Part shown: in pieces, positions 1 to 64,000 of the stretch
Numbering within the stretch: the first letter of the stretch is position 1
How the letters are laid out: each line of letters begins with the position of its first letter
NCBI RefSeq assembly: GCF_964656455.1
Contig: NC_135715.1
Span: forward strand, 80,082,414-80,146,413
Origin: Halichoerus grypus
Taxonomy: Eukaryota; Chordata; Mammalia; Carnivora; Phocidae
DNA length: 64,000 bases
Direction: 5' to 3'
Translations under genes and position numbers: made by a program
The notes under the pieces: generated by a model
The model's database searches: none
What the model saw: only the letters and a program-made list of their open reading frames with translations
Told to the model about the DNA's origin: nothing

Positions 1-165
1 TTCTACAGTTGGTAAGGAAAAATTTTCCTAAATTCTTTCAGGCATTTAGGGGGAAGGTCAAAGTTTCTTCCTGAATATTTCAGGACTTGATTGTCCTCAG
101 CTTGAAATAACCTGCATTCGAAAGTGGCACATTTGGGGGCAACTTGCCTGTGGGCCTTACACCAC
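1..165 (-). mobile_element. LTR fragment, third copy of the 11.7 kb / 14.2 kb family
   Basis: In minus orientation this shares several blocks with the end of the copy at 14205-14715 (an aaattctttcaggca-type block, then aaataacctgcat and gggggcaacttgcc). It is cut by the window edge. Identification is by similarity inside the window only. Confidence 0.45.
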
Positions 166-2273
166 AATCTCACAACCTTTTCAGAGTTAAAAAGATAAAC
201 TAACCAGCTTGCCATTTATAGAATGCCAGTCACTCATCGAAAACTTAATGCATAGTATTTCTAATTCCAGCAGCAACCCTGCAAAGCAAGTGCTGATCAC
301 CTTTGCTTCACTGACTGCGAACCTGAAGTACAGTTTACGTAGCTCGCTCACTGTTGCTTTACCAGGAGGTGACAGAGCTGGTAGTAAGCTGGCTCTGTCT
401 CAGGCTGCAGGTCTTTGCAGTTCTTAGGCTGTGGGGAGTTTTCCTTTGCTTCCAGCTCCATCTGTGCATGGAGATGAATGCAGATGCCTCTCTCATTTGC
501 GCATTGCCCACGTTGGAGCATCATTGTTTTGTGCAGCACAGGCCCTTCAAGCTTCTCTACTGCGGCAGGTCATCTCCCTTAGGGTAAACCTAAATGCAGG
601 AGCTGCAAGAGTTAGGCACCCCTTCCTCTTGAGTTGAGAGTGGTTTGCAGTGATTAAGAAGGTGGTGGACAGCATGTCTTTGTGTCTGTTCTCTGATCTT
701 CCTGATGCCCTCGCAGTGCTTGGGAAAGTGGGAACAAGCTGGGACGTTGGAGTGTCCTTGGCGTGTCAGTGCCAAGCATTATCATTGTCAACAACACTGG
801 AAAGAAGGAATGCAGGGCGGGATGGGGCAGGCCTACTGAGCTCTGAAGCAGTCCCTTTTTTGTGGTAGGGCCAGACCGGGGCTGGTAGCACCATCAAACA
901 CGGAAATGCTGAGGTATTTTCCCCAGACATGCTGCCCACGCCAGGGAAATGACAGGCCTTATTAAAAAGATTGCCAAGGCCCAGGCCATCCCCATGAGGG
1001 GCAGGGCAGGTCACTCTGCCAGAGCCCAGCCCCAGAGCCTCAGGGCTCAGATGGGACCCACAGGCAGGCAGGGGCTCTCTTTAAGTAAGGGAATCTTACT
1101 GCCAACAAAATCTATGAAGAGGCAGTATACGAAGTAGAAAAAAGGCCACCTTTTAGTATTATAAGTTGTTTTATAAATTATTGTAAACTGGTCAACAAAA
1201 CCAATGAGGCTTTTCTGACAAATACAAACATTTTAATGGGAGGCCCAGATGGCTTTGGCCGACATACACGCAAGCCAGCATCTCACTTACCTATGTTATT
1301 TTGTGACACATTTTTGAGAAAAATCTGGATTCATACAGATCAACTATTACAAATTTCAAAAGTTTAAAAATGTTTTGCTTTGCAATTTCAGGATATTTTA
1401 AAATTAAGACGGCAGGAGATTAATTTTTGAAGTCCACGTTAAAACACACTAACCCGGCAGTTGAGACCTGGGTGGTTTCCAATGATTTGTATGTTGGCTG
1501 CTGTCTCTTTGAATATATTTTCTTAATTTTTAGTTTTAGAATAGTTAAGTTGTACTTAAAAAACTGAAGTGAATCCTTGTAAAACTCTCTGATACCGGCA
1601 GATCCGTAGGATTCAGAGGAGCTTTTGCATTAGAAGCCACTGGCCCCGGCAAGTCAAAGATGGCCCTCATGGGGGCTCTGTGAGTACGTGCTGGGCAGTT
1701 CACTACTAACTGCCTGAGGTTTCAGAATGTTCCCTGGGTAGTCAGCACTGTAACATGGTGGTTGGAACATGGGTTTTGTTGGCAGATAGACCAAGATCTG
1801 AACATGAACCCTGCCACACAGTTCCTGATCACTGTTCTTTGCCCTCCATTTCCTCATCTGTGGACTGGAAATGGTGACACCTAAGCAATATGATTCCTGT
1901 GAAAATGAAATGATATTATGTATTTAAAGCTTTGACATTTAGAAAGTACTTTTGAAGGGGGAGTAGGAGCAACTCCTTTGGGCAGGGCTGCCAAGGGCTG
2001 AGTGCCATGCAGGCTGCTGAGGGCTGCATGCTCTCCAGGACAGCAGTGTCCTTTGGAGGCTCTCCTGTGTCCAGCTCCCATGTCACCCGAGCTCCAGGCT
2101 CACATGTACAGCTTGTAGCAGATCTGGGTGTCTAGTAGCCGCTCAAACTCAGGAACAAACAGAATTTAAGACCCACTGACCTCCCAATGCCGTGGACCCC
2201 CAGATCATATTATTCTCCTGGTTAATGACCTTAAAATACTATTGACTTTCCTTACCAGGGCCTATGACCTTGG

Positions 2274-2420
2274 ACTCAAAGTGAGGTCCACAGACCAGCA
2301 GCCCAGGTGTCTCTCCTGGAGCTTGTTAGAAACATAGACACTCTGGACCCCTAGAATTGGAAGCTGCTTTTTAACAAGATTCCTGGCAATTTTCCTGCAT
2401 GTGCAGTTTGAGATGCACTA
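2274..2420 (+). mobile_element. MER5A-like hAT DNA transposon fragment
   Basis: The order of motifs matches the MER5A non-autonomous family as I know it: gtccacagaccagcagc, gagcttgttagaaa, ttttaacaagattcc and agtttgagatgcac. It is an old, diverged copy. Confidence 0.65.
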
Positions 2421-3759
2421 GCCCACTCTTTCTGACCTCAAGGGTTGCACTCCCCTGGCACAAAACACCCAGCACTAGGAAAGCCTGGACCAGCCTCTCA
2501 CCCTTCTGGATCCCCTCCCATGAATGAAGGGTAGTCTCTGAGTTTGCTAAATGTCTGGCTGTTCTGATGGTTGATTTAGGATTCATGAGAGGTGGCCTTG
2601 GGCTCAGCTCTGGGTAGATAGACCTCCAGTGAATGAGCCCCCATGTTGACTCTTTCCAAGCTGATCCTTCAGACCCACAGGCAGGAACCATCCCACAGAC
2701 ACATGGCTAGTGAAGACCCCCAGGCCTCTTGCTTACCGCTCGGTTCTGGGCCTTGGTCCTCTCTGAACCATGTATCCATCAATGAATATTGTCAGACAGA
2801 CACTCATTTGGGTTGTGTTTTGGTGTTTGATGGTAGCAGAAATAGGATTTCTAGGTCTCTCAGGGTGAGCAATGTCAATCCCAGAGGCCACACTAAGAAG
2901 TAGTTTGAATACATGGAGGGTTGCCTGGAGGCCCAGGGGGCAGTGGAAATATAGCATCATTGGTGCTTTTTCTTTTTCAGTCTCAATGGGAAGCAGCCCT
3001 TCTTCTGTCCTAGGCCAGAGACTTGCTGCTACTAAAAGGGACAGCAGTCACTCACCTCTGTGGAGAATGATGAGCATTTCAGAACCAGCCAGAAAAGCAA
3101 AAACCAGCTGGTTGTCAGCAGAGCACCTCCTCTCATCCCATGCCCTAGTGAGGACTTGATGGGGGACTTTGGCCCCTGTGACAGTTTATTTTTCTTCAGT
3201 GGCCTGGAGCTCTGAACTGTAGGATCTCACAAGCAGAAGAGACTTGGAGACCTACACCCCCTATGGCAAGGGCAGCTCCTGGTTAGGAGCTGTCACGTGA
3301 GAAAGCTCCCTCCTAAAGTGTTTGAGGCACAGCAGTGGGTGGCTACCCTGACAGACCCAGTGAACAGCAGGGAGAGGTCTGCTCCTTCAGGCCCCGGGTG
3401 AATATCTGCTTGGGACCCCCAGGTTCAGGTCCATGGAGAGGCAGGCCTGCCCATGTTTGATCAAATCGACAAGATCTCAGAGTCCAGATGTGGTTCCACC
3501 TAGCTGCGGTGAGGACCGAGGACTGCAACCCAACACTGGTTGTCAGAAATGGTTGGACACAATTCCGTGGCGTGACCTGGCCTGGCAGCCTTAGCCACAG
3601 CATGGCTGTGGGCCAAAGAGCACTAGCTGAGGATGGGGAGGGGAGCCCCAGGAGCCAGAGATTCCTGGCAGTTAGGACACTCTTCCCATCCTTATTTCAC
3701 CCTGTGGTTTCCTCTTCCTAAATGGACTCTGTCCTGATTCCTTTTGGCTAATATCTTGC

Positions 3760-4020
3760 ATGCTCTTCTCTTTCATGTCTCTCTTTTACCAGCTACCTAA
3801 CCAGCCAGAAATGCTCTCCCTTTTTGGGGTCTCCTCACCCACAATCCATGTTTCACACCCTTGAAGGCTTGGTTCAAGTCCTAGCCCCTCCTTGAACTTG
3901 TCCCAGGGCTCCAGCCCTGGAGCTCTGCTTCTTTGCCTCTGAGTGCCTCCCTCGGTCTTAGTGGTGTTCAGTTTCCCATGTGTTGGTCACCCCAGCATGA
4001 CTGTGTGGCTTCAGGGTTAG
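3760..4020 (+). repeat. L2-like 3' end fragment
   Basis: Pyrimidine-rich sequence with cttgaaggcttggttcaagtc and ctccttgaacttgtccc, typical of old L2/LINE 3' ends. Boundaries are approximate. Confidence 0.4.
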
Positions 4021-4105
4021 TGGCTTTGTCTGTATAGTCAGTTACACTCATGAAGCATTTCTGGCTCACCTGGTACCCTGTATGTGCAAAGCAGTGTGCT
4101 GAGTG

Positions 4106-4130
4106 GTGTGTGTGTGTGTGTATGTGTGTG
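4106..4130 (+). repeat. (TG)n microsatellite
   Basis: TG dinucleotides with one interrupting TATG. Short and probably polymorphic. Confidence 0.85.
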
Positions 4131-5081
4131 ACACACTCTGCCTTTAAGGAACTTAAAGTCTAGAAGGAAGGGTAAACCATGGCACAAACAGCTAAAGTGG
4201 GAATATGATGAATAATAGAGACAAGACAACATGAGGATTCAAAGGAGAGAAAGATTGGGAAGGGGGTGGAGAATTGCTGCATGGAGCCAGGGACCTCTGG
4301 GCCAGGTCTTGGAGGGTGAAAAGAGCTTCAACTGGAGTGAGTAGACAGAGGGAGGAGGGACCTTCTGGGAAGAGAGCTGCTTGTGCAGAGGCACAGAGGG
4401 TGCAGGCTGTCCTGGGGAAGCAGAGTCCCCTCTGGGACTGAGGCCTTCAGTGTGGCACAGGAGGCTGGGGCTTGCCAGCATGGCCTGGCCTGCCTTTCTG
4501 TGCTCCAGGAGGTCAATGGGACCAGGCAGGGAATGTGGCCCACTGGGGATCCCCCTGAGGGCTCAGCAGTGATGGAAGATGGATGTGGAAGCTCTGTGCT
4601 ATGGCTATACCTAAGTTCTCATGGTCCCCATCCCAAGCACTTCTCACCCTTGAAGCCAGGCTCCCCAGTAAAGCTGTTGGGGGCATTTGGCCTGGACCAC
4701 AGCACCCAGTGACCAGCACCCTGAAGAGAGAATGAGGGATAGACTCAGTGATGGGAATACATGTCCATTTTCTCAACCTATATGACTTTATTTTACCTCA
4801 CCCCAAAGAATTGCAGATAGAAATCTGTACAAGCCAAGGTCCAGGCTCTGAAAGAAATGTGGGTATTCCCCAAAAGAAGCATGTCATAAAACTGAGCACA
4901 TGCTCCAGGCCTGGTGGCCCCTCAGACACCCACTCCTTCCTACCAGGAGTGAGCAGATTAACCTGGTTGTGTTCTCTATGGAGAAGGCACTCCTACAGAT
5001 GGCCACCGCAGCATCCTGTGTGACTCAGTGTCTCCCCAGGCTGGGCCAGCTCCCTCCTGCACACACACTGCCATCTGTCAC

Positions 5082-5273
5082 CTGGAGGAGCAGGGACAGC
5101 TCCCACTCCAGGTCTTCGATCCTCTGAGCCAGGTGGGCTCTTCTCACTCCCAGCATCAGGGTCTGCTCACTCCTCAGGGCCCAGGGCCCGGGATTCTCTC
5201 CGTCTGGGCCACTTGCCTCTGCTGGATAGGGTCTGTCTTCCTGCCACACACAAGGGAAGATGCTGGGAACCTC
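5082..5273 (-). CDS. E43: last recognised exon, coiled-coil tail
   Basis: 192 bases, phase 0 to phase 0; acceptor gtgtctttttcag, donor ctccagGTgaca. The first half is Pro/Gly-rich (E-N-P-G-P-W). The second half is a helix with [19 protein letters not shown]. It ends at a donor, not a stop, so at least one more exon lies to the left. None could be recognised in 1-5081. Confidence 0.8.
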
Positions 5274-8200
5274 CTGAAAAAGACACAAAAAGAAAAAGAT
5301 GTGGCCCCTGAGAGTTGTAAACTCACCCTTTCCTGAATCCACCATGTGACGTTGGCAAGACTCTTGTCACTCTGACAGTCTCTAGGCATTACCACCCATC
5401 CAAATACTTGGGAAGATGCCAACAAGTTACCTCCAGGGACTAACCTCACAATTAACTAATAAAGACATAGTGTTTCCTGAGTTTATGTTGCTACATTAAT
5501 GCACAACAACTAATTATATCATTACATAATCATCATGGTTAATAATCTGGAATAATTATTGAATAATTAAATCTTGCTGCATTTTATAGCCCCTCAGCTC
5601 ATCCTGTTTTTTTTCCCTCCTTAACACTAGAGATATTTATATAATGTCTCTTTAATCTTGAAGTATCTCTGTTACTTTATCTTCACCAAATCATCTAAGC
5701 CCCTCAATGCAGTCAATGATAGGTCCCTGTGCCAGGTCCCTCCGCAGTGGGACTGACATCATAGCTGCCTATCTGAACTGGAGGGTGGCTGTGTAGACCC
5801 CACAGCTTAGTGTGACTTTTTTTGGGAAAAGTCTAGATGAAGCTCAGGGAAGGAACAATAGACACATTGAGGAAAGAACACATGGGAAGTTGGCATCTGC
5901 ATTTGGGTTTCATGAGGAAGACCCACCTTGGGGGTTCAGGGAACCTTTTGGGCCTCAGGAGACAGTTCCTGCAGCCCTGCCGGGAAGGGCATCTGCGTTT
6001 CATGGCTGTTACACAGCCCCTGCTGTGCCTTTGTTTGTACACAAGATAAATTTTCCTTTAGTCATTTGTGAGCACAGGTGCCCTTTCTTGTTGTTTTTGT
6101 CTTAAGAGGGAAGTCAGCTTGACCAACAAGAACAGATTTTCCAGACCTCCCAACATTAAGGCCCAGGCACATACAATGTTCTCATGGAACTCTCTATATT
6201 TATGGAGCATTGCAGTGCCCCAACCCTGCTCCTCCTGGGTCCTCACTCCCAGGGCCCTTCCTAGTTGAAGAGGGGATTCCTTGGTGACACAGATATCCTG
6301 GCACAGGTGCCCACTCTGGGAAGCCTGGTGAGAGGAGGTGTCTATGCATGCTCCTCCACCACCCAGGGCATTGCCTGTGTTTAGCAACTCAGTAAGGCAG
6401 GGAGTAGGGTGAGATGACGGAGGCACTGGTTTGGGTGCAAAAGTTAAGAGTATGCCAAAAAACTCAGATCAAGAGAAATGGTATTTTAATGCAGTATTAA
6501 AAATCTCCAAGTGGCAAACTAAGGCCCACAAGTTGGCTGCCTGCTTTGGTGAATAGAGTTTTATTGAGCTCAGTGCAGATACACCTGAATCATCCCTCTG
6601 TCTCTTGTCTTTGTCCACTCCAACCTTCCCTATGTTGACACCTCCAGAAACCCAAGTTAGGATGGGGGAGCAATCTAGATGACCGAGGCATCTCGTAGAA
6701 AAGTCCCTGTTCCAGAACCATGTGCTACTGGTTAGGCTGCATCTGAACAGCTATTTTTATTGCTCCCTTTTCATGCTCTTCCTCAGTCTTTCCAGGCCAT
6801 CAATTTACTTAAAGACCTGCAAACCCAAGCTGATTGAGTGGACTTCCCTGTTTCTAAAAGTACTTGCCAAAGCAAACAGCAAAACCAAATTCTGGCTGGT
6901 GGGCTTTCTGGTCAGAACTGGTTGTTCTGGTCTCAACCCCTTCTATGGAAGACTGTGAGACCCAGCTGTCTGTGGGCACCTCAGGAGCTGAGATGGAGGT
7001 CTGCTGGGCTTACCACAAATGCATTGCCTTTACTTGGGAGCAGTTGTCCTAGTTTGTCTTTTTCCTTCTGGATCTCTAGGGCTTGAGCAGTAAGCTGAAA
7101 GAACTCCTCATTCAGCTTATCCAAAGTATCTTCCACCTGCCATATCTTTCTCTAGAAAAAGAGACACATGGTGAAGGCTGTTGTGGAGGGATGCACAGGG
7201 GTCACAGAAGCAAAAAGCAGGACACCTAATCCAGGTAGGTGTGACCAGGGAGAACTTTCTTGAAGAGGGCACATCTCAGCTGAATTTTAATGATAAACAG
7301 GAATTAGCTGGGTGGACAATGGAAGAAGGGCATGCTAGGCAAAGGGAACAGCATATATGAAAACATAAAGATATGAGAGAGAAAGGGAACATTCATCCAT
7401 CTGTCAGTCCATCCGTCTGTCCATCCACTCATAAAGATTTATTGAGCACCCAGTATGTGTCAATCCAGTGATTAGTTCTGAAATTCCATTAGTGAACTTC
7501 CACGGGGTTTACAGTCTATGAAGAATGACAGACCTAAAACAAGGAATTATGAGTGATGAATGTTACCTGTGGGTTGCTGTAGGAAGGGTGCTACAGGAAG
7601 TAGTCCAACTTCAGTTTGGTGGTAGCATGGAATTTATTTGGAAAAGTAGAAGGAGATGATGCTGGAGAAATGGAGGTGATGCGGGGGCTAGAGACAGTGG
7701 GCCACAAAGGGCCTCGTGCACTAGTCTCAGCTACTATGGCAGAGACTTTCTTATTAATAGAATTCAATTTGTTGGGAGTGTTGTGTGCTCAGCTGAAAAA
7801 CTGCTTATTTCAGACTCTCTTGTAGATTGAGATTATCATATGACTAAGTTTTGGCCAATGAGATGTAAAAGAAAAGGATGGATTTTAGAAAACCTCTTTA
7901 AAAAGAGAGCTGACTCAGTCAGCCTGTGCCCTTTTACCTTCCCTCCTTTCCAGCAGCCATCTTGTGACCACAGGGACCATGAAGATGAAAGTCATGTGCT
8001 AAAGGTTATGAAGCAGAAAGATAGAAAGATCCTAGAGTTTGTAGATCACAGATGCTGATGGGTTTGCTTTTGAACATGTTACATTTAAGCAATTTGTGGG
8101 GCATACCCTCAGGTTATACAACATCCAATTGTCTGGTCAACTTGGCTGTCATGGAAAGTTCACCTCTTGCTCCACACATGAAATGCCAGATAAAATACAA

Positions 8201-11200
8201 ATACAAATGCAGGACCACATTTCAATGGGAACTCTTGACGCCAAAAATAAAGAGACAAGTTTGTGGTAGGAGGAAGTTGAAGGCACATGGCATGTAGGTA
8301 TTTTTTCTTAAAGGCTGAGGTGTTAACTGCCATCTTGGGCAGGTGTTGAGGTCATGAGGCCATTTATGGTGAGAACTGGTCCCTGGCTGCCTGAGTAAAG
8401 TCTGGACTCAGGAAGTGGCTCTCTATTCTCTGAACTTGAATTAAAAACCTACATCTGGCCTGAGCACATGGCCCATTGCTGAGCAAGCTTGTTGCTCAGG
8501 GCTGAGGTTGGAACAGATTTGATGTGAGAAATTGGAACCATGAGGTTGAGCACACTGTAAGAGGCCAGATGAGAGAGAGATGAGGGATGTGGAAACCTAA
8601 CCTCCCAAGAGAACTGGAAGCAACAAACTCCATAGTGTGCAAGTGGAGACAATCACAGTTGCCCCACAGGGTGGCCTGCACAGAGGACAATCCCCCTGAA
8701 GATGACTTGTGGATGAAAACACAAAATATGGAAGGAAACCCAATGGCACAAAAGTGAGCAGACTTGATGAAAATACCCCCAAGAAATTAGAGATAACAGT
8801 GAGATCTGAGCATGACTGTCATATAAGCATGTTTAAAGTGTGAAGGAAGAGGGGTGCCTGGGTGGCTCAGTCAGTTAAGCATCTGACTCTTGATTTCAGC
8901 TCAGGTCATGCTCTCTCATGGTCATGAGATTGAGTCCTACATGGAGCTCCTTGCTCAGCAGGGGGTCTGCTTGAGATTCTCTCTCTCCTCTCCCTCTAAC
9001 CCTTCCCCAACATGTGCATGCATTCTATCTCTCTTTCTCTTTCTAAAATAAATAAATAAATCTTTAAAAAAAATGTGTGAAGGAAGACAAAAGAAGGAAT
9101 AGAACCCATAAATTAAGCACAGGAACATTATGGAGAAAAATAAATCTAGAAATGAAAACATATGAAGAGAATAACAATGTGATTGATGGCTTACATATAG
9201 ACCCAACTGTAGTGAGTTTGTAGAAACTTGTGAGGAAATTACCTGGAATATGGGACCCAGAGGCAAATAGATGGGAAACATAAAGGAGAAGTGAAGAAAT
9301 ACAGAGGTAGAAATTTTAAGTGTTGTCTAGCAATATCCATTAATAGATGGTGCTTTTTGCATATACATTTTTACAAGTGTCTGTATTGTGTGTTCATTTT
9401 GCCTTCTCATTGGACACCAAGATGCCTTTCCGAGCTGTCAGTTCCTTGAGCAAGGGAAATGGATTTGACATGTCTTTGGATCCCTAGCTCCCTCACACTC
9501 AGCCCTTCTTCTGTAGACGCTGGTTGAAAAATATGGGGATCAGGGCAAGATCTCCTTCCCCTCCCTCATTTGTGTTTCTGAATGAGATCAGGCAGCATGA
9601 TACAGAAGAAAAAGCACAAGTTTCTGATGTGGACAGAATGGGATTTGAAACTCTCTTGGGCAAAGTTATCTCCCTCTCTGAGGTTCAGCTTCCACAGCTA
9701 AAGAGTCCATGGGTCTGTCTCAGAGGGCTGTTTTGAGGTTCACATGGGTGTTCTTTGTGAAAGCAACCAGCACAGGCCTGGCTCGTAAGAGGCTCTCAAC
9801 AAATAACACCTTTTCTTTCTGCCCTTCTTGGTCATTGATGTGACTCCCTGTGTATTTGGCAGAGAGAAAATTAATCATGGCTTAGTGTGTGGGGATGATG
9901 GTTAAAATCATTACTATCCAGTTTGGATACCAACGGCTTCCCATGTCATGTAACTCCATTATGTCATGGACTGTCACAGTATCTGCTATTTTACCTTCAT
10001 GAAGAAGGAAAGGGGAAAAATATTCTTTCCATAGAAAGAATTTCCCAATCTGTGTCCATCCTGGGGTGTGTGAGGGAATAGTGTCAGTGACATCTGTAGG
10101 AGTTGCTATACCTTTATAGTGGTGGCACTTGTTTTAAGTGAATGAGCAGAAACTGTAATCTCTGAGGATGCCTTATGGACAAAACATTATGTTTCATAGG
10201 CTTCTTTCCCATTTCCATTCCCTTTACTATCAGATCTGCTCAAGTATCTTTTGATTAAAAAGAAATGAAAAACAAAAATATGCCAGAACAAAAGAATCTC
10301 CCAACTTTCATTTTTCTCATTGTAAAAGGTAACCCTGGTTCATTGTAGAATATTAGTAAATATAACATTTAAATATATAAATGAGTACATTAATGTCATG
10401 ATAACCCACTGAGGTGGACCGCACTGAGGGCCCTACTTCTTTGCCTTCTCTGGACCTATGCCCTTCACCATGTTCTTCTGTAGTGCCCTCCCACTGTGTG
10501 TGGGCTTTTTTTACTCATAGCTTGAAGCTGAGCTTCACCATCTGGCTTCCTTTGGCCATTAATATAGGCAGAAGTCACCTGGTGCCAGTTTTGAGCCTGG
10601 GCCTCAAGAGGCTTTTTGTGATTCTGTCAGTACTATAAGAAGGACATGTCCAGGCTAGCCTGCTGTCTCTGGGAGAAGGAGGAGAGACCCTTGACAACAG
10701 TTGCCCCAAAACAGTGTCTCAGGCAAGACCAGTCTGGACCTGGGGCCCAGGTGAAATGAAGACACCCTGTGAGATCCAGAACTATAGGGCAGGCCCAGAG
10801 CAAATTAGCTGAACCCCCAGACACAGGAGCAATAAATGCTTATTGTTCTTTTTTGCTGAAGATTTGTGTTGTTAGCCCTGCCGCAAAAGCTAACTGATAC
10901 TCAGTAATCATTCTTACATTTTGGGCCTTCTCATTTCAGTTTCTCTCTCTCTCTTCCCTCAAGCTAGTCTCACTACTACTTTTATGGCCCTCTCTTTCTG
11001 TTTTTCTCATGTGTCTTTTTAAGAATATATATACCCACATATGAAATCATTCCACATGTACAATTCCCTATCTTCATCTTGTACCTTAATAACATTGAAA
11101 ATTCTCTATAACCTTATTTTTCATAAAGGCATTAATATCTCATGATAGAGCTCTACCATAATTTAGGTAAACCCTTATATTATCAGAAATTGATATCATC

Positions 11201-14200
11201 TCCATTTATTTTTATAATATAAAAAATTTCAATGTCCTTGTTTCCTCATATTTGCCTGTATTTAAATTTTTTTCCCCTTAGAGAGATTCTTAGGATTGGA
11301 GATACTGAGTGGACTGAATATTTTAGAGACTTTTTGACACAAAGTGCCAGATTGCTTTCCAGCAAGGTTTTAAATTTTTATTCTCAATCTGCTGGATGTG
11401 GGAGTGTCTATCTCTTTCATCCTCACAAATACTTAGTATTTTAGTTAACTGTTTTAGGTAGATATAAAAGGGCATCTAGTCTGATTAACATTTCTCAGAT
11501 TCTTGAACATTTTTCATATAATTTTACATGTTGGTATTTCCTTTCTCTTAGGGCCATTTACATATTTTTTTCTCATAGAGCAAAAGTATCTGTTGATGGT
11601 AAATTTGACCTAGAGAATCCTGTTTTATATTATTATGTGATCATACCCACTTTTGCTTTCCTTCAGGATTTTTTTTCATTGTTTTGAAGATTCTTTTAAA
11701 CCTTCACAGGCTCCCACCTCTTGCCCTTATGGATATTATAGATGTAGGGGCCAGGGACAGCTCCCCACCAAGACCAGCCATCTTGGCATGGAGATTATGC
11801 CAAATTTAAAACAATCAAGGCCCAAAAGACTTGACCTTCCCCCACAACCACCTAAAATAATTTAGGTAGAGGACCCGCTGCAGGAAGAGAGCTGTCACCA
11901 TAGAAAACTACCCTGTAATATGAACTAGGTGTGGTGGACAGGGAGGAATGCAGCAAGGCCTGTTACATCAAAGTCCTCTCTATGTCCTCTTGTTTCTGGA
12001 TGACCCAGCAAACATTTGTTGACCAAATATTTACTCTTTTTCTTCTTCCTGTGGATTCCATTTCTTCCTTTGAATTCCCTATCCCCTTCTCCTTAGTTCA
12101 GGATATACCTTATTTTGTCTGACTGATTTTAGAATCTCATGTCTGTGTGGATTCTCCATATGAATGAAATTAAATTTGATTTTCTCCTGTTAATCTGTCT
12201 CATGTCAATTTAATTCTTGGTCCAGCTAGAAGAATCTTGAAGGACATAGAAAAAAATGATTTCCTCCCGTACGTAGATAATCAGTGAACACTTAATGAGT
12301 GATTTTCTTGACCAATATTCTCCAATCCTAATTTCTTTTTCCACAAAATATCCCTCCCAGTCATGTTTTCTCCACCCCTGTGATTTCTGAGCCCCAGAGT
12401 CACATACAGTGTGTAGGTAACAAGCAGGGCTGAAAGATGGGACAGCTGAACAGCTCAGAATCCTTGGAGGAGGCAGAGGCCCATAGCACTTCCTGAGGTG
12501 AAGAGAACCTTGGTCACAGAGTCAGACTCCTACCTGCAGCTCAGGAAAGGCTCCGTGCCTGTGTCCAGCCCTGAGGATCCACAACCTAGAACCTGGGCTC
12601 ATGGTATCTCCTCCTTTGGTGGCACACTGAGGCAGCTGTCCAGGTCCCAGGTCCTGCTGGGAGCTGGGAAAAGGGAATGAGAGACATCCTTTCAGGCCTC
12701 TGCTATCTAGTAGTACATCTCCCCAACCAGAAAAAGAACATATTGGCCACTTTTAACTCCTCCCTGAGGTGTCTGGGGTTAGAGAAGGATGAGATTATTA
12801 ACATGACAGAGAAACTGACAGATATGCATAGATTCCCTGAAACTGCACCCACACAGCCATCCCTGCCTCAGCAGGTGAATGAATTCTCAGTAATGGGTAC
12901 AGAATATGCCATCCAAAAATATGCCAACTTGGCATATTGATTATTTTGAGCTGAAGGCAACTGAGAAGAAGCAGATATAAGGCAAGCTCTCTGCCCTCAC
13001 CCTATTTACCTGAAAGCAGGACATACATTTTAAAGGTGCACTCCTCCCTTCTGTAGGAAGGACAGGAGTTAATCACTGAGACAACTCTAGATGCTTATCA
13101 GCCTGGAGATGGCAACAAAGGAATTTACACAAAAACCTTGCTAAAACTAGCCCTTATTCTCCACTAGTTCCCCCATATATTTACCTTCTCACAATTTGAT
13201 GCCCTAGAAACTCAAAGACCTTTTCTTTTGTCTTGTCACCTCTCTAAAAATTTACTGTTCTTTTGTTAAGATGCTGTGTAAGCCTTAGTTCTAAGGACCC
13301 TTCCTTTACATTTCACTGAATGCTTTCATGTGTATGTGCCATGTGCATGTTAATGAACTTCTATTTGTTCTTTCTTTTGTTGATCTTTTGTCAGCCAAGA
13401 ATCTAAGATGGGTAGAGGAAAGGAATTCCAGCCCCCCATATCAGGCTAGCCATGCCCTGTGTGGTTTGTATCCCTTAGGGCCTCCCCAAATGGTTCTCCT
13501 TCTGGGGTCTAGTAACTGCTCTGTGCCCTTACCCTTCAGGGTTGGGAGGGGGAGATGTTGGCCCAGTACAACTTGCCCCAAGGTACTGTGCTAGCCTTTG
13601 TGGGTACATGTACCTGCCCACACCTTTATATGTCTTCCTTTATTATATTCCCTTCAAATTTTCCATCTAGAAATTGCAAGCTGCTTCCTGCTGGGATCCT
13701 CATCAGTAATACTGTTCAGACTCCCTTTGAGAAACTCAAGTCTTGATCTCAGTTTCTGCCCCTTGAAATGAGAGAGTTGGACAGTCTTCAGTGAGCCTTT
13801 GGGCCTCGGGACTGGTCTCAGTTCATGAGCCATACCTGAACTTTCTCACCTCCATGTCTTTGTCAACACAGTTCCCCTCTAGGAACACCCTTCCCCAATG
13901 TCTCTTCCAGTTAGGACCCTACTCTTATTTTAAATTTATTTCAGAGGATACCACCATCACAAAATCTTTCCTGATCCTTGCAGACATCTTTAAGTTTCTA
14001 GAGCCTTTTATTACAATCATTTGTTCTTCCTGACTCCTTCAGCTCTGTATTAAAGACAGCAATAAATATCTGCTGAGTGAAATTATCCTCAGGTTGTAGC
14101 TCATGACACTGGCTAGGGAGTGTTTGCTCAAAATGCACAACTTTCAGAGCAGAGCCCAGTCTAGAATCCAGGTCTCTGGATTCTAAATGTCAGAGAGGAA

Positions 14201-17200
14201 GAATTTCCTCTGCCCTTCAAAATCCTTCTAGTTGGACTAAATCAAATTGACATAACACAGATTAACAGGAGAAAATCAAATTTAGTTTCATATGTATGGG
14301 GAATCCACATGGATGTGAGATTCCAAAGACAGGGAAAATGAGGTGTATATATCATCCTGAACTAAGGAGAAGGGGTAAGGGTCTGGGACTTCAAAGAGGA
14401 AGAAAGTAATTCACAGGAAGAATGAGAGTAAATGTTTAGTAAACAAATGTTTTCTGGGCCCACAGAAACAATGAGACATAGAAGACTTTGACCAAACAGG
14501 CCTTGCTAGTTTCCTCCCTGTCTACCATACCTACTTCATATTACAATGTAGTTTTCTATGGTGACAGCTCTCTTCCTGGAGCAGATCCTCTACCCAAATT
14601 CTTTTAGGCAGTAGAGGGAAGGTAAAGAGCTTTTCATGAGTCTGCTGGGTTTTGATAGCTTCTAACTCAAAATAATCTTCATGCCAGAGTTGCCCATCTT
14701 TGGGGGGGGCTGCCCTTGGCCTCTACACTAACTTGTCTTTGTGTGATCCCCTTTTCTGGAGTCCCTGATCCTCCAGGAACCCAGGCCTGGTGACTTTAGC
14801 AGGAGAGTCTAGATTCCTCTCCCCTTGCTCACAGGAGACTTTAATTGTATACGTTTTCTAGGCACCCTAAACAAGGAAACCTATGGAAGAAATGTTTCTG
14901 GGAGGAAGGACTGTTGTAGCTTTGGTGGAGGGATTAATGGGGAGGTTAGTGCAGGGTGGGCTCTGAGACTCCCTGAGCTGATATCCCAGCTGCATCATAT
15001 AACTTAGCCTCTTTGAACAATGGAGCTAGCAATAGTATCTACTTTATAGGGTTATTGTGAGGATTAATTTAGAGAGCAGATAAAGTGTTTACCTCAAATC
15101 CAGTACATACAAAGCATTCGATATGACTATTACCACTTGCTATTATTAAAGGGGGATGAAGGGAGGAATAGATCATACATAAGTGCATGAAGAGAAATCA
15201 AGTCAACAAAGCAAACAGATCCATCTCAGCCTCTTGGTCGACTTGGAGGAAAAACAAGTCAACCATGTGGCTACGTCTTGGAGGAGACCGTGTATCACAA
15301 GAAGGAGAGTTGGAAGGAGGTGGGATGGAGTCTGGTGAAGTCCGGAGTCAGCCAGAGTGAATGTGGCCTTTTTCCCAGGCGGGGGGCAAACCCAGTAAAT
15401 GACATGAGTTCTGATGAGTTACTCAAACCAGCGAACCCCTTGGTAAACCAAGGTAGCCAGGACAATGGGTGAATTACTATGGGCAAAGCATCCCAAAGCC
15501 TTCAGCTGGATTTGAGTGGGTTAAGGCTCAAGTTCTGGTTATGAAAAATAAGATTCTCTGTGATGAGGGAACAGAAGGCTGGCTGAAGACAGCATAAGCT
15601 GACACCCTGCAACCTCCCCCCCACCCCCTACTCCTGGGTGGGACGCGTGTGACATTCTTCCAGGAATCTCCCAACTATCTTAATGTTAATGCCTTACCAG
15701 AGGGGTAAACAACCTTAACTTGACAATGGCAAGGCTTCCATTATCTTGTAGGTCCTCTTTAGCATATGAAAGTTCTTTCCAAACCTCCCCTTTTCCTTAC
15801 CTCCACCAACTCCCAAGTATATAATCAGCCACCCCTCACACCCCCGTGCAGCAGCTCTTTCTGCCCATGGGTCCTGTCCCTGTGCTTTAAAAAATCACCT
15901 TTTGCACCAAAGACATCTCAAGAATTCTTTCTTGGCTGCCGGCTTCAAACCCTAATGTTCTTTCCTACATCATCAGTACTAAGGACCACAACCAAAGAAC
16001 ACAGCTGCTGTGTGCAAGACTTGGTGCTGATACCTGCCCCCACCTTGTACTTTGGTGCTCCTCATCCAAGGGTAGAGGCTGTGGCTTCAGGGGCATGTTA
16101 CTTGCCAGGTGAGAGTCTTGTTGACAGGTAGGGAGAGGCTGTTCACCAACCAGACCAGAGGCCTTGGAATAACAGACAGTCTTGTAACTTTCCTTCAGTT
16201 TTGGGCCCAGAAAAGAACAAGGGCATCATTGCTGAACCAACATGGGCACCTGCACTGATCTGAGCTTGGGATTCTGTGTCTTGGTGTGGCCAGGCCACTG
16301 ACTGCCTAGTGCTCCTGGGGGCCCCAAGTGCCTACTCAGTAGCAGATAAGACCTGATATGTGTCATGGTCTCCTTTTCTATGCCCCCACAGGCACTTTGG
16401 GAACAACCGTGGCTGTGACGGATTCTGCCCTATTGCACCGGGGATGTACCAGGCAGGGACTCCTGAACAGAGGCCCTCTGAGTCTTTCTTCCCTTTGACA
16501 TGCTGCCCTCAGGGTAGGATCCATGAATTGTGCTTCCCTTCTGAGCTCTGTGTAAGAGGCCAGATCATCAAGGGCACTGGGGAGATTGTCTCTGACATAC
16601 AACTTGGAGAAGATAAAGAGCTGAAAACAGGGGTTAACCTATGAGCACAGGCAGTACACCCTGGGTTTCGGAATAGAATGCAGGGCCACCTGAAGAGTGT
16701 GAGGCCCAAGTGTGTATGTGTGTGTGGTATATGTACATGTGTGTGTATGCATGAGTGTGGTGTTCTCTGTGTGTGAATGTGCACATATGTGTGGTGTGTA
16801 CATGCATGAAAGTGTGCATGCATGCATGTGCGTGTGTTTGTGTGTGTGCACGTGTGCACACCAAATGAGTCTCCACAAGGTTGGGGTGACAATGAAGCTG
16901 TCTGCATACACAGGTACACTCTATCACCCTGGGGGGTTTTCACCTTTCTGCTGGCCCCAGCTGGTTGCGCACATGCATGAGAAAGTGCTGACGCCAGGGC
17001 CACAATCACTCTGTCCAGCTCTGGCTGAAAGCCCAGGGGTGAGACACTGGCGGTGCAGCCTGGGGAAGGAGAGCACAGAGAACAGCCTCAGACACAGTCA
17101 CCTCATCTGACCACAGATGCCCCACCTCACATTTACTTGACTTTTTCCCATTTTTGAAGCCTTGTTGGTGAGCCTCTTGCCTTTTTATTCCACTTCTACC

Positions 17201-20173
17201 TCTATCCCAGAACCCGCTTCCATCTCTCTCCTTCCTTCAAGCAGTCTCTCCAATGTGTTAAATATAGGTGGCTTGAACCTTAAAGACTGCATCATGGCTT
17301 TTTATGTGTGGATAGTTACATTTTTATACATGATCTCTTCCCTTCTTATACAACTCCTTCTGTTTCTTCTTTTTTTAAATTCAGAAATGTTTAAAGATCT
17401 ATCTTTTATCTCCATACATAATCTGTTACTTCTGACTGCTTGAACATTTTTGAGGGCTGCATTTTGCTTGCGCCCCCCGCCCCCCCCCCCCCACCAACCA
17501 GGCCAACTTAGAATACCTGCTGCCAAGACCAAGGCTGTGCTGGGGTTCACACCCAGCAGTCTCCAAGAACTGCACTGTGACTTGTTGGAGTACCTACCCA
17601 GAGGGAACCTGGGCTACAGGGTAGTTTTGCCAAAGTATTATTTAATTGCTTTTTTCTTTTTAATTTGCTAAACCTTCATCATGTAATTTTTTGGAAAAAA
17701 GTGCTCCCCATCAAGAAATAATGGAAGCCTCTGCCTTCAGTTAGCAATAGCTAGGAAAGGAATAGGCTTCATTTAGTCTTCTGCTTTCAGCTCCTGTCAG
17801 TGCCCATGGAGAGGAGTTTCAGGACATGAAGTTTTTACAGCTTAGCCCCAGGCCAATTTCAGAGGAAGGTAGCTTTTTTTGGTCCTTTTTCTCATGATCA
17901 CTTGGCCAGATGTCCCAGCCCAGAAGTGTATGGATGAGAAGCTTAAGAAGTGGGAACGGTTTTGAGAGAAGGTCAAGGAAAGCTCTTAACAACATTGCTC
18001 CATCTCCAGGGCTTCACAGACCACACATGCACACAAGTACACATGAACACACACACACCTGTGTGCCAGGCAAGGTTTCTGGCATCTGTCTGACCTGCTC
18101 CCCGACTCCTCTCCCTTAGGGCTTTTGAGGACACATGGCCGTCATCATGGAAAAAGTAAGTGCTTGGATCTCAACCTCAAACACATTCTTCCAGTGACCC
18201 ACTCCTTTCTGGAGAGTGATCTATACTGAAGAACAAGGGGTGAGACCCCAGCCCAGCCTGGCCAGCCTGTCTCCCCAGAAGGGCCAGGGAGCTCAGTGGA
18301 AAGGACTGTGGCTGGGCTCTTGGAAATGGAGCCTGGTGGCTGGGTGGTGGGCCCTTGAAGTCTAGTGAGGTGCGTTCCTTCATGCCCTTTCAGCTAGAGG
18401 CAGCAGAGCTGTGTAAGGGCTACATGGTGGAGGTTGGGCTTCTGGCTAGCCCCACTCTGTCACTCTCCATGTAATATGGTGGGCTTTTTAGCCTCTTGAA
18501 GACACTGTTCCCTCATCTATAAAATGATGGTAATGCCACTCACAGATTTCCTGTGAGAATTGAATGGGCTAAATGAGATAGTGCTTGCCCAGTGTTTACA
18601 ACAGCCTTCAGGGCTGTGGAGGAGAGCGTTTGGAGAAGCTGGGGTCCCAGAGCCCCCAGAGCTCCAGGCAGCTGTGCAAAGGTGGGTGGGAGCCCCCAGA
18701 ACCCCAGGCAGCTGTGCACAGGAGGGCGGGGGGCATGCTCCCTTCTTTGGTCAGATGACCCATGTGTGCAGATCTCCTGGGGATGCTCCTTGGCCCCCTC
18801 TTGATGCTGACAGGACAGCATCCTGGCTTGGTATCCAATGGCTGAGGCAGGCCTCTGGGAGCCATCCTATAAGGAGCCTTCCATCAAATGTTCTAAATGC
18901 TGAGTTAAGGGAGGGGCTTATTTTTCTGATTAGACTGAATAGACAGAATAGATAGCTACCTGATGAGATGCCGCCATATTATGGGCTGTTTTAATTCTTT
19001 TTCCAGCCCAAATTAGAGGCTAAAAAAAGTTTTCTTTCTCTAAATAACTCCTTTAACATGAAGAAATTTAAGGAAGCATTAAGCCAGGCAAGCATTGTCT
19101 ACTAGCCTTAAGAATCATGTGTTTCCCCTCTAAAGTGGGTGAGTGAGCTGTCCTCCCCCTACCATCCTTACAACACACCCGGGGATGTTTCGAGAACACA
19201 GGGTGTGCCCTTCGGGACCTATGGGAATAAACAAAGAATCCATCAAGTTGATTCTCATTACTATGACTTGATGTTGTCCTGAGGGGCATAATGTAAATTC
19301 TGCAGGTTTAGCTTAAAAATGGCTATGTTAGGCCAGAACCAGGAGACCCTTTCTTCTTGGATCTGAGTTTTCTTCCCTTGTGAAGAGGCAAACACAAATT
19401 CTCTGAACTTCTCTAAAGGCACTTGCTGACCAGGTGGGCTTGGGAGTCTTAGCGGTTTCACAGAATAGCTGCAGGAGGGCCTAGGCTGGGAGGGCCAGTG
19501 GGATTCTGATTTAAGGGGAGCTTCTGGGGGCAAGTCCTATTACTAGATTCCTTCTAGGCAGTGGCTTCAATACTATACTTAAGAATCACAACGTACACTA
19601 AGAAATTAAATGTTCATATATTCCTCCATATAAGTATGCATAAAACTGCAAGAAGAGTTTTATGAAGCCATATTACTTTTTATACATGTGTTGCTTCTGG
19701 TAGTTTTGATTTATTCTTTTCTAGGTTTTTTTTTTTTTTAATGCTTGTTGCAACTTATTAAACTGATTTATAGTAAACTACAATCTGCAGTTTGAAAACT
19801 GCTCCAGGAGATGGAAAGTCAGCTGATTTTCAATGAGATACCAACTCACACCTGTCAGAATGGCTAAAATTAAATACACAAGAAAAAACAGGGGTTGGCA
19901 GGGATGTAGAGAAAGGGGAACCCTCTTGCACTGTTGGTGGGAATGCAAACTGGTGCAGTCACTCTGGAGAACAGTTTGGAGGTTCCTCAAAAAGTTAAAA
20001 ATCAATCTGGCAATTGCACTACTAGGTATTTAGTAAAAGGATACAAAAATTTGAATTTGAAAGATTTGAAGGGGTACATGCACCCCGATGTTTATAGTAG
20101 CATTATCAACAATAGCCAAACTATGGAGAGAGCCCAAATGTCCATTGACTGATGAATGAATAAAGAAGATGTC

Positions 20174-20234
<61 letters not shown>

Positions 20235-23200
20235 GGAATATTACTCAGCCATCAAAAAGAATGAAATCTTGCCATTTGCAATGATGTGGATGGAGCTAGA
20301 GTGTATTATGCTAAGTGAAATGAGTCAGTCAGAGAAAGACAAATTCCATATGATCCCATTCATATGTGGAATTTAAGAAAGAAAACAAATGAACATATGG
20401 GAAGGAGGAAAAGAAAAAAAAGGAGAGAGGGAAACAAGCCATAAGTGACTCTTAATGCTAGAAAACTGAGGGTTGATGGAGGGAAGTGGGTGGGCTAGAT
20501 GGGTGATGGGTATTAAAGAGGGCACTTGTTGTGATGAGCATTGGGTGTTGTATATAAGTGATGAATCACTGAATTCTACTCCAGAAACCAATATGGCACT
20601 GTATATTAACTAATAAAATTTAAATAAAAGAAAAAAAAAGGAAGTCGGCTGGTTTTATGCTGAGGTCTGGATTCAGATGTGGATAACTTGCCCCAACAAG
20701 CTTGGGTTTTCCTGCCTTGAGGTTGGGCCTTCACAGAGCATGCTTTGGGGCTGGGAAGTCCTTGCCGAGCCCATGAGTGCTTGTTCCAGGAAGCACACAG
20801 CCTTCTCCAGTGTCCATGGCTCCTGGCATGGGAGTGAACACTAGCCTGTTTCTAGAGTGGAGGAGAAGGCTTGCATACTCTCTACAAGCATGCAGCCAGG
20901 CCAGTGAGAACTGCGGGTAAGGCTGCTGGTATGAGTTGCTGGCTGAGTTCTCCTGCCTGGGGACACAGTCTTGCAGAGAGCAGCCTGGTGGCCCCCCTCC
21001 CACCCCTGACTGGCGTCCACTGGACATTCACAGCGAGGGAGAGGGGCCAGGAGCAAAGGGGACAACAACCCTTACCACTTAACAACATGGAAGCAGGGTT
21101 ACCCATCATGGCAACTAGAGCTGTGCTTTATTCAGTGGCCCAAACACAGGGACATCAGGGCCATTCAGGGGTAGCTTGGAGACTGCACACCCAGAGCTGC
21201 CATCTGCCAGACCCACCCAGGACGATGCTCAGTTTTGGGCTCTCTAATACCTGAGTGTGGCTGTAAGTCAGAGCATGTAGGGGGACCCAGGGATGTCCCT
21301 CCACACCCTGTCCCTGTTCCATCATAAGCCCTGCCTAACACATCCTTCTTTACAGTGAAGCTCAACATCCAGGTCCTAAAGGAAGAAGCCTTTACCACCT
21401 GGAAAAGGTGAGACTCTACCAGGTGGCAGGAGTATTTCAGAGTATAGGCTGTTGTGGGAAGGGCTTCCACAGAGTCCACAAAAGAGCAAATAAATATTCA
21501 CATACAGACCTGTGAGGCTGCTGGGATTTGGGGTCAAGTGGACTTTCGCTTTCCATTATTTACTCTTTTGTACTGATGGAACTTTTCTAAGGAGCATGTA
21601 TTGCTTTTGTCCTTTAGAAAAACAAAACTAAAGGTTTAAACTAAGGAGACTGTCAAGAGCCTTAGGGCCCTTGTCCCCCTGATATCCTACACAAGGACAG
21701 GCCTTAAAACACAATGGTGGGTGTGGCCAGCAGGAGGGCTGGGGCAAACACCGCTCTGCCATGTGTTATCTGGGTCTCCCTCCCGCTCTGGCAAATCATG
21801 TCCCTCCCTGGGCCCAGGACCATCTTCTGTGATCAGGGTCGATGCTGTCCAGTTATGACAGGGGTTCGGAGCACCCAGTGAGATGATAAATATGAGATGC
21901 CCAGTTAGGTGCTATACAAAGTTAGAGTTACTATTATGACTTTCCACCTGCCATCATAGTCCCACCCCTGGGCACCTGCCTCTCACCTAGAGGACGCTGC
22001 CAGTGCTCCCTGGGTGAAGATGCAGTGTGGCGGCCCCAAGATTCCTCACTCTGCCCAGTGTCTGTTCTGGCAGCAGCTTTGACCTCCATCTCTGGGTCTC
22101 CAGCTCTGGCCAGAACTTGCTGCTCAACTGTGCTGAGGTTCTGCAGAATGTCCTGGGAAAACCAGGGCTGTGTCACTCTCTCGGTCATGAGTGTTCTTCT
22201 TGGTTCAGGCAATTTCCAGAAGTGGGTGAGGGGGGGCCCCCGTTCCCTGGGAGGGTGGGGATGATGGTGGCTTGGTTGTCTGGGAATTGCAGCTGACCTT
22301 GAGGCCCTGGAGCTGCTGGCTGGCGCCCCTGTAGAAGGCCAGTGCATCCCTCCTATGCTTGCTCAGCTGGGCCGCCATGTGCAGGCTCTGGTCCTCGAGC
22401 TTGTCGTAGAGAGTACGGATGCTGAAGTCCTCCAGGGTCTTCACAGGGAGTGGCTCTCCTGCAGGAAGAGGGCTTGGCATGAGCCTGTGGGATGGAGGAG
22501 GAAGCAGAGCCTGGTGGGCCTGTGGGTGCGGGCTCTACAGCTCTCTCCTTCCCTCTGGGGTTTAGCAGGCAGGTATGCAAGGACTGAGGGGAGCAGAGAA
22601 AGCATGCACGGGGGGGTGGGGTGGGGGGGGTGGGGGTTGGTTAGTGCTGGCAGGAAGGGCAGGGGTTAGGCTTGACGGGAGCTGGAGGAGGCGGGAGACC
22701 TTCCCAGCAGCAGGTAGCAGCGGCTGTGGAGAGAACCTCTTCTGTGTGGGTGTGACAGACAAGGCGCCCTACAGCCTCTGTCCATTGGGCCTGGTGTCAC
22801 ATCAGAGTTGGGTGGTGGGCACTGCCTCCCTGCTTTGCTGAGGGTGGGTCTCCCTGGCCTCGACAAGATGGCAGCCTCCTGAGGAGGCTGTTTGCTGGGT
22901 CCTGCAGGCCACGTCCGGCTGAGTAACCTCTGCCCCCCTTCCCCCTGCCTGAGTTCATCTCACTGTCCTCATGTCCCCATAACCACTCTGTGCTCACCTT
23001 CAACAGCTCTTGCCCCACCTGTCCCCACTGCTCTGTGGACTCCTGTTCAGCCTCAGGTGTCCCACAGTGCCTAGCGGACAGCAGAGGCTCACTAAGTACT
23101 TGTCTGCCTGAGGTGCCTCCTCTAGGCTTCAGGGCTAGAACCCCAGTGGGGTTCTCGCACTCCCTGTAGGAGCGTCCCTTGGCCGAGGCTCTTAAACCCC

Positions 23201-26200
23201 TTGACCTCCTTCTCCCTCAAACCCACTCTGCTCTGCTAGGACACATGTGAGTGAAGGGGGCACCTTTCCAACTGTCTTTCCCTGTGGAGCCAGGTCTTGC
23301 AGGAAGGAGGAAGAAAGAAGGAAGGTGGTGTGAGGGCCCGCGCTGGCCTAGGGCTTGCTGAGAGAGTGGCCTGCAGGAGTGTGAACATGGAGCTGAGTGA
23401 GTGTCCACTGCCAACCCTACACTACTCTTTCCCAGGCCTGATGGGTGCAAGAGGGGAGAGGGCAGTCTCATTCATGCTGGCAAAGTGAGGCAGGAGTTCT
23501 CGTTCAGGGTAACAAACCTGGGCCCGGCCCCTGCACAGCCAGCTTTGCCTTCCTTTCCTTTCTTTGTAGCCCAGGTGGGGTCTGTCCCTGAGCTACCAGC
23601 TGTTCAGGTGGGAAGGGGGTGGGAAAGCAGCTTTTCAGATTAGAGAGCTCTCGCTTCAAGCCCAGCAGCACCGACTCTCTAAAAATTGCCACTTGGGGAT
23701 CTCAGGGAAGCCACTCACATTTCCTTGAGCCTCAGTCTCTTTGTCTATAAAATGGGGATGGTACAACACCTGAAAACACCCACTTCTACGTGTTTGATTG
23801 TGATGGTCAGATGGACAGCATGAAGTGTCTTATAAATCATCAATGCTGTAGAAATATGAGATATTATCTAGAGTGTGTACCTGGGGTGCAGGTTTGGGTG
23901 GAGGGCAGGAGAAGAGGAGAAGGAGGGTTGTTGCACACAAGTGTGGTACCTGTGCCCCAGGTAATGGCTTTCTCCTTGGAATCAGCTCCTTCCCCAGAGC
24001 CCCGAGGACTAAGGTCTTCATGGGACAGAAGGCTGGAAAGAAGCACCCACACTCAGGTGGCATAGGGCTCACATGGACCGGGAGTGCCAGTGATGAACAT
24101 CACAGGTCAGCGTAGGAAGGCATTCTTTCCTGAGTCTCCAGGGCCAGGACTGGGGTCATGAGTGTGGGCAGGGCCAGGGTGGGGATGGCCATGGCCCCTA
24201 GGCCGGGAAAGGAGTGAAGGGTAGAAGGGGACTCACCTGTCTCTGAGGGGCACACACTCAGTGGGCACATGAGGCTCTCCAAGACCCCTCCACTGGGGCC
24301 TCCAAGCCCTCGCAGGGCAGGCCTGGGCCAGCGGGGGTCTCAGTACGAGGCCGAGTCCTGTCAGCAGCATGGTTGCTAAGCCAATAGCCAGTAGCACTCC
24401 TGCAAGGTCAGGGGAGAGGGGCAGGGGCCACGTGATGACGACCACTCAGAGCATCTGCAGGCTTTATGCCTCAGCCACTGCAGGGCCGCCTTCTCTCTGC
24501 CCTCCTGAGCAGGGGGCCATGACAGACCCACTGTCTGAGGCTCAGCCTGGAAAGCTCAGTGAGATTACTTAAAGACAAGCAAGAAAGAAGATGGATGGAA
24601 AGCTCACGGAGAAGGTTAGAAGAGGTATCTCTGTGAGCCTATGACTCTACTCAGGGGCCCCTATTCACCATGAGACCCTGTTCATAAGGACAGGTCCCAA
24701 AACTGAGGGGCTTGGGAGGCAGGGAGAAAGGGGACCCCAAGAAGGAAATACAATTTTCTTTACCTGGCAAATGAAGCCCTAGTTCAGGGACAAGGTGGTC
24801 CTCATGCCCATCTGTAGTCTTTGGGGCTATGCCCAGAATAACAGATAGGCCTGGACACACACTTGAAGGTCCTGCTGGGCAAGGCTTCTCCCATTCCCCC
24901 CTCTAGGTCCTGGCTACTCTGGTCAAGGGTCAGTACCTGTGATCACTACCCAGTCTGGGCCCAGGTTTGGCAGCCTGTGCCTGAGGACCCCGTGCCTGGT
25001 AAGCTGATATGGGGAGGAGGGCTGTACGGGGGATAGACCGGGATCGCAGGCCACTCCTTTCTTCTTCACCAACACCACGATGATGCTTTCAGGCAGCCCG
25101 TTGTCTCGAAACACATATGTGCCTGGATCTAGGAACTGGTGGGCAAACCTGGGGGATAAAGGGCCAAAATATGGGGAGAGTCAGCTTTGCTGAGCTGTTC
25201 ATACCAGGCTAACTGTGAGTGACTTTGACCTGTGGCAGGACCCCTCCCCATGCACAGAAATAATGTGGCCCAAGGAAGCTGTCCATGACTCCCAAACCCC
25301 TCCCCTCCATGTACTCAGGAGGCCTCACCTGCCCTTGGTCTCTTCTGGCCTTACCTCCCACATGGTTGGCAGCTTCCCATACTCCTCTGGTCCTCCTGGT
25401 GCCTCCCCAGCTGTGACCTACACGTGAGGAACCATGGGCCCTCCAAGTTCCCAGGCAGCTTAGCTGAGATTACCTTGAGAAGTTGAGATGAGTCTCTTGT
25501 ACCAGGTGGCTGAGTCTCCTGAAAGCCCCAAAGTCCCAGCGGGGGTTGCTGTTGAACAGATGCTGCATCTGGTACACAGGATAGTGACTGGCTGAGCGAT
25601 CTGGAGAATGAACCAGGGGTGGGGCTGGCTTCCGGGGCCTTCTCAGCCCCAGCCCTGGGCACCTCACTTCCTGGCAGCTCAGTGTCTGTCCTCAGGAGAG
25701 TGAGCAAACTGAGAAGACATGTTTTCAATGAAATGACATGTTTTATCCTTTAATGTATATAATAAGAATGCATTTAATAACCTTGGTGCCAGGGCAAGAC
25801 CCTTTTCCCCCGCAGCCTGCGAAGTGAGCGCACCAGCACATTGTGGAAACACTGTGAACAGAGGTCCCCAAGCCCCCATGCCCTTCGTGGGAGACCACAG
25901 CTAGATGCCCTGGCACTCTCAGAGGTGGGACCTGTTCAACTTTGTAGCCCTGACAAGCAGCGTGCACGGAGCGGGCATGCAGCAGGCACTCAATACGTGC
26001 TGTGGGATGGCTGAGAGAATGAGCAGCTACGGGGGTAGACGGGGAGTCCGGCAGAAACAGGCAGGCCGAGCCAGGCCATTCCTTCTGCACAGGAGGTCTT
26101 TCCCATGCACAGGTGTCAGTTCTTCCCAAGCACTCCCTTCCCCCCGGAAAGATGGGGCTCTGATCTCACCTCCCCCGCTGTGTGGAGAAGGGGGAATGCA

Positions 26201-29200
26201 ACGGCGTTCACTCCACACATGGAAATACCAAGGCTTAGAAAGGACAGAGGTTGCCCAGATGCCAGTGGATTTATGGGAGACCTGGCCTGGAAACCAGGGC
26301 ACAAATGTCTGGAGTTCCTCTTCCAGGATTTATTTCCCCCTTTGATGCTCATCGCCTCAGCACTGCTTTGTGGGGAGGACCTTTGGTAGTTTCGTGGCAC
26401 GTGAAACCAAACACTTCATCTCTTTCTACCTGGGCCAAGGCATCATTCTTCTGTTTAAATCAGGTTAAAAGCATGGCTGTGCCACACACCCAGTGCAGCA
26501 TAAATTCCAGATACCAGAGACTGATGTCTTCAGCATTGCCTGAGGGAGCACCTTAATCTTTGAACCTTTATTGTGTCCTTTGTACAGGGCATTATCTGTA
26601 CTAATTTGTTGTGGTTATAAAACAATTAGCAAAACAGCTTATATTTGCATTTCTTTTCTTTTTTTTTCTTTTTTCTTTTTTTTTTGTTGAAGATTTTATT
26701 TATTTGAGAGAGAGAGAATGAGAGATAGAGAGAGAGCATGAGAGGGGGGAGGGTCAGAGGGAGAAGCAGACTCCCCACTGAGCAGGGAGCCTGATGCGGG
26801 ACTCGATCCCGGGACTCCAGGATCATGACCTCAGCCGAAGGCAGTCGCTTAACCAACTGAGCCACCCAGGGGCCCTGCATTTATTTTCTATTCCATACCG
26901 CTCTGCCCCTTGTTTTTTCTCCTCAAAATCCATTCCTTAAAAAAAAAAAAATCTGTTGGAGAAAATAAAAAAAGCCAGCCTGGGGCTGGCTGCTCTCTTG
27001 CCTCTCTCATGTCTTTCAAGCTGCAGACCTGTCCCTGTCTCAGCCCAGCCATTTAGTGTCCTGGGGCGTCTTAGTGGGATAGCACTGTACCATCTGTCAT
27101 CTGTGTGTGAGCAGGTGGGCTGGGTGTCTGGGGAATGCCCATCCTTTCCAGAGCAGCGCCCTGGGGAAGTACCAGGCAGGGGAAGGGGAGGAAATTAAGG
27201 TCTACCGAGGGCCCAGACCATGCTCAATGCATGGGAGGTGGCACTGAGCCCAGAGGGGATGAGACCCTCTTCTATCAGTAAAGGCTGTCTCAGCGAGGAA
27301 AACTCCGTCTTGTTCTCTGAGGTTCCCAGGGATGGGAGTCACAGGGAGACAGGCTTCTGCTCATTGCAAGGAAAACAATTCTTATAAACCAAGGCATCTG
27401 AAGATGTCGGGGGCTGCCAGGAGGGGTTGAGGAGTCTGCCAAGGGGGGGCTTCAGGCCCTGGACGGATGACTGTGTGACACAGAACAGACACGCGGGAGG
27501 GCTGGCTTAGACCAGAAGTCACTGGGTGAGTCTCTGCCTCCACCAAGGCACAGCAGTCTGACCCTCCTGGGCTACAGGGAAGAGGTGCAGAATGTTGGAG
27601 CCGGAACATCTGCTCCGAGAAGCGAAGGGAGGCCCACAGTGAAGTGACCAATCAGGCTGAGAGCAGGCAGACAGCATAGACCTGTGACTTGCTACTTCAA
27701 AGGTGTGGTCTGTATGTGATGTCACTGGATAGCCAGGCAGGGGAGGGATGAGAGAGCCAGGGCCAGAGGGAGGGTCCAAGGTCCTGAAGTAGGGAACTTA
27801 CTGTGGGGAAGAATATGAAGCTGGAAAAGAATCACATCCCCCTCTACCAGGCAGACCACTGGATTTGGAATATAGGGATGGATGCGGGGGTCATGAGGGG
27901 CAGAGTGCTCCGGTCCCGTAGTCCAATGGTGCCTTTGCAGCCAGGGTGTGGATACAGGTGGTCCTGGGAGAGTTTGGGGAAGGAAAGCTGAGGGAGCTGG
28001 GCTTGTCTGGAGATGTACACACACTCACCTACTGGCCCTATCCTGTCTCGGTTCCCTTTTAAGAGTAGTTTCAGCCCTTCTGGGGCCCTCGCCTCCCCAA
28101 GGACATGGCCTTCCATGGTCCCTGCCAGACTCTCACCTCCTGAGCACCAATACAGGGCTGAAAAACTTCTGAGGGACCACAGGTGGGGTCCCCAGCTTCC
28201 CATCCCTTGCTAGAAGAAGGCAGCCATGCCCCTCACCCTCCCACTCTCTGGGAAAGCCTGGGCTTGGTCCTCCTCCACTTACCAAGGAGGAAGGAGCCAA
28301 GCATGTCCACTCTGGAGACGACAAAGCCAAAGATGCCATGGGGGCCACATTGGACCAGATGGACCCTGGCGTTCCCTTGGAAGAACTGGTCTGGACCCAG
28401 AGTGCTCACTACTTCCTGAGAACATGCAGCACAGCATTATATACCAGGGGAGGACAGGAGGTGCGGAGAGCCTTGCAATGATGGATGGCCAGAAACCCAG
28501 ACTGAGCCCTTTAGCACAGCCCCTGGTGATGCTGGGTTCAAGGATGCCCATTGTCAACCTCCATCAGGGCATGTCTCCTATCTCGCTGAAACTTGCCCAG
28601 GTGGTCTCCTATGCCCTGGGCTCCTCCTTATCTCCAGAACACACCCCTGACTCCATTCTGATCCTTGTACTGGGTCATTGTTTGCTCCTTTTCTCTCTAC
28701 TTGCAAAATCCTACTAACAGAACAACTTCTTCAGAACACTTATCTTCCTATCACCCCAGATCTGCTCTCCAGTGCCACATCAGTGATCCTCCCTCCCCTT
28801 TCAATGGCAAACAGACAGCCACCTAGAACCTTCTGGTAGGCAAACATCCAGGGTGAGCCAGACCTGCTCTGCGTCCAAGCCCTGGTCCTCTGCCCCTTGG
28901 ACCCTGATGAAACGCCGACGCCCTGAAGAAAGCCACAGCCCACATCATGGTGGCCAAGAGAGGGCTCTGCTCTCTGACCAGAGGTCTGGGCTGGGATGAG
29001 AGGCTCAGGCTCAGTTCCAGCAGGGCTCACACCATTTTTGTCACCATAGTGAGTGCGTTCATGCCCCTGGGCCTCACTTCACACTTATGCAAAGCCAAGC
29101 TGATGCTTTCTCAGCTCCCTTCTGGCATTCAAACCAGATGATTGACATTAGCATCAAAAGAAATACCACTTATTACTTCCATTCTGCCTTTTCCTCCAGC

Positions 29201-32200
29201 CTACAGAATGGAAATTCATGCAGATAGCAACAGACTAGGAAAGACTGGTTATCAAATGCACTTTTCCTTCTGCTGCCTGGTTTCTGCCATCAGAGTGCCT
29301 GGGAGGCTCTTTCTCCCTTGTCCTCAGCCGACAGAGGCTGCCCTTCCAACCCAGCCCTTCCCTGAGCTGGGCTTACCCTCTGGTCGCTGTCTCCCACCTC
29401 ACTCTTCACACTGAGGATCAGCTCCCTGCTGGAACCCCAGGCCAGGGAAAGTTGGGGGGCCCTGGCCAGACACTGGGCATCACAGAGCTCTTCTGCTGAG
29501 ACATACGCCTGGCACTGGCAGCTGTGGGAGAGGAGAATATGGGAGGTCTGGCCTGGTGGGCGTGGAGCCGCTGCCCACTCCTGACACCCCTATGCTAGTA
29601 CAGGTCCCTTCAGAAGGATATGAGGTGTCTATGCTTCCTAAGAAGTGACTGCACTTTGAATGGAGGTCCATGATGACTCATTCAAATGCACTCTCTTAGC
29701 CCCTGCTTCTGTACCAGCCTGAGCATCTCCCAAAATGGGAGCAGGGCTTGGGACAAATCCTAGTTGAGAGGCTCAGAATTTTTGTTTTGGGTGCCCTGCT
29801 GAGGCAAGAGTGAGGAGAGAGAATGTTGTTCAGCCTGGAATACTCTATTCAGCGGACCTCCCAGCACAGTGGCTCCCCAGCCCTGCCTGCTGGGGGAGAC
29901 TCTGTTCAGTCCACAAGTCAAGTGGAAGACTGGAGTGTCAGATAAAATTGGAATCCTTCTTGGCTTGGCATCTAGTCAGGGTCACTCCTAGCAGTTGGCT
30001 CAGGGACCTGGGGTGTTGAGCTCACTCTGCCTTGCTGCAGCACCTCCTCAGCTCTGGGTTGCCTGATCTGGCTGGTGTTGGCCTAGCTCCCCCTCTTGGG
30101 AAATGCTGACAGGGCAGCTTCTGGAAGGGCTTGTATTTGGCTCAGTCTCCCATCAGGGCTGGATCCTGCCCAACTCTTCTGGGCTCTCTAGGGACAGTTA
30201 GGACCAGTCAGATGATGGTGGATTCTTTTTGTTTTCAGCAGCTTTTCATTACTCACATGCCCAGTTCAGCACTGAGCTCTCCACCCACTGGGTGACAGAA
30301 GGAGGAGCAGTCATGCAGTTGGGGGGACACACACTTGCGCGTGGCAGCCAGGCGAACTTCTCCAGCCCAGCAGCGCTCTGCCACCTGTGGGAGGATATAG
30401 AAGAGTCCTGGCTCTGGCACCCCCTGCTGGCCCAGGCACTCTCAGCATCAGAGAACATTCCAGAGACATGGTGGGGCCTCTGGGGAACCAAGCTCCTCTG
30501 AGAGGTCACTTAGTCAGGGCCCTAAGACTGGGGTTAGGCTTGAGGATAGAGGGAACCCACATAAGTAATAGGAGACAAGTTTGCTGACTAGGGGAGATAG
30601 TTGGGAGGTCTAGCTTTGGGGAGACTGGATCCTTTATAATGAATGCTGAAGTTCTGTGGGTCTATGATAAGGAGAAGTGTGTCTTGCCAGGTGAGCTCTC
30701 TGAGGTCTTCTCATTTGTATAGGAGGTAATCCACCCAGCACAATGGACTGAACATTAACCAGATAGCCAACGAAAAGTGGCTGGCATGCAGAGGGACCCA
30801 AACATGCTACCTCTCCTCACTCTCCTCAAACCTTCCTTTTTTGAGGCCAAGGTGTTACCTGGGGCTGACAGTCCTCATCACTGTTGCTTTCCTCACTTTC
30901 CAGGCCCCTCTTGCTGTAGGACTCATGTCCTGCCTGGCAGATGCAGGAACCATCCGACTTCTGGAAGACCCTGTTCAGGCCCCGACACGTGCAGTGGGAG
31001 GCACCTGGGGATAGAGAAGTCCCATAGTCCATCACAGGCACCTAATACTGAGCCAGAGACATGAGTAAATTCTCTGTCCCTGTCCATAGGGAGTTTGTGA
31101 TCCTGGTGGGCAGATCAGACACCCACCTTTACCAAAGTACTGATCTTAGGAGTCTGTGGGGATTGAATGAGATCTTCTGAGTCAATGACTCTCAACCCTG
31201 ACTTTGCATTAGATTCATCTGAGAAGCTTTTAAAAAATATTGATGTTCAAGTCTTCTTTAGGCAAATTATATAGAAACCTCTGAGGTGAAGCCAGAACAT
31301 CTACTTTTTAAAAGTCCCTTGGGTGCTTTAATGTGTAGCTGTGGCTGAGAATTACTGATGTAGTTGAAAGCACTTGACACCTCATGGAATGGAAAGTGTT
31401 GTTCCTATTCTCTGTCACACAAAGCCATGTGGGGCCAGTCCTCAAGAACTGGCACAGGCCTCTGTCTCTAGACAATAGAGAGAGAGCTGCAGAGACTGAA
31501 GGCCTCTCAAGGAGCTTGAAGGATGATCTGGATTGGATGGACAGAGCCAAGAGAACAAGAATTCTCAGCTGAGAAGAAGGTGATGAGTGGGGAAAGTTCA
31601 GGTATTATTTGGGAGACTGAAGGCATCTAGGTGATTATTCTTCTGGGAGAGCCAGTTGGGGGAGAGGTAGAGATTGGGACCTTGTAGTTGACTAGGGTTC
31701 ACTGCAATTCCAGCTTGTTTGCCCCTGTTGGAACTGTCATCTGCTCAGGGAGAATAAAAAACTCATTTAAAGTTTAGCCCTTGTCTGCTTCCTGCAGATA
31801 ATCACTCACATGTATGGTGTGCACAGTAGCCAAAAGAACTCAGCAGAACTTGTTGAATGGACTGAAAGTTGACATCTTTTGCTAATGTGGTGATATTCTT
31901 TCCTCAAATGAATTTAGGGACCATTAATAAGAGAAATAATTATTTCTACTGTAGAGAAGGAAGGGAATTAATACTGAAGTGACACAGAGAACTCTCATGA
32001 GTCAGGTTCTAGATGGTGAAGCCCTCTCTAATATCCTGAACTCCAGTATATTCTTTGGCTCATCTAGACCAGCTCCCTGCTGAGACCCTGGGACTCTTCC
32101 ATATCTCATTGTCCAGAGCACTGGGCTTCCACCTGGTTCCACAGGGGAGCCTTGGGGACTTCTTGGATAAAGGAGTGACTCAATGGGAGCAGTTGTGAGA

Positions 32201-34378
32201 CCTCAACCTTTGTTTGATCTGCACTACTCTGCTTTTACATGTTTCACATTAGTTTCCTAAATGTGAAATATTTTGAAAAAGTGTTCTGTTGCCAAAGAAT
32301 ACTTTGGACAAAAGTCTGAACTCTTAGTCTGGCATCCATGACTATAGAAATAACCACAGATCTATATTAAAAGAATCATTGTTTAATATCTTCCCCCAAC
32401 CATCTCAACCCAACAAGATTTTACTCATCTTCAAGTTCCTGTTTAAATACAACCTTTTTATATGTCAGCTAATTGAACATAATAAATAATAAAAAAATAA
32501 AATAATAAAATAAATGCTTATAAAATTATTTAAAAAAATAAAGTAAATACAACCTCTCCATGGAATATTACTCAGCCATCAAAAAGAATGAAATGTTGCC
32601 ATTTGCAATGATGTGGATGGAGCTAGAGTGTATTATGCTAAGCAAAATAAGTCAGTCAGAGAAAGACAAATACCGTTATGATTTCACTCATTTGTGGAAT
32701 TTAAGAAAGAAAACAGATGAACACAGGGGAAAGAGGAAAATAAAAGAGAGGGAGGCAAACTATAAGAGACTCTTAACTATAAAGAACAAACTTTAGGGTT
32801 GATAGAGTGGAAGTGGGGGGGCTAAATGGGTGATGGGTATTAAGGGGGGCACTTGTTGTACGGAAGTGATGAATCACTAAATTCTACTCCTGAAACTAAT
32901 ATTATACTATATGTTAACCAAGTAGAATTTAAACAAAAACTTGAAGCAAACAAACAAAAATGTATATGATGTATCTATTTTACAGGGTTTTTTTTGAGAC
33001 TCTGGATAAGATGGAATCATCTGTTTAAAGCATCTAGCCTAGCTCTTGAAGTACCTGCAAGCATAGAAGGCATTAGTTCCTTTCCTCACTTTACTTTTCC
33101 AAAATTGACAAAATAGATGTCTTTCCTGACAATGGTTTTCATACATTTATCCATATCTGCTCTTTCAACCTCAGGAACTTCCCTTCAACTCACCTCGGAG
33201 TTTACTGTTCCTATTCTCTGATGTGAATTGCCCCTAGTGTATTAGAGGAACCAAGAATATTTGTGAAATTAGCTTTTCAGAAAGAAGCATAAAAATCAAG
33301 GGCAATCTAGAAATTTTGTTTTATTATGTTTTGTAATGGCTAGAAAATGTTGCTTGGATCACTGCAAATGGCATGATAAACTTTCCATTGTTTTTTGTTT
33401 TAAATAAACATGCATCAAGCCTCAAAAAAAATTTACAACCTTTCCCATAAGTCTCCCTGATCCTACAATTTCTTCCTATATTGAACCATCCAGACTTCTT
33501 TGTTTTTTTCTTGTGGCACTTGACACTTCTGCCAATTTGTTATATATTCTTTTCTTCCTTCCTATTGCACTTGTCTTCATATCTTCCATAGTGTCTTTGT
33601 GGCACTAACAATAGTTGGAGGTTAGTGTTTGTGAGCTAACCTCTAAAATAAATGAACTAAAAATCTCCCTACCTCATCCCAAAAGGGAAAGAGGCAGTTT
33701 ACAAAAGTGCATATACTTACAAGACTTTTTTCTACCTTTGGCAATGGCAGAGTACCTTATTTTAGGCCAATCTTCCTATGACATATAACTAGAAAGACCA
33801 GAAAAATATAAAAAACATCTGTTTGAAGGAGTGAAGAACTTAACTGAGGACTTACGGTGAAAAAAATCTTGGAGACAGTGGAAATCCAGAGGGGTGAGCC
33901 CCACATTTGGCACCACATTTTCCCGAAAGGTATTTACCTCTTCAAAGGTGCCATTGAGAGGCTGAAGCATAGTTTCAGGTTGTCTCATAAAGGCTAAGGG
34001 GACAAAAATTGGGCCCACCAAGAATAAGGGTCTCTGACAAACATCACAGGCTTGTAGGTTGGACCAATGAAGGGCTACACCTTAGTGTGGCTTGACTATA
34101 AGGAAACTAACTTTCTCAAAACCTGGAGCCTAGCACTGATTTTCTGAATCCCTGATGAACTGAGGTGATTTGTTCCTACTATAAACGCTTTCCAGAAAGA
34201 AAGTAATTCTTCTATGGAGGAAGGTAACAACATCCAGAATTTCAGATTTTCTCCACAATTTTCACTCACAATGTGTAGCATTCAATAAAACCAAAACAAA
34301 ACAAAACAAAATAAATAAAACAAAAACCAGGCATGCAAAAAAGCAAGAATATTTAAGAAATCAAAGGAGAGAGAGGAC

Positions 34379-34409
<31 letters not shown>

Positions 34410-37400
34410 CAAACCCAGACACTAGCTACAGGTTCTTATGAGATCCAAATATTGGAGTTTTAAGACATGACATGTACTTTAAACTGATTAGTATGTTTGA
34501 TAAATCAAAGGACAAGATCAAAGAAAAATTTCAACAGGTAATTATAAAAGACTAATATAAATTCTAGGCCTGAAAGATTCAATAGCAAAAACATCAAATA
34601 TTGATAGGTGCATTTAATAGCAGATTGTAGGGAGCTGAAGAAAAATTAAATAAAGTGGAATATAGGTCTGAAAAAACTATCTAGATTGAATCTCAGAAAG
34701 AGAAAATAAAAGATGAAAAATGCAGAAAATAGTGCAAGAGACATGTATATGGTAAAAAGAGATAACATGTAATTGGAGAGTCAAGAGGAAAGAAGAGAGT
34801 AGAGCAGAAAAAATTTTAAAAATATAATGGCTGAGAATTTCACAAACTTGATGAAGTGCACCAAACTACAGATACAAGAAGTGCTGAAGAAACTCAAAGA
34901 AGAAAAATACAAAGAAAAACTATAGGAAGAGAACTATAGTTATGTTCCCCAAAACTGAAGACAATGAGGAAATCTTAAAAGTACCAGAGAAAAAGGATAT
35001 TTACCTCCTAAGAGCAAATATAAGACTTATGTAACACTTCTCAACAAAAATAACAAAAGGCAGAGGCCATGGAAGTATCTTTGAAATGCTAAAAGAAAAC
35101 AACTATCAAGCTAGATTTCTGTGCTTAGCTAAAATATGTTTCAAGGATGAACTGAAAAAAGAAAATTTTAGATAAACAAAACACTGGAAGATGAAATTTT
35201 AAAAACCTAACAGCTTTTGCAATAACTTCAAAAATTAGTAACTTCAGGCATATCTTAGAGATATTGTGGGTTCAGTTCTAGACCACCACAATAAAACAAA
35301 TATTGCAATAAAGCAATGCAAAAAAGTAAATAAAGCAATTCAAATGGATTTTTTGGTTTCCCAGTGCATATAAAAGTTATGTTTATACTATACTGTAGTC
35401 TATTAAGTGTTAATAGCATTATGTCCAAAAAAACAATGTATACGCCTTAATTAAAAATACTTTATTGCTAAAAGATGCTAATCATAATCTGAGCTTTCGG
35501 CAAGTCATAATCACTGATCACAGATCATAACAAATATAGTATTAAAGAAGAAGTTTGAAATATTGAGAAAATTACCAAAACGTGACCCAGAGACATGAAG
35601 CGAGCAAATGCTGTTGGAAAAATGGTGCTGATAGTCTTGCTCCATGCAGGGTTGCCACAGACCTTCAATCTGTAAAAAATGCGGTATCTGCAAAGCTCAA
35701 TAAAGAGAAGCACAATAAAATAAGGTATGCCTGTACCTAGTAATGAGATGTATACAAGGGCTCTACCCAGAAATAAAAATAAAACAAAAATCTTGTAAGA
35801 GTAAAGAAGACATAAATAAAAGGAAAGCTAAGCCATGTTCAAGGACTAGAAGACTCAATATAATAAAGATTGCCATTTCTCTCTGAAAGGATTTGTTGTT
35901 TCTATGCAATCCAATAAAAATTCCAGCAAGTATCTTTGTAGATATGATCCGATTATATAGAAATCAAGGGCCACAAGAGCTAAGACAATCTTAAAAAGAA
36001 CAAAGCTGGAAAACATAGACTATTGATATTAAGGTTTATTATAAAACTACAATGATTAGGACAATGATTACTACAAGGATAGGAAAAAAGACGAATAGAC
36101 AGAATAGAGATTCATAAACAGACCCACATGTATATGGGATGTTAGGTCAATGACAAACATGAGTGATCTTTCAACAAAGGCACCATGCCAATTGGATATC
36201 TGTTTGGGAAAAATGAATTTTGACCCTAAACTCACACCCTATGCAATAAATCAACAAAACTTTTAGAAAATAAAATGGGAGAATATATTAACTGGAGTGA
36301 GAGTTCTTCTTGTAGAAGTTGAGAAGGCTAATCAGAACACAAGCCTGAAGAGAATGTTGGCTTATTCCAAAATTTGACCTAGAGGTGATCAAGGCCCATG
36401 TTATGGGCTCAGTTGTGTCCCCCCAAATTCTTATGTTGAAGTCTGAACTCCCAGTACCTCAGAGTGTGACTGTATTTGGGGATGAGGCCTTTAAAAAGGT
36501 GATTAAGTTAAAATGAGGCCATTAGGGTGACACCAATCCAATCTGACTGGTGTATTTGCAAGAGGAAATTTGGACACACAAGAGAGATACCAGGGATGCT
36601 TGCACACAGAGAAAAGGTCTTGTGAGGACACACAGAGAGGGCAGTCATCTGAAAGCAAAGGAGAGAGGCCTCAAAAGAAGGTAAATCTGCCAACACCTTA
36701 ATCTTGGACTTCTAGCCTCCAGAACTGTGAGAAAATAAAATTTTATCATTTAAGCCACCAAGTTTCTGTATTTTGTTATGCAGCCCAAGAAGAGTAATAT
36801 AGCCCCAGGGTTCTATGGGACAGAGAATGCTTGCAATAACTTCAGCCTGAAAAAAATTAAAGTAGTGTAACCTAAAGGTCATCTCACCACAAAAATTATA
36901 ATCACATGCCCATAAAAGGTGTAACTCTAATTCCCTCATAATCATTCCAAGATAAAGCAGTTAAAATATATTTCTCAATAACTAAAGCAACTGGCTGTAC
37001 TAGGTTGTTACGTACAAGCCAGTGAAATGCAATTTAGACAACACAACCATTGGGACCTGTTTCACTCAGCTCCTGATCTTTAAGTTCTGGGGCAAGGGTT
37101 GGCCACTGGATTCAGGGCTTGGTCACCTAAGAGAGAGAATGCCTTAACCAGAGATAAGAAATGATGGTAGAATCCCTGTAAACCTCAAATCACACCATTT
37201 GAAGGTGGCATGGCATGGTGGTTAAGAACAGGAATGTGGGAGTCAGCCACACTGGGTTAAAATCCTGGTTCTGCCACTAACTCTCAGACCGTGGACAAGT
37301 TATTTAAACTCTCTGCAGTTAGTTGGTGTGTTTATAAAACAGGGATGATAGTAACTGTGCCTATTTCAGAGAGTTGGTATAAGGATCACGAGGATTGATA

Positions 37401-40400
37401 TTAGGGTGGCACTTGCAACGGCAGCTGGCATACGGTAGGTGCTCTTTTCAGTGGAGATCTGGGGTCAGTCCTCATTAGGGAGCAGGGCTGGAGGGAGCCC
37501 CCACTGAGGCTAAATACGTATGATTCGAACAACTTAAATTTCCTGCTGTTGGATTATCCGGTTGGTTTCCTGCTTGCACTGTGGACCACGCACAAGTAGT
37601 TCGCAGAGCAAAAACCCCGAGGAGCCCACCTCTGAAATGAGGAGAGGGCAAGGGGATCAGCAAGGAGCCGGGGGCCACAGCCGAGTCCTGGCTTTATGCG
37701 TCCGTGCCTGATCCCGCGGCACAGATTCTAAGACGCGGGCGGGCCCGAGAAAACGGGGTGCGGCTGCCGCAGTCTTCGGGAGCAAGCAGGGCCATCAGAG
37801 CCCTCCGCCGGTCTCCGTGCCAGGTGCCGGCTCCTGCATTAGGCGAGTCATCTGGGGCAAGTCGCGGGACCTGTCCGAGCTTGTTTCCTCACATTCACTC
37901 ATCTGCTTGTTGAAGTCAAGGCACAAACGCATTTGATCCGTGCACACACACCACGCCCATACGGTGGGAGTCACGGGGTCGCCCATTTTCTCACATACTG
38001 CAGCTTTCATGAAACAACTACAATTGGTAGTAATGTGGTTTTCTGAAACCTTAACACTGTTGATCCTCAAAACTTCAGGGGACAGGAGAAATGGTGTGTT
38101 TGGAACCCAGAGCTGGAGACAAGGACGATTAGCCAGTGGCGGGGGGGGGGGCGGGGCACAAGTGGACACTCACCAGGTGGAGAGAAAGCAGAGCTCCCAC
38201 AGGGGAGGCAGGCAGCCTGGCCAGGCTGCGCACCGAAGGTGCCTGCGGGGCATGGCGAGCACTCTCCGGCTGCCCCCGCCTGGCTGCTCTTTCTAAATGT
38301 TCCCGATGGGCAGGGCCTGGGGCTGGGGGTCCCGGCTGGACAGTAGTGCCCCACCGGGCAGGGCTGGCTGTGGTAACTCTCTGTTCCTGGAGGGAAACAG
38401 AGGGGGAATTCTGAGCCATGACTCTAGCGGAGGCGCAGACAGAAATGGCAGAGTCCGAGGGAAGAATGAGCTTGCCGGTAGGATTCAGGTGGGGTAGGGA
38501 GTGGGAGGGGAGATAGCAAAGCAAATACTGTTAGGGAAGAATCTAGATTGTAAGTAGGACAGTGGAGTCTCTGTGCTTTATGGTATTTACCCTCCCCCCC
38601 CACCCCCCCAGCGACAGTCCCTTTGGCCTTCTGGGCACTGCACAACACACTTCCCGGCATACCCAGCATTGCTAACACATCCGGCAGTAGGCTGTCCTGT
38701 TTTCCAGGACAGGCTCCAACATGCTCATTGTATGATGTGATGCACAGCTGATAATTTTTAGGTCTTTTAAACCTAACATCAAGACAGGTGTGGTCCCTAC
38801 TTTCTCTGAATCTTCTTTCACCTGTGTGTCCCCCCCCCCCCCCCCCCACTGTTGGGTCTTTCTCAATCAGGTGGCTGGCCTAGCTGGGAAAAATTATAGG
38901 CCTTTTCCCCGGCACGCTCCTAGGGACTCTGTGGGTCCTCCCCACCTGCCACCTCCAACCTCCTCACTGGGCTCTGCCCAATTTCAAGGCCCCAGCCCCC
39001 ATCTCCTGCTCACACCCAGGCTTCCCAAACTCACCGTGGTGGCAGCTGAATCCAGAGGGGCAGGGCTGGCAGGCCTGGGCATCCAGGGCCCGGCTGCGGT
39101 AGGTGCCTGCTTCACAGAGGCGGCAGCGAGTCTCCTTGGAGACCCTAAGGCCAGTCCCATTCAGGGCCTCGGAGCCCCCAGGGCATGCACGTGGATGGGC
39201 GCTGCCCGGGGGGCAGTAATAGGGAAACACACAGCTGCACAGAGACACAGAGCCCCAGACTCTAGGTTCATGTTGATAGGGTCTGTGTGTGCTTTGATAA
39301 TGCTCTCAGCTCACTAGCAGGGTCCCCCGCCCCCTTCCACATGCCCCACGCTTGGGCCTTAAGCTGGCTAGGGGAGGGGCAGCTCTGATATCGTCCCCAA
39401 CAGGGGGCTATGGGCTGGCCTTATGTCTGATGAGGCCTAAGTAGGTCAAGGTGTCTTCCTGGAGGAGGCTGAGCCATGTCTAGGTGGCCGGGCCACTGGG
39501 CAGTGTCCAGGCCTGTGCTCTCTGCCCACCTCACCCTGGGCAACGGAACACGTGGGACACATCTGATCGGCTCCGGTGCGGGGACACAGTCAGGAGTTAG
39601 GGGAGTGTCAGTCCTGGACACAGGATTGAGGTTGCCAGGCGAAGTACACTGCGTCCAGTCAAATTTGAATTTTAGATAAACAAGGAGCAATTAACAATGA
39701 ATACACAATAAGTACTACCACATATTGCATGGGCCGTACTTATACTAAAACTTTGTTGTTTACCTGAAATTCATACTTAACTGGGTTTTTAGTTGCTAAA
39801 TCTGGCCACCCCACACAGAATGGCCTTGGAAACTAAAGAAGGGCATCTCGGTGGGGTTTGCTTTCTCACCCTCCCTTCCCTGGGACAGAGTCAGGGATTG
39901 GAGCCCTCGAACACCCTAGCTGGGAAGCCCAAGCAAAGGGTTTCCACTACTCGCCTCTGGGCCCTGCTGTTTTGACCTGCATCGTTTGGGACTCAGCGGC
40001 TTGACTCCTCCCCGGAGAGCCCAGAGGCTGAGACACAGGGGGAGCCCCCATACACAGACAGGGGAGGGTACTCACAGCTGCCCTGGGCCAGTGTAGATGG
40101 AGGAACCGGCAGGGCAGGCATAGCCCCCGGGGCAAAGTGGGGGGACCCCCGTCTGGGGCCCGCAGTAGGAGCCAGCCCTGCATGTGACCTCAGCCACAGC
40201 CCCTGAGAGAGACAGAGCAGACCAAGGCACCTTGGTCTTGGGGGGAATCCAGGTGGTGTGGACCCAACTGAGACCGAGTGGGCCCTGGGGCACTGGGCAA
40301 GCAGGTGGCCATACCATGCCTGCATGAAGTGCCCTGTGCTGACACGGCCTGCCTGAGCACCTGGCTTAAGCCTCAGGGGTGAGGGCACAAGGGACGGACG

Positions 40401-43400
40401 GGGGCAAGGAGTCTCAGCCCTCACGCCCCCGGGGACAGCTGTGCGGCAAGCAGTGCCCACCAGGTAACTGGGGCTGGGGAGGGACAGTTAGGGCAGGCAG
40501 TCTCACCTGCAGGGCATTCCGATCCAGCTCTGCAGGGGATCGCAAACACATCTGCATGAGCCCTCAGCTCAGCCTGGGGGCAGTAGTGGCCAGGGGGACA
40601 GAGCTCACAGTCTTCTTGTGATGATGCCCCTGGCTTTGTCCGAAAGGTGCCAGGTGGGCAGGGAAAGGCACCCTGATCACCTGGACACCAGTAGCCTGGA
40701 GGACACGGGTGGCTTCTGAAGGAAGAGAGACCTGGGGGCAAAAACAGCAGGCATGGCCATGGGACCCCGGAAAACCTCAGCTCTCCTCCACAGAGGTCTC
40801 AGCATCCAGCCTAGGGTTAACCTCTTACCTGGGGACCGGCAGTGGTACCCGGGAGGGCAAGGGAGGCACTCTGCCAGACTCTGGCCTCCTTCTGCCGCCA
40901 GATAGGTGTGCTCAGGGCAGGCCTGGGGGCTTCCTGGGCTGGTCTCATTCCCTCCAGGGCAGTAGTGGCCAGGAGGGCAGGGGCGGGTGCTCGGGTCCCC
41001 TGGAGAGCAAAGGTTGTGCTCACTTCCCATCCTCTCTTCCCGCCCAGAGGGCCTCCCTCTGTCCTTCTTGGGACCACTGCCCTCCTGGCTGCAGGGCAGG
41101 TAGCTTACCGGCTTTGCACCAGCGGCCAGCAGGGCAAGGCCCACATTCTTCTTGCTGCTTGGCTCCGGGGGCAGCCGCCACAGTGTGAGGTGGGCACAAG
41201 GTGGGTTCTCCACTGCCCTCTGGGCAGTAAAAACCTGAAGCATAGGGTTCACGTTGGATCTTGTGGAAGCCAGGTAGGCTGCTCTGCCATGGCAGGTCGG
41301 GAACAGCACGTATCCAGGGGTGGCCTGGGGGATTCTACTAGCCCAAGAGTTGAGAGGTCTGGATGCCAGTCCCGGCTCCACTTGCTTTTATGTTTGTCAA
41401 ATCAGTAACCTTCTGAATTGCATTAGGTGTATATTCATATTACATACGTCTGATGTATGTAACTATATACACGTGCATATGCACATACATATTAGATGCA
41501 CAGCGCTGGGGCTCAACTCCTTTTTATGATTTTTTTAAGTAAGTTCTATGACCAACATGAGGTTTGAACTCACAACCCTGCAATCAAGAGTCACAGGCTC
41601 TACTGACTGAGCCAGTCAGGTGTGAGCATCAACTATTTTTAGGGTCTGTTTCTGACCAAAACAAGAAATCCTTTGCCCGGGTGGGTGCTGTGGGAGCAGC
41701 TGAGCAACCTTGCTCTCTGCCTCTTTCACACTCCAAGGGCAAGAAACAGGGGTGGTTACCTGGTGGGCACTGCTTGGCGCACAGCTGTCCCCGGGGGCAT
41801 GAGGGCTGAGACTCCCTGGGACCTCGTGTCGTCAGTTCGGAGGTCCCAGGAGGACAGAAATAACCAGCAGGACACTTCCCCCACACCTGTCCACCTCTAA
41901 TGCACAGAGAGGGGAGAAGAGTGAGATCAGGGCGGAGGGGCTGATCCAAGCCCAGTGCCCCAGCACCAGAGGGGATCCAGGCCCTTGTCTCAGACAGTTT
42001 CATTGTGACCCACAGCGTGAAAGGCTTTTGACCTCTCTCCCAGGGGAACACATGGATATATCCACGTATACGAGAGAAACAAGATGTGATACTTCACCCA
42101 GCAATAAAACAGGGCGTGAGGCTCAGACCCAGGGGTGCTGGGCATAGTGCAGGGTTGGAAGCTCCACCCCTGTGCATCCTTCAGGAAACGATGGATTCCT
42201 GGGTATCTACTCCACCGACTTTGTGGAGCTCGGTGGCTAAAGGGCCGGTCTCAGGGCTGCGAAGAGCAGGACAAGCCCCTCCTGGAGGAACTTGGTGGCC
42301 CTGCTGCACTCACTGTGAAGCTGAGGAGGAAGAGGACAGGCAGCTGGTCTATGCTCCCTGCATTGCCCCCAGGTAGTGCTGGCAACCTGCCAGGTCCCTG
42401 GACCTGAGCGCTAGAGCTGCCGGTCTGATCTCCAGCTCTGCAGCAGAAAGCAAGCTAGACCTAAGGAAGAACTTCCTGAGTATGGGGAGACAATCCTCCA
42501 GAAAGAGCATCTGAGGAACTCTCCACTATCACCTTTCAAGTAGAAAATAATCTGCTTTGAGGCAGGCTCACCTCTGCATGAAACAGAGCAATTCTCCTTT
42601 TGACGATTCATCTTCCCAGTCCCAGGAAGTTGGAGGTGTGTGTTTTCAGCAAATGTTGGGAGCTTTCTCTGGACCAGAGACCCCCAGTGTGCTTTCCTTT
42701 GGTATGGCTACTCTGGGGCAGTTGGGCTGAGGGCTACTTTGAGGGCTGGGCCTGTCCCCAGGTCTTAGGGGAGGCTGTGGAACCCCCACCGCCCCATGCA
42801 GCCCTAGAGCCTCTGAGTCCTGAATCCCAAGTACAGCGGTCTTCCAGTGGCTTCTACTGCTACAGTGAGAATACAGGTCTTACTCATACCAAGTAGGTGT
42901 AGGACATTCAGGTAGAATTTGGGTGTCCTGAGCCCTGCTCTCTGATTATTCTGTTAATAGGCACCATATTTATTGTCTTTCTAGCTCCAACAATTACAAA
43001 AGCTGTTCACATTGTAGAAGATTCAGAAGTAGACGTAGAAGAAAGGATTGTTCCTCTTTTCCCCTGAGTGTATGTGCAGAACTCTGGTATTCACTGGAGG
43101 CACAAAAAATTTTGCCTGTAAGGAACTTTCCCATGTTTTTAGGCAGGGACTGAGCAGAGCTATTTGTATTTCATATTGACCCTCCCTCAATTTGAATGTA
43201 TTCATTATTATTTTTTTAAAAAATCTCAGTCTACGCCCATTGTCCCAGCTCTCCACCTAATTGTCAGGTTTCCCTGTTCAGGCCTGTGTGGCTAGGTGGG
43301 GTTCTTCTTACAGCTGGCCCCGACCCCTCACACCTTAGCTGCCCCACAAGCAGCGTGGGGGCCTCCGGGCAGGCCCATAGCCTGTTGGGCCTCTTGGCCC

Positions 43401-44425
43401 GGAGGGAGCACTTTGATGGCAGTGCAGGAGGTGAATGACTCGGGGCTATTACTGACCTGCAGTAGCTGCCGGGGTGACAGACGGAGCAGTCACCCTCTTC
43501 CCGGAGGCCTGACACACCTTGGGGAGTGAAGGTCCCTGGAGGACACAGAGGAGGGGACCACGTTCCTGGAGAGGGGGGTTAGCCAGTGAAGATGGGCAGC
43601 TGAGGGCTCAGGTCTTATCCGTGCCTGTGGACCCATCTCCTCCATGCTTGGACTAATTAGTGACGAGGCCCCCCACCCATCAGCATCCTGCTGCCCTCAT
43701 GGCACTGAGTTTTTCCTTTCTGCTTTCTCAGAGCCTTCAAAGTGCTGAAATGGCCATGACTTTAGTCTCTCTCCCTAGGATTATTGTCCCCTTACAAAAG
43801 GGTAACTCCCTAGGGAAGGATTTCCAGGTAGCAGTGAAGCTATCTGGGGGCCAGGGGCTTTAATCTAACCAATAGGCTTGGGGGGGTTGCGCTCTGTGCA
43901 TCAGACACTGGGTTCTCTGGGACTGAGCTGGAACCAGGCCGTCCACACTAAGCACATCTCTCTTGGGAGCTGCCTTCTCCTCCCAGCCACCCCTTCCACA
44001 GTGCCCTGATGCCCGGCCTGGTTGGGTGGGGTGTGCCTGTGTGGTCCCCTCCTCTCCAACTCAGGTCACCCCACAGCCCCATTGCATCAGTGGCCCTTGT
44101 CCTGGGGGCCATCCTCTGGCTTTGCCACCTCAACATTTTCTTGTGCACACGGGCTGTGCTGTATGTGCCAGGCACACCCCAGCGTGCACATCTGGGGTGG
44201 GAAATAAGAGAAGTCCCCCGACAGCGAGAAAATTTAAAGGGAGCAGCTGGATCTACTGAAAAAAACTTTCTGACCAGGAGGGGGAGTGCGAAGCTGAAAG
44301 GTGTGAATTCAGTTAGGGCTGGTTAACATAAGAGTCAGCGCTTCAGCGAGAGTGGTCTGGGGCTATGGGGGGTGGGGCTGGGAAGGCAGAACAGTGCTTC
44401 TCCAGAGACCAGCTGTCTTGTGTGT

Positions 44426-44458
<33 letters not shown>

Positions 44459-47400
44459 ACTAATACAACATATAATCACGGGGACAACAGGCCAAGTTCT
44501 TTGGACTCGAAATGTAAATATTCTGGGGTAAGAGGTCACTCATTTTAAAGGGGCATATATACCTTTCACACCATAGTCACAGGAAGAACAAATGTAGGCA
44601 TCACCTGTGAATCAAACACTTGCAAAGTATAAATAGTTACAGCTCCTAAAATTGGCAGAAGATTTGCCCAAATTGATGTAAGCCATGGAAGGGACTATGA
44701 ACTTTTGTGGATTCCTATTTGTTTGCCCGGCTGCCTGGGGACAGCACAGGCATGTGTGTGCAAGCATTTGTGTGTGTGCATGTCTGTGCATCTGTACGTG
44801 AGTGCACACGAGTGAGTTTGTGTGTGTGTACTGTGAGTACACCTGTGCATGTGTGTGTGTATTCACACGTGCACGCACGAGTTGGTGTGAGGGTGGGCTC
44901 ATGCACGGTGTGTTCAGGATGACTGGACTCAGACTCGAGGAGAGCAAACTTGTGGTTGCTGGGGCACCGCGTTCTGATCTTTGGGTTCCACTTCCAGCGC
45001 CCCACCACCACTGCGGAGCCCTTCTCCATGTGGTGTTCAGGAAGCTGTTCCCAGATTGTTGACCAAGACTGGCACAGGGGATGACACCTGTTTGCCATCA
45101 TCCTGGTCCAGGTGCTCACCCTGGACCCCCAGGCTGAGTGTAAGGAAGGGGCAGGACATTGATCACGCGTGAGTCAACAGCTGAAGAAAAGAAAAGCAAC
45201 AGAGTGGGGTGGGATGGGCTTGGGGTAGGGATGAGAGAAGGATGAAATCTCTGCAGGTGGTCTTTGTCATTGGTATTCTTAGGGTGAATATAGTGCCTGG
45301 CATGCAGTAGGCTCTCTAAGGAGTTTGAATGATGAATGAATGATGAATGAATGAATGAATGAATGAACAAACGAATGAAAGATGGGGATGTTGGGGAGAA
45401 AGATGAGGGCCTGGGATGCATGGGGACTTGAGGGCTCCTGGGCTTACCGGTTGGGCAGTAGGCATGTGCTGGGCAAGGCGTGGGCATTCTGGTGCCGGGA
45501 TGTGGGCAGTGAAAGCCAGGTGGACACGAGAGGCAGGTGTCTGAGCCTAGGGAGGGCTGGTACTCCCCTTGGTGGCATGGGGCAGGCCAAGCAGACCCTG
45601 GTTGGCAGAAGTGACCCTGGGCATTGGACACAAAGTGGCCCCTCTGAGAGCCAGGCTGGGTGCGGTTGAGTGCTCAGGAAGGTCAGTGCATTGTCATTCC
45701 TTCCAGCTGGTTCAGGCCATGGTGACGAGTACAGGAGGCCAGGAGGCTGGGTGGGGGCATTGGAGAAAGAATTGGGACCTGGGAAATGGGAGTGTTGAGG
45801 CCTGAGGCCCACAGCTGGAGGGCTCCAGCTTGAATCCTGGGTGGGGGTCCCTGGCTTCCCCAAGCCTAGGGGACCAGGCTCCCTCCTGTAGCTCCTGGGA
45901 AGATACCTGAGGGCAGAGGAAAGCCATGGGGCTGGAGGTCCTGAGGTCCCAGGAGCATTCAGAGCCAGCCACACAGGAGCTGATAGGAGAGCTTAGGCCC
46001 AGGCCAGGGCAGAAGGAGCCAGCTGGGCAGGGTCCACAGCTTCCCTCGGAGGCGCCACCTTGGATAGGGAGGTCAAAGTTCAAGGACTCTGTATGTCCTC
46101 ACGCTGGAATATCAACCTCCAAGGATGGGATCTGTTCCCTGCTTGCTAGAATGGAGCCTGGCACAGTATGTGCTGAATGAAGCAGCCCCTGGCAGAAGCC
46201 TCCCTTAGGGCATCTCTACTTTGGGCTGGCCATGGCACAGCCTGGCATTTCGTGGGCAGAGCCCTGCATTGGGCATAGATTAAGGGCTGGAGGAGTGGGC
46301 CATGTCCTGGGGGCAGGAAGCCCTAACATCCATACCCGGGCACAGGCCTGTCCCCCAGACTCAAGTCCACCCCTGTGGGAACCCCAGAGACCCTGACAAA
46401 CAGATGTTCCTGTTGTGCTGTTTGTGTCTACGGTGTTGAAGTTGGGATTTTGAAGGAGGAGGGGCCCACAGCCGGGAGGGGATGGGAAAGCACAGGGCAG
46501 ATGCTCACCTGAGCTGCTCCTCGTTGTCCCCATGGGGCAGGGCACAGGGTACAGAGTCCCCTGGGGGCAGTAGTGGCCTTGGGGGCAAGGTCCATTGAGG
46601 GGAAAGACAGAGTTTCTTTGGGGAGTGGGGCTGGTAGCTCCCCCCTCACAGTAGTAACCAGCTGAGCAGGGTCCTGGATATAGAAAGACTAGAATTTTAG
46701 GGCAGCAACAGAAGCCTTACCAGCTGCCTATGCCATACCTTGCCTCCACCCTGGTCCCTGCCTGCTGTCTCTAACCCCAGAGAATCATGGAAATTAAAGT
46801 AGGCGGAAGGAAAAATCAGGGAAATAAGGGAGCACCTAGGGTGTCCTTGGCCCTGAGCTGGCGGCTTCCACATGGAATCCAGGGGGAGGGGTAGTTCTAA
46901 GAGCTAACACTTGTGGGCACTTGGTGTGCACCAGGCACTGTTCTAAGCTCCTGTTTGTAACGACTACACTCTCCATAGCAACTGTGGGAGGTGCAGACTG
47001 TGGTCATCCCCACTTTAGAGGGGAGGAGACTGAGGTCAGAGAGTTGAAGTGACTTGTCCAAGGTCACACCTGCACTAAGTTCAGAGCTAGAACGAGAACC
47101 TCTACTTGGCCACAAGACTGAGGACCCTTAGCAGAGGGAGGGAGGAGCAGGGCTCAAGGGAGGAAGCGGCAGGAGGCCACACTGAGGTGGGCAGTCAGAC
47201 CCAGACCTATGCTGTGGCCCAGCCAAGGAAAGTGCTGGGGGAAGCCGTGCAGTGGAGCCCGACATAACTCTGCTGGGTCACCAGTACTTACCCTCAGTCT
47301 GCCCGTTGCCCTCCCCAGGGCAATACCTCCCTGCAGGACAGGGCTGGCAGGCCCTAGGGGAGAGAGCACCTTCCCGCGGGTTCAGGGTTCCCTCTGGGCA

Positions 47401-50400
47401 GGGAAGGGCAGAGGATGTCCCTCCTGGGCAATAGTGACCTGTGGGGAAGGCCAGCGTAAGTGAGCACCAAGCATCCCCAACCCCACAGCTGCTCCCTGGG
47501 CCCTACAAATTCCTACCATTTATGGCAAAGAAGTGAACGCAGCCCTGAGGGGATATGGAGAGCACAGCTGAAGGACGTGGAGGAGGACACTGGCCCAGGT
47601 GGTGGGAGAAGACGGGGAGGGTTAGAATCCAGGCTAGTGGGGTGGGGGCTTTGGCAGGGGTGTGTGTGCAGGCAGCCGAGGTGTGCCTGTGTGCATGTGT
47701 GTGTGCATGCCCCTGTGCGTGGGATGTCAGCACTGAGGTTTCTGGGGTCATTACTTAGTGAGAGTAAGTCACAGGTGTGGTCTGGCTCAGTAGGCCAGGG
47801 AGACAGTTTCTTGTCCTGGAGAAACTGGGGTCATGTGCACTTTACACAACCCCCCAGTATTCCCCTCAAGCAATAGCTGCCCTAAGAGCACCCTAACAGC
47901 CGGCCTGGCCAACAGTTTGTCGAAGAGTCTCACACAAGACACGCTGGAGTCTTCGCTAGGGGATGTTTACTGGGAGGGAGTCGGCTCCCCTGGGGTGGGG
48001 TTCTCATGGGTCCTCTGGTCTCACTTTGCAGACAGGCTGTTGGCTGTCCAAGCAGCACCTTAGGATCAGGGTGGGACCGACCAGAATGTCCTGCTCTCAG
48101 GCCTGTGTTCCTCCCTCTGTAACATACGCACACTCACCTCCTGCGCACCCACTGGGAACCTGGGGTATGGGCATGTGAGGCTGGTCACAGACCGTGTGAA
48201 GAAAGGTGCTGGTAGTGTCCCCAGGCGGGTGTGTCTCCCGCAGCAACCTTCTCCCTGTGTCCTCCCTCTGCAGTAGGATTAGCCCCATTTTATAGGTGGG
48301 CCACTGGCTACCAGGGAAGGCTGGGGCTTTGCCGTCGAGCATTGAGTTCTGGGACAGGGCTGAGCTTTGGCAGACGGAGGTCCCAGCTACGTTGAACCCT
48401 GATCTGCCCTGTCCATTGCAGTCATGCTCAATGTCCCTCTACCCATGAGAGTGAGGGCAGAGACTGGCCTGAGGGCATCCATTACCTTTGGGGCAGGTGG
48501 TGGGCCTCACGGTAGCAGCCCTTTGGCAGTAGGTGCCACCTGGACAGGGCAGGCAGGTGTCAGCCCCAGGCAATGGGCTGAAGGTGCCAGGCTCACAGGG
48601 CTGCTCGCTGTGAGCCCCTGGGGGACAGCGGAAGCCAGGGGGACATCGGTATCCATGGGTTCCGTCTGAAGGTGAGGGCACAGCACTGCCTCCCAGGCAG
48701 ATATACCTGAGGAAATGGAGAACCGTGGCTGAACCTCCTCTAGAATGACCATGGGGTCCTGGACAGGCAGAAGGTGAGAGAAAGGGGTGGCCTTTGGAGC
48801 CTTGGGTCATCAGAGTTGTGCTGAGGATAAGGCCAGAGTGGCCACAGCCAAGGGCCATCCCTCAGATGGAAGGACGCCCTCTGGTCCTCAACTCTAAAAC
48901 ATGCCTCTGCCCCTGTGATAGGAAACTATGCAGTAGGCCTCAGGAAGAGTACTGGGAAGGGTCAGACGTTTCCCAGAATAAGCATGGCTCCCCTCTCCAA
49001 AATTTCTCTGTCCTCAGGGCCCTGAACAGATGGGGCAGGCCTTCCTTCACATAGGACCCAGACGGAGCTTCCTGGTGGCTGTGGCCAGTCTCTAGCCTTT
49101 TCAACAATAAGGGGAAAATGCACCTGTCAGGAATCTCGGACACCCTTCGGCACAGGCTGTTGGCCAAGGGGATAAAGACCAAGGCCTGGCAGGGGCTCCA
49201 GAGGGTGTGGAGGCTGCCCTGGGGCTAGGGGGACCACGGGGCTGGCCCAGCACACCAGCACTCCTTGGATCTTGGAAAGTCGGTGCTGGGAGGGCCCTGG
49301 ACGGTGCGATCTGGTCGGCCTTGTATCTACGGGATGACACATCAGAGGCCCACATCCTGGGGGACAATCACCCTGGCCCAGGATCCTCACAGGGGCTGGG
49401 GAGAGACCGCAGGATTTAGGATTAATCTGTGACTTGGGGGCCCTGTCAGGCCTGACCTAGGGATACTCCTCCCTCTTCGTACCTGAGGAGTTCAGGGTCA
49501 GGGCCCCCTCACCCTGCATAGCAGAGCCCTGCCTCCAGGGCGTGGGACAGCCCAGGATGGCTGCAGTAGTGCCCCGGGGGGCATGGCAGGCACTGGTCCT
49601 TGCTGGCCAGGCCTGGGGCAGAAGAGTAAAACCCAGGCAGGCATGGCACTGGGGAGCCCGTTCCCGTGGGGCAGAAGAAGCCAGGGGGGCAGATGTCATT
49701 CCCAGAATGTCCTGGGGCCTCCACCTGTGTAATCAGAAAGAAGGAAGAAAGGCCTTTACGTCAGAGCTGTGGTCTCAGGTTGCACATACCACTGCTGGCC
49801 CCTACTGTCCCCTGGAGACCGCAAATAAGAACGTTACATGCAAAATGGTCCCATTACTCTGTGCTTCCACCTGTGCCGGCCAGGGCCTGAGGAGGAGGAG
49901 CTAGAAGGGCTGGGAGGAGCTCTTACTTCCTAAATCATAGTGTTGACTCAGTGGAGTCCCTCCCCTCTTTTCCTCATTCCCTGGGCCTATTTTCTCCGCA
50001 GTGTCAGTGCGGAATTGGTGACTTCCTGAAGGGGCAGTTTCTAAAAGGGAAGTTGGGGTCCAGAGAGGGCAAATGACAGGTATGTCCAAGGTCACATGGC
50101 AAGTCAGTAACAAAATGAGAATCAGAGACAATCAACTATCATACCACCATCACACCATCTGTCTGTCCAACACGAGTCTGTGTGTCCATCCACCCAACTG
50201 ACTCTTCACTACCCTGCTACAGTATAATGATCCTACATATTGATGGTCGCTTTCTCACCACATGGCCTTGAGAACATCCATTACCCCACATACTTCTCTG
50301 TTTCTTCATGTCTAAAGTAGGGTAACCGTGGGGCCTCCCAAAGGCCATTGTGAGGACCGCTGAGCCAATGTGCACACAGCACAGGAATGTTGCCCAGCAC

Positions 50401-53400
50401 CGAGTAAAGCCTCTGTTTATGTTACTGCTGTTATCGTCACATGCCATCAAACCCAAGATGTCACACATTGGAAGGCGAACGATTTAAAAGAAAAAAGTCA
50501 CTGCCACTGTGATCTCCAGATGCCATGGATTATAAGATGCTGCTGATTGTAGAGATGTTAAACGTGAAAAAGATGCACATCTTAGAATCACTGAAATAAG
50601 CTATCATTGGGTGGGTCCTATGCCAGGCCCTGAGGGCGCAAAGGTGAGAATGGTCCTGCCCTCAGGGCATTCAACCCTGGCAGGAGAAGCAGTCAGCCTA
50701 GTAGGAACCCCTGGCCCGCTCTGTGGTCCAGTACAGCGTGGGTGTTGCCGGGCAGACTCAGACACAAGCCTGGGCGGCCACCCCGGTGTTACATACCTTG
50801 TGTCTGAGGGGGGTGGGAGACACCGCTCCTCCCGTGCAGTAGTAGGCCGAGCGGCAGAGCCCTGATGGCTGGGACAGCCCTTCTGATGAGCAGAACATCC
50901 CTAGAAGAAGCAGACCCAAGGGGAGGGTGACAGAGGGACTCTTCCCACCTCCCTCTGGCTCTGGCACCAGCCCTGCCTCTCTTGGGCTGTGCCCCACCTG
51001 CTCCTCCCTCCCTAGGCTCTTAGACTAGCACAGGGTGTTGGCGTGATGGCCAGGCAGAATACAGGGAGTGAGGGGCAGAATGAGCTAAAGAGACATGGCT
51101 CTGCCTTGACCAGGCAGTAATTTCTCTCCAGCAACACCGGGTCTCTGAAGAAAACATGGGGCTGGTCTTGCCCAAGTCCTAGAGGTACATGTTGGGTGGG
51201 CTGGGGCACAGGGTATGAGGAGTCCTGGAGAATCCAAAGGACGGTGGGAGCTGTGGGCCTGCAGGAGGTCAGTGGGGCCCTGGCCCATATTTGAACCTGA
51301 CTTTGCTTTCCTTGACCCAGCTGTTAGACTTGTGAGGGGCTGCCATGACAATACAGGCCCAGGGGGCCAAAGACATTCCCTCATGGACTTGTCTGCTTGC
51401 CCTCCTTCTACTTCTACTTCTCCTCATTCTCTTCTCAGCCCTCTAGTCTAGGCTTCCCGAGGGCCCATGACCCAGAATCCACCAACCTGCCGGGCATGGC
51501 TCACAGTCCAGCTCTGCACTGGCCCCTCGCCTGGGCCCAAATGTCCCCCGAGGGCACGGGTGGGCAGTGGCTGAGTGGGAGCCGGGGGGACAGAAGTAGC
51601 CCTGGAGGCACAGGCTGGGGCCACCGGCCGTGGGACCTAGGGGCAATGGCAGGGTCAGCCTGAGCTTGTAGTGGGAGCCCTACTTTCTGAGCATCCTGGT
51701 CAGAGCCTTGGGAGCCCCAGGCTCTGAAGCTGGCCTGGCCCAGCTCCTCAGGCAAGCTGCTTTATTCTTTGTCCAATTTATGGGCATGTTGGCTGGGAGG
51801 GGGACCCTCAATGGGTGTCCATCTGCCATCGCAGCAGGAGGTGTATCGCCCGGGGAAACCTCTGTGGGCTCCAGAGATCTCCAGCCTTGAGGCTGACTGT
51901 TGAGCATAAAGCTCCCTTTCTCCAGAAGGTGGCACTCGCCCATGCTGGACACGCTGGTCTGCAGACCCCACTGCTTTGCTCTGGCCTCTCTGCCAGGCCA
52001 GTAGCCACCTGTGTATCTCTGAACATGACCAAGGCCATGTCATGATCTCAAGTGTGCAGAATGTACCTTGGGAAAACCGAGTCGGGTCACAGCCAACTAG
52101 ATCCTAGGGTCCTAGACCTCAGACTATCCTGTCCTGCATCTAGTGCCTACCATCCTGAGCTGGGCACTGGGTGTCCGGATGAGTCGCCGTGCAATGCCTC
52201 TCCTGACATGTCCCTCCCTTGTACCTGGCTGGTTTCGGGGCCCCCTTCCTTCCACTCTACTGTCAGTTGTCAAGGGCTGCATGTGGATCATAACACTACG
52301 ACTTGACAACCAAGCTTCTGACACAAGAATCCCTGAGATACATTCTAAAGCCAAATCTAAATGAAGGCGTAAGGGAGAGACCAGCAGTCTCTTGTGGCAC
52401 TGAGCCGATTCACTGTGCCACCTCAGGTTAGTCTCTCCACTCTCTCTCTAACAAGGGAGGTGACCTGCTCGTCAAGGAGGCATCACTTCTGCGGGGGCTC
52501 GAACTATCAGCACCTTGCCCTGGGACCCAGCACCATGTGGGGGCCTTGTGTTCAGCCCCAGTGAGCCCACCTGTGCCTACGGCTTCACAGTAGAATCCTG
52601 CAGGGCATGGCTCACAAGACCCCTTGGCCTCCTGGGGCTGGAATGTTCCGTTCTCACAGGCCCTTGGCTGGGGAGATCCCTCTGGACAGTAGAAGCCACG
52701 GGGGCACCGGAAAGATGTAGGGGTGGCTGAAGTCTGGCCAGGAGGACAATAATGACCTGCTGAGCATGGTCCATCTGGGAAGGGTTTTCCGGACCCTGTG
52801 GAGAGAGGGTGGAGGCAGGCTGAGTCCACGACAGTGGGCCTGGCTGCTAATGAGACGGAAAAGGAGAAAAGGGCCCTGGAAGAATATCTGGAGCTGTGCC
52901 TAAACTTGGAAGTGCAGTGTGCCCTGAGGCTCAAGGTGCCAGGCTTTGCAGCCGGATCCTGCGTCCCCTCCCAGCTCGGCTGCTCACTCCCTGTGAGGCA
53001 GTGCAGGAGGCCTCTCCCAACTCAGGTTTTTCATCTGCAAAATAATGGCCCTAATGTGAAGATAAAGGAGTTAAAAGGCCTGTCTGGTCACATCCCATGG
53101 GATCATGTAGAGCCAAAGTGAGAGAGTGCTGACTTAGGAACCTAGAAATATAGGCCCCGCTGTGGTTGTTGGAGATGTGCAGGGCTCTCCTGCCCCAGCT
53201 GCAGGGGATTGGCCAATGCCTGACAGCCTCAGCCTTATTCTGGTGTGACACAGACACATGCTCCTATGGGGATCCCCGGGGGACCACTGGCGGGAATTCA
53301 CACCTCCCTTCTTCTGCTTCCCAGCACCGTGCACCAGTCTATTTCCTGTCCTACCGTATCTGGTTCTAGGTGATTTATACATGAACGGAGTAGACAACTA

Positions 53401-56400
53401 CAATTGACAAATGCACACCATATTCTGTTCTCCTTCTTTTTCCAACATGGTTACTGCTATGTCTACCCTCTCATTCTTAGGCTCAGCCCTGGCAGGGTCT
53501 CCCTGAAGTCCTATTCCCTGTCATTCTGGACAGAAGGCCCTGCTTCCTGAACAAGGCCATTACCTTCAAAGCCTACAAGTGCTCCATGAAGCCTCCACCC
53601 CTTGGGATCAATGTCCCCCCACCCCAGGACATCCAGAGCATTTTGTCTGCCAGAAATCAGTGTGCTTGGGCTGGGACATTCATGTTCTTGTCTGTCTTTT
53701 TCTACCCCCTTCCTTACTGTTCATTCTCAGGGGTCGGGGCCAGGTCACGTTTGCCTTCCCCACCCATCCCCATGTTCAGGCCTCAGGCAGTGTTCCCTAT
53801 ATAGGGCTGCAGGTCATATATGATGGGAGGGGACCTATGATGTCACCCACAGGCAGGCTGAATACCTCTGGGATAAATGGATCTGTTAAGGACCCCGCAA
53901 AGTCCCAGAGAGATGGCTCTCGTCACCTGAATCTGAGCAGAATTGTCCTGCAGGACAAGGCCTACAATCCTTAGCACTGCGTGCACCAGGCCACTCTCGG
54001 AAGGTGCCCCTGGGACATGGGTGCTGGGTGGGGATCCAGGTACCCAAAGGGCAGTAGTAGCCAGCAGGACAGTCCACTGGCCAAGTAGGCCTGTCGCCTG
54101 GCTTCTGGAAGGAACAGAACCTGTGGAAACAGCCAGTAGGTAGTCAGGAATGAGAGTCAGGGCCTTCTGTATCCCTAGGTTTTCTAAGCAGTGAGGGTCC
54201 TGAGGGTCCTGCAGAGGAAGAAAGCTCCTGGGGCATAGAGGATTTGGGCAGAAGTGAAACCCCCCAGGACCATCTGAGGTCAGAGGAAATGAGCATCAAG
54301 GTGGACAATGGCCTCCTGTCTCATGAGTCTTGTACATGAAGCCTACAGCTCTTCAAGGCCCCTGCATCGGCATTACAGTTTTAATTACATTGGGCTCTGC
54401 AGGGCAAGGGTGCCTGGAGGGCCTGTGGTCACTGGTCCCTGCAACGTGTCTGAGTCCCTCTAGCTTCAGAGAGGGCAGGAAAGGTCAAGTGTCACCCAGA
54501 TAAAGAAGGAGCCCCAGCCCCAGCAATAGCTCCTCACTTTCCAGCAGGGCATGTCTTGCAGAGACTCTGTCCAGGTTCATCCTGATACTGCCCTGGGGGG
54601 CAGAGCTGGGGTTCCAGGCTGCCTGGGGGACACGAGTGCCCAATGGGGCAGAGAGTGCCTAGAAAAGCCATGGGAGACAATTATTTCCTCTTGGGAGACT
54701 CCCCAGCTCCTTCCAGCCAGAGCCCACAACAGTTCTTACTCCCTCCATGTGAGTGTGGTTGACGGGGTGGGGTATGTGATTCATGGTGCTTCTGAGGTAT
54801 GACACTCCTGGGTCTGGCCCCTTACACCTCAGTCCTACAGACGCCTAGAGGGGATGCTCCAGCTGAAAACAGCCCTGTGGAAGGTCCACGTAGGAACCTC
54901 CTGGTGGTCCCTCGTGGGAAGGAGCCAGATGTGGAGTGACAGGGCTGAGAGGGATGAAGGACAGTGCTCTCCACAAGTTGGGTGTTGAAACTGGGAACCT
55001 CACAAGCTACCTGAGGCAGCCCCAGGCTCCCAGGTCAGAACATCTCTCACCAACAGGGTTCTCAGGGGTCCTAGTCCTATGAAATGTTCCTCAAAACGTA
55101 GCCTTTTTGGGCATGTAAGTTTGGGAAATGCTGTGTCAACTAAGTCCCCTGGAGACCCCTGTGCTCTTCATCATATGGAACACGAGCAAGCAGTAGGAAG
55201 CCTGACCCTGCTCATGATCTGGGTTTTCCATGGGTCTTGGCTTAATGAAGGCATGAGATGCGGGTTGCAAGGGACCTAATTTGGAAGACAGACCATAGGA
55301 AGAGATGGAGCAGGATCAGAAACCTGTACTCTTTAGGATGAAAGTTGAAACTGTTTTTATTCTTTTATATATCGACTTTTTAAATTTCCTGGGATATTTG
55401 ATGCATTTTTTGGAGATGTGGTCCTGAATAGGTTGTGCTCTGGGGTGGGGCTGTGTCCACACTGAGGCCAGATCTCCCAGGTGGGGACGGTGTGGGGGGA
55501 TCCCTCCTGAGAGCTGCAGTATCAGAGGGAGCCTCCCTGTTTGGTGAGGAGCCCCTTCCCACTGACGGGCTATCGGGCTGTAAGCTTGGTGAGAGCAGGG
55601 CACTTGAGCCTCTTGGTTCTCTACAGACAGCGCCTGACACACAGGTGCTTCTCAGGGACTGTCGGTTGGCAGACGGCCTTAGAACGGAGAGCACAGGCCA
55701 AGTGGTCTACAAGCTGGGTCTGACTGCAGAGGAGCTTTGCTTGGCTTGCACAGAGATCTAATCTTTTAAACTTAGTTGCCTAGATTTGCAGCTTTCCTTG
55801 AGCCCTAATGTGCACTGCGGTCCCTTCATGCATTTGCATTCACAGCTGGCCTGGGCCCTGCAGGTGTGATCCCTACTCCTAGGAGAGGTTCTTTTATGCC
55901 CTGCCAATCTCTTTGATTGGTATTCCAGTGGCAATCTGTGTGGGTCTGCAAAGATTGTGTCCTGGCCAGGCCCTTTTTTTTTCATTCAGTTGCTGACCTT
56001 CCCTTGCACAGCACACTTGCTAAAGGTTCTCAGGGCCAGGCACAATTCCAAGGAATTAGCAGCGACTTCGCCCTGCTTTCCTTTGTTGCAGGAAAGAGTG
56101 TCAGAATGCAACTGAGTAATGTAGTCATAGAGCCAACTTTCAATACATTCTGATTTAAAAAAAGGAACCTGCTTTAAACTTCTAGTGTAATTACTTATAT
56201 CTCAAAACTGATTATAACCAACCTGTTCTTGGTTCTCAGCTGAGAACAGAGGCCCCAGAAGACAGAACGGTGCCCCCTCTGCTAAGCCTTGTGCTTGGGG
56301 TCTGAGCTTCTACCCCTTCTCTGCTGGACCCCAGGTAGCACATGAGGGGTGAAGACCCTTCCTGCCCCCTCACTAGAGTGTCTTATATAGCCCTCCCCCA

Positions 56401-59400
56401 AAGCATGGGATTCTCCATTTTGACTGATTTTTTAAAAAATGCTTCTTGTTCCTTCCTTTTCTCTACCATTCATCCCACACATCTCCCATCTCCCTTTCTG
56501 CACTCTTGGCACATGAGGAGCCACATGCTAATACTCAGTGTTTTCAGCCCCTTCCATGGAAGGTTCTAGGTCTGAGGCCTGTCTCACTGCAGTTGGGCCT
56601 CAGGAGCCTGAATACAGAGGGAGGGCCCACAACAATGTCTTCCTTCCAGGCCAGCCCACTGGGGGTCCCACAGCACCCTACCCCTACCCAAATGCCGAGG
56701 AGGTCCGCCCTTACCTGGACTGTGCCCAGAGACAGAGGCTCTGGGGCAGAACCAGCCTCCTTCACATGGGGCCTCTGGGGAGCTCAGGCCGGCCCTGGAG
56801 CAGAACCAGCCAGCTGGGCATGGCCGGCAGTCCTCCCGAGACGTGGCCCCAGGGGTGGGCAGGAGGAAGCCTGCAGGGATACACTCTGTAGCTACCTTCA
56901 GGGGGCCCCGCTCCCAGAGGGAGGCCCAAGGTGGTGCCTCTCAGCTTGCAGAGCCGTGGTCCTGCTCTGCCTGCTTCGCCTCATGGACCAGTGGCTGAAG
57001 GGCTGCCTCACTCCTGTTGTCTGGGCCCTGGCACAGCTGAGATTCATCTCATCCCCCCATCTTAGCTGTAAGGCCTCACTCACTTCCTTCTGTGCCTCTG
57101 CCATACACCCCTCTGGCTTCAAGCCTCCCACAGAAAGCCTGGGCCCAAGCTCTCTGTCACCTCATTCATCATTCCACCCCCAAGCCCCAGGCTATGTGGA
57201 TGCAGGATGGACATTGCTCTTTAAGTACAGTTTGGGGGTTTCTTCTGTGCCCTTCCCAAGATGTCTCCCCAAGGCTGGACCTCCACTCCTTTCTCTTCTC
57301 GAGGGCCCAGAGCACACCCCTGCCCTGCTGGTGCCCCACCCCCACATCAGTAACTCACCTGGGGGGCATGGAGTGGGCCTGGGGCTGCCCTTGGGACAAA
57401 AATGACCTGGAGGACAGAGGTCTCCTGTGATCCCATCAGTGGGGTTTGGGACAGCTGCTGCTTGAGTGCAGTGGAAACCTGCCCTGCAAGGCCCAGACAC
57501 GGCCACCAGCCCAGGCAGGAGGCAGTAGGAGCCTGTAGGAGAGAGGGAAAGACAGGATCCCCAGTCATGGGGAGGGGAGAGATTGGGGCACCCCCACCCC
57601 AGCCAGCAGATGTGCATTGCGGTCTACCGCCAAAGCATCCCCATCCCAGCCAGGCCTGAGTCCTCCCTCCCTGGTCACGGAGGGTGTGGCCTACTAGGGC
57701 TGGGGTGGGGGTATGTCCCTGTCCCCTTACCTGGCTCACAGAACATGCAGTCTGACTGCTGGACACCCCCTCTCTGTGGCTTGTAGGTGCCTCTGGGGCA
57801 GGGGAACTGAGAAGCAAAGGATGTGGAAGCAGGGCAGTAATGGCCTGCAGGACACTCGTTCCCTACCACAGAGGAAGTGTTTGCCGGGCAGAAGAAACTA
57901 CGGAAAAGACAAGCGGGGAGGAGGGAGCTCACAGGGCTCTGTGGCCCCAGCAGCATGGAGTGGGGCAGATATGGCTGCCTGGGTCCACCCTTCATCGCTG
58001 GCCTCAGGAGTTATTGGCCCACTGGGGACATAGCTCTGCTACAGCTCAAGGTCCCGGGGCAGGCACGGGGGGGGGGGGGGGGACACTTAAATGGCTTAAA
58101 TTAGAGCCAAAGAGACCTAGGTTTGAAATTAGGAATGACTCAGCGATACCCAATAAAGAGATCAAGAGACATAAGAAAGGTGGCTAGAAGGTGTGGCAGT
58201 TCTTCAGTGACTTTTTTTTAAAGTCACAGAAAACTTAGGTTGAAAGGGGTCTTAGCGAGCATCTGGTCCAGCCACTTCCTATAGCAGGAATGCACACCCT
58301 GCCCAGCTGGACACGTGAGCCCCCAGGATGGCCTCTCAGCACTTACCCCTCAGGACAAGACTCACAGTGGCCCTGGGCGGCCAGGCTGTTGTAGGTGCCT
58401 GCTGGGCATGGCCTGGGGGTAACAGTGCCTGGGGGGCAAAAGTACCCTGGAAGGGAAACAGATCTGACAGGTCAGGTCCACAGGAAACCCCACTCCCTGG
58501 CTCTCAGAGTGTTCCCATCCTAAACCCAGTTCCTATATGGCCCAGGGGACCCTTGGCCCCTGTCTGAGTGGCGGCCTTGGAGCTTGCTCCCTTCCCACCT
58601 CCCCAGGCTCCTCCTCAGACCAGCCCCCAGAGGTACCTGCAGGGCAAGGGCCACTGGTCCCATCTCCCAGGGAGCCGTTGGGAACGAGGGCCCCATGGTG
58701 GCAGAAGAAGCCTGTGCTGCAGGGCCCAGAAGGGCTGGTGAGACCCGCGGAGCCGCAGTACTGGCCAGGTGGGCACAGGGAGCAGGCAGCCTGCAGGAGA
58801 TGCCAACCCCCAGCTCTGTCCAGGGGGACACAGGTCCAGGGGGACCACACCAGGAGGCCCGAAGGGGGCCTCAGGTCTGAGAACATCTTGTCCTGGCTCA
58901 CCTTCCTCCGTCTACAACACCCCTTATGGGCACTGGCTCCCCTCTGCTTGCCCATTCTCCAGGTGGGGCACAAAGGCTTAATGCTCCAAACTACTCTATC
59001 TGCGGGTTGTTCTGCTTGCTTTCTTTTTTTCTCTTTACCTCCATGTCCTTTTGTAGTTTGACCAATCACACCAGGGGAAGCCTCTCCTTCTTGATCTACC
59101 TCCAGGGGAGCCCTTTCTGCTCATCTGAGTGTGGAGGACCAAGCAATCCAGAGCACTGGGGTTTCTGGGGCTTTTGACAAGCCAGGAATATTCCTCTAAC
59201 AACAGGAGGGCCTCTGAATAGTGAACCGCAAACCATGATTTGGAGGCGCTTGTGAATAGAACCAGATATTAAAGCTGCTTTTGGAAATTGGCAATTTAAA
59301 TAGAATTTTGTGCATCCTCTGGTGGCCCTTTATAAATTCTGTATTACTATATGTTATAAAGTAATGTCTCCTGTCACTCCTCTGCTCAAACCCTACTTTG

Positions 59401-62400
59401 GCCTGTCTCACTCAGGCGGCAGTCCTCAAGGTGAGCATAAGGTGCTACGTAGCTGCAGCCGCCCTCCAGCCCGCCCTCACTGGGCACCCTCCCTGTGCTC
59501 CCTGCAACCCCCACCATGCACCTGCCGCACGGTGGGGGCGGGTTGCTGCTCCCTCGGAGTTTCCAAAGTCATATGTGCAGCCAACAGGTACGTGCTGGGA
59601 GCCGGCTGTGTGCCAGGCACCATTCCGACTCAGAGTAGTGAGCGAAAGACAGAACTCCCTGGCTTTGTGGTGCTTATATTTTAGTGGGGAATACAGAAAA
59701 TAAATAAGGCCAGCAAGTAAAATACTATGGTAGACTATGATATGCGCTACGGAGAGCCAGGGAAGGCCGTCCTGGGAAAATGACTACAGTCCCCAAGGTA
59801 GGAGGAGCTAGCCAGGTGGCCCTGTTCTCCAATCCCCATTTGACCTCAAGGGCAGTGTGGCTTGCCTAGATCCAAACAGGGCCCTTCCCACACCCAGCCT
59901 CCTCCCAGGCTGGGGTCTCCCTACCTCTGAGCTGAGCTTGATGCGTGCGCTGAAGGTGCCAGGTGGGCAGGGTTGGGGCACGGCTGAACCCCTGGGGCAG
60001 TAGTGTCCCTGAGGACACGGGCCAGCCTCCTCTGGAACCAAGAAACAAGTTAGCCTGGCCCCTGGAAAGCGTGTGGCGAGGAGCGGGGGTACTGTGAAGA
60101 ACTCCCTCTGCGTCCCCGGTACAGGCTCTGGGCCCTGAGATGGCGCTGCGGGTCTCTCCTGCGGGTCACACCCTCCGCACCTGGTTACTCCACCATAGCC
60201 CTGGGTTGCTGTTACAGAAGGGAAGAGACCGGGGAAGCTGTTCCTGACATGGGGTGGTGGCATCTGGAAGGGGCTCTTGAAGGAGGCAGGGCACCTGAGG
60301 GAGGCAGGGCCTCTCTGGAAGGCTCAAGCCCCGGGGTCTAGGGGGTGGACGGACAGCGTTTGAGACTGAGGCAGGCTTTCCATCACCATCCCAGCTCTTG
60401 CTGTAGAGGCCTTTGCAGACCTTCCCATGCTGGTTGGTATTTTTACGTTTTTCCTAGTTTCTGGAGATGCCTAGCTGTGTCTTCTCTCCTCTCCCTCGAC
60501 CCCCATGGGCCCTGTTCCAAGAGGCCTGCCACCAGGGCTGCTTGGTGACTGAGGATGGGAACCAGCCAGTTCTGGGCTGTTGCTGCACAGACAGGGCTAT
60601 TGTAGCCGGCAGGTCAGGACTGGAGGGATGAGCTGTGCATCAGACAGTGTCCTCACCAGTGTCCAGGCCTCCCTGAGGATGGTATGACCCTCAGGGCCCG
60701 AGGACAGCTGCAGAATGGCAGAAAGCTGGACTGGGGTCAGTGCGCCCGGGCGCTCAAATTGGCTACTGACTATGTGCCTTAGGCAAAGCACACTGTCTTC
60801 CTGAGCCTCAGTTTCCCTTCTGACAGAGACAGGGATTGTACTGGATCATGGGATTTTGCCCCATGGTCCCTGAATTCCAAAAAGGACTTGAGCCCCAGAA
60901 GATTAAAACCACTGGAATGATCCCTCAGCTATACAATGAGAACTACTTGGGAGGGTTAACATATTGACCATACCTGGGCTGGGCCCCACCCTCAGTACTC
61001 TGATCTGATGGCCTGGCCCTCCCACCACCCCCATATCAGTTTGTGCCAAGTGACTCAAATGCATGGCTCAGCTGAAGAGTACTTTTCAATGACCCTTAAG
61101 GTGAGTTTCCTCAGGTCTGCCTTGTGGGCCCTCAGCCTCGCTTGTGTGGGATATAGGAGTTCTTGGGGTGTCCCGCCCAGAAGGGATAGTAGGTAGTGGA
61201 GACAAATGCCAAAGCACTGTTCATGCTGGGCACCAGTGTCCTGCTGTCCCATGAATGAGAGCCCAGGAACACAGGTGGCCCAGGTCAGGTACCCCAGTTC
61301 TCTTGGACGGAATAGACTCATCAGTCTCTCTGGTTGACAGAGTGGATGGAAGGCTCTGAATCTGTCCCCTACCTCCCAGTTGGGGGGCTTAGGAAACGGA
61401 GCAGGGGATCAGTGTCCAGCAGGGAGGGCCTCGTACCTTCAGTACCGGCCTCTGGGTTGGGCCGGGTGGACCCTCTGGAGCAGAAGAAGCCTTCCCAGCA
61501 CTGTCCACCGGCCTCTGTAGCATTGGCCCTGGGGCAGAACCTGCCCCTATCACAGGCTTGACATCCTGGCAGGCTACTCAGTCCCAGCACGGGGCCATAG
61601 GTGCCTGGGGGGCAGGGCTGCCAGTCAAGCCCTGTCCCTTCAGGGCAGTAGAAACCTGTGAAGGGATCAGGGCCGAGATTAGAACCTGAGGAAGCAGGGG
61701 ATGGGGAGGAAGGTGGCAGAGGGCAGGCTCTGGGCGCTGGGCTAGAGTCCAGCATGGAAGCCTGGCATCTCTGCCGTGGGGCTCCTGCCCAGGAAATAGA
61801 AATGCTCTGTAAATCCGGAATTACCACCTTATTATCCGAATACATAGCCCAGGCCTTTGAGGGAAGTGGGGGCAGATAACAGGCATGTTAACTGCTCTGC
61901 CCACCCCTCCCTTTTGCTTTGGACGCTTTGCTTAGTCAGCCAGGCCACTGGCAGGACACTGACCTCTTGGACACAGCTGCGGCCTCAGCCCTGGAACACA
62001 GTAGCGGCCACTGGGACAGACGTAACATCTTGTTGTGTGGGTGCCGGAGGCGTAAGAGCCAGGAGGGCAGGGAGTGGGGTCAGCCATTTCCAGAGGACAG
62101 AAGTGCCCAGGGGGACAGGAGCTCCCAGAGAGCCCCTCCATGGCGGTGGTAGGGACAGTTCCTCCAGTGCAGGAAACGCTGGAAAAATGTGGGGGAAGTC
62201 GCTGAGGAGCACACAGCCACGGAGTGTGGGTGGACTTTAAGCATGGGCCTGGGACCCTTCCTAGCCGGTTCCTTCTTGAATCCTGGCATGACTTAACCTC
62301 TGCATGTCTGCTAGTGGCCCAAGGCCCCACAGGCCAGTGGGGGTGGCACCTTGTTGACTATAGGGATTTCTTCCCCTTGTTCTCTGGCTGGGTCTGGATC

Positions 62401-63266
62401 CTGGAGTGGAACCAAATCCTCACTCTGGGGACCCTGTTCCTTCAACTCCATGTGGGTGTGTTTGCCCACCCTGGGTAGCAGGGTGCTGGCCAGACTGGCA
62501 GGTGGCCGCCAGAGCAGAGTCTCCCTCCAGAGCAATCTTGACATCCTTCTGGGGTTCTGTTCCCTTCCTCAGACCAGGTACCAGGTGGGCATTGGGTGGG
62601 GACAGGAGCTCCTGCAGAAGTCAGAGCAACAGAAGGAAGAGGCCCCAGGGGGAGACATTGGACTGAATTAGGCTCCTATCCCTTGGAACTTCCCTCTGGG
62701 CAGACCAGTATGGAAATGCCTCCCCCTCTCTGCTTCCAGAGGACAGGGACCAGTTCAGCTTTGGAGTCCTTGAGTCAAAGTCACTGAATGAAAGGAAGAC
62801 ACTTGCCATTCTGCAAGAGAGTACCCAGGTGGAGGAATGACCCTGCCCTGAAAGCATCCTCAGGGTAAAGGAGGAAGGTCAGTCGCTCAAGCGAGGTTTC
62901 CTGAGGCCCAGGTTGGGGGAGGGTTCCAGGGAGGGGAAGGGTGAGGACTGTTGAGCAGAGTGGGGAGGGCATGTGGGGGAGAAGAGTCCTGTGCTCAGCC
63001 CTGCACAGCTTAGCACCGCCCTCCATTTTGGGCTATGGCTCATGTGCTGGGAGAAGGGCTTAAAACCAGTAGAGACCCGCCCTCAACAGTGGAGGGCTGG
63101 AAGGGACTTGACCTCCCTCTGCCCTGTCATGGTAGGAGTGGCCCCAGAGGCAGTGAGGTACCCTCGAGGCAGTAGTGCCCAGCGGGGCAGAGGAGGCCCC
63201 GGGCCCCGTCGGTGGGGTCCTGGCTGGTGGCTCCTCCCTTGCACCAGTGCCCTGCCGCACAGTCTC
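5082..63266 (-). CDS. giant GCC2/GCC3-repeat type I membrane protein gene, 43 exons (span includes introns; both ends incomplete)
   Basis: This is the overall model; exons E1-E43 are listed separately. What is seen: 43 open exons, all with AG/GT boundaries, total 6,752 bases, joining in one frame with no stop (2,250 codons plus two leading bases). Residue numbers below count from E1. About residues 1-1570 are Cys-rich modules (C-P-x-G-x-[YF]-C and P-C-P-x-G-T-[FY]) of the ephrin-receptor-like GCC2/GCC3 type. Residues 1570-1911 are a non-repetitive ectodomain, about 1909-1932 a membrane helix, and 1933-2250 a charged cytoplasmic tail. Known mammalian proteins with this domain (Eph receptors, SCUBEs, SVEP1, ELAPORs) differ in architecture to my knowledge. 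No kinase, EGF-calcium or CUB domain is seen. A role in adhesion or cell-surface binding is only an inference. The start exon and the stop codon were not found. Confidence 0.9.
5274..7013. other. intron E42/E43
   Basis: Unique-looking AT-rich sequence (5440-5700) followed by sequence with no clear repeat class. No exon with paired splice sites was seen on either strand. Confidence 0.5.
7014..7151 (-). CDS. E42: coiled-coil tail exon
   Basis: 138 bases, phase 0 to phase 0; acceptor tctttttctag, donor tttgtgGTaagc. It encodes [17 protein letters not shown] and then [13 protein letters not shown]. Hydrophobic a/d positions and alternating Lys/Glu are typical of a coiled coil. Codons are in a clean frame between strong splice sites, isolated in a 12 kb repeat-rich stretch. 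Confidence 0.8.
8851..9074 (+). mobile_element. CAN-SINE (SINEC, tRNA-Lys-derived carnivore SINE)
   Basis: It starts ggggtgcctgggtggctcag, has the tRNA-like head with box-B-like sequence, a CT-rich middle and an A-rich tail with aataaataaataaatc. It is flanked by an exact 13-base target duplication gtgtgaaggaaga (8838-8850 and 9075-9087). This family is restricted to Carnivora, so it fixes the taxonomic order. Confidence 0.95.
9590..9820 (-). repeat. MIR SINE fragment
   Basis: Minus-orientation MIR landmarks in order: gggatttgaaactc, gttatctccctctctgag, a cttcc-type middle, and caacaaataac at the end. Diverged and ancient. Confidence 0.6.
10430..10905 (+). repeat. ancient interspersed repeat, class unsure
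   Basis: It ends with an aataaatgcttattg polyadenylation-type signal and a gctaactgatac terminus, features of old mammalian LTR-like elements. A related-looking block lies at about 7720-8160 (ttttggccaatgagatgtaaa). I cannot name the family with confidence. Confidence 0.35.
11000..11570 (-). mobile_element. old L1 (L1ME-type) 3' region fragment
   Basis: AT-rich sequence with agtgccagattgctttccagcaaggtt, a well-known block of old L1 3' untranslated regions. Orientation is uncertain. Confidence 0.4.
11720..12245 (+). mobile_element. LTR, sense copy of an inverted pair
   Basis: It contains cttggcatggagattatgcc, gagagctgtcaccatagaaa and the terminal attcttggtccagctagaag. The same blocks occur in reverse complement at 14205-14715. 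Absence of internal retroviral sequence on either side suggests a solo or fragmentary ERV/MaLR-type LTR. Confidence 0.6.
12900..13430 (+). mobile_element. probable ERV LTR fragment
   Basis: It has a gtgcatgttaatgaacttct signal region, followed by ttgttgatcttttgtcagcc and aagaatctaagatggg, resembling ERV LTR 3' parts. Boundaries and family are unsure. Confidence 0.4.
13790..14070 (+). repeat. L2-like fragment
   Basis: Sequence with tttcctgatccttgcagaca and a tail of cagcaataaatatctgctgagtg, typical of old L2 3' ends. Low certainty. Confidence 0.35.
14205..14715 (-). mobile_element. LTR, antisense copy of the inverted pair
   Basis: Reverse complement of the 11720-12245 element over most of its length, including ttttctatggtgacagctct and gattaacaggagaaaatcaa. 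The centres of the two copies are about 2.5 kb apart, in opposite orientation. Confidence 0.6.
14960..15130 (-). repeat. MIR SINE fragment
   Basis: Minus-strand MIR landmarks: agctgcatcatataacttagc, gggttattgtgaggatta and gtacatacaaagcattcg. Confidence 0.5.
15540..15990 (+). mobile_element. solo LTR of a gammaretrovirus-like (ERV1) element
   Basis: It contains a TATA-like gtatataatcagccacccct, a cagcagctctttctgccc block, a tgctttaaaaaatcacc stretch where a polyadenylation signal would sit, and a terminal part rich in caagaattctttcttggct. No gag, pol or env sequence flanks it, so it appears to be a solo LTR. Exact ends and target duplication were not determined. Confidence 0.6.
16705..16865 (+). 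repeat. degenerate (TG)n/(CATG) repeat
   Basis: About 160 bases of TG-rich sequence interrupted by CATG and CACA units. It produces several spurious His/Cys/Thr-rich reading frames on both strands, which were ignored. It lies close to the donor of E41. Confidence 0.85.
16944..17059 (-). CDS. E41: probable cytoplasmic-tail exon
   Basis: 116 bases, phase 1 to phase 0; acceptor ctccttccccag, donor agaaagGTgaaa. It encodes [18 protein letters not shown] and then a short Ala/Gly segment ending S-R-K. The phases link E40 and E42 exactly. Further support is only the amphipathic helix and good splice sites, and it lies next to a TG-rich tract, so it is less certain than E42. Confidence 0.58.
18388..18600 (-). 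repeat. MIR SINE fragment
   Basis: Minus-orientation MIR pattern: gttccctcatctataaaatgatggtaat, then gagaattgaatgggct and gtgcttgcccagtgttta. Confidence 0.6.
19831..20639 (+). mobile_element. 5'-truncated LINE-1 with target-site duplication
   Basis: The end of L1 ORF2 and the 3' end: aatggctaaaattaa, ctgttggtgggaatgcaaac, ggaatattactcagccatc, then an A-rich tail at 20620-20639. It is flanked by imperfect 17-18 base duplications (19813-19830 and 20640-20656; ggaaagtcagctgatttt versus ggaagtcggctggtttt). Reading frames are broken, so it is inactive. Confidence 0.9.
20174..20232 (+). repeat. (TA)n microsatellite inside L1
   Basis: About 59 bases of alternating TA with a single ACA interruption, expanded at the ORF2/3' part of the L1 at 19831-20639. 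Confidence 0.95.
21987..22152 (-). CDS. E40: cytoplasmic-tail exon
   Basis: 166 bases, phase 0 to phase 1; acceptor ttttcccag, donor cctctagGTgaga. It opens [13 protein letters not shown], a plausible helical continuation of E39. It then turns polar and Ser/Glu-rich (T-G-Q-S-E-E-S-W). The exon start is well supported; the second half is low-complexity and less certain. Confidence 0.78.
22298..22458 (-). CDS. E39: helical cytoplasmic-tail exon
   Basis: 161 bases, phase 1 to phase 0; acceptor tcttcctgcag, donor ctcaagGTcagc. It encodes [16 protein letters not shown] and a following [12 protein letters not shown]. Charged and hydrophobic residues alternate with heptad-like spacing, suggesting an amphipathic or coiled-coil helix. 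No catalytic motif is seen. Confidence 0.86.
22459..23949. other. intron E38/E39
   Basis: GC-rich, with a G-rich tract near 22610-22640 and MIR at 23640-23860. No further exon was recognised. Confidence 0.5.
23640..23860 (-). repeat. MIR SINE fragment
   Basis: Minus-orientation MIR landmarks: cttgagcctcagtctctttgtctataaaatgggga and a ttataaatcatcaatgc end. Confidence 0.65.
23950..24032 (-). CDS. E38: short cytoplasmic-tail exon
   Basis: 83 bases, phase 2 to phase 1; acceptor cttctttccag, donor gcacagGTacca. E37 (phase 2 out) and E39 (phase 1 in) cannot join directly, and this exon supplies the needed shift and stays open. It encodes an acidic, Ser/Gly-rich linker ([13 protein letters not shown]). 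It was found by phase logic, so it rests on less evidence than its neighbours. Confidence 0.68.
24237..24399 (-). CDS. E37: transmembrane helix and start of cytoplasmic tail
   Basis: 163 bases, phase 1 to phase 2; acceptor accttgcag, donor gacagGTgagt. The exon opens with [20 protein letters not shown], followed at once by R-P-P and further Arg residues (R-A-W-R-P-Q-W-R). A single 20-25 residue hydrophobic run with positive charge on its C-terminal side fits a type I topology: N-terminus outside, tail in the cytoplasm. No second membrane segment was found. Confidence 0.87.
24937..25148 (-). CDS. E36: beta-sandwich-like juxtamembrane exon up to the membrane
   Basis: 212 bases, phase 2 to phase 1; acceptor atcccccag, donor cacagGTactg. 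It encodes [11 protein letters not shown], then S-I-I-V-V-L-V and a Cys, and ends W-V-V-I-T at the start of the membrane helix. P-G-T-Y-V-F followed by a hydrophobic strand is reminiscent of cupredoxin-like folds. However, no His/Cys/Met copper-ligand set is visible, so this is only a fold-level guess. Confidence 0.85.
25474..25600 (-). CDS. E35: juxtamembrane exon ([14 protein letters not shown])
   Basis: 127 bases, phase 1 to phase 2; acceptor cattctccag, donor tcaagGTaatc. It encodes an aromatic, Asn-rich segment ([15 protein letters not shown]) and an N-F-S sequon. It contains no Cys. The phase-1 entry completes a GAT codon with E34. Confidence 0.82.
25601..28282. other. intron E34/E35
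   Basis: It contains a CAN-SINE (26660-26875) and otherwise unique-looking GC-rich sequence. The reading frames seen here on both strands lack matching splice sites or phase. The adjoining exons join in phase without any extra exon. Confidence 0.6.
26660..26875 (-). mobile_element. CAN-SINE (SINEC), minus orientation
   Basis: Poly-pyrimidine start (the A-tail complement), agattttatttatttgagag, a GA-rich middle, then cgatcccgggactccaggatcatgacctc and aaccaactgagccacccagg. Imperfect duplications tgcatttcttttct (26646-26659) and tgcatttattttct (26876-26889) flank it. Confidence 0.95.
28283..28415 (-). CDS. E34: beta-rich juxtamembrane exon
   Basis: 133 bases, phase 0 to phase 1; acceptor catgttctcag, donor ccttgGTaagt. 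It encodes [18 protein letters not shown] and F-G-F-V-V-S. Alternating hydrophobic residues suggest beta strands, possibly the first part of the domain continued in E35 and E36. Confidence 0.8.
28416..29376. other. intron E33/E34
   Basis: No recognisable repeat or extra exon; unique-looking sequence. Confidence 0.5.
29377..29521 (-). CDS. E33: Cys-containing juxtamembrane exon (CQCQAY)
   Basis: 145 bases, phase 2 to phase 0; acceptor tctcccacag, donor agaggGTaagc. It encodes C-Q-C-Q-A-Y, E-L-C-D-A-Q-C, then a hydrophilic beta-like stretch ([11 protein letters not shown]). E32 and E33 together hold nine Cys. With E31 they look like one small disulfide-rich unit; this is inference. Confidence 0.82.
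30257..30384 (-). CDS. E32: Cys-containing juxtamembrane exon
   Basis: 128 bases, phase 0 to phase 2; acceptor atcctcccacag, donor gcatGTgagt. It encodes [12 protein letters not shown] and H-D-C-S-S-F-C. The split codon AT is completed by C from E33, giving Ile-Cys-Gln-Cys. Confidence 0.82.
30859..31004 (-). CDS. E31: small Cys module (HCTCRG ... CICQAG ... DCQPQ)
   Basis: 146 bases, phase 1 to phase 0; acceptor tatccccag, donor ccccagGTaaca. It encodes [21 protein letters not shown] and an acidic Ser/Glu run ending D-C-Q-P-Q. The Cys spacing resembles a degenerate EGF-like fold without calcium-binding residues. I do not recognise it as a named domain. Confidence 0.85.
31182..31360 (+). mobile_element. 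MER5-like hAT DNA transposon fragment
   Basis: Near-palindromic arrangement: tgactctcaaccctgactttgcattagattc at one end and gtgtagctgtggctgagaat at the other, the known MER5 pattern. Confidence 0.6.
32456..32543 (+). mobile_element. tiny L1 3'-end insertion with target duplication
   Basis: An 88-base AT-rich piece ending in an A/T-rich tail, bracketed by exact copies of taaatacaacct (32444-32455 and 32544-32555). The start resembles a LINE-1 3' terminus (cagctaattgaacataataaa). The direct flanking repeat is the strongest evidence. Confidence 0.6.
32558..32950 (+). mobile_element. 5'-truncated LINE-1 3' end
   Basis: From tggaatattactcagccatc to the A-rich tail, this is the same L1 segment as 20233-20639, in the same orientation. 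It follows immediately after the duplicated site of the neighbouring mini-insertion. Confidence 0.85.
33856..33993 (-). CDS. E30: start of non-repetitive juxtamembrane ectodomain
   Basis: 138 bases, phase 1 to phase 1; acceptor ttgtcccctTAG, donor cacCGTaagt. It follows a 4.2 kb repeat-filled intron. The 46 codons hold one Cys, an N-G-T sequon and a mixed hydrophobic/charged stretch (P-L-N-G-T-F-E-E-V). The composition is quite unlike the Cys-rich array, but the phase joins E29 and E31 exactly. Confidence 0.8.
34284..34415 (+). repeat. (AAAAC)n tracts
   Basis: Two runs of AAAAC units (34284-34328 and 34378-34413) separated by AT-rich sequence, probably A-tails of old retroelements. Confidence 0.8.
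34420..35244 (+). mobile_element. old LINE-1 (L1M) block, left part
   Basis: Contains atggctgagaatttcacaaac, atacaagaagtgctgaagaa and an atgctaaaagaaaac block, typical of old L1 ORF1/5' regions. The element resumes at 35734 after the Tigger insertion. Confidence 0.7.
35245..35733 (-). mobile_element. Tigger1-type DNA transposon, internally deleted
   Basis: Ends are inverted: caggcatatcttagagatat at the left and, in reverse complement, caggcataccttattttatt at the right. Internal blocks such as accaccacaataaaacaaat and gttgccacagaccttcaatc match the Tigger1 pattern as I know it. At 489 bases it is too short to encode the pogo-type transposase. Confidence 0.8.
35734..36398 (+). mobile_element. 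old LINE-1 block, right part
   Basis: Contains gtttctatgcaatccaataaaaattccagc, ttattataaaactacaatgatt and caattggatatctgtttggg, all from L1 ORF2. Its frame is broken. Confidence 0.75.
36399..36802 (+). mobile_element. MaLR-type LTR (MLT1-like)
   Basis: Starts tgttatgggctcagttgtgtcc, has gttgaagtctgaactcccagtacctc, a ccatctgaaagc block, a tccagaactgtgagaaaataaa polyadenylation region and ends gagtaatatag. This is the classic order of the mammalian MaLR LTR. No internal sequence is attached. Confidence 0.75.
37200..37442 (-). repeat. MIR SINE, nearly full length
   Basis: Minus orientation with ggttaagaacaggaatgtgg, ggttctgccactaactctc, tttataaaacagggatgata and tggcatacggtaggtgctc. Confidence 0.8.
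38174..38386 (-). CDS. E29: last Cys-rich array exon
   Basis: 213 bases, phase 1 to phase 1; acceptor tccctccag, donor cacctgGTgagt. It encodes [27 protein letters not shown] and C-L-P-C-G. The array ends here: about 1,568 residues of modules precede it in the window, and E30 lacks the C-P-x-G pattern. Confidence 0.9.
38829..38848 (+). repeat. C homopolymer, 20 bases
   Basis: Runs of C (also at 38595-38609 as C7 plus C7). Such tracts are prone to sequencing or assembly length error. They lie in the intron between E28 and E29. Confidence 0.8.
39035..39234 (-). CDS. E28: Cys-rich exon (YYCPPG, CPSGFSC)
   Basis: 200 bases, phase 2 to phase 1; acceptor tctgtgcag, donor ccacgGTgagt. It encodes Y-Y-C-P-P-G, A-C-P-G-G, an N-G-T sequon, [21 protein letters not shown] and H-H-G. 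Confidence 0.9.
40076..40202 (-). CDS. E27: Cys-rich exon ([17 protein letters not shown])
   Basis: 127 bases, phase 1 to phase 2; acceptor tctctctcag, donor cagctGTgagt. It encodes T-C-R-A-G-S-Y-C and [11 protein letters not shown]. The two bases CT at its end join the first base of E28 to give Leu before C-V-F-P-Y-Y-C. Confidence 0.87.
40507..40731 (-). CDS. E26: Cys-rich modules ([22 protein letters not shown])
   Basis: 225 bases, phase 1 to phase 1; acceptor tttgcccccag, donor ctgcagGTgaga. It encodes [39 protein letters not shown]. This is one of the clearest complete copies of the repeat superunit. Confidence 0.91.
40829..40999 (-). CDS. E25: Cys-rich exon ([10 protein letters not shown])
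   Basis: 171 bases, phase 1 to phase 1; acceptor tgctctccag, donor ccccagGTaaga. It encodes [12 protein letters not shown], an N-E-T sequon, A-C-P-E-H-T-Y and [10 protein letters not shown]. It shares the altered E-H-T core with its neighbour E24 (P-H-T). Confidence 0.89.
41109..41234 (-). CDS. E24: Cys-rich exon (FYCPEGSG)
   Basis: 126 bases, phase 1 to phase 1; acceptor atgcttcag, donor agccgGTaagc. It encodes [25 protein letters not shown] and K-A-G. The GTF core is altered to H-T-V, one of several diverged repeat copies. Confidence 0.86.
41528..41622 (-). mobile_element. CAN-SINE, partial (tRNA-related part)
   Basis: Minus orientation: gaactcacaaccctgcaatcaagagtcacaggctctactgactgagccagtcaggtg, the tRNA-derived head of the carnivore SINE. 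It lacks the long pyrimidine-rich part. Flanking ctcaactcctttttat and catcaactatttttag look like a decayed target duplication. Confidence 0.85.
41760..41896 (-). CDS. E23: Cys-rich exon ([10 protein letters not shown])
   Basis: 137 bases, phase 2 to phase 1; acceptor tgtgcattag, donor caccagGTaacc. It encodes [19 protein letters not shown] and Q-C-P-P-G. A stretch of plus-strand sequence at 40405-40450 matches part of it in reverse orientation (see findings). Confidence 0.87.
41897..43456. other. intron E22/E23
   Basis: No clear repeat or exon. Reading frames on both strands lack matching splice phases. Confidence 0.45.
43457..43535 (-). CDS. E22: very short Cys-rich exon
   Basis: 79 bases, phase 1 to phase 2; acceptor tgtcctccag, donor tgcagGTcagt. 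It encodes T-F-T-P-Q-G, then [10 protein letters not shown]. This is the smallest exon in the model and carries only the second half of a module. The T-F completes the C-P-T-G of E21. Confidence 0.85.
44419..44458 (+). repeat. (TG)n microsatellite
   Basis: About 20 TG units with one TATG interruption. Confidence 0.9.
45327..45380 (+). repeat. (GAAT)n tetranucleotide repeat
   Basis: Repeated gaat/gatgaat units, following a MIR/L2-like sequence (tagtgcctggcatgcagtag). Likely polymorphic. Confidence 0.85.
45448..45643 (-). CDS. E21: Cys-rich exon (GHFCQPG, CPPGFHC)
   Basis: 196 bases, phase 0 to phase 1; acceptor tggctctcag, donor aaccgGTaagc. The acceptor lies inside a longer opposite-strand ORF, so the entry point was set by phase. 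It encodes [33 protein letters not shown] and P-T-G. Confidence 0.86.
45907..46058 (-). CDS. E20: Cys-rich exon ([10 protein letters not shown])
   Basis: 152 bases, phase 1 to phase 0; acceptor cctatccaag, donor cctcagGTatct. It encodes [17 protein letters not shown] and F-L-C-P-Q. It ends on a complete Gln codon, so E21 must enter in phase 0. Confidence 0.86.
46509..46673 (-). CDS. E19: Cys-rich exon ([20 protein letters not shown])
   Basis: 165 bases, phase 1 to phase 1; acceptor tctatatccag, donor gctcagGTgagc. It encodes [23 protein letters not shown] and P-C-P-M-G-T-T followed by a Ser-rich turn. Confidence 0.88.
46886..47105 (+). repeat. MIR SINE, nearly full length
   Basis: Plus orientation: gctaacacttgtgggcact, gtgtgcaccaggcactgttctaagctc, ccactttagaggggaggagactgaggtcagagag, cttgtccaaggtcacac. 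It sits in the intron between E18 and E19. Confidence 0.85.
47292..47438 (-). CDS. E18: Cys-rich exon (HYCPGG, CPEGTL)
   Basis: 147 bases, phase 1 to phase 1; acceptor ccttccccacag, donor tgaggGTaagt. It encodes [23 protein letters not shown] and a Gly-rich end. No ORF of useful length marks it, because stops flank the exon closely. Confidence 0.87.
48486..48706 (-). CDS. E17: Cys-rich exon ([16 protein letters not shown])
   Basis: 221 bases, phase 2 to phase 1; acceptor atttcctcag, donor aaagGTaatg. It encodes [38 protein letters not shown] and T-C-P-K-G. The layout closely matches E3. Confidence 0.9.
49513..49724 (-). CDS. E16: Cys-rich exon ([17 protein letters not shown])
   Basis: 212 bases, phase 0 to phase 2; acceptor gattacacag, donor gcaggGTgagg. 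It encodes [18 protein letters not shown] and [10 protein letters not shown], then L-C-Y-A-G with the last Gly split by the intron. Confidence 0.9.
50050..50420. repeat. two short MIR-like fragments in opposite orientation
   Basis: Plus fragment near 50060-50135 (tgtccaaggtcacatggcaagtcagtaac) and minus fragment near 50260-50415 (ttctctgtttcttcatgtctaaagtaggg). Both lie in the intron E15/E16. Confidence 0.45.
50797..50900 (-). CDS. E15: Cys-rich exon (MFC ... YYCTGG)
   Basis: 104 bases, phase 1 to phase 0; acceptor cttcttctag, donor acaagGTatgt. It encodes [14 protein letters not shown] and a P-T-P segment ending in a full Lys codon. Only four Cys are present; the unit is completed by E16. 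Confidence 0.85.
51487..51636 (-). CDS. E14: Cys-rich exon (GYFCPPG, CPRGTF)
   Basis: 150 bases, phase 1 to phase 1; acceptor ttgcccctag, donor cggcagGTtggt. It encodes [18 protein letters not shown] and C-E-P-C-P-A-G. The downstream donor gttggt is weaker than most in the gene but keeps frame with E15. Confidence 0.87.
52571..52795 (-). CDS. E13: Cys-rich modules ([16 protein letters not shown])
   Basis: 225 bases, phase 1 to phase 1; acceptor tctctccacag, donor gcacagGTgggc. It encodes [31 protein letters not shown] (also an N-G-T sequon) and [10 protein letters not shown]. Together with E26 it is the longest exon of the array (75 codons). Confidence 0.9.
53927..54120 (-). CDS. E12: Cys-rich exon ([10 protein letters not shown])
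   Basis: 194 bases, phase 2 to phase 1; acceptor tttccacag, donor ttcagGTgacg. The first 14 codons after the F-C-S start are poor in Cys. Then follow [18 protein letters not shown] and [10 protein letters not shown]. Reading from the acceptor in phase 2 removes any need for an internal start codon. Confidence 0.88.
54538..54658 (-). CDS. E11: Cys-rich exon ([10 protein letters not shown])
   Basis: 121 bases, phase 1 to phase 2; acceptor gcttttctag, donor ggaaaGTgagg. It encodes [18 protein letters not shown] and C-K-T-C-P-A-G. The split codon is completed by E12 to give Lys-Phe-Cys, conserving the F-C position. Confidence 0.87.
54659..56714. other. intron E10/E11
   Basis: Largely unique; no exon or recognised repeat. 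The phases of E10 and E11 are compatible, so none is required. Confidence 0.5.
56715..56870 (-). CDS. E10: Cys-rich exon ([10 protein letters not shown])
   Basis: 156 bases, phase 1 to phase 1; acceptor tatccctgcag, donor gtccagGTaagg. It continues the C-P-P-G of E9 and encodes [18 protein letters not shown] and a short Ser/Gly linker. A long opposite-strand reading frame (56446-57405) overlaps it and is a shadow. Confidence 0.88.
57359..57532 (-). CDS. E9: Cys-rich exon with PTDG motif
   Basis: 174 bases, phase 1 to phase 1; acceptor tctcctacag, donor ccccagGTgagt. It encodes [25 protein letters not shown] and P-C-P-P-G. Its internal order is the same as E1, indicating a repeat superunit longer than one ephrin-receptor-like module. 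Confidence 0.9.
57731..57897 (-). CDS. E8: Cys-rich exon (FFCPAN ... CPAGHYCP)
   Basis: 167 bases, phase 2 to phase 1; acceptor cttttccgtag, donor gccagGTaagg. It encodes F-F-C-P-A-N-T-S (N-glycosylation sequon), [17 protein letters not shown] and C-M-F-C-E-P-G. The phase-2 entry matches the similar exons E3, E12, E17, E23 and E28. Confidence 0.9.
58068..58083 (+). repeat. G homopolymer, 16 bases
   Basis: Uninterrupted G run in the intron between E7 and E8, possibly capable of quadruplex formation and prone to length error. Confidence 0.8.
58347..58446 (-). CDS. E7: Cys-rich exon (YFCPPGT, CPAGTY)
   Basis: 100 bases, phase 1 to phase 2; acceptor ttcccttccag, donor gagggGTaagt. It encodes [15 protein letters not shown] and C-E-S-C-P-E-G. 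The final Gly codon is split after two bases and completed by the first base of E8, giving the conserved G-F-F-C junction. Confidence 0.9.
58637..58790 (-). CDS. E6: Cys-rich exon ([10 protein letters not shown])
   Basis: 154 bases, phase 0 to phase 1; acceptor catctcctgcag, donor ctgcagGTacct. It encodes [16 protein letters not shown], an N-G-S sequon and G-P-C-P-A-G. It continues directly from the GTF core of E5 and completes the ephrin-receptor-like unit. Confidence 0.9.
59925..60031 (-). CDS. E5: Cys-rich exon (CPQGHYC, CPPGTF)
   Basis: 107 bases, phase 1 to phase 0; acceptor cttggttccag, donor tcagagGTaggg. It encodes [12 protein letters not shown] and P-C-P-P-G-T-F, then a short linker ending at a full Glu codon. 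The phase-0 break between the GTF core and the next C-x-x-C pair recurs at E15/E16 and E20/E21. Confidence 0.88.
60032..61436. other. intron E4/E5
   Basis: No repeat or exon recognised. E4 and E5 join in phase. Confidence 0.5.
61437..61655 (-). CDS. E4: Cys-rich GCC2/GCC3 modules
   Basis: 219 bases, phase 1 to phase 1; acceptor cccttcacag, donor tgaagGTacga. It starts F-Y-C-P-E-G, then P-C-P-P-G-T-Y, C-Q-A-C, R-F-C-P and W-E-G-F-F-C. It contains an N-A-T glycosylation sequon. At 73 codons it is close to one whole repeat superunit, so its symmetric phase would allow skipping or duplication without a frameshift. Confidence 0.9.
61964..62178 (-). CDS. E3: Cys-rich GCC2/GCC3 modules
   Basis: 215 bases, phase 2 to phase 1; acceptor atttttccag, donor agagGTcagt. 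It encodes [28 protein letters not shown] and C-P-R-G, nearly a complete repeat superunit (residues about 83-154). The exon ends on the Gly codon, which is the usual phase-1 break in this array. Confidence 0.88.
62470..62611 (-). CDS. E2: short Cys-rich exon recovered from phase logic
   Basis: 142 bases, phase 1 in and phase 2 out; acceptor cttctgcag, donor cccaggGTgggc. No long ORF starts here. E1 (phase 1 out) and E3 (phase 2 in) cannot join directly, and this exon supplies exactly the missing shift. It encodes C-P-P-G-T-W followed by C-Q-D-C, an N-R-T glycosylation sequon and C-Y-P-G. Joined to E3 it restores the expected spacing before the C-T-G-G start of that exon. Confidence 0.8.
63162..63266 (-). 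CDS. E1: Cys-rich module exon, first recognised exon
   Basis: 105 bases, enters in phase 1 and leaves in phase 1; acceptor cctctag, donor gaggGTacct. It encodes a module with C-A-A-G-H-W-C, then P-T-D-G-A-R-G, then C-P-A-G-H-Y-C. The same order recurs in E9 (C-R-A-G-F-H-C, P-T-D-G, C-P-P-G-H-F-C). Because it enters in phase 1 mid-array and has no signal peptide, the true 5' exons must lie at higher coordinates. None was found between 63267 and 64000. Confidence 0.82.
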
Positions 63267-64000
63267 CTAGAGGAAAGGACACCTTGTCAGCCCTTCCCAC
63301 TGCACCCCTTGCTGGAGAACCCAGCACAAGGCCCAGGGCTGCTCATGCTGCCCCATGCCCTCCCCCACTAGGGCCACAGACTGCAGGAGTTCCTGACGCA
63401 AAACCAGCCCGAGCAGCCCGGGCCCTGGGATGAGCAGGATCCCGAATCTCCTCCAGGTGTAGTTGGTACCAAGTTTCCAGGTCAAAGTGGCTGTGGGGTC
63501 TGAGCCAGGCTGAGATTTGCCCTCAGAGCCTGCCAACTGCCAGGCCTGGATTTTCCTTATGGGTCAAAACATTTCCAGCCATTTCACAGGGAAGCCAGCC
63601 AACACCCAAGAAAGTGCCACCCTCTTTCTTCCCCCTACCCAAATCAGCTAACGGAGGGGCTAGGGGCAGAGATGTTAAAGACCCTCTACAAGAACCCCTG
63701 CACACGGTGCTGGTGGGGCCTCCGTGCTGACTTTGGGCAGCTGGGGTGTGGTTCTACTTTGAGACGAGCGTACCGTGATGAAGGGACTCCCAATTCGTGG
63801 TGATAGCAGATCACCTGGAAAGCTTTTTAAAACTAGACACCGAGGCCCAACCCTACACCTCTTGACTTTCTGGGGTGGGGTGGGGTGGGGTGGGAGAGGC
63901 AGCGGAACCTTTGCCCAACAAACCCTGCTGCTCTGCCCCCATTTTTACCAGCGATCCAGGTCCATGTAGTTTCTCCCCAACACATCTCCTCCTCAGCCTG
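63267..64000. other. intron / upstream sequence without recognised exon
   Basis: No Cys-module exon was found on either strand. It contains a fragment resembling MER5 near 63780-63850 and a G-rich tract at 63871-63895. The 5' exons of the gene must lie beyond 64000. Confidence 0.6.
63871..63895 (+). repeat. (GGGGT)n tract, possible G-quadruplex
   Basis: Consecutive GGGGT units, at least five runs of three or more G separated by a single T, on the plus strand (the non-template strand would be minus). This is the sequence class that can form G-quadruplexes. No function is implied. Confidence 0.7.

Follow-up and report, generated by a model that had tools for sequence, protein, structure and literature searches.

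A giant Cys-rich, membrane-anchored protein gene in the seal Halichoerus grypus, with relatives among protists

A stretch of 64,000 nucleotides from the genome of Halichoerus grypus, hereafter the window, holds Cys-rich open frames with repeat motifs that cluster on its minus strand. Do these frames form one intact gene, what kind of protein does it encode, and which other organisms carry it?

A single intact gene on the minus strand

Chaining exons by splice-site and codon scores, with no homology used, gives 42 exons on the minus strand and a score of 199.8 at a penalty of −6, against 24.4 for the plus strand, 2.2 for the reversed and 5.6 for the complemented sequence; a plus-strand gene is rejected on this control. 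At a penalty of −8 the minus strand scores 126.0 versus 6.2, 0.0 and −0.3, respectively. The final model, built under homology guidance from 22 related proteins after trimming at two exon ends and extension of the terminal exon to its stop, comprises 45 coding exons in the window (7,115 bases, 2,370 residues), with no internal stop, AG acceptors at all 45 and GT donors wherever an exon has a donor (Table 1). The one open frame proposed in the initial annotation holds, with 45 exons and 2,370 codons on the minus strand in place of 43 and 2,250, and so does its argument against a pseudogene, an identity that the open exons with standard borders lead us to reject for the seal. The gene had also been taken as incomplete at both ends, which is true of the 5′ end, lying outside the window, but not of the 3′ end, which is complete with a stop codon at 5025–5027. 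What the window carries is the larger part of a genuine, unbroken gene, and this gene encodes a giant, Cys-rich, membrane-anchored protein.

Table 1. Coding parts of the gene in the window (window coordinates)
Feature	Position	Strand	Basis
GCC2/GCC3-type repeats, 29 coding exons, ~1,582 residues	38174..63266	-	exon chain and homology, no stop, AG/GT
Repeat exons 1-10	63162-63266, 62470-62611, 61964-62178, 61437-61685, 59925-60031, 58637-58790, 58347-58446, 57731-57897, 57359-57532, 56715-56870	-	
Repeat exons 11-20	54538-54658, 53927-54120, 52571-52795, 51487-51636, 50797-50900, 49513-49724, 48486-48706, 47292-47438, 46509-46673, 45907-46058	-	
Repeat exons 21-29	45448-45616, 43457-43565, 41760-41896, 41109-41234, 40829-40999, 40507-40731, 40076-40202, 39035-39234, 38174-38386	-	
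Cys-rich neck, first part, 22-residue signature	30859..31004	-	exon model
Cys-rich neck, second part	30257..30384	-	exon model
Cys-rich neck, third part, 12-residue stretch	29377..29521	-	exon model
Cupredoxin-like domain, start	28283..28415	-	exon model; fold from toad orthologue
Cupredoxin-like domain, 18-residue stretch	27802..27963	-	exon model, conservation
Cupredoxin-like domain, longest conserved stretch (25 residues)	25474..25600	-	exon model, conservation
Cupredoxin-like domain end (13-residue stretch), to membrane-helix start	24937..25148	-	exon model
Membrane helix (20 residues) and first cytosolic residues	24237..24399	-	exon model
Cytosolic linker	23950..24032	-	exon model; protein P0175
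Conserved cytosolic helix (16 residues)	22298..22458	-	exon model; profile match iE 5e-25
Cytosolic linker	21987..22152	-	exon model
Helix (17 residues), after zincin-like core in non-mammals	16944..17059	-	profile comparison
Cytosolic linker	16044..16162	-	exon model; P0175
Cytosolic linker	12534..12663	-	exon model; P0175
Coiled-coil-like helix	7014..7151	-	exon model; profile match iE 1e-8
Last coding exon: coiled-coil-like helix and stop codon	5025..5273	-	exon model; P0180 identical

Beyond the window lie 24 more model exons, which encode some 1,081 residues and reach as far as a signal-peptide exon near 91049–91107 (window coordinates); 22 of the 24 have at least 75% homology support and two (86396–86421 and 69900–69927) have none. 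The N-terminal exons at 82–89 kb are only roughly resolved, aligning with bird N termini over short stretches at 26–46% identity. Database proteins agree with the model: 1,227 of the 1,278 residues of P0175 (LOC118538874, Halichoerus grypus, uncharacterized) and all 543 residues of P0180, the C-terminal part, recur letter for letter in the window protein. All 11 places in the genome that match P0180 fall inside the window, so no second copy of the gene is seen.

We note that the database models of ferret and otter lose most of exon 25474–25600, which is intact in the seal, and read into the next intron in its place (25354–25600). The Rfam scan of the window returned one tRNA-like match and no other (41549–41621, minus strand, 33.7 bits), perhaps a SINE, which lies in the intron separating exon 41760–41896 from exon 41109–41234; the ncbifam scan returned no match. 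Upstream of the gene, at about 99–137 kb (window coordinates, L012–L021), open frames resemble LINE-1 by eye, and no neighbouring gene was recognised among the flanking exon predictions inspected in the same manner.

Names and domain content

The absence of a recognised mammalian name, as first claimed, needs amending: the gene is annotated as LOC118538874 or Predicted gene 9195, and across databases it is unnamed or misnamed. The Peromyscus relative is Predicted gene 9195, which, going by name, is mouse Gm9195; the rat entry is LOC102554611, and two fish entries are si:ch211-286b4.4. This orthologue group has the same order of parts as the seal gene, i.e., neck, cupredoxin-like domain, membrane helix and LYDKLED region, all of which are found in that order in the seal; unlike the gene in the window, its database models are fragmentary or misnamed.

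Among the matches listed, the best full-length one is a ferret protein labelled SCO-spondin (83% identity), and further labels are zonadhesin-like (felids, birds and fish), Notch-like and MEGF6-like. Zonadhesin is built with MAM and VWD domains, and SCO-spondin with TSP1, VWD and LDL-receptor A domains. None of these domains appears in the Pfam scans of P0001, P0175, P0003 and P0016. PF07699 (GCC2/GCC3), the family that the initial annotation had suggested looking for, is the sole domain in P0001 (E up to 1) and in P0175 and P0003 (E up to 0.1), and P0016 adds two matches below the cut-off (DUF6079 and Cnn_1N). Since Pfam otherwise yields PF07699 only, the labels are wrong, and the SCO-spondin, zonadhesin, MEGF6 and Notch-like identities are rejected. 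The ectodomain might be cut off and released as a matrix or mucus filament in the manner of SCO-spondin or zonadhesin, as the labels assigned automatically to the ferret, cat, bird and fish proteins would suggest; with VWD, TSP, MAM and LDL-receptor domains missing from the scans, and with protists and mammals alike retaining the neck and the membrane helix, we consider such a release very improbable.

A PF07699 search of the seal genome gave 16 matches, none at this locus, so the model misses this gene exon by exon. Two further entries look like annotation errors: P0259 (rabbit), an olfactory-receptor entry that also holds the LYDKLED region, and P0210, a relative with a spindle-attachment name.

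In the open-licence literature, with most subscription journals outside the search, the sole mention of Gm9195 is a passing one, a chromatin-table entry listed as not hair-cell-enriched (PMC12528612); the same search found no papers on ch211-286b4.4, LOC102554611 or LOC118538874. As far as this literature goes, the gene seems unstudied.

Ectodomain, neck and cupredoxin-like domain

The repeat region measures 1,582 residues in the window, close to the 1,570 or so first estimated, and is 10.6% Cys. Its best match, by structure and by PDB sequence alike, is MST1, the mastigoneme protein of Chlamydomonas, which likewise has a long Cys-rich rod of the GCC2/GCC3 type. As the match covers the repeats alone, MST1 is rejected as an orthologue; it is described as polymerising and as having N-terminal Ig-like domains and a C-terminal polyproline helix (PMC11015965), whereas the seal protein ends in a membrane helix and a helical tail. 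The same paper gives a 26-nm rod from 678 residues of MST1 modules, which builds ciliary hairs (PMC11015965); scaled from these values, the seal rod would be about 102 nm long. The next structural match is ELAPOR1, of which 130–133 residues align at an rmsd above 20. ELAPOR1, far shorter than the seal protein, has Ephrin_rec_like modules and one membrane helix.

The membrane-proximal layout is as first proposed: a separate juxtamembrane domain is followed by a single membrane helix and then by a coiled-coil-like tail, which is predicted as helical in a relative. Of the first 120 relatives, 68 carry the neck signature C.C.G.NR.F, and protists are among them. The domain that follows has a cupredoxin-like fold according to structure models and structural matches of the toad orthologue; a second structure model is poor over this part. 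The motifs YPVYxKDSLxNTNPxFDYGxFRxL and FAxTFxxxGxYVF are conserved in most of a 53-protein set. In blue copper proteins such as plastocyanin, which share this fold, Cys and His copper ligands follow the G-x-Y-x-F strand; in the 53-protein set no Cys or His is conserved within the ten positions after YVF, and one conserved Cys lies beyond the final strand of the domain. The copper ligands are not conserved in the seal-type domain, which is probably copper-less, judging by sequence. Comparison supports both the rod-like repeats and the cupredoxin-like fold.

Eph receptors have a short run of the same Cys-rich module, and the CxCR end of their Cys-rich region aligns with the end of the repeat region. 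An Eph-type contact receptor, with the rod and cupredoxin-like domain binding a partner on another cell and the tail signalling, would accord with this alignment, with the cupredoxin fold being also that of ephrins (PMC6993872), and with the strong conservation of the LYDKLED helix in 36 aligned vertebrate proteins. We hold it to be rather unlikely: in line with the initial exclusion of Eph receptors, the Pfam scans of P0001, P0175 and P0003, at the thresholds given above, contain no ephrin-binding, fn3, kinase or SAM domain. By sequence, profile A1 matched no ephrin chain at E up to 1; by fold, a chain of the EphA4–ephrinB2 complex stands at Foldseek rank 28 (E 0.23, probability 0.21). According to PMC6993872, the probable ancestor of ephrins is a cupredoxin whose copper binding was lost, and the Ephrin_rec_like domain is ancient among eukaryotes.

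Distribution, cytosolic tail and proposed function

The gene is not mammal-specific. Of 259 fetched proteins, 221 match, at E 1e-8, an iterated profile that covers the neck, the cupredoxin-like domain and the membrane helix, and in 171 of these the match spans more than 60% of the profile; scores are 679 bits for seal P0175 (positions 1–504), 494 for the jakobid, 458 for the fornicate and 422 for the ciliate. A query with a protist relative listed 59 proteins, itself included, many without names; those named come from oomycetes, Ochromonas, Blepharisma, Kipferlia, ANDGO (which we take to be Andalucia), Nk52 (presumably Chromosphaera), a tunicate, a crinoid, a mollusc and vertebrates. The same C-terminal order recurs in proteins of jakobids, fornicates, oomycetes, ciliates, ichthyosporeans and invertebrates.

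In a tree of 53 rows hand-chosen from the profile matches and rooted arbitrarily, the seal groups with the ferret (100/100), followed by chicken, frog, eel (92/59) and shark, with echinoderms and the tunicate outside; vertebrates join the latter two at 100/99, one ichthyosporean copy adjoins the animals (100/99), jakobid and fornicate pair (93/85), and oomycetes stay together (100/99). At the support mark are 29 of 50 inner branches, with nine forks open and five long rows. The Nk52 genome has two copies, P0138 and P0153, of which P0153 alone adjoins the animals, the other standing apart. The distribution of these sequences fits descent from the last eukaryotic common ancestor, and transfer between some lineages is possible.

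Behind the membrane, 102 of the 259 proteins contain a cytosolic alpha/beta domain, jakobid, fornicate, oomycete and ichthyosporean proteins among them. It is present in 70 of the 101 non-mammalian proteins that reach the LYDKLED helix; of the 31 without it, 27 end within 280 residues and four run 336–652 residues further. None of 48 proteins marked mammalian by name has it, and the helix that normally follows it is kept in 19 of the 40 mammalian proteins reaching LYDKLED, 100–151 residues on. On the seal locus the tail profile finds the LYDKLED helix (iE 5e-25) and two coiled-coil exons (1e-8 and 2e-4), and nothing better than chance for its core positions 255–343 between 16944–17059 and 21987; the retained following helix reaches an iE of just 0.82, so the sensitivity of the profile is limited and a much diverged remnant could escape it. 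In the 101 proteins with letters in the motif columns, HExxH, the peptidase motif of the minigluzincin Selecase (M. jannaschii), occurs in none and HxxxH in 30, so a zincin-like fold without activity is expected; P0169 has an HExxH elsewhere in the domain. Many bird models, P0011, P0015, P0197 and P0198 among them, end some 220–250 residues after LYDKLED, before the zincin-like domain, which chicken, guineafowl and turkey models have; the shorter ones are truncated, or some birds have lost the domain.

The missing domain would also suit a gene that is decaying in mammals, the seal copy having no working protein, and so would the lack of a human protein among the best 120 of 1,339 matches and among the 59 and the 86 listed in two further searches, all of them length- and word-limited and not proof of loss. 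In P0237 (Saguinus oedipus) the frame of the membrane-helix exon differs from that of the other mammals, which hints either at decay in some primates or at a faulty gene model. We give decay little credence: in the seal all 45 window exons are open with standard borders, and the same C-terminal parts are retained in models from ferret, horse, rodents, lemur and marsupials.

The complete protein would have about 3,450 residues and cross the membrane once. It would open with a signal peptide, continue with GCC2/GCC3 modules over some 2,660 residues, and go on to the neck, the cupredoxin-like domain, the membrane helix and a helical cytosolic tail. The modules may stack into a thin rod of about 100 nm that would reach out from the plasma membrane and bear contacts of a mechanical or adhesive kind. 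This rod would be held by the neck and the cupredoxin-like domain, which may also bind a partner, while the coiled-coil tail would join the protein to the cell cortex. Most of the named carriers lead a ciliated way of life. Together with the rods of MST1 and the membrane anchor, this makes a surface rod or tether the best reading, its likeliest place being a cilium or another sensory or motile protrusion. We assign this reading as a whole a probability of about one half.

A wider history is decidedly doubtful: the last common ancestor of eukaryotes may have had a giant surface protein, so far undescribed, that joined Eph-type modules, a copper-less cupredoxin of ephrin fold and an inactive zincin-like domain in hair-like rods, mammals keeping the rod and dropping the cytosolic domain, and some primates, perhaps humans, losing the gene. 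Having the two folds in a single chain would make this protein a candidate origin for the Eph/ephrin pair, with no sequence link to ephrins found.

This protein exceeds 3,000 residues and its relatives span jakobids to seals; it is without a name and has one passing mention in the open-licence literature searched. The wrong 'zonadhesin-like' and 'SCO-spondin' labels in many genomes will mislead expression studies, and the loss of the cytosolic domain in mammals is a natural experiment. If the rod is a ciliary or sensory hair, mammals would hold an unnoticed counterpart of algal mastigonemes.
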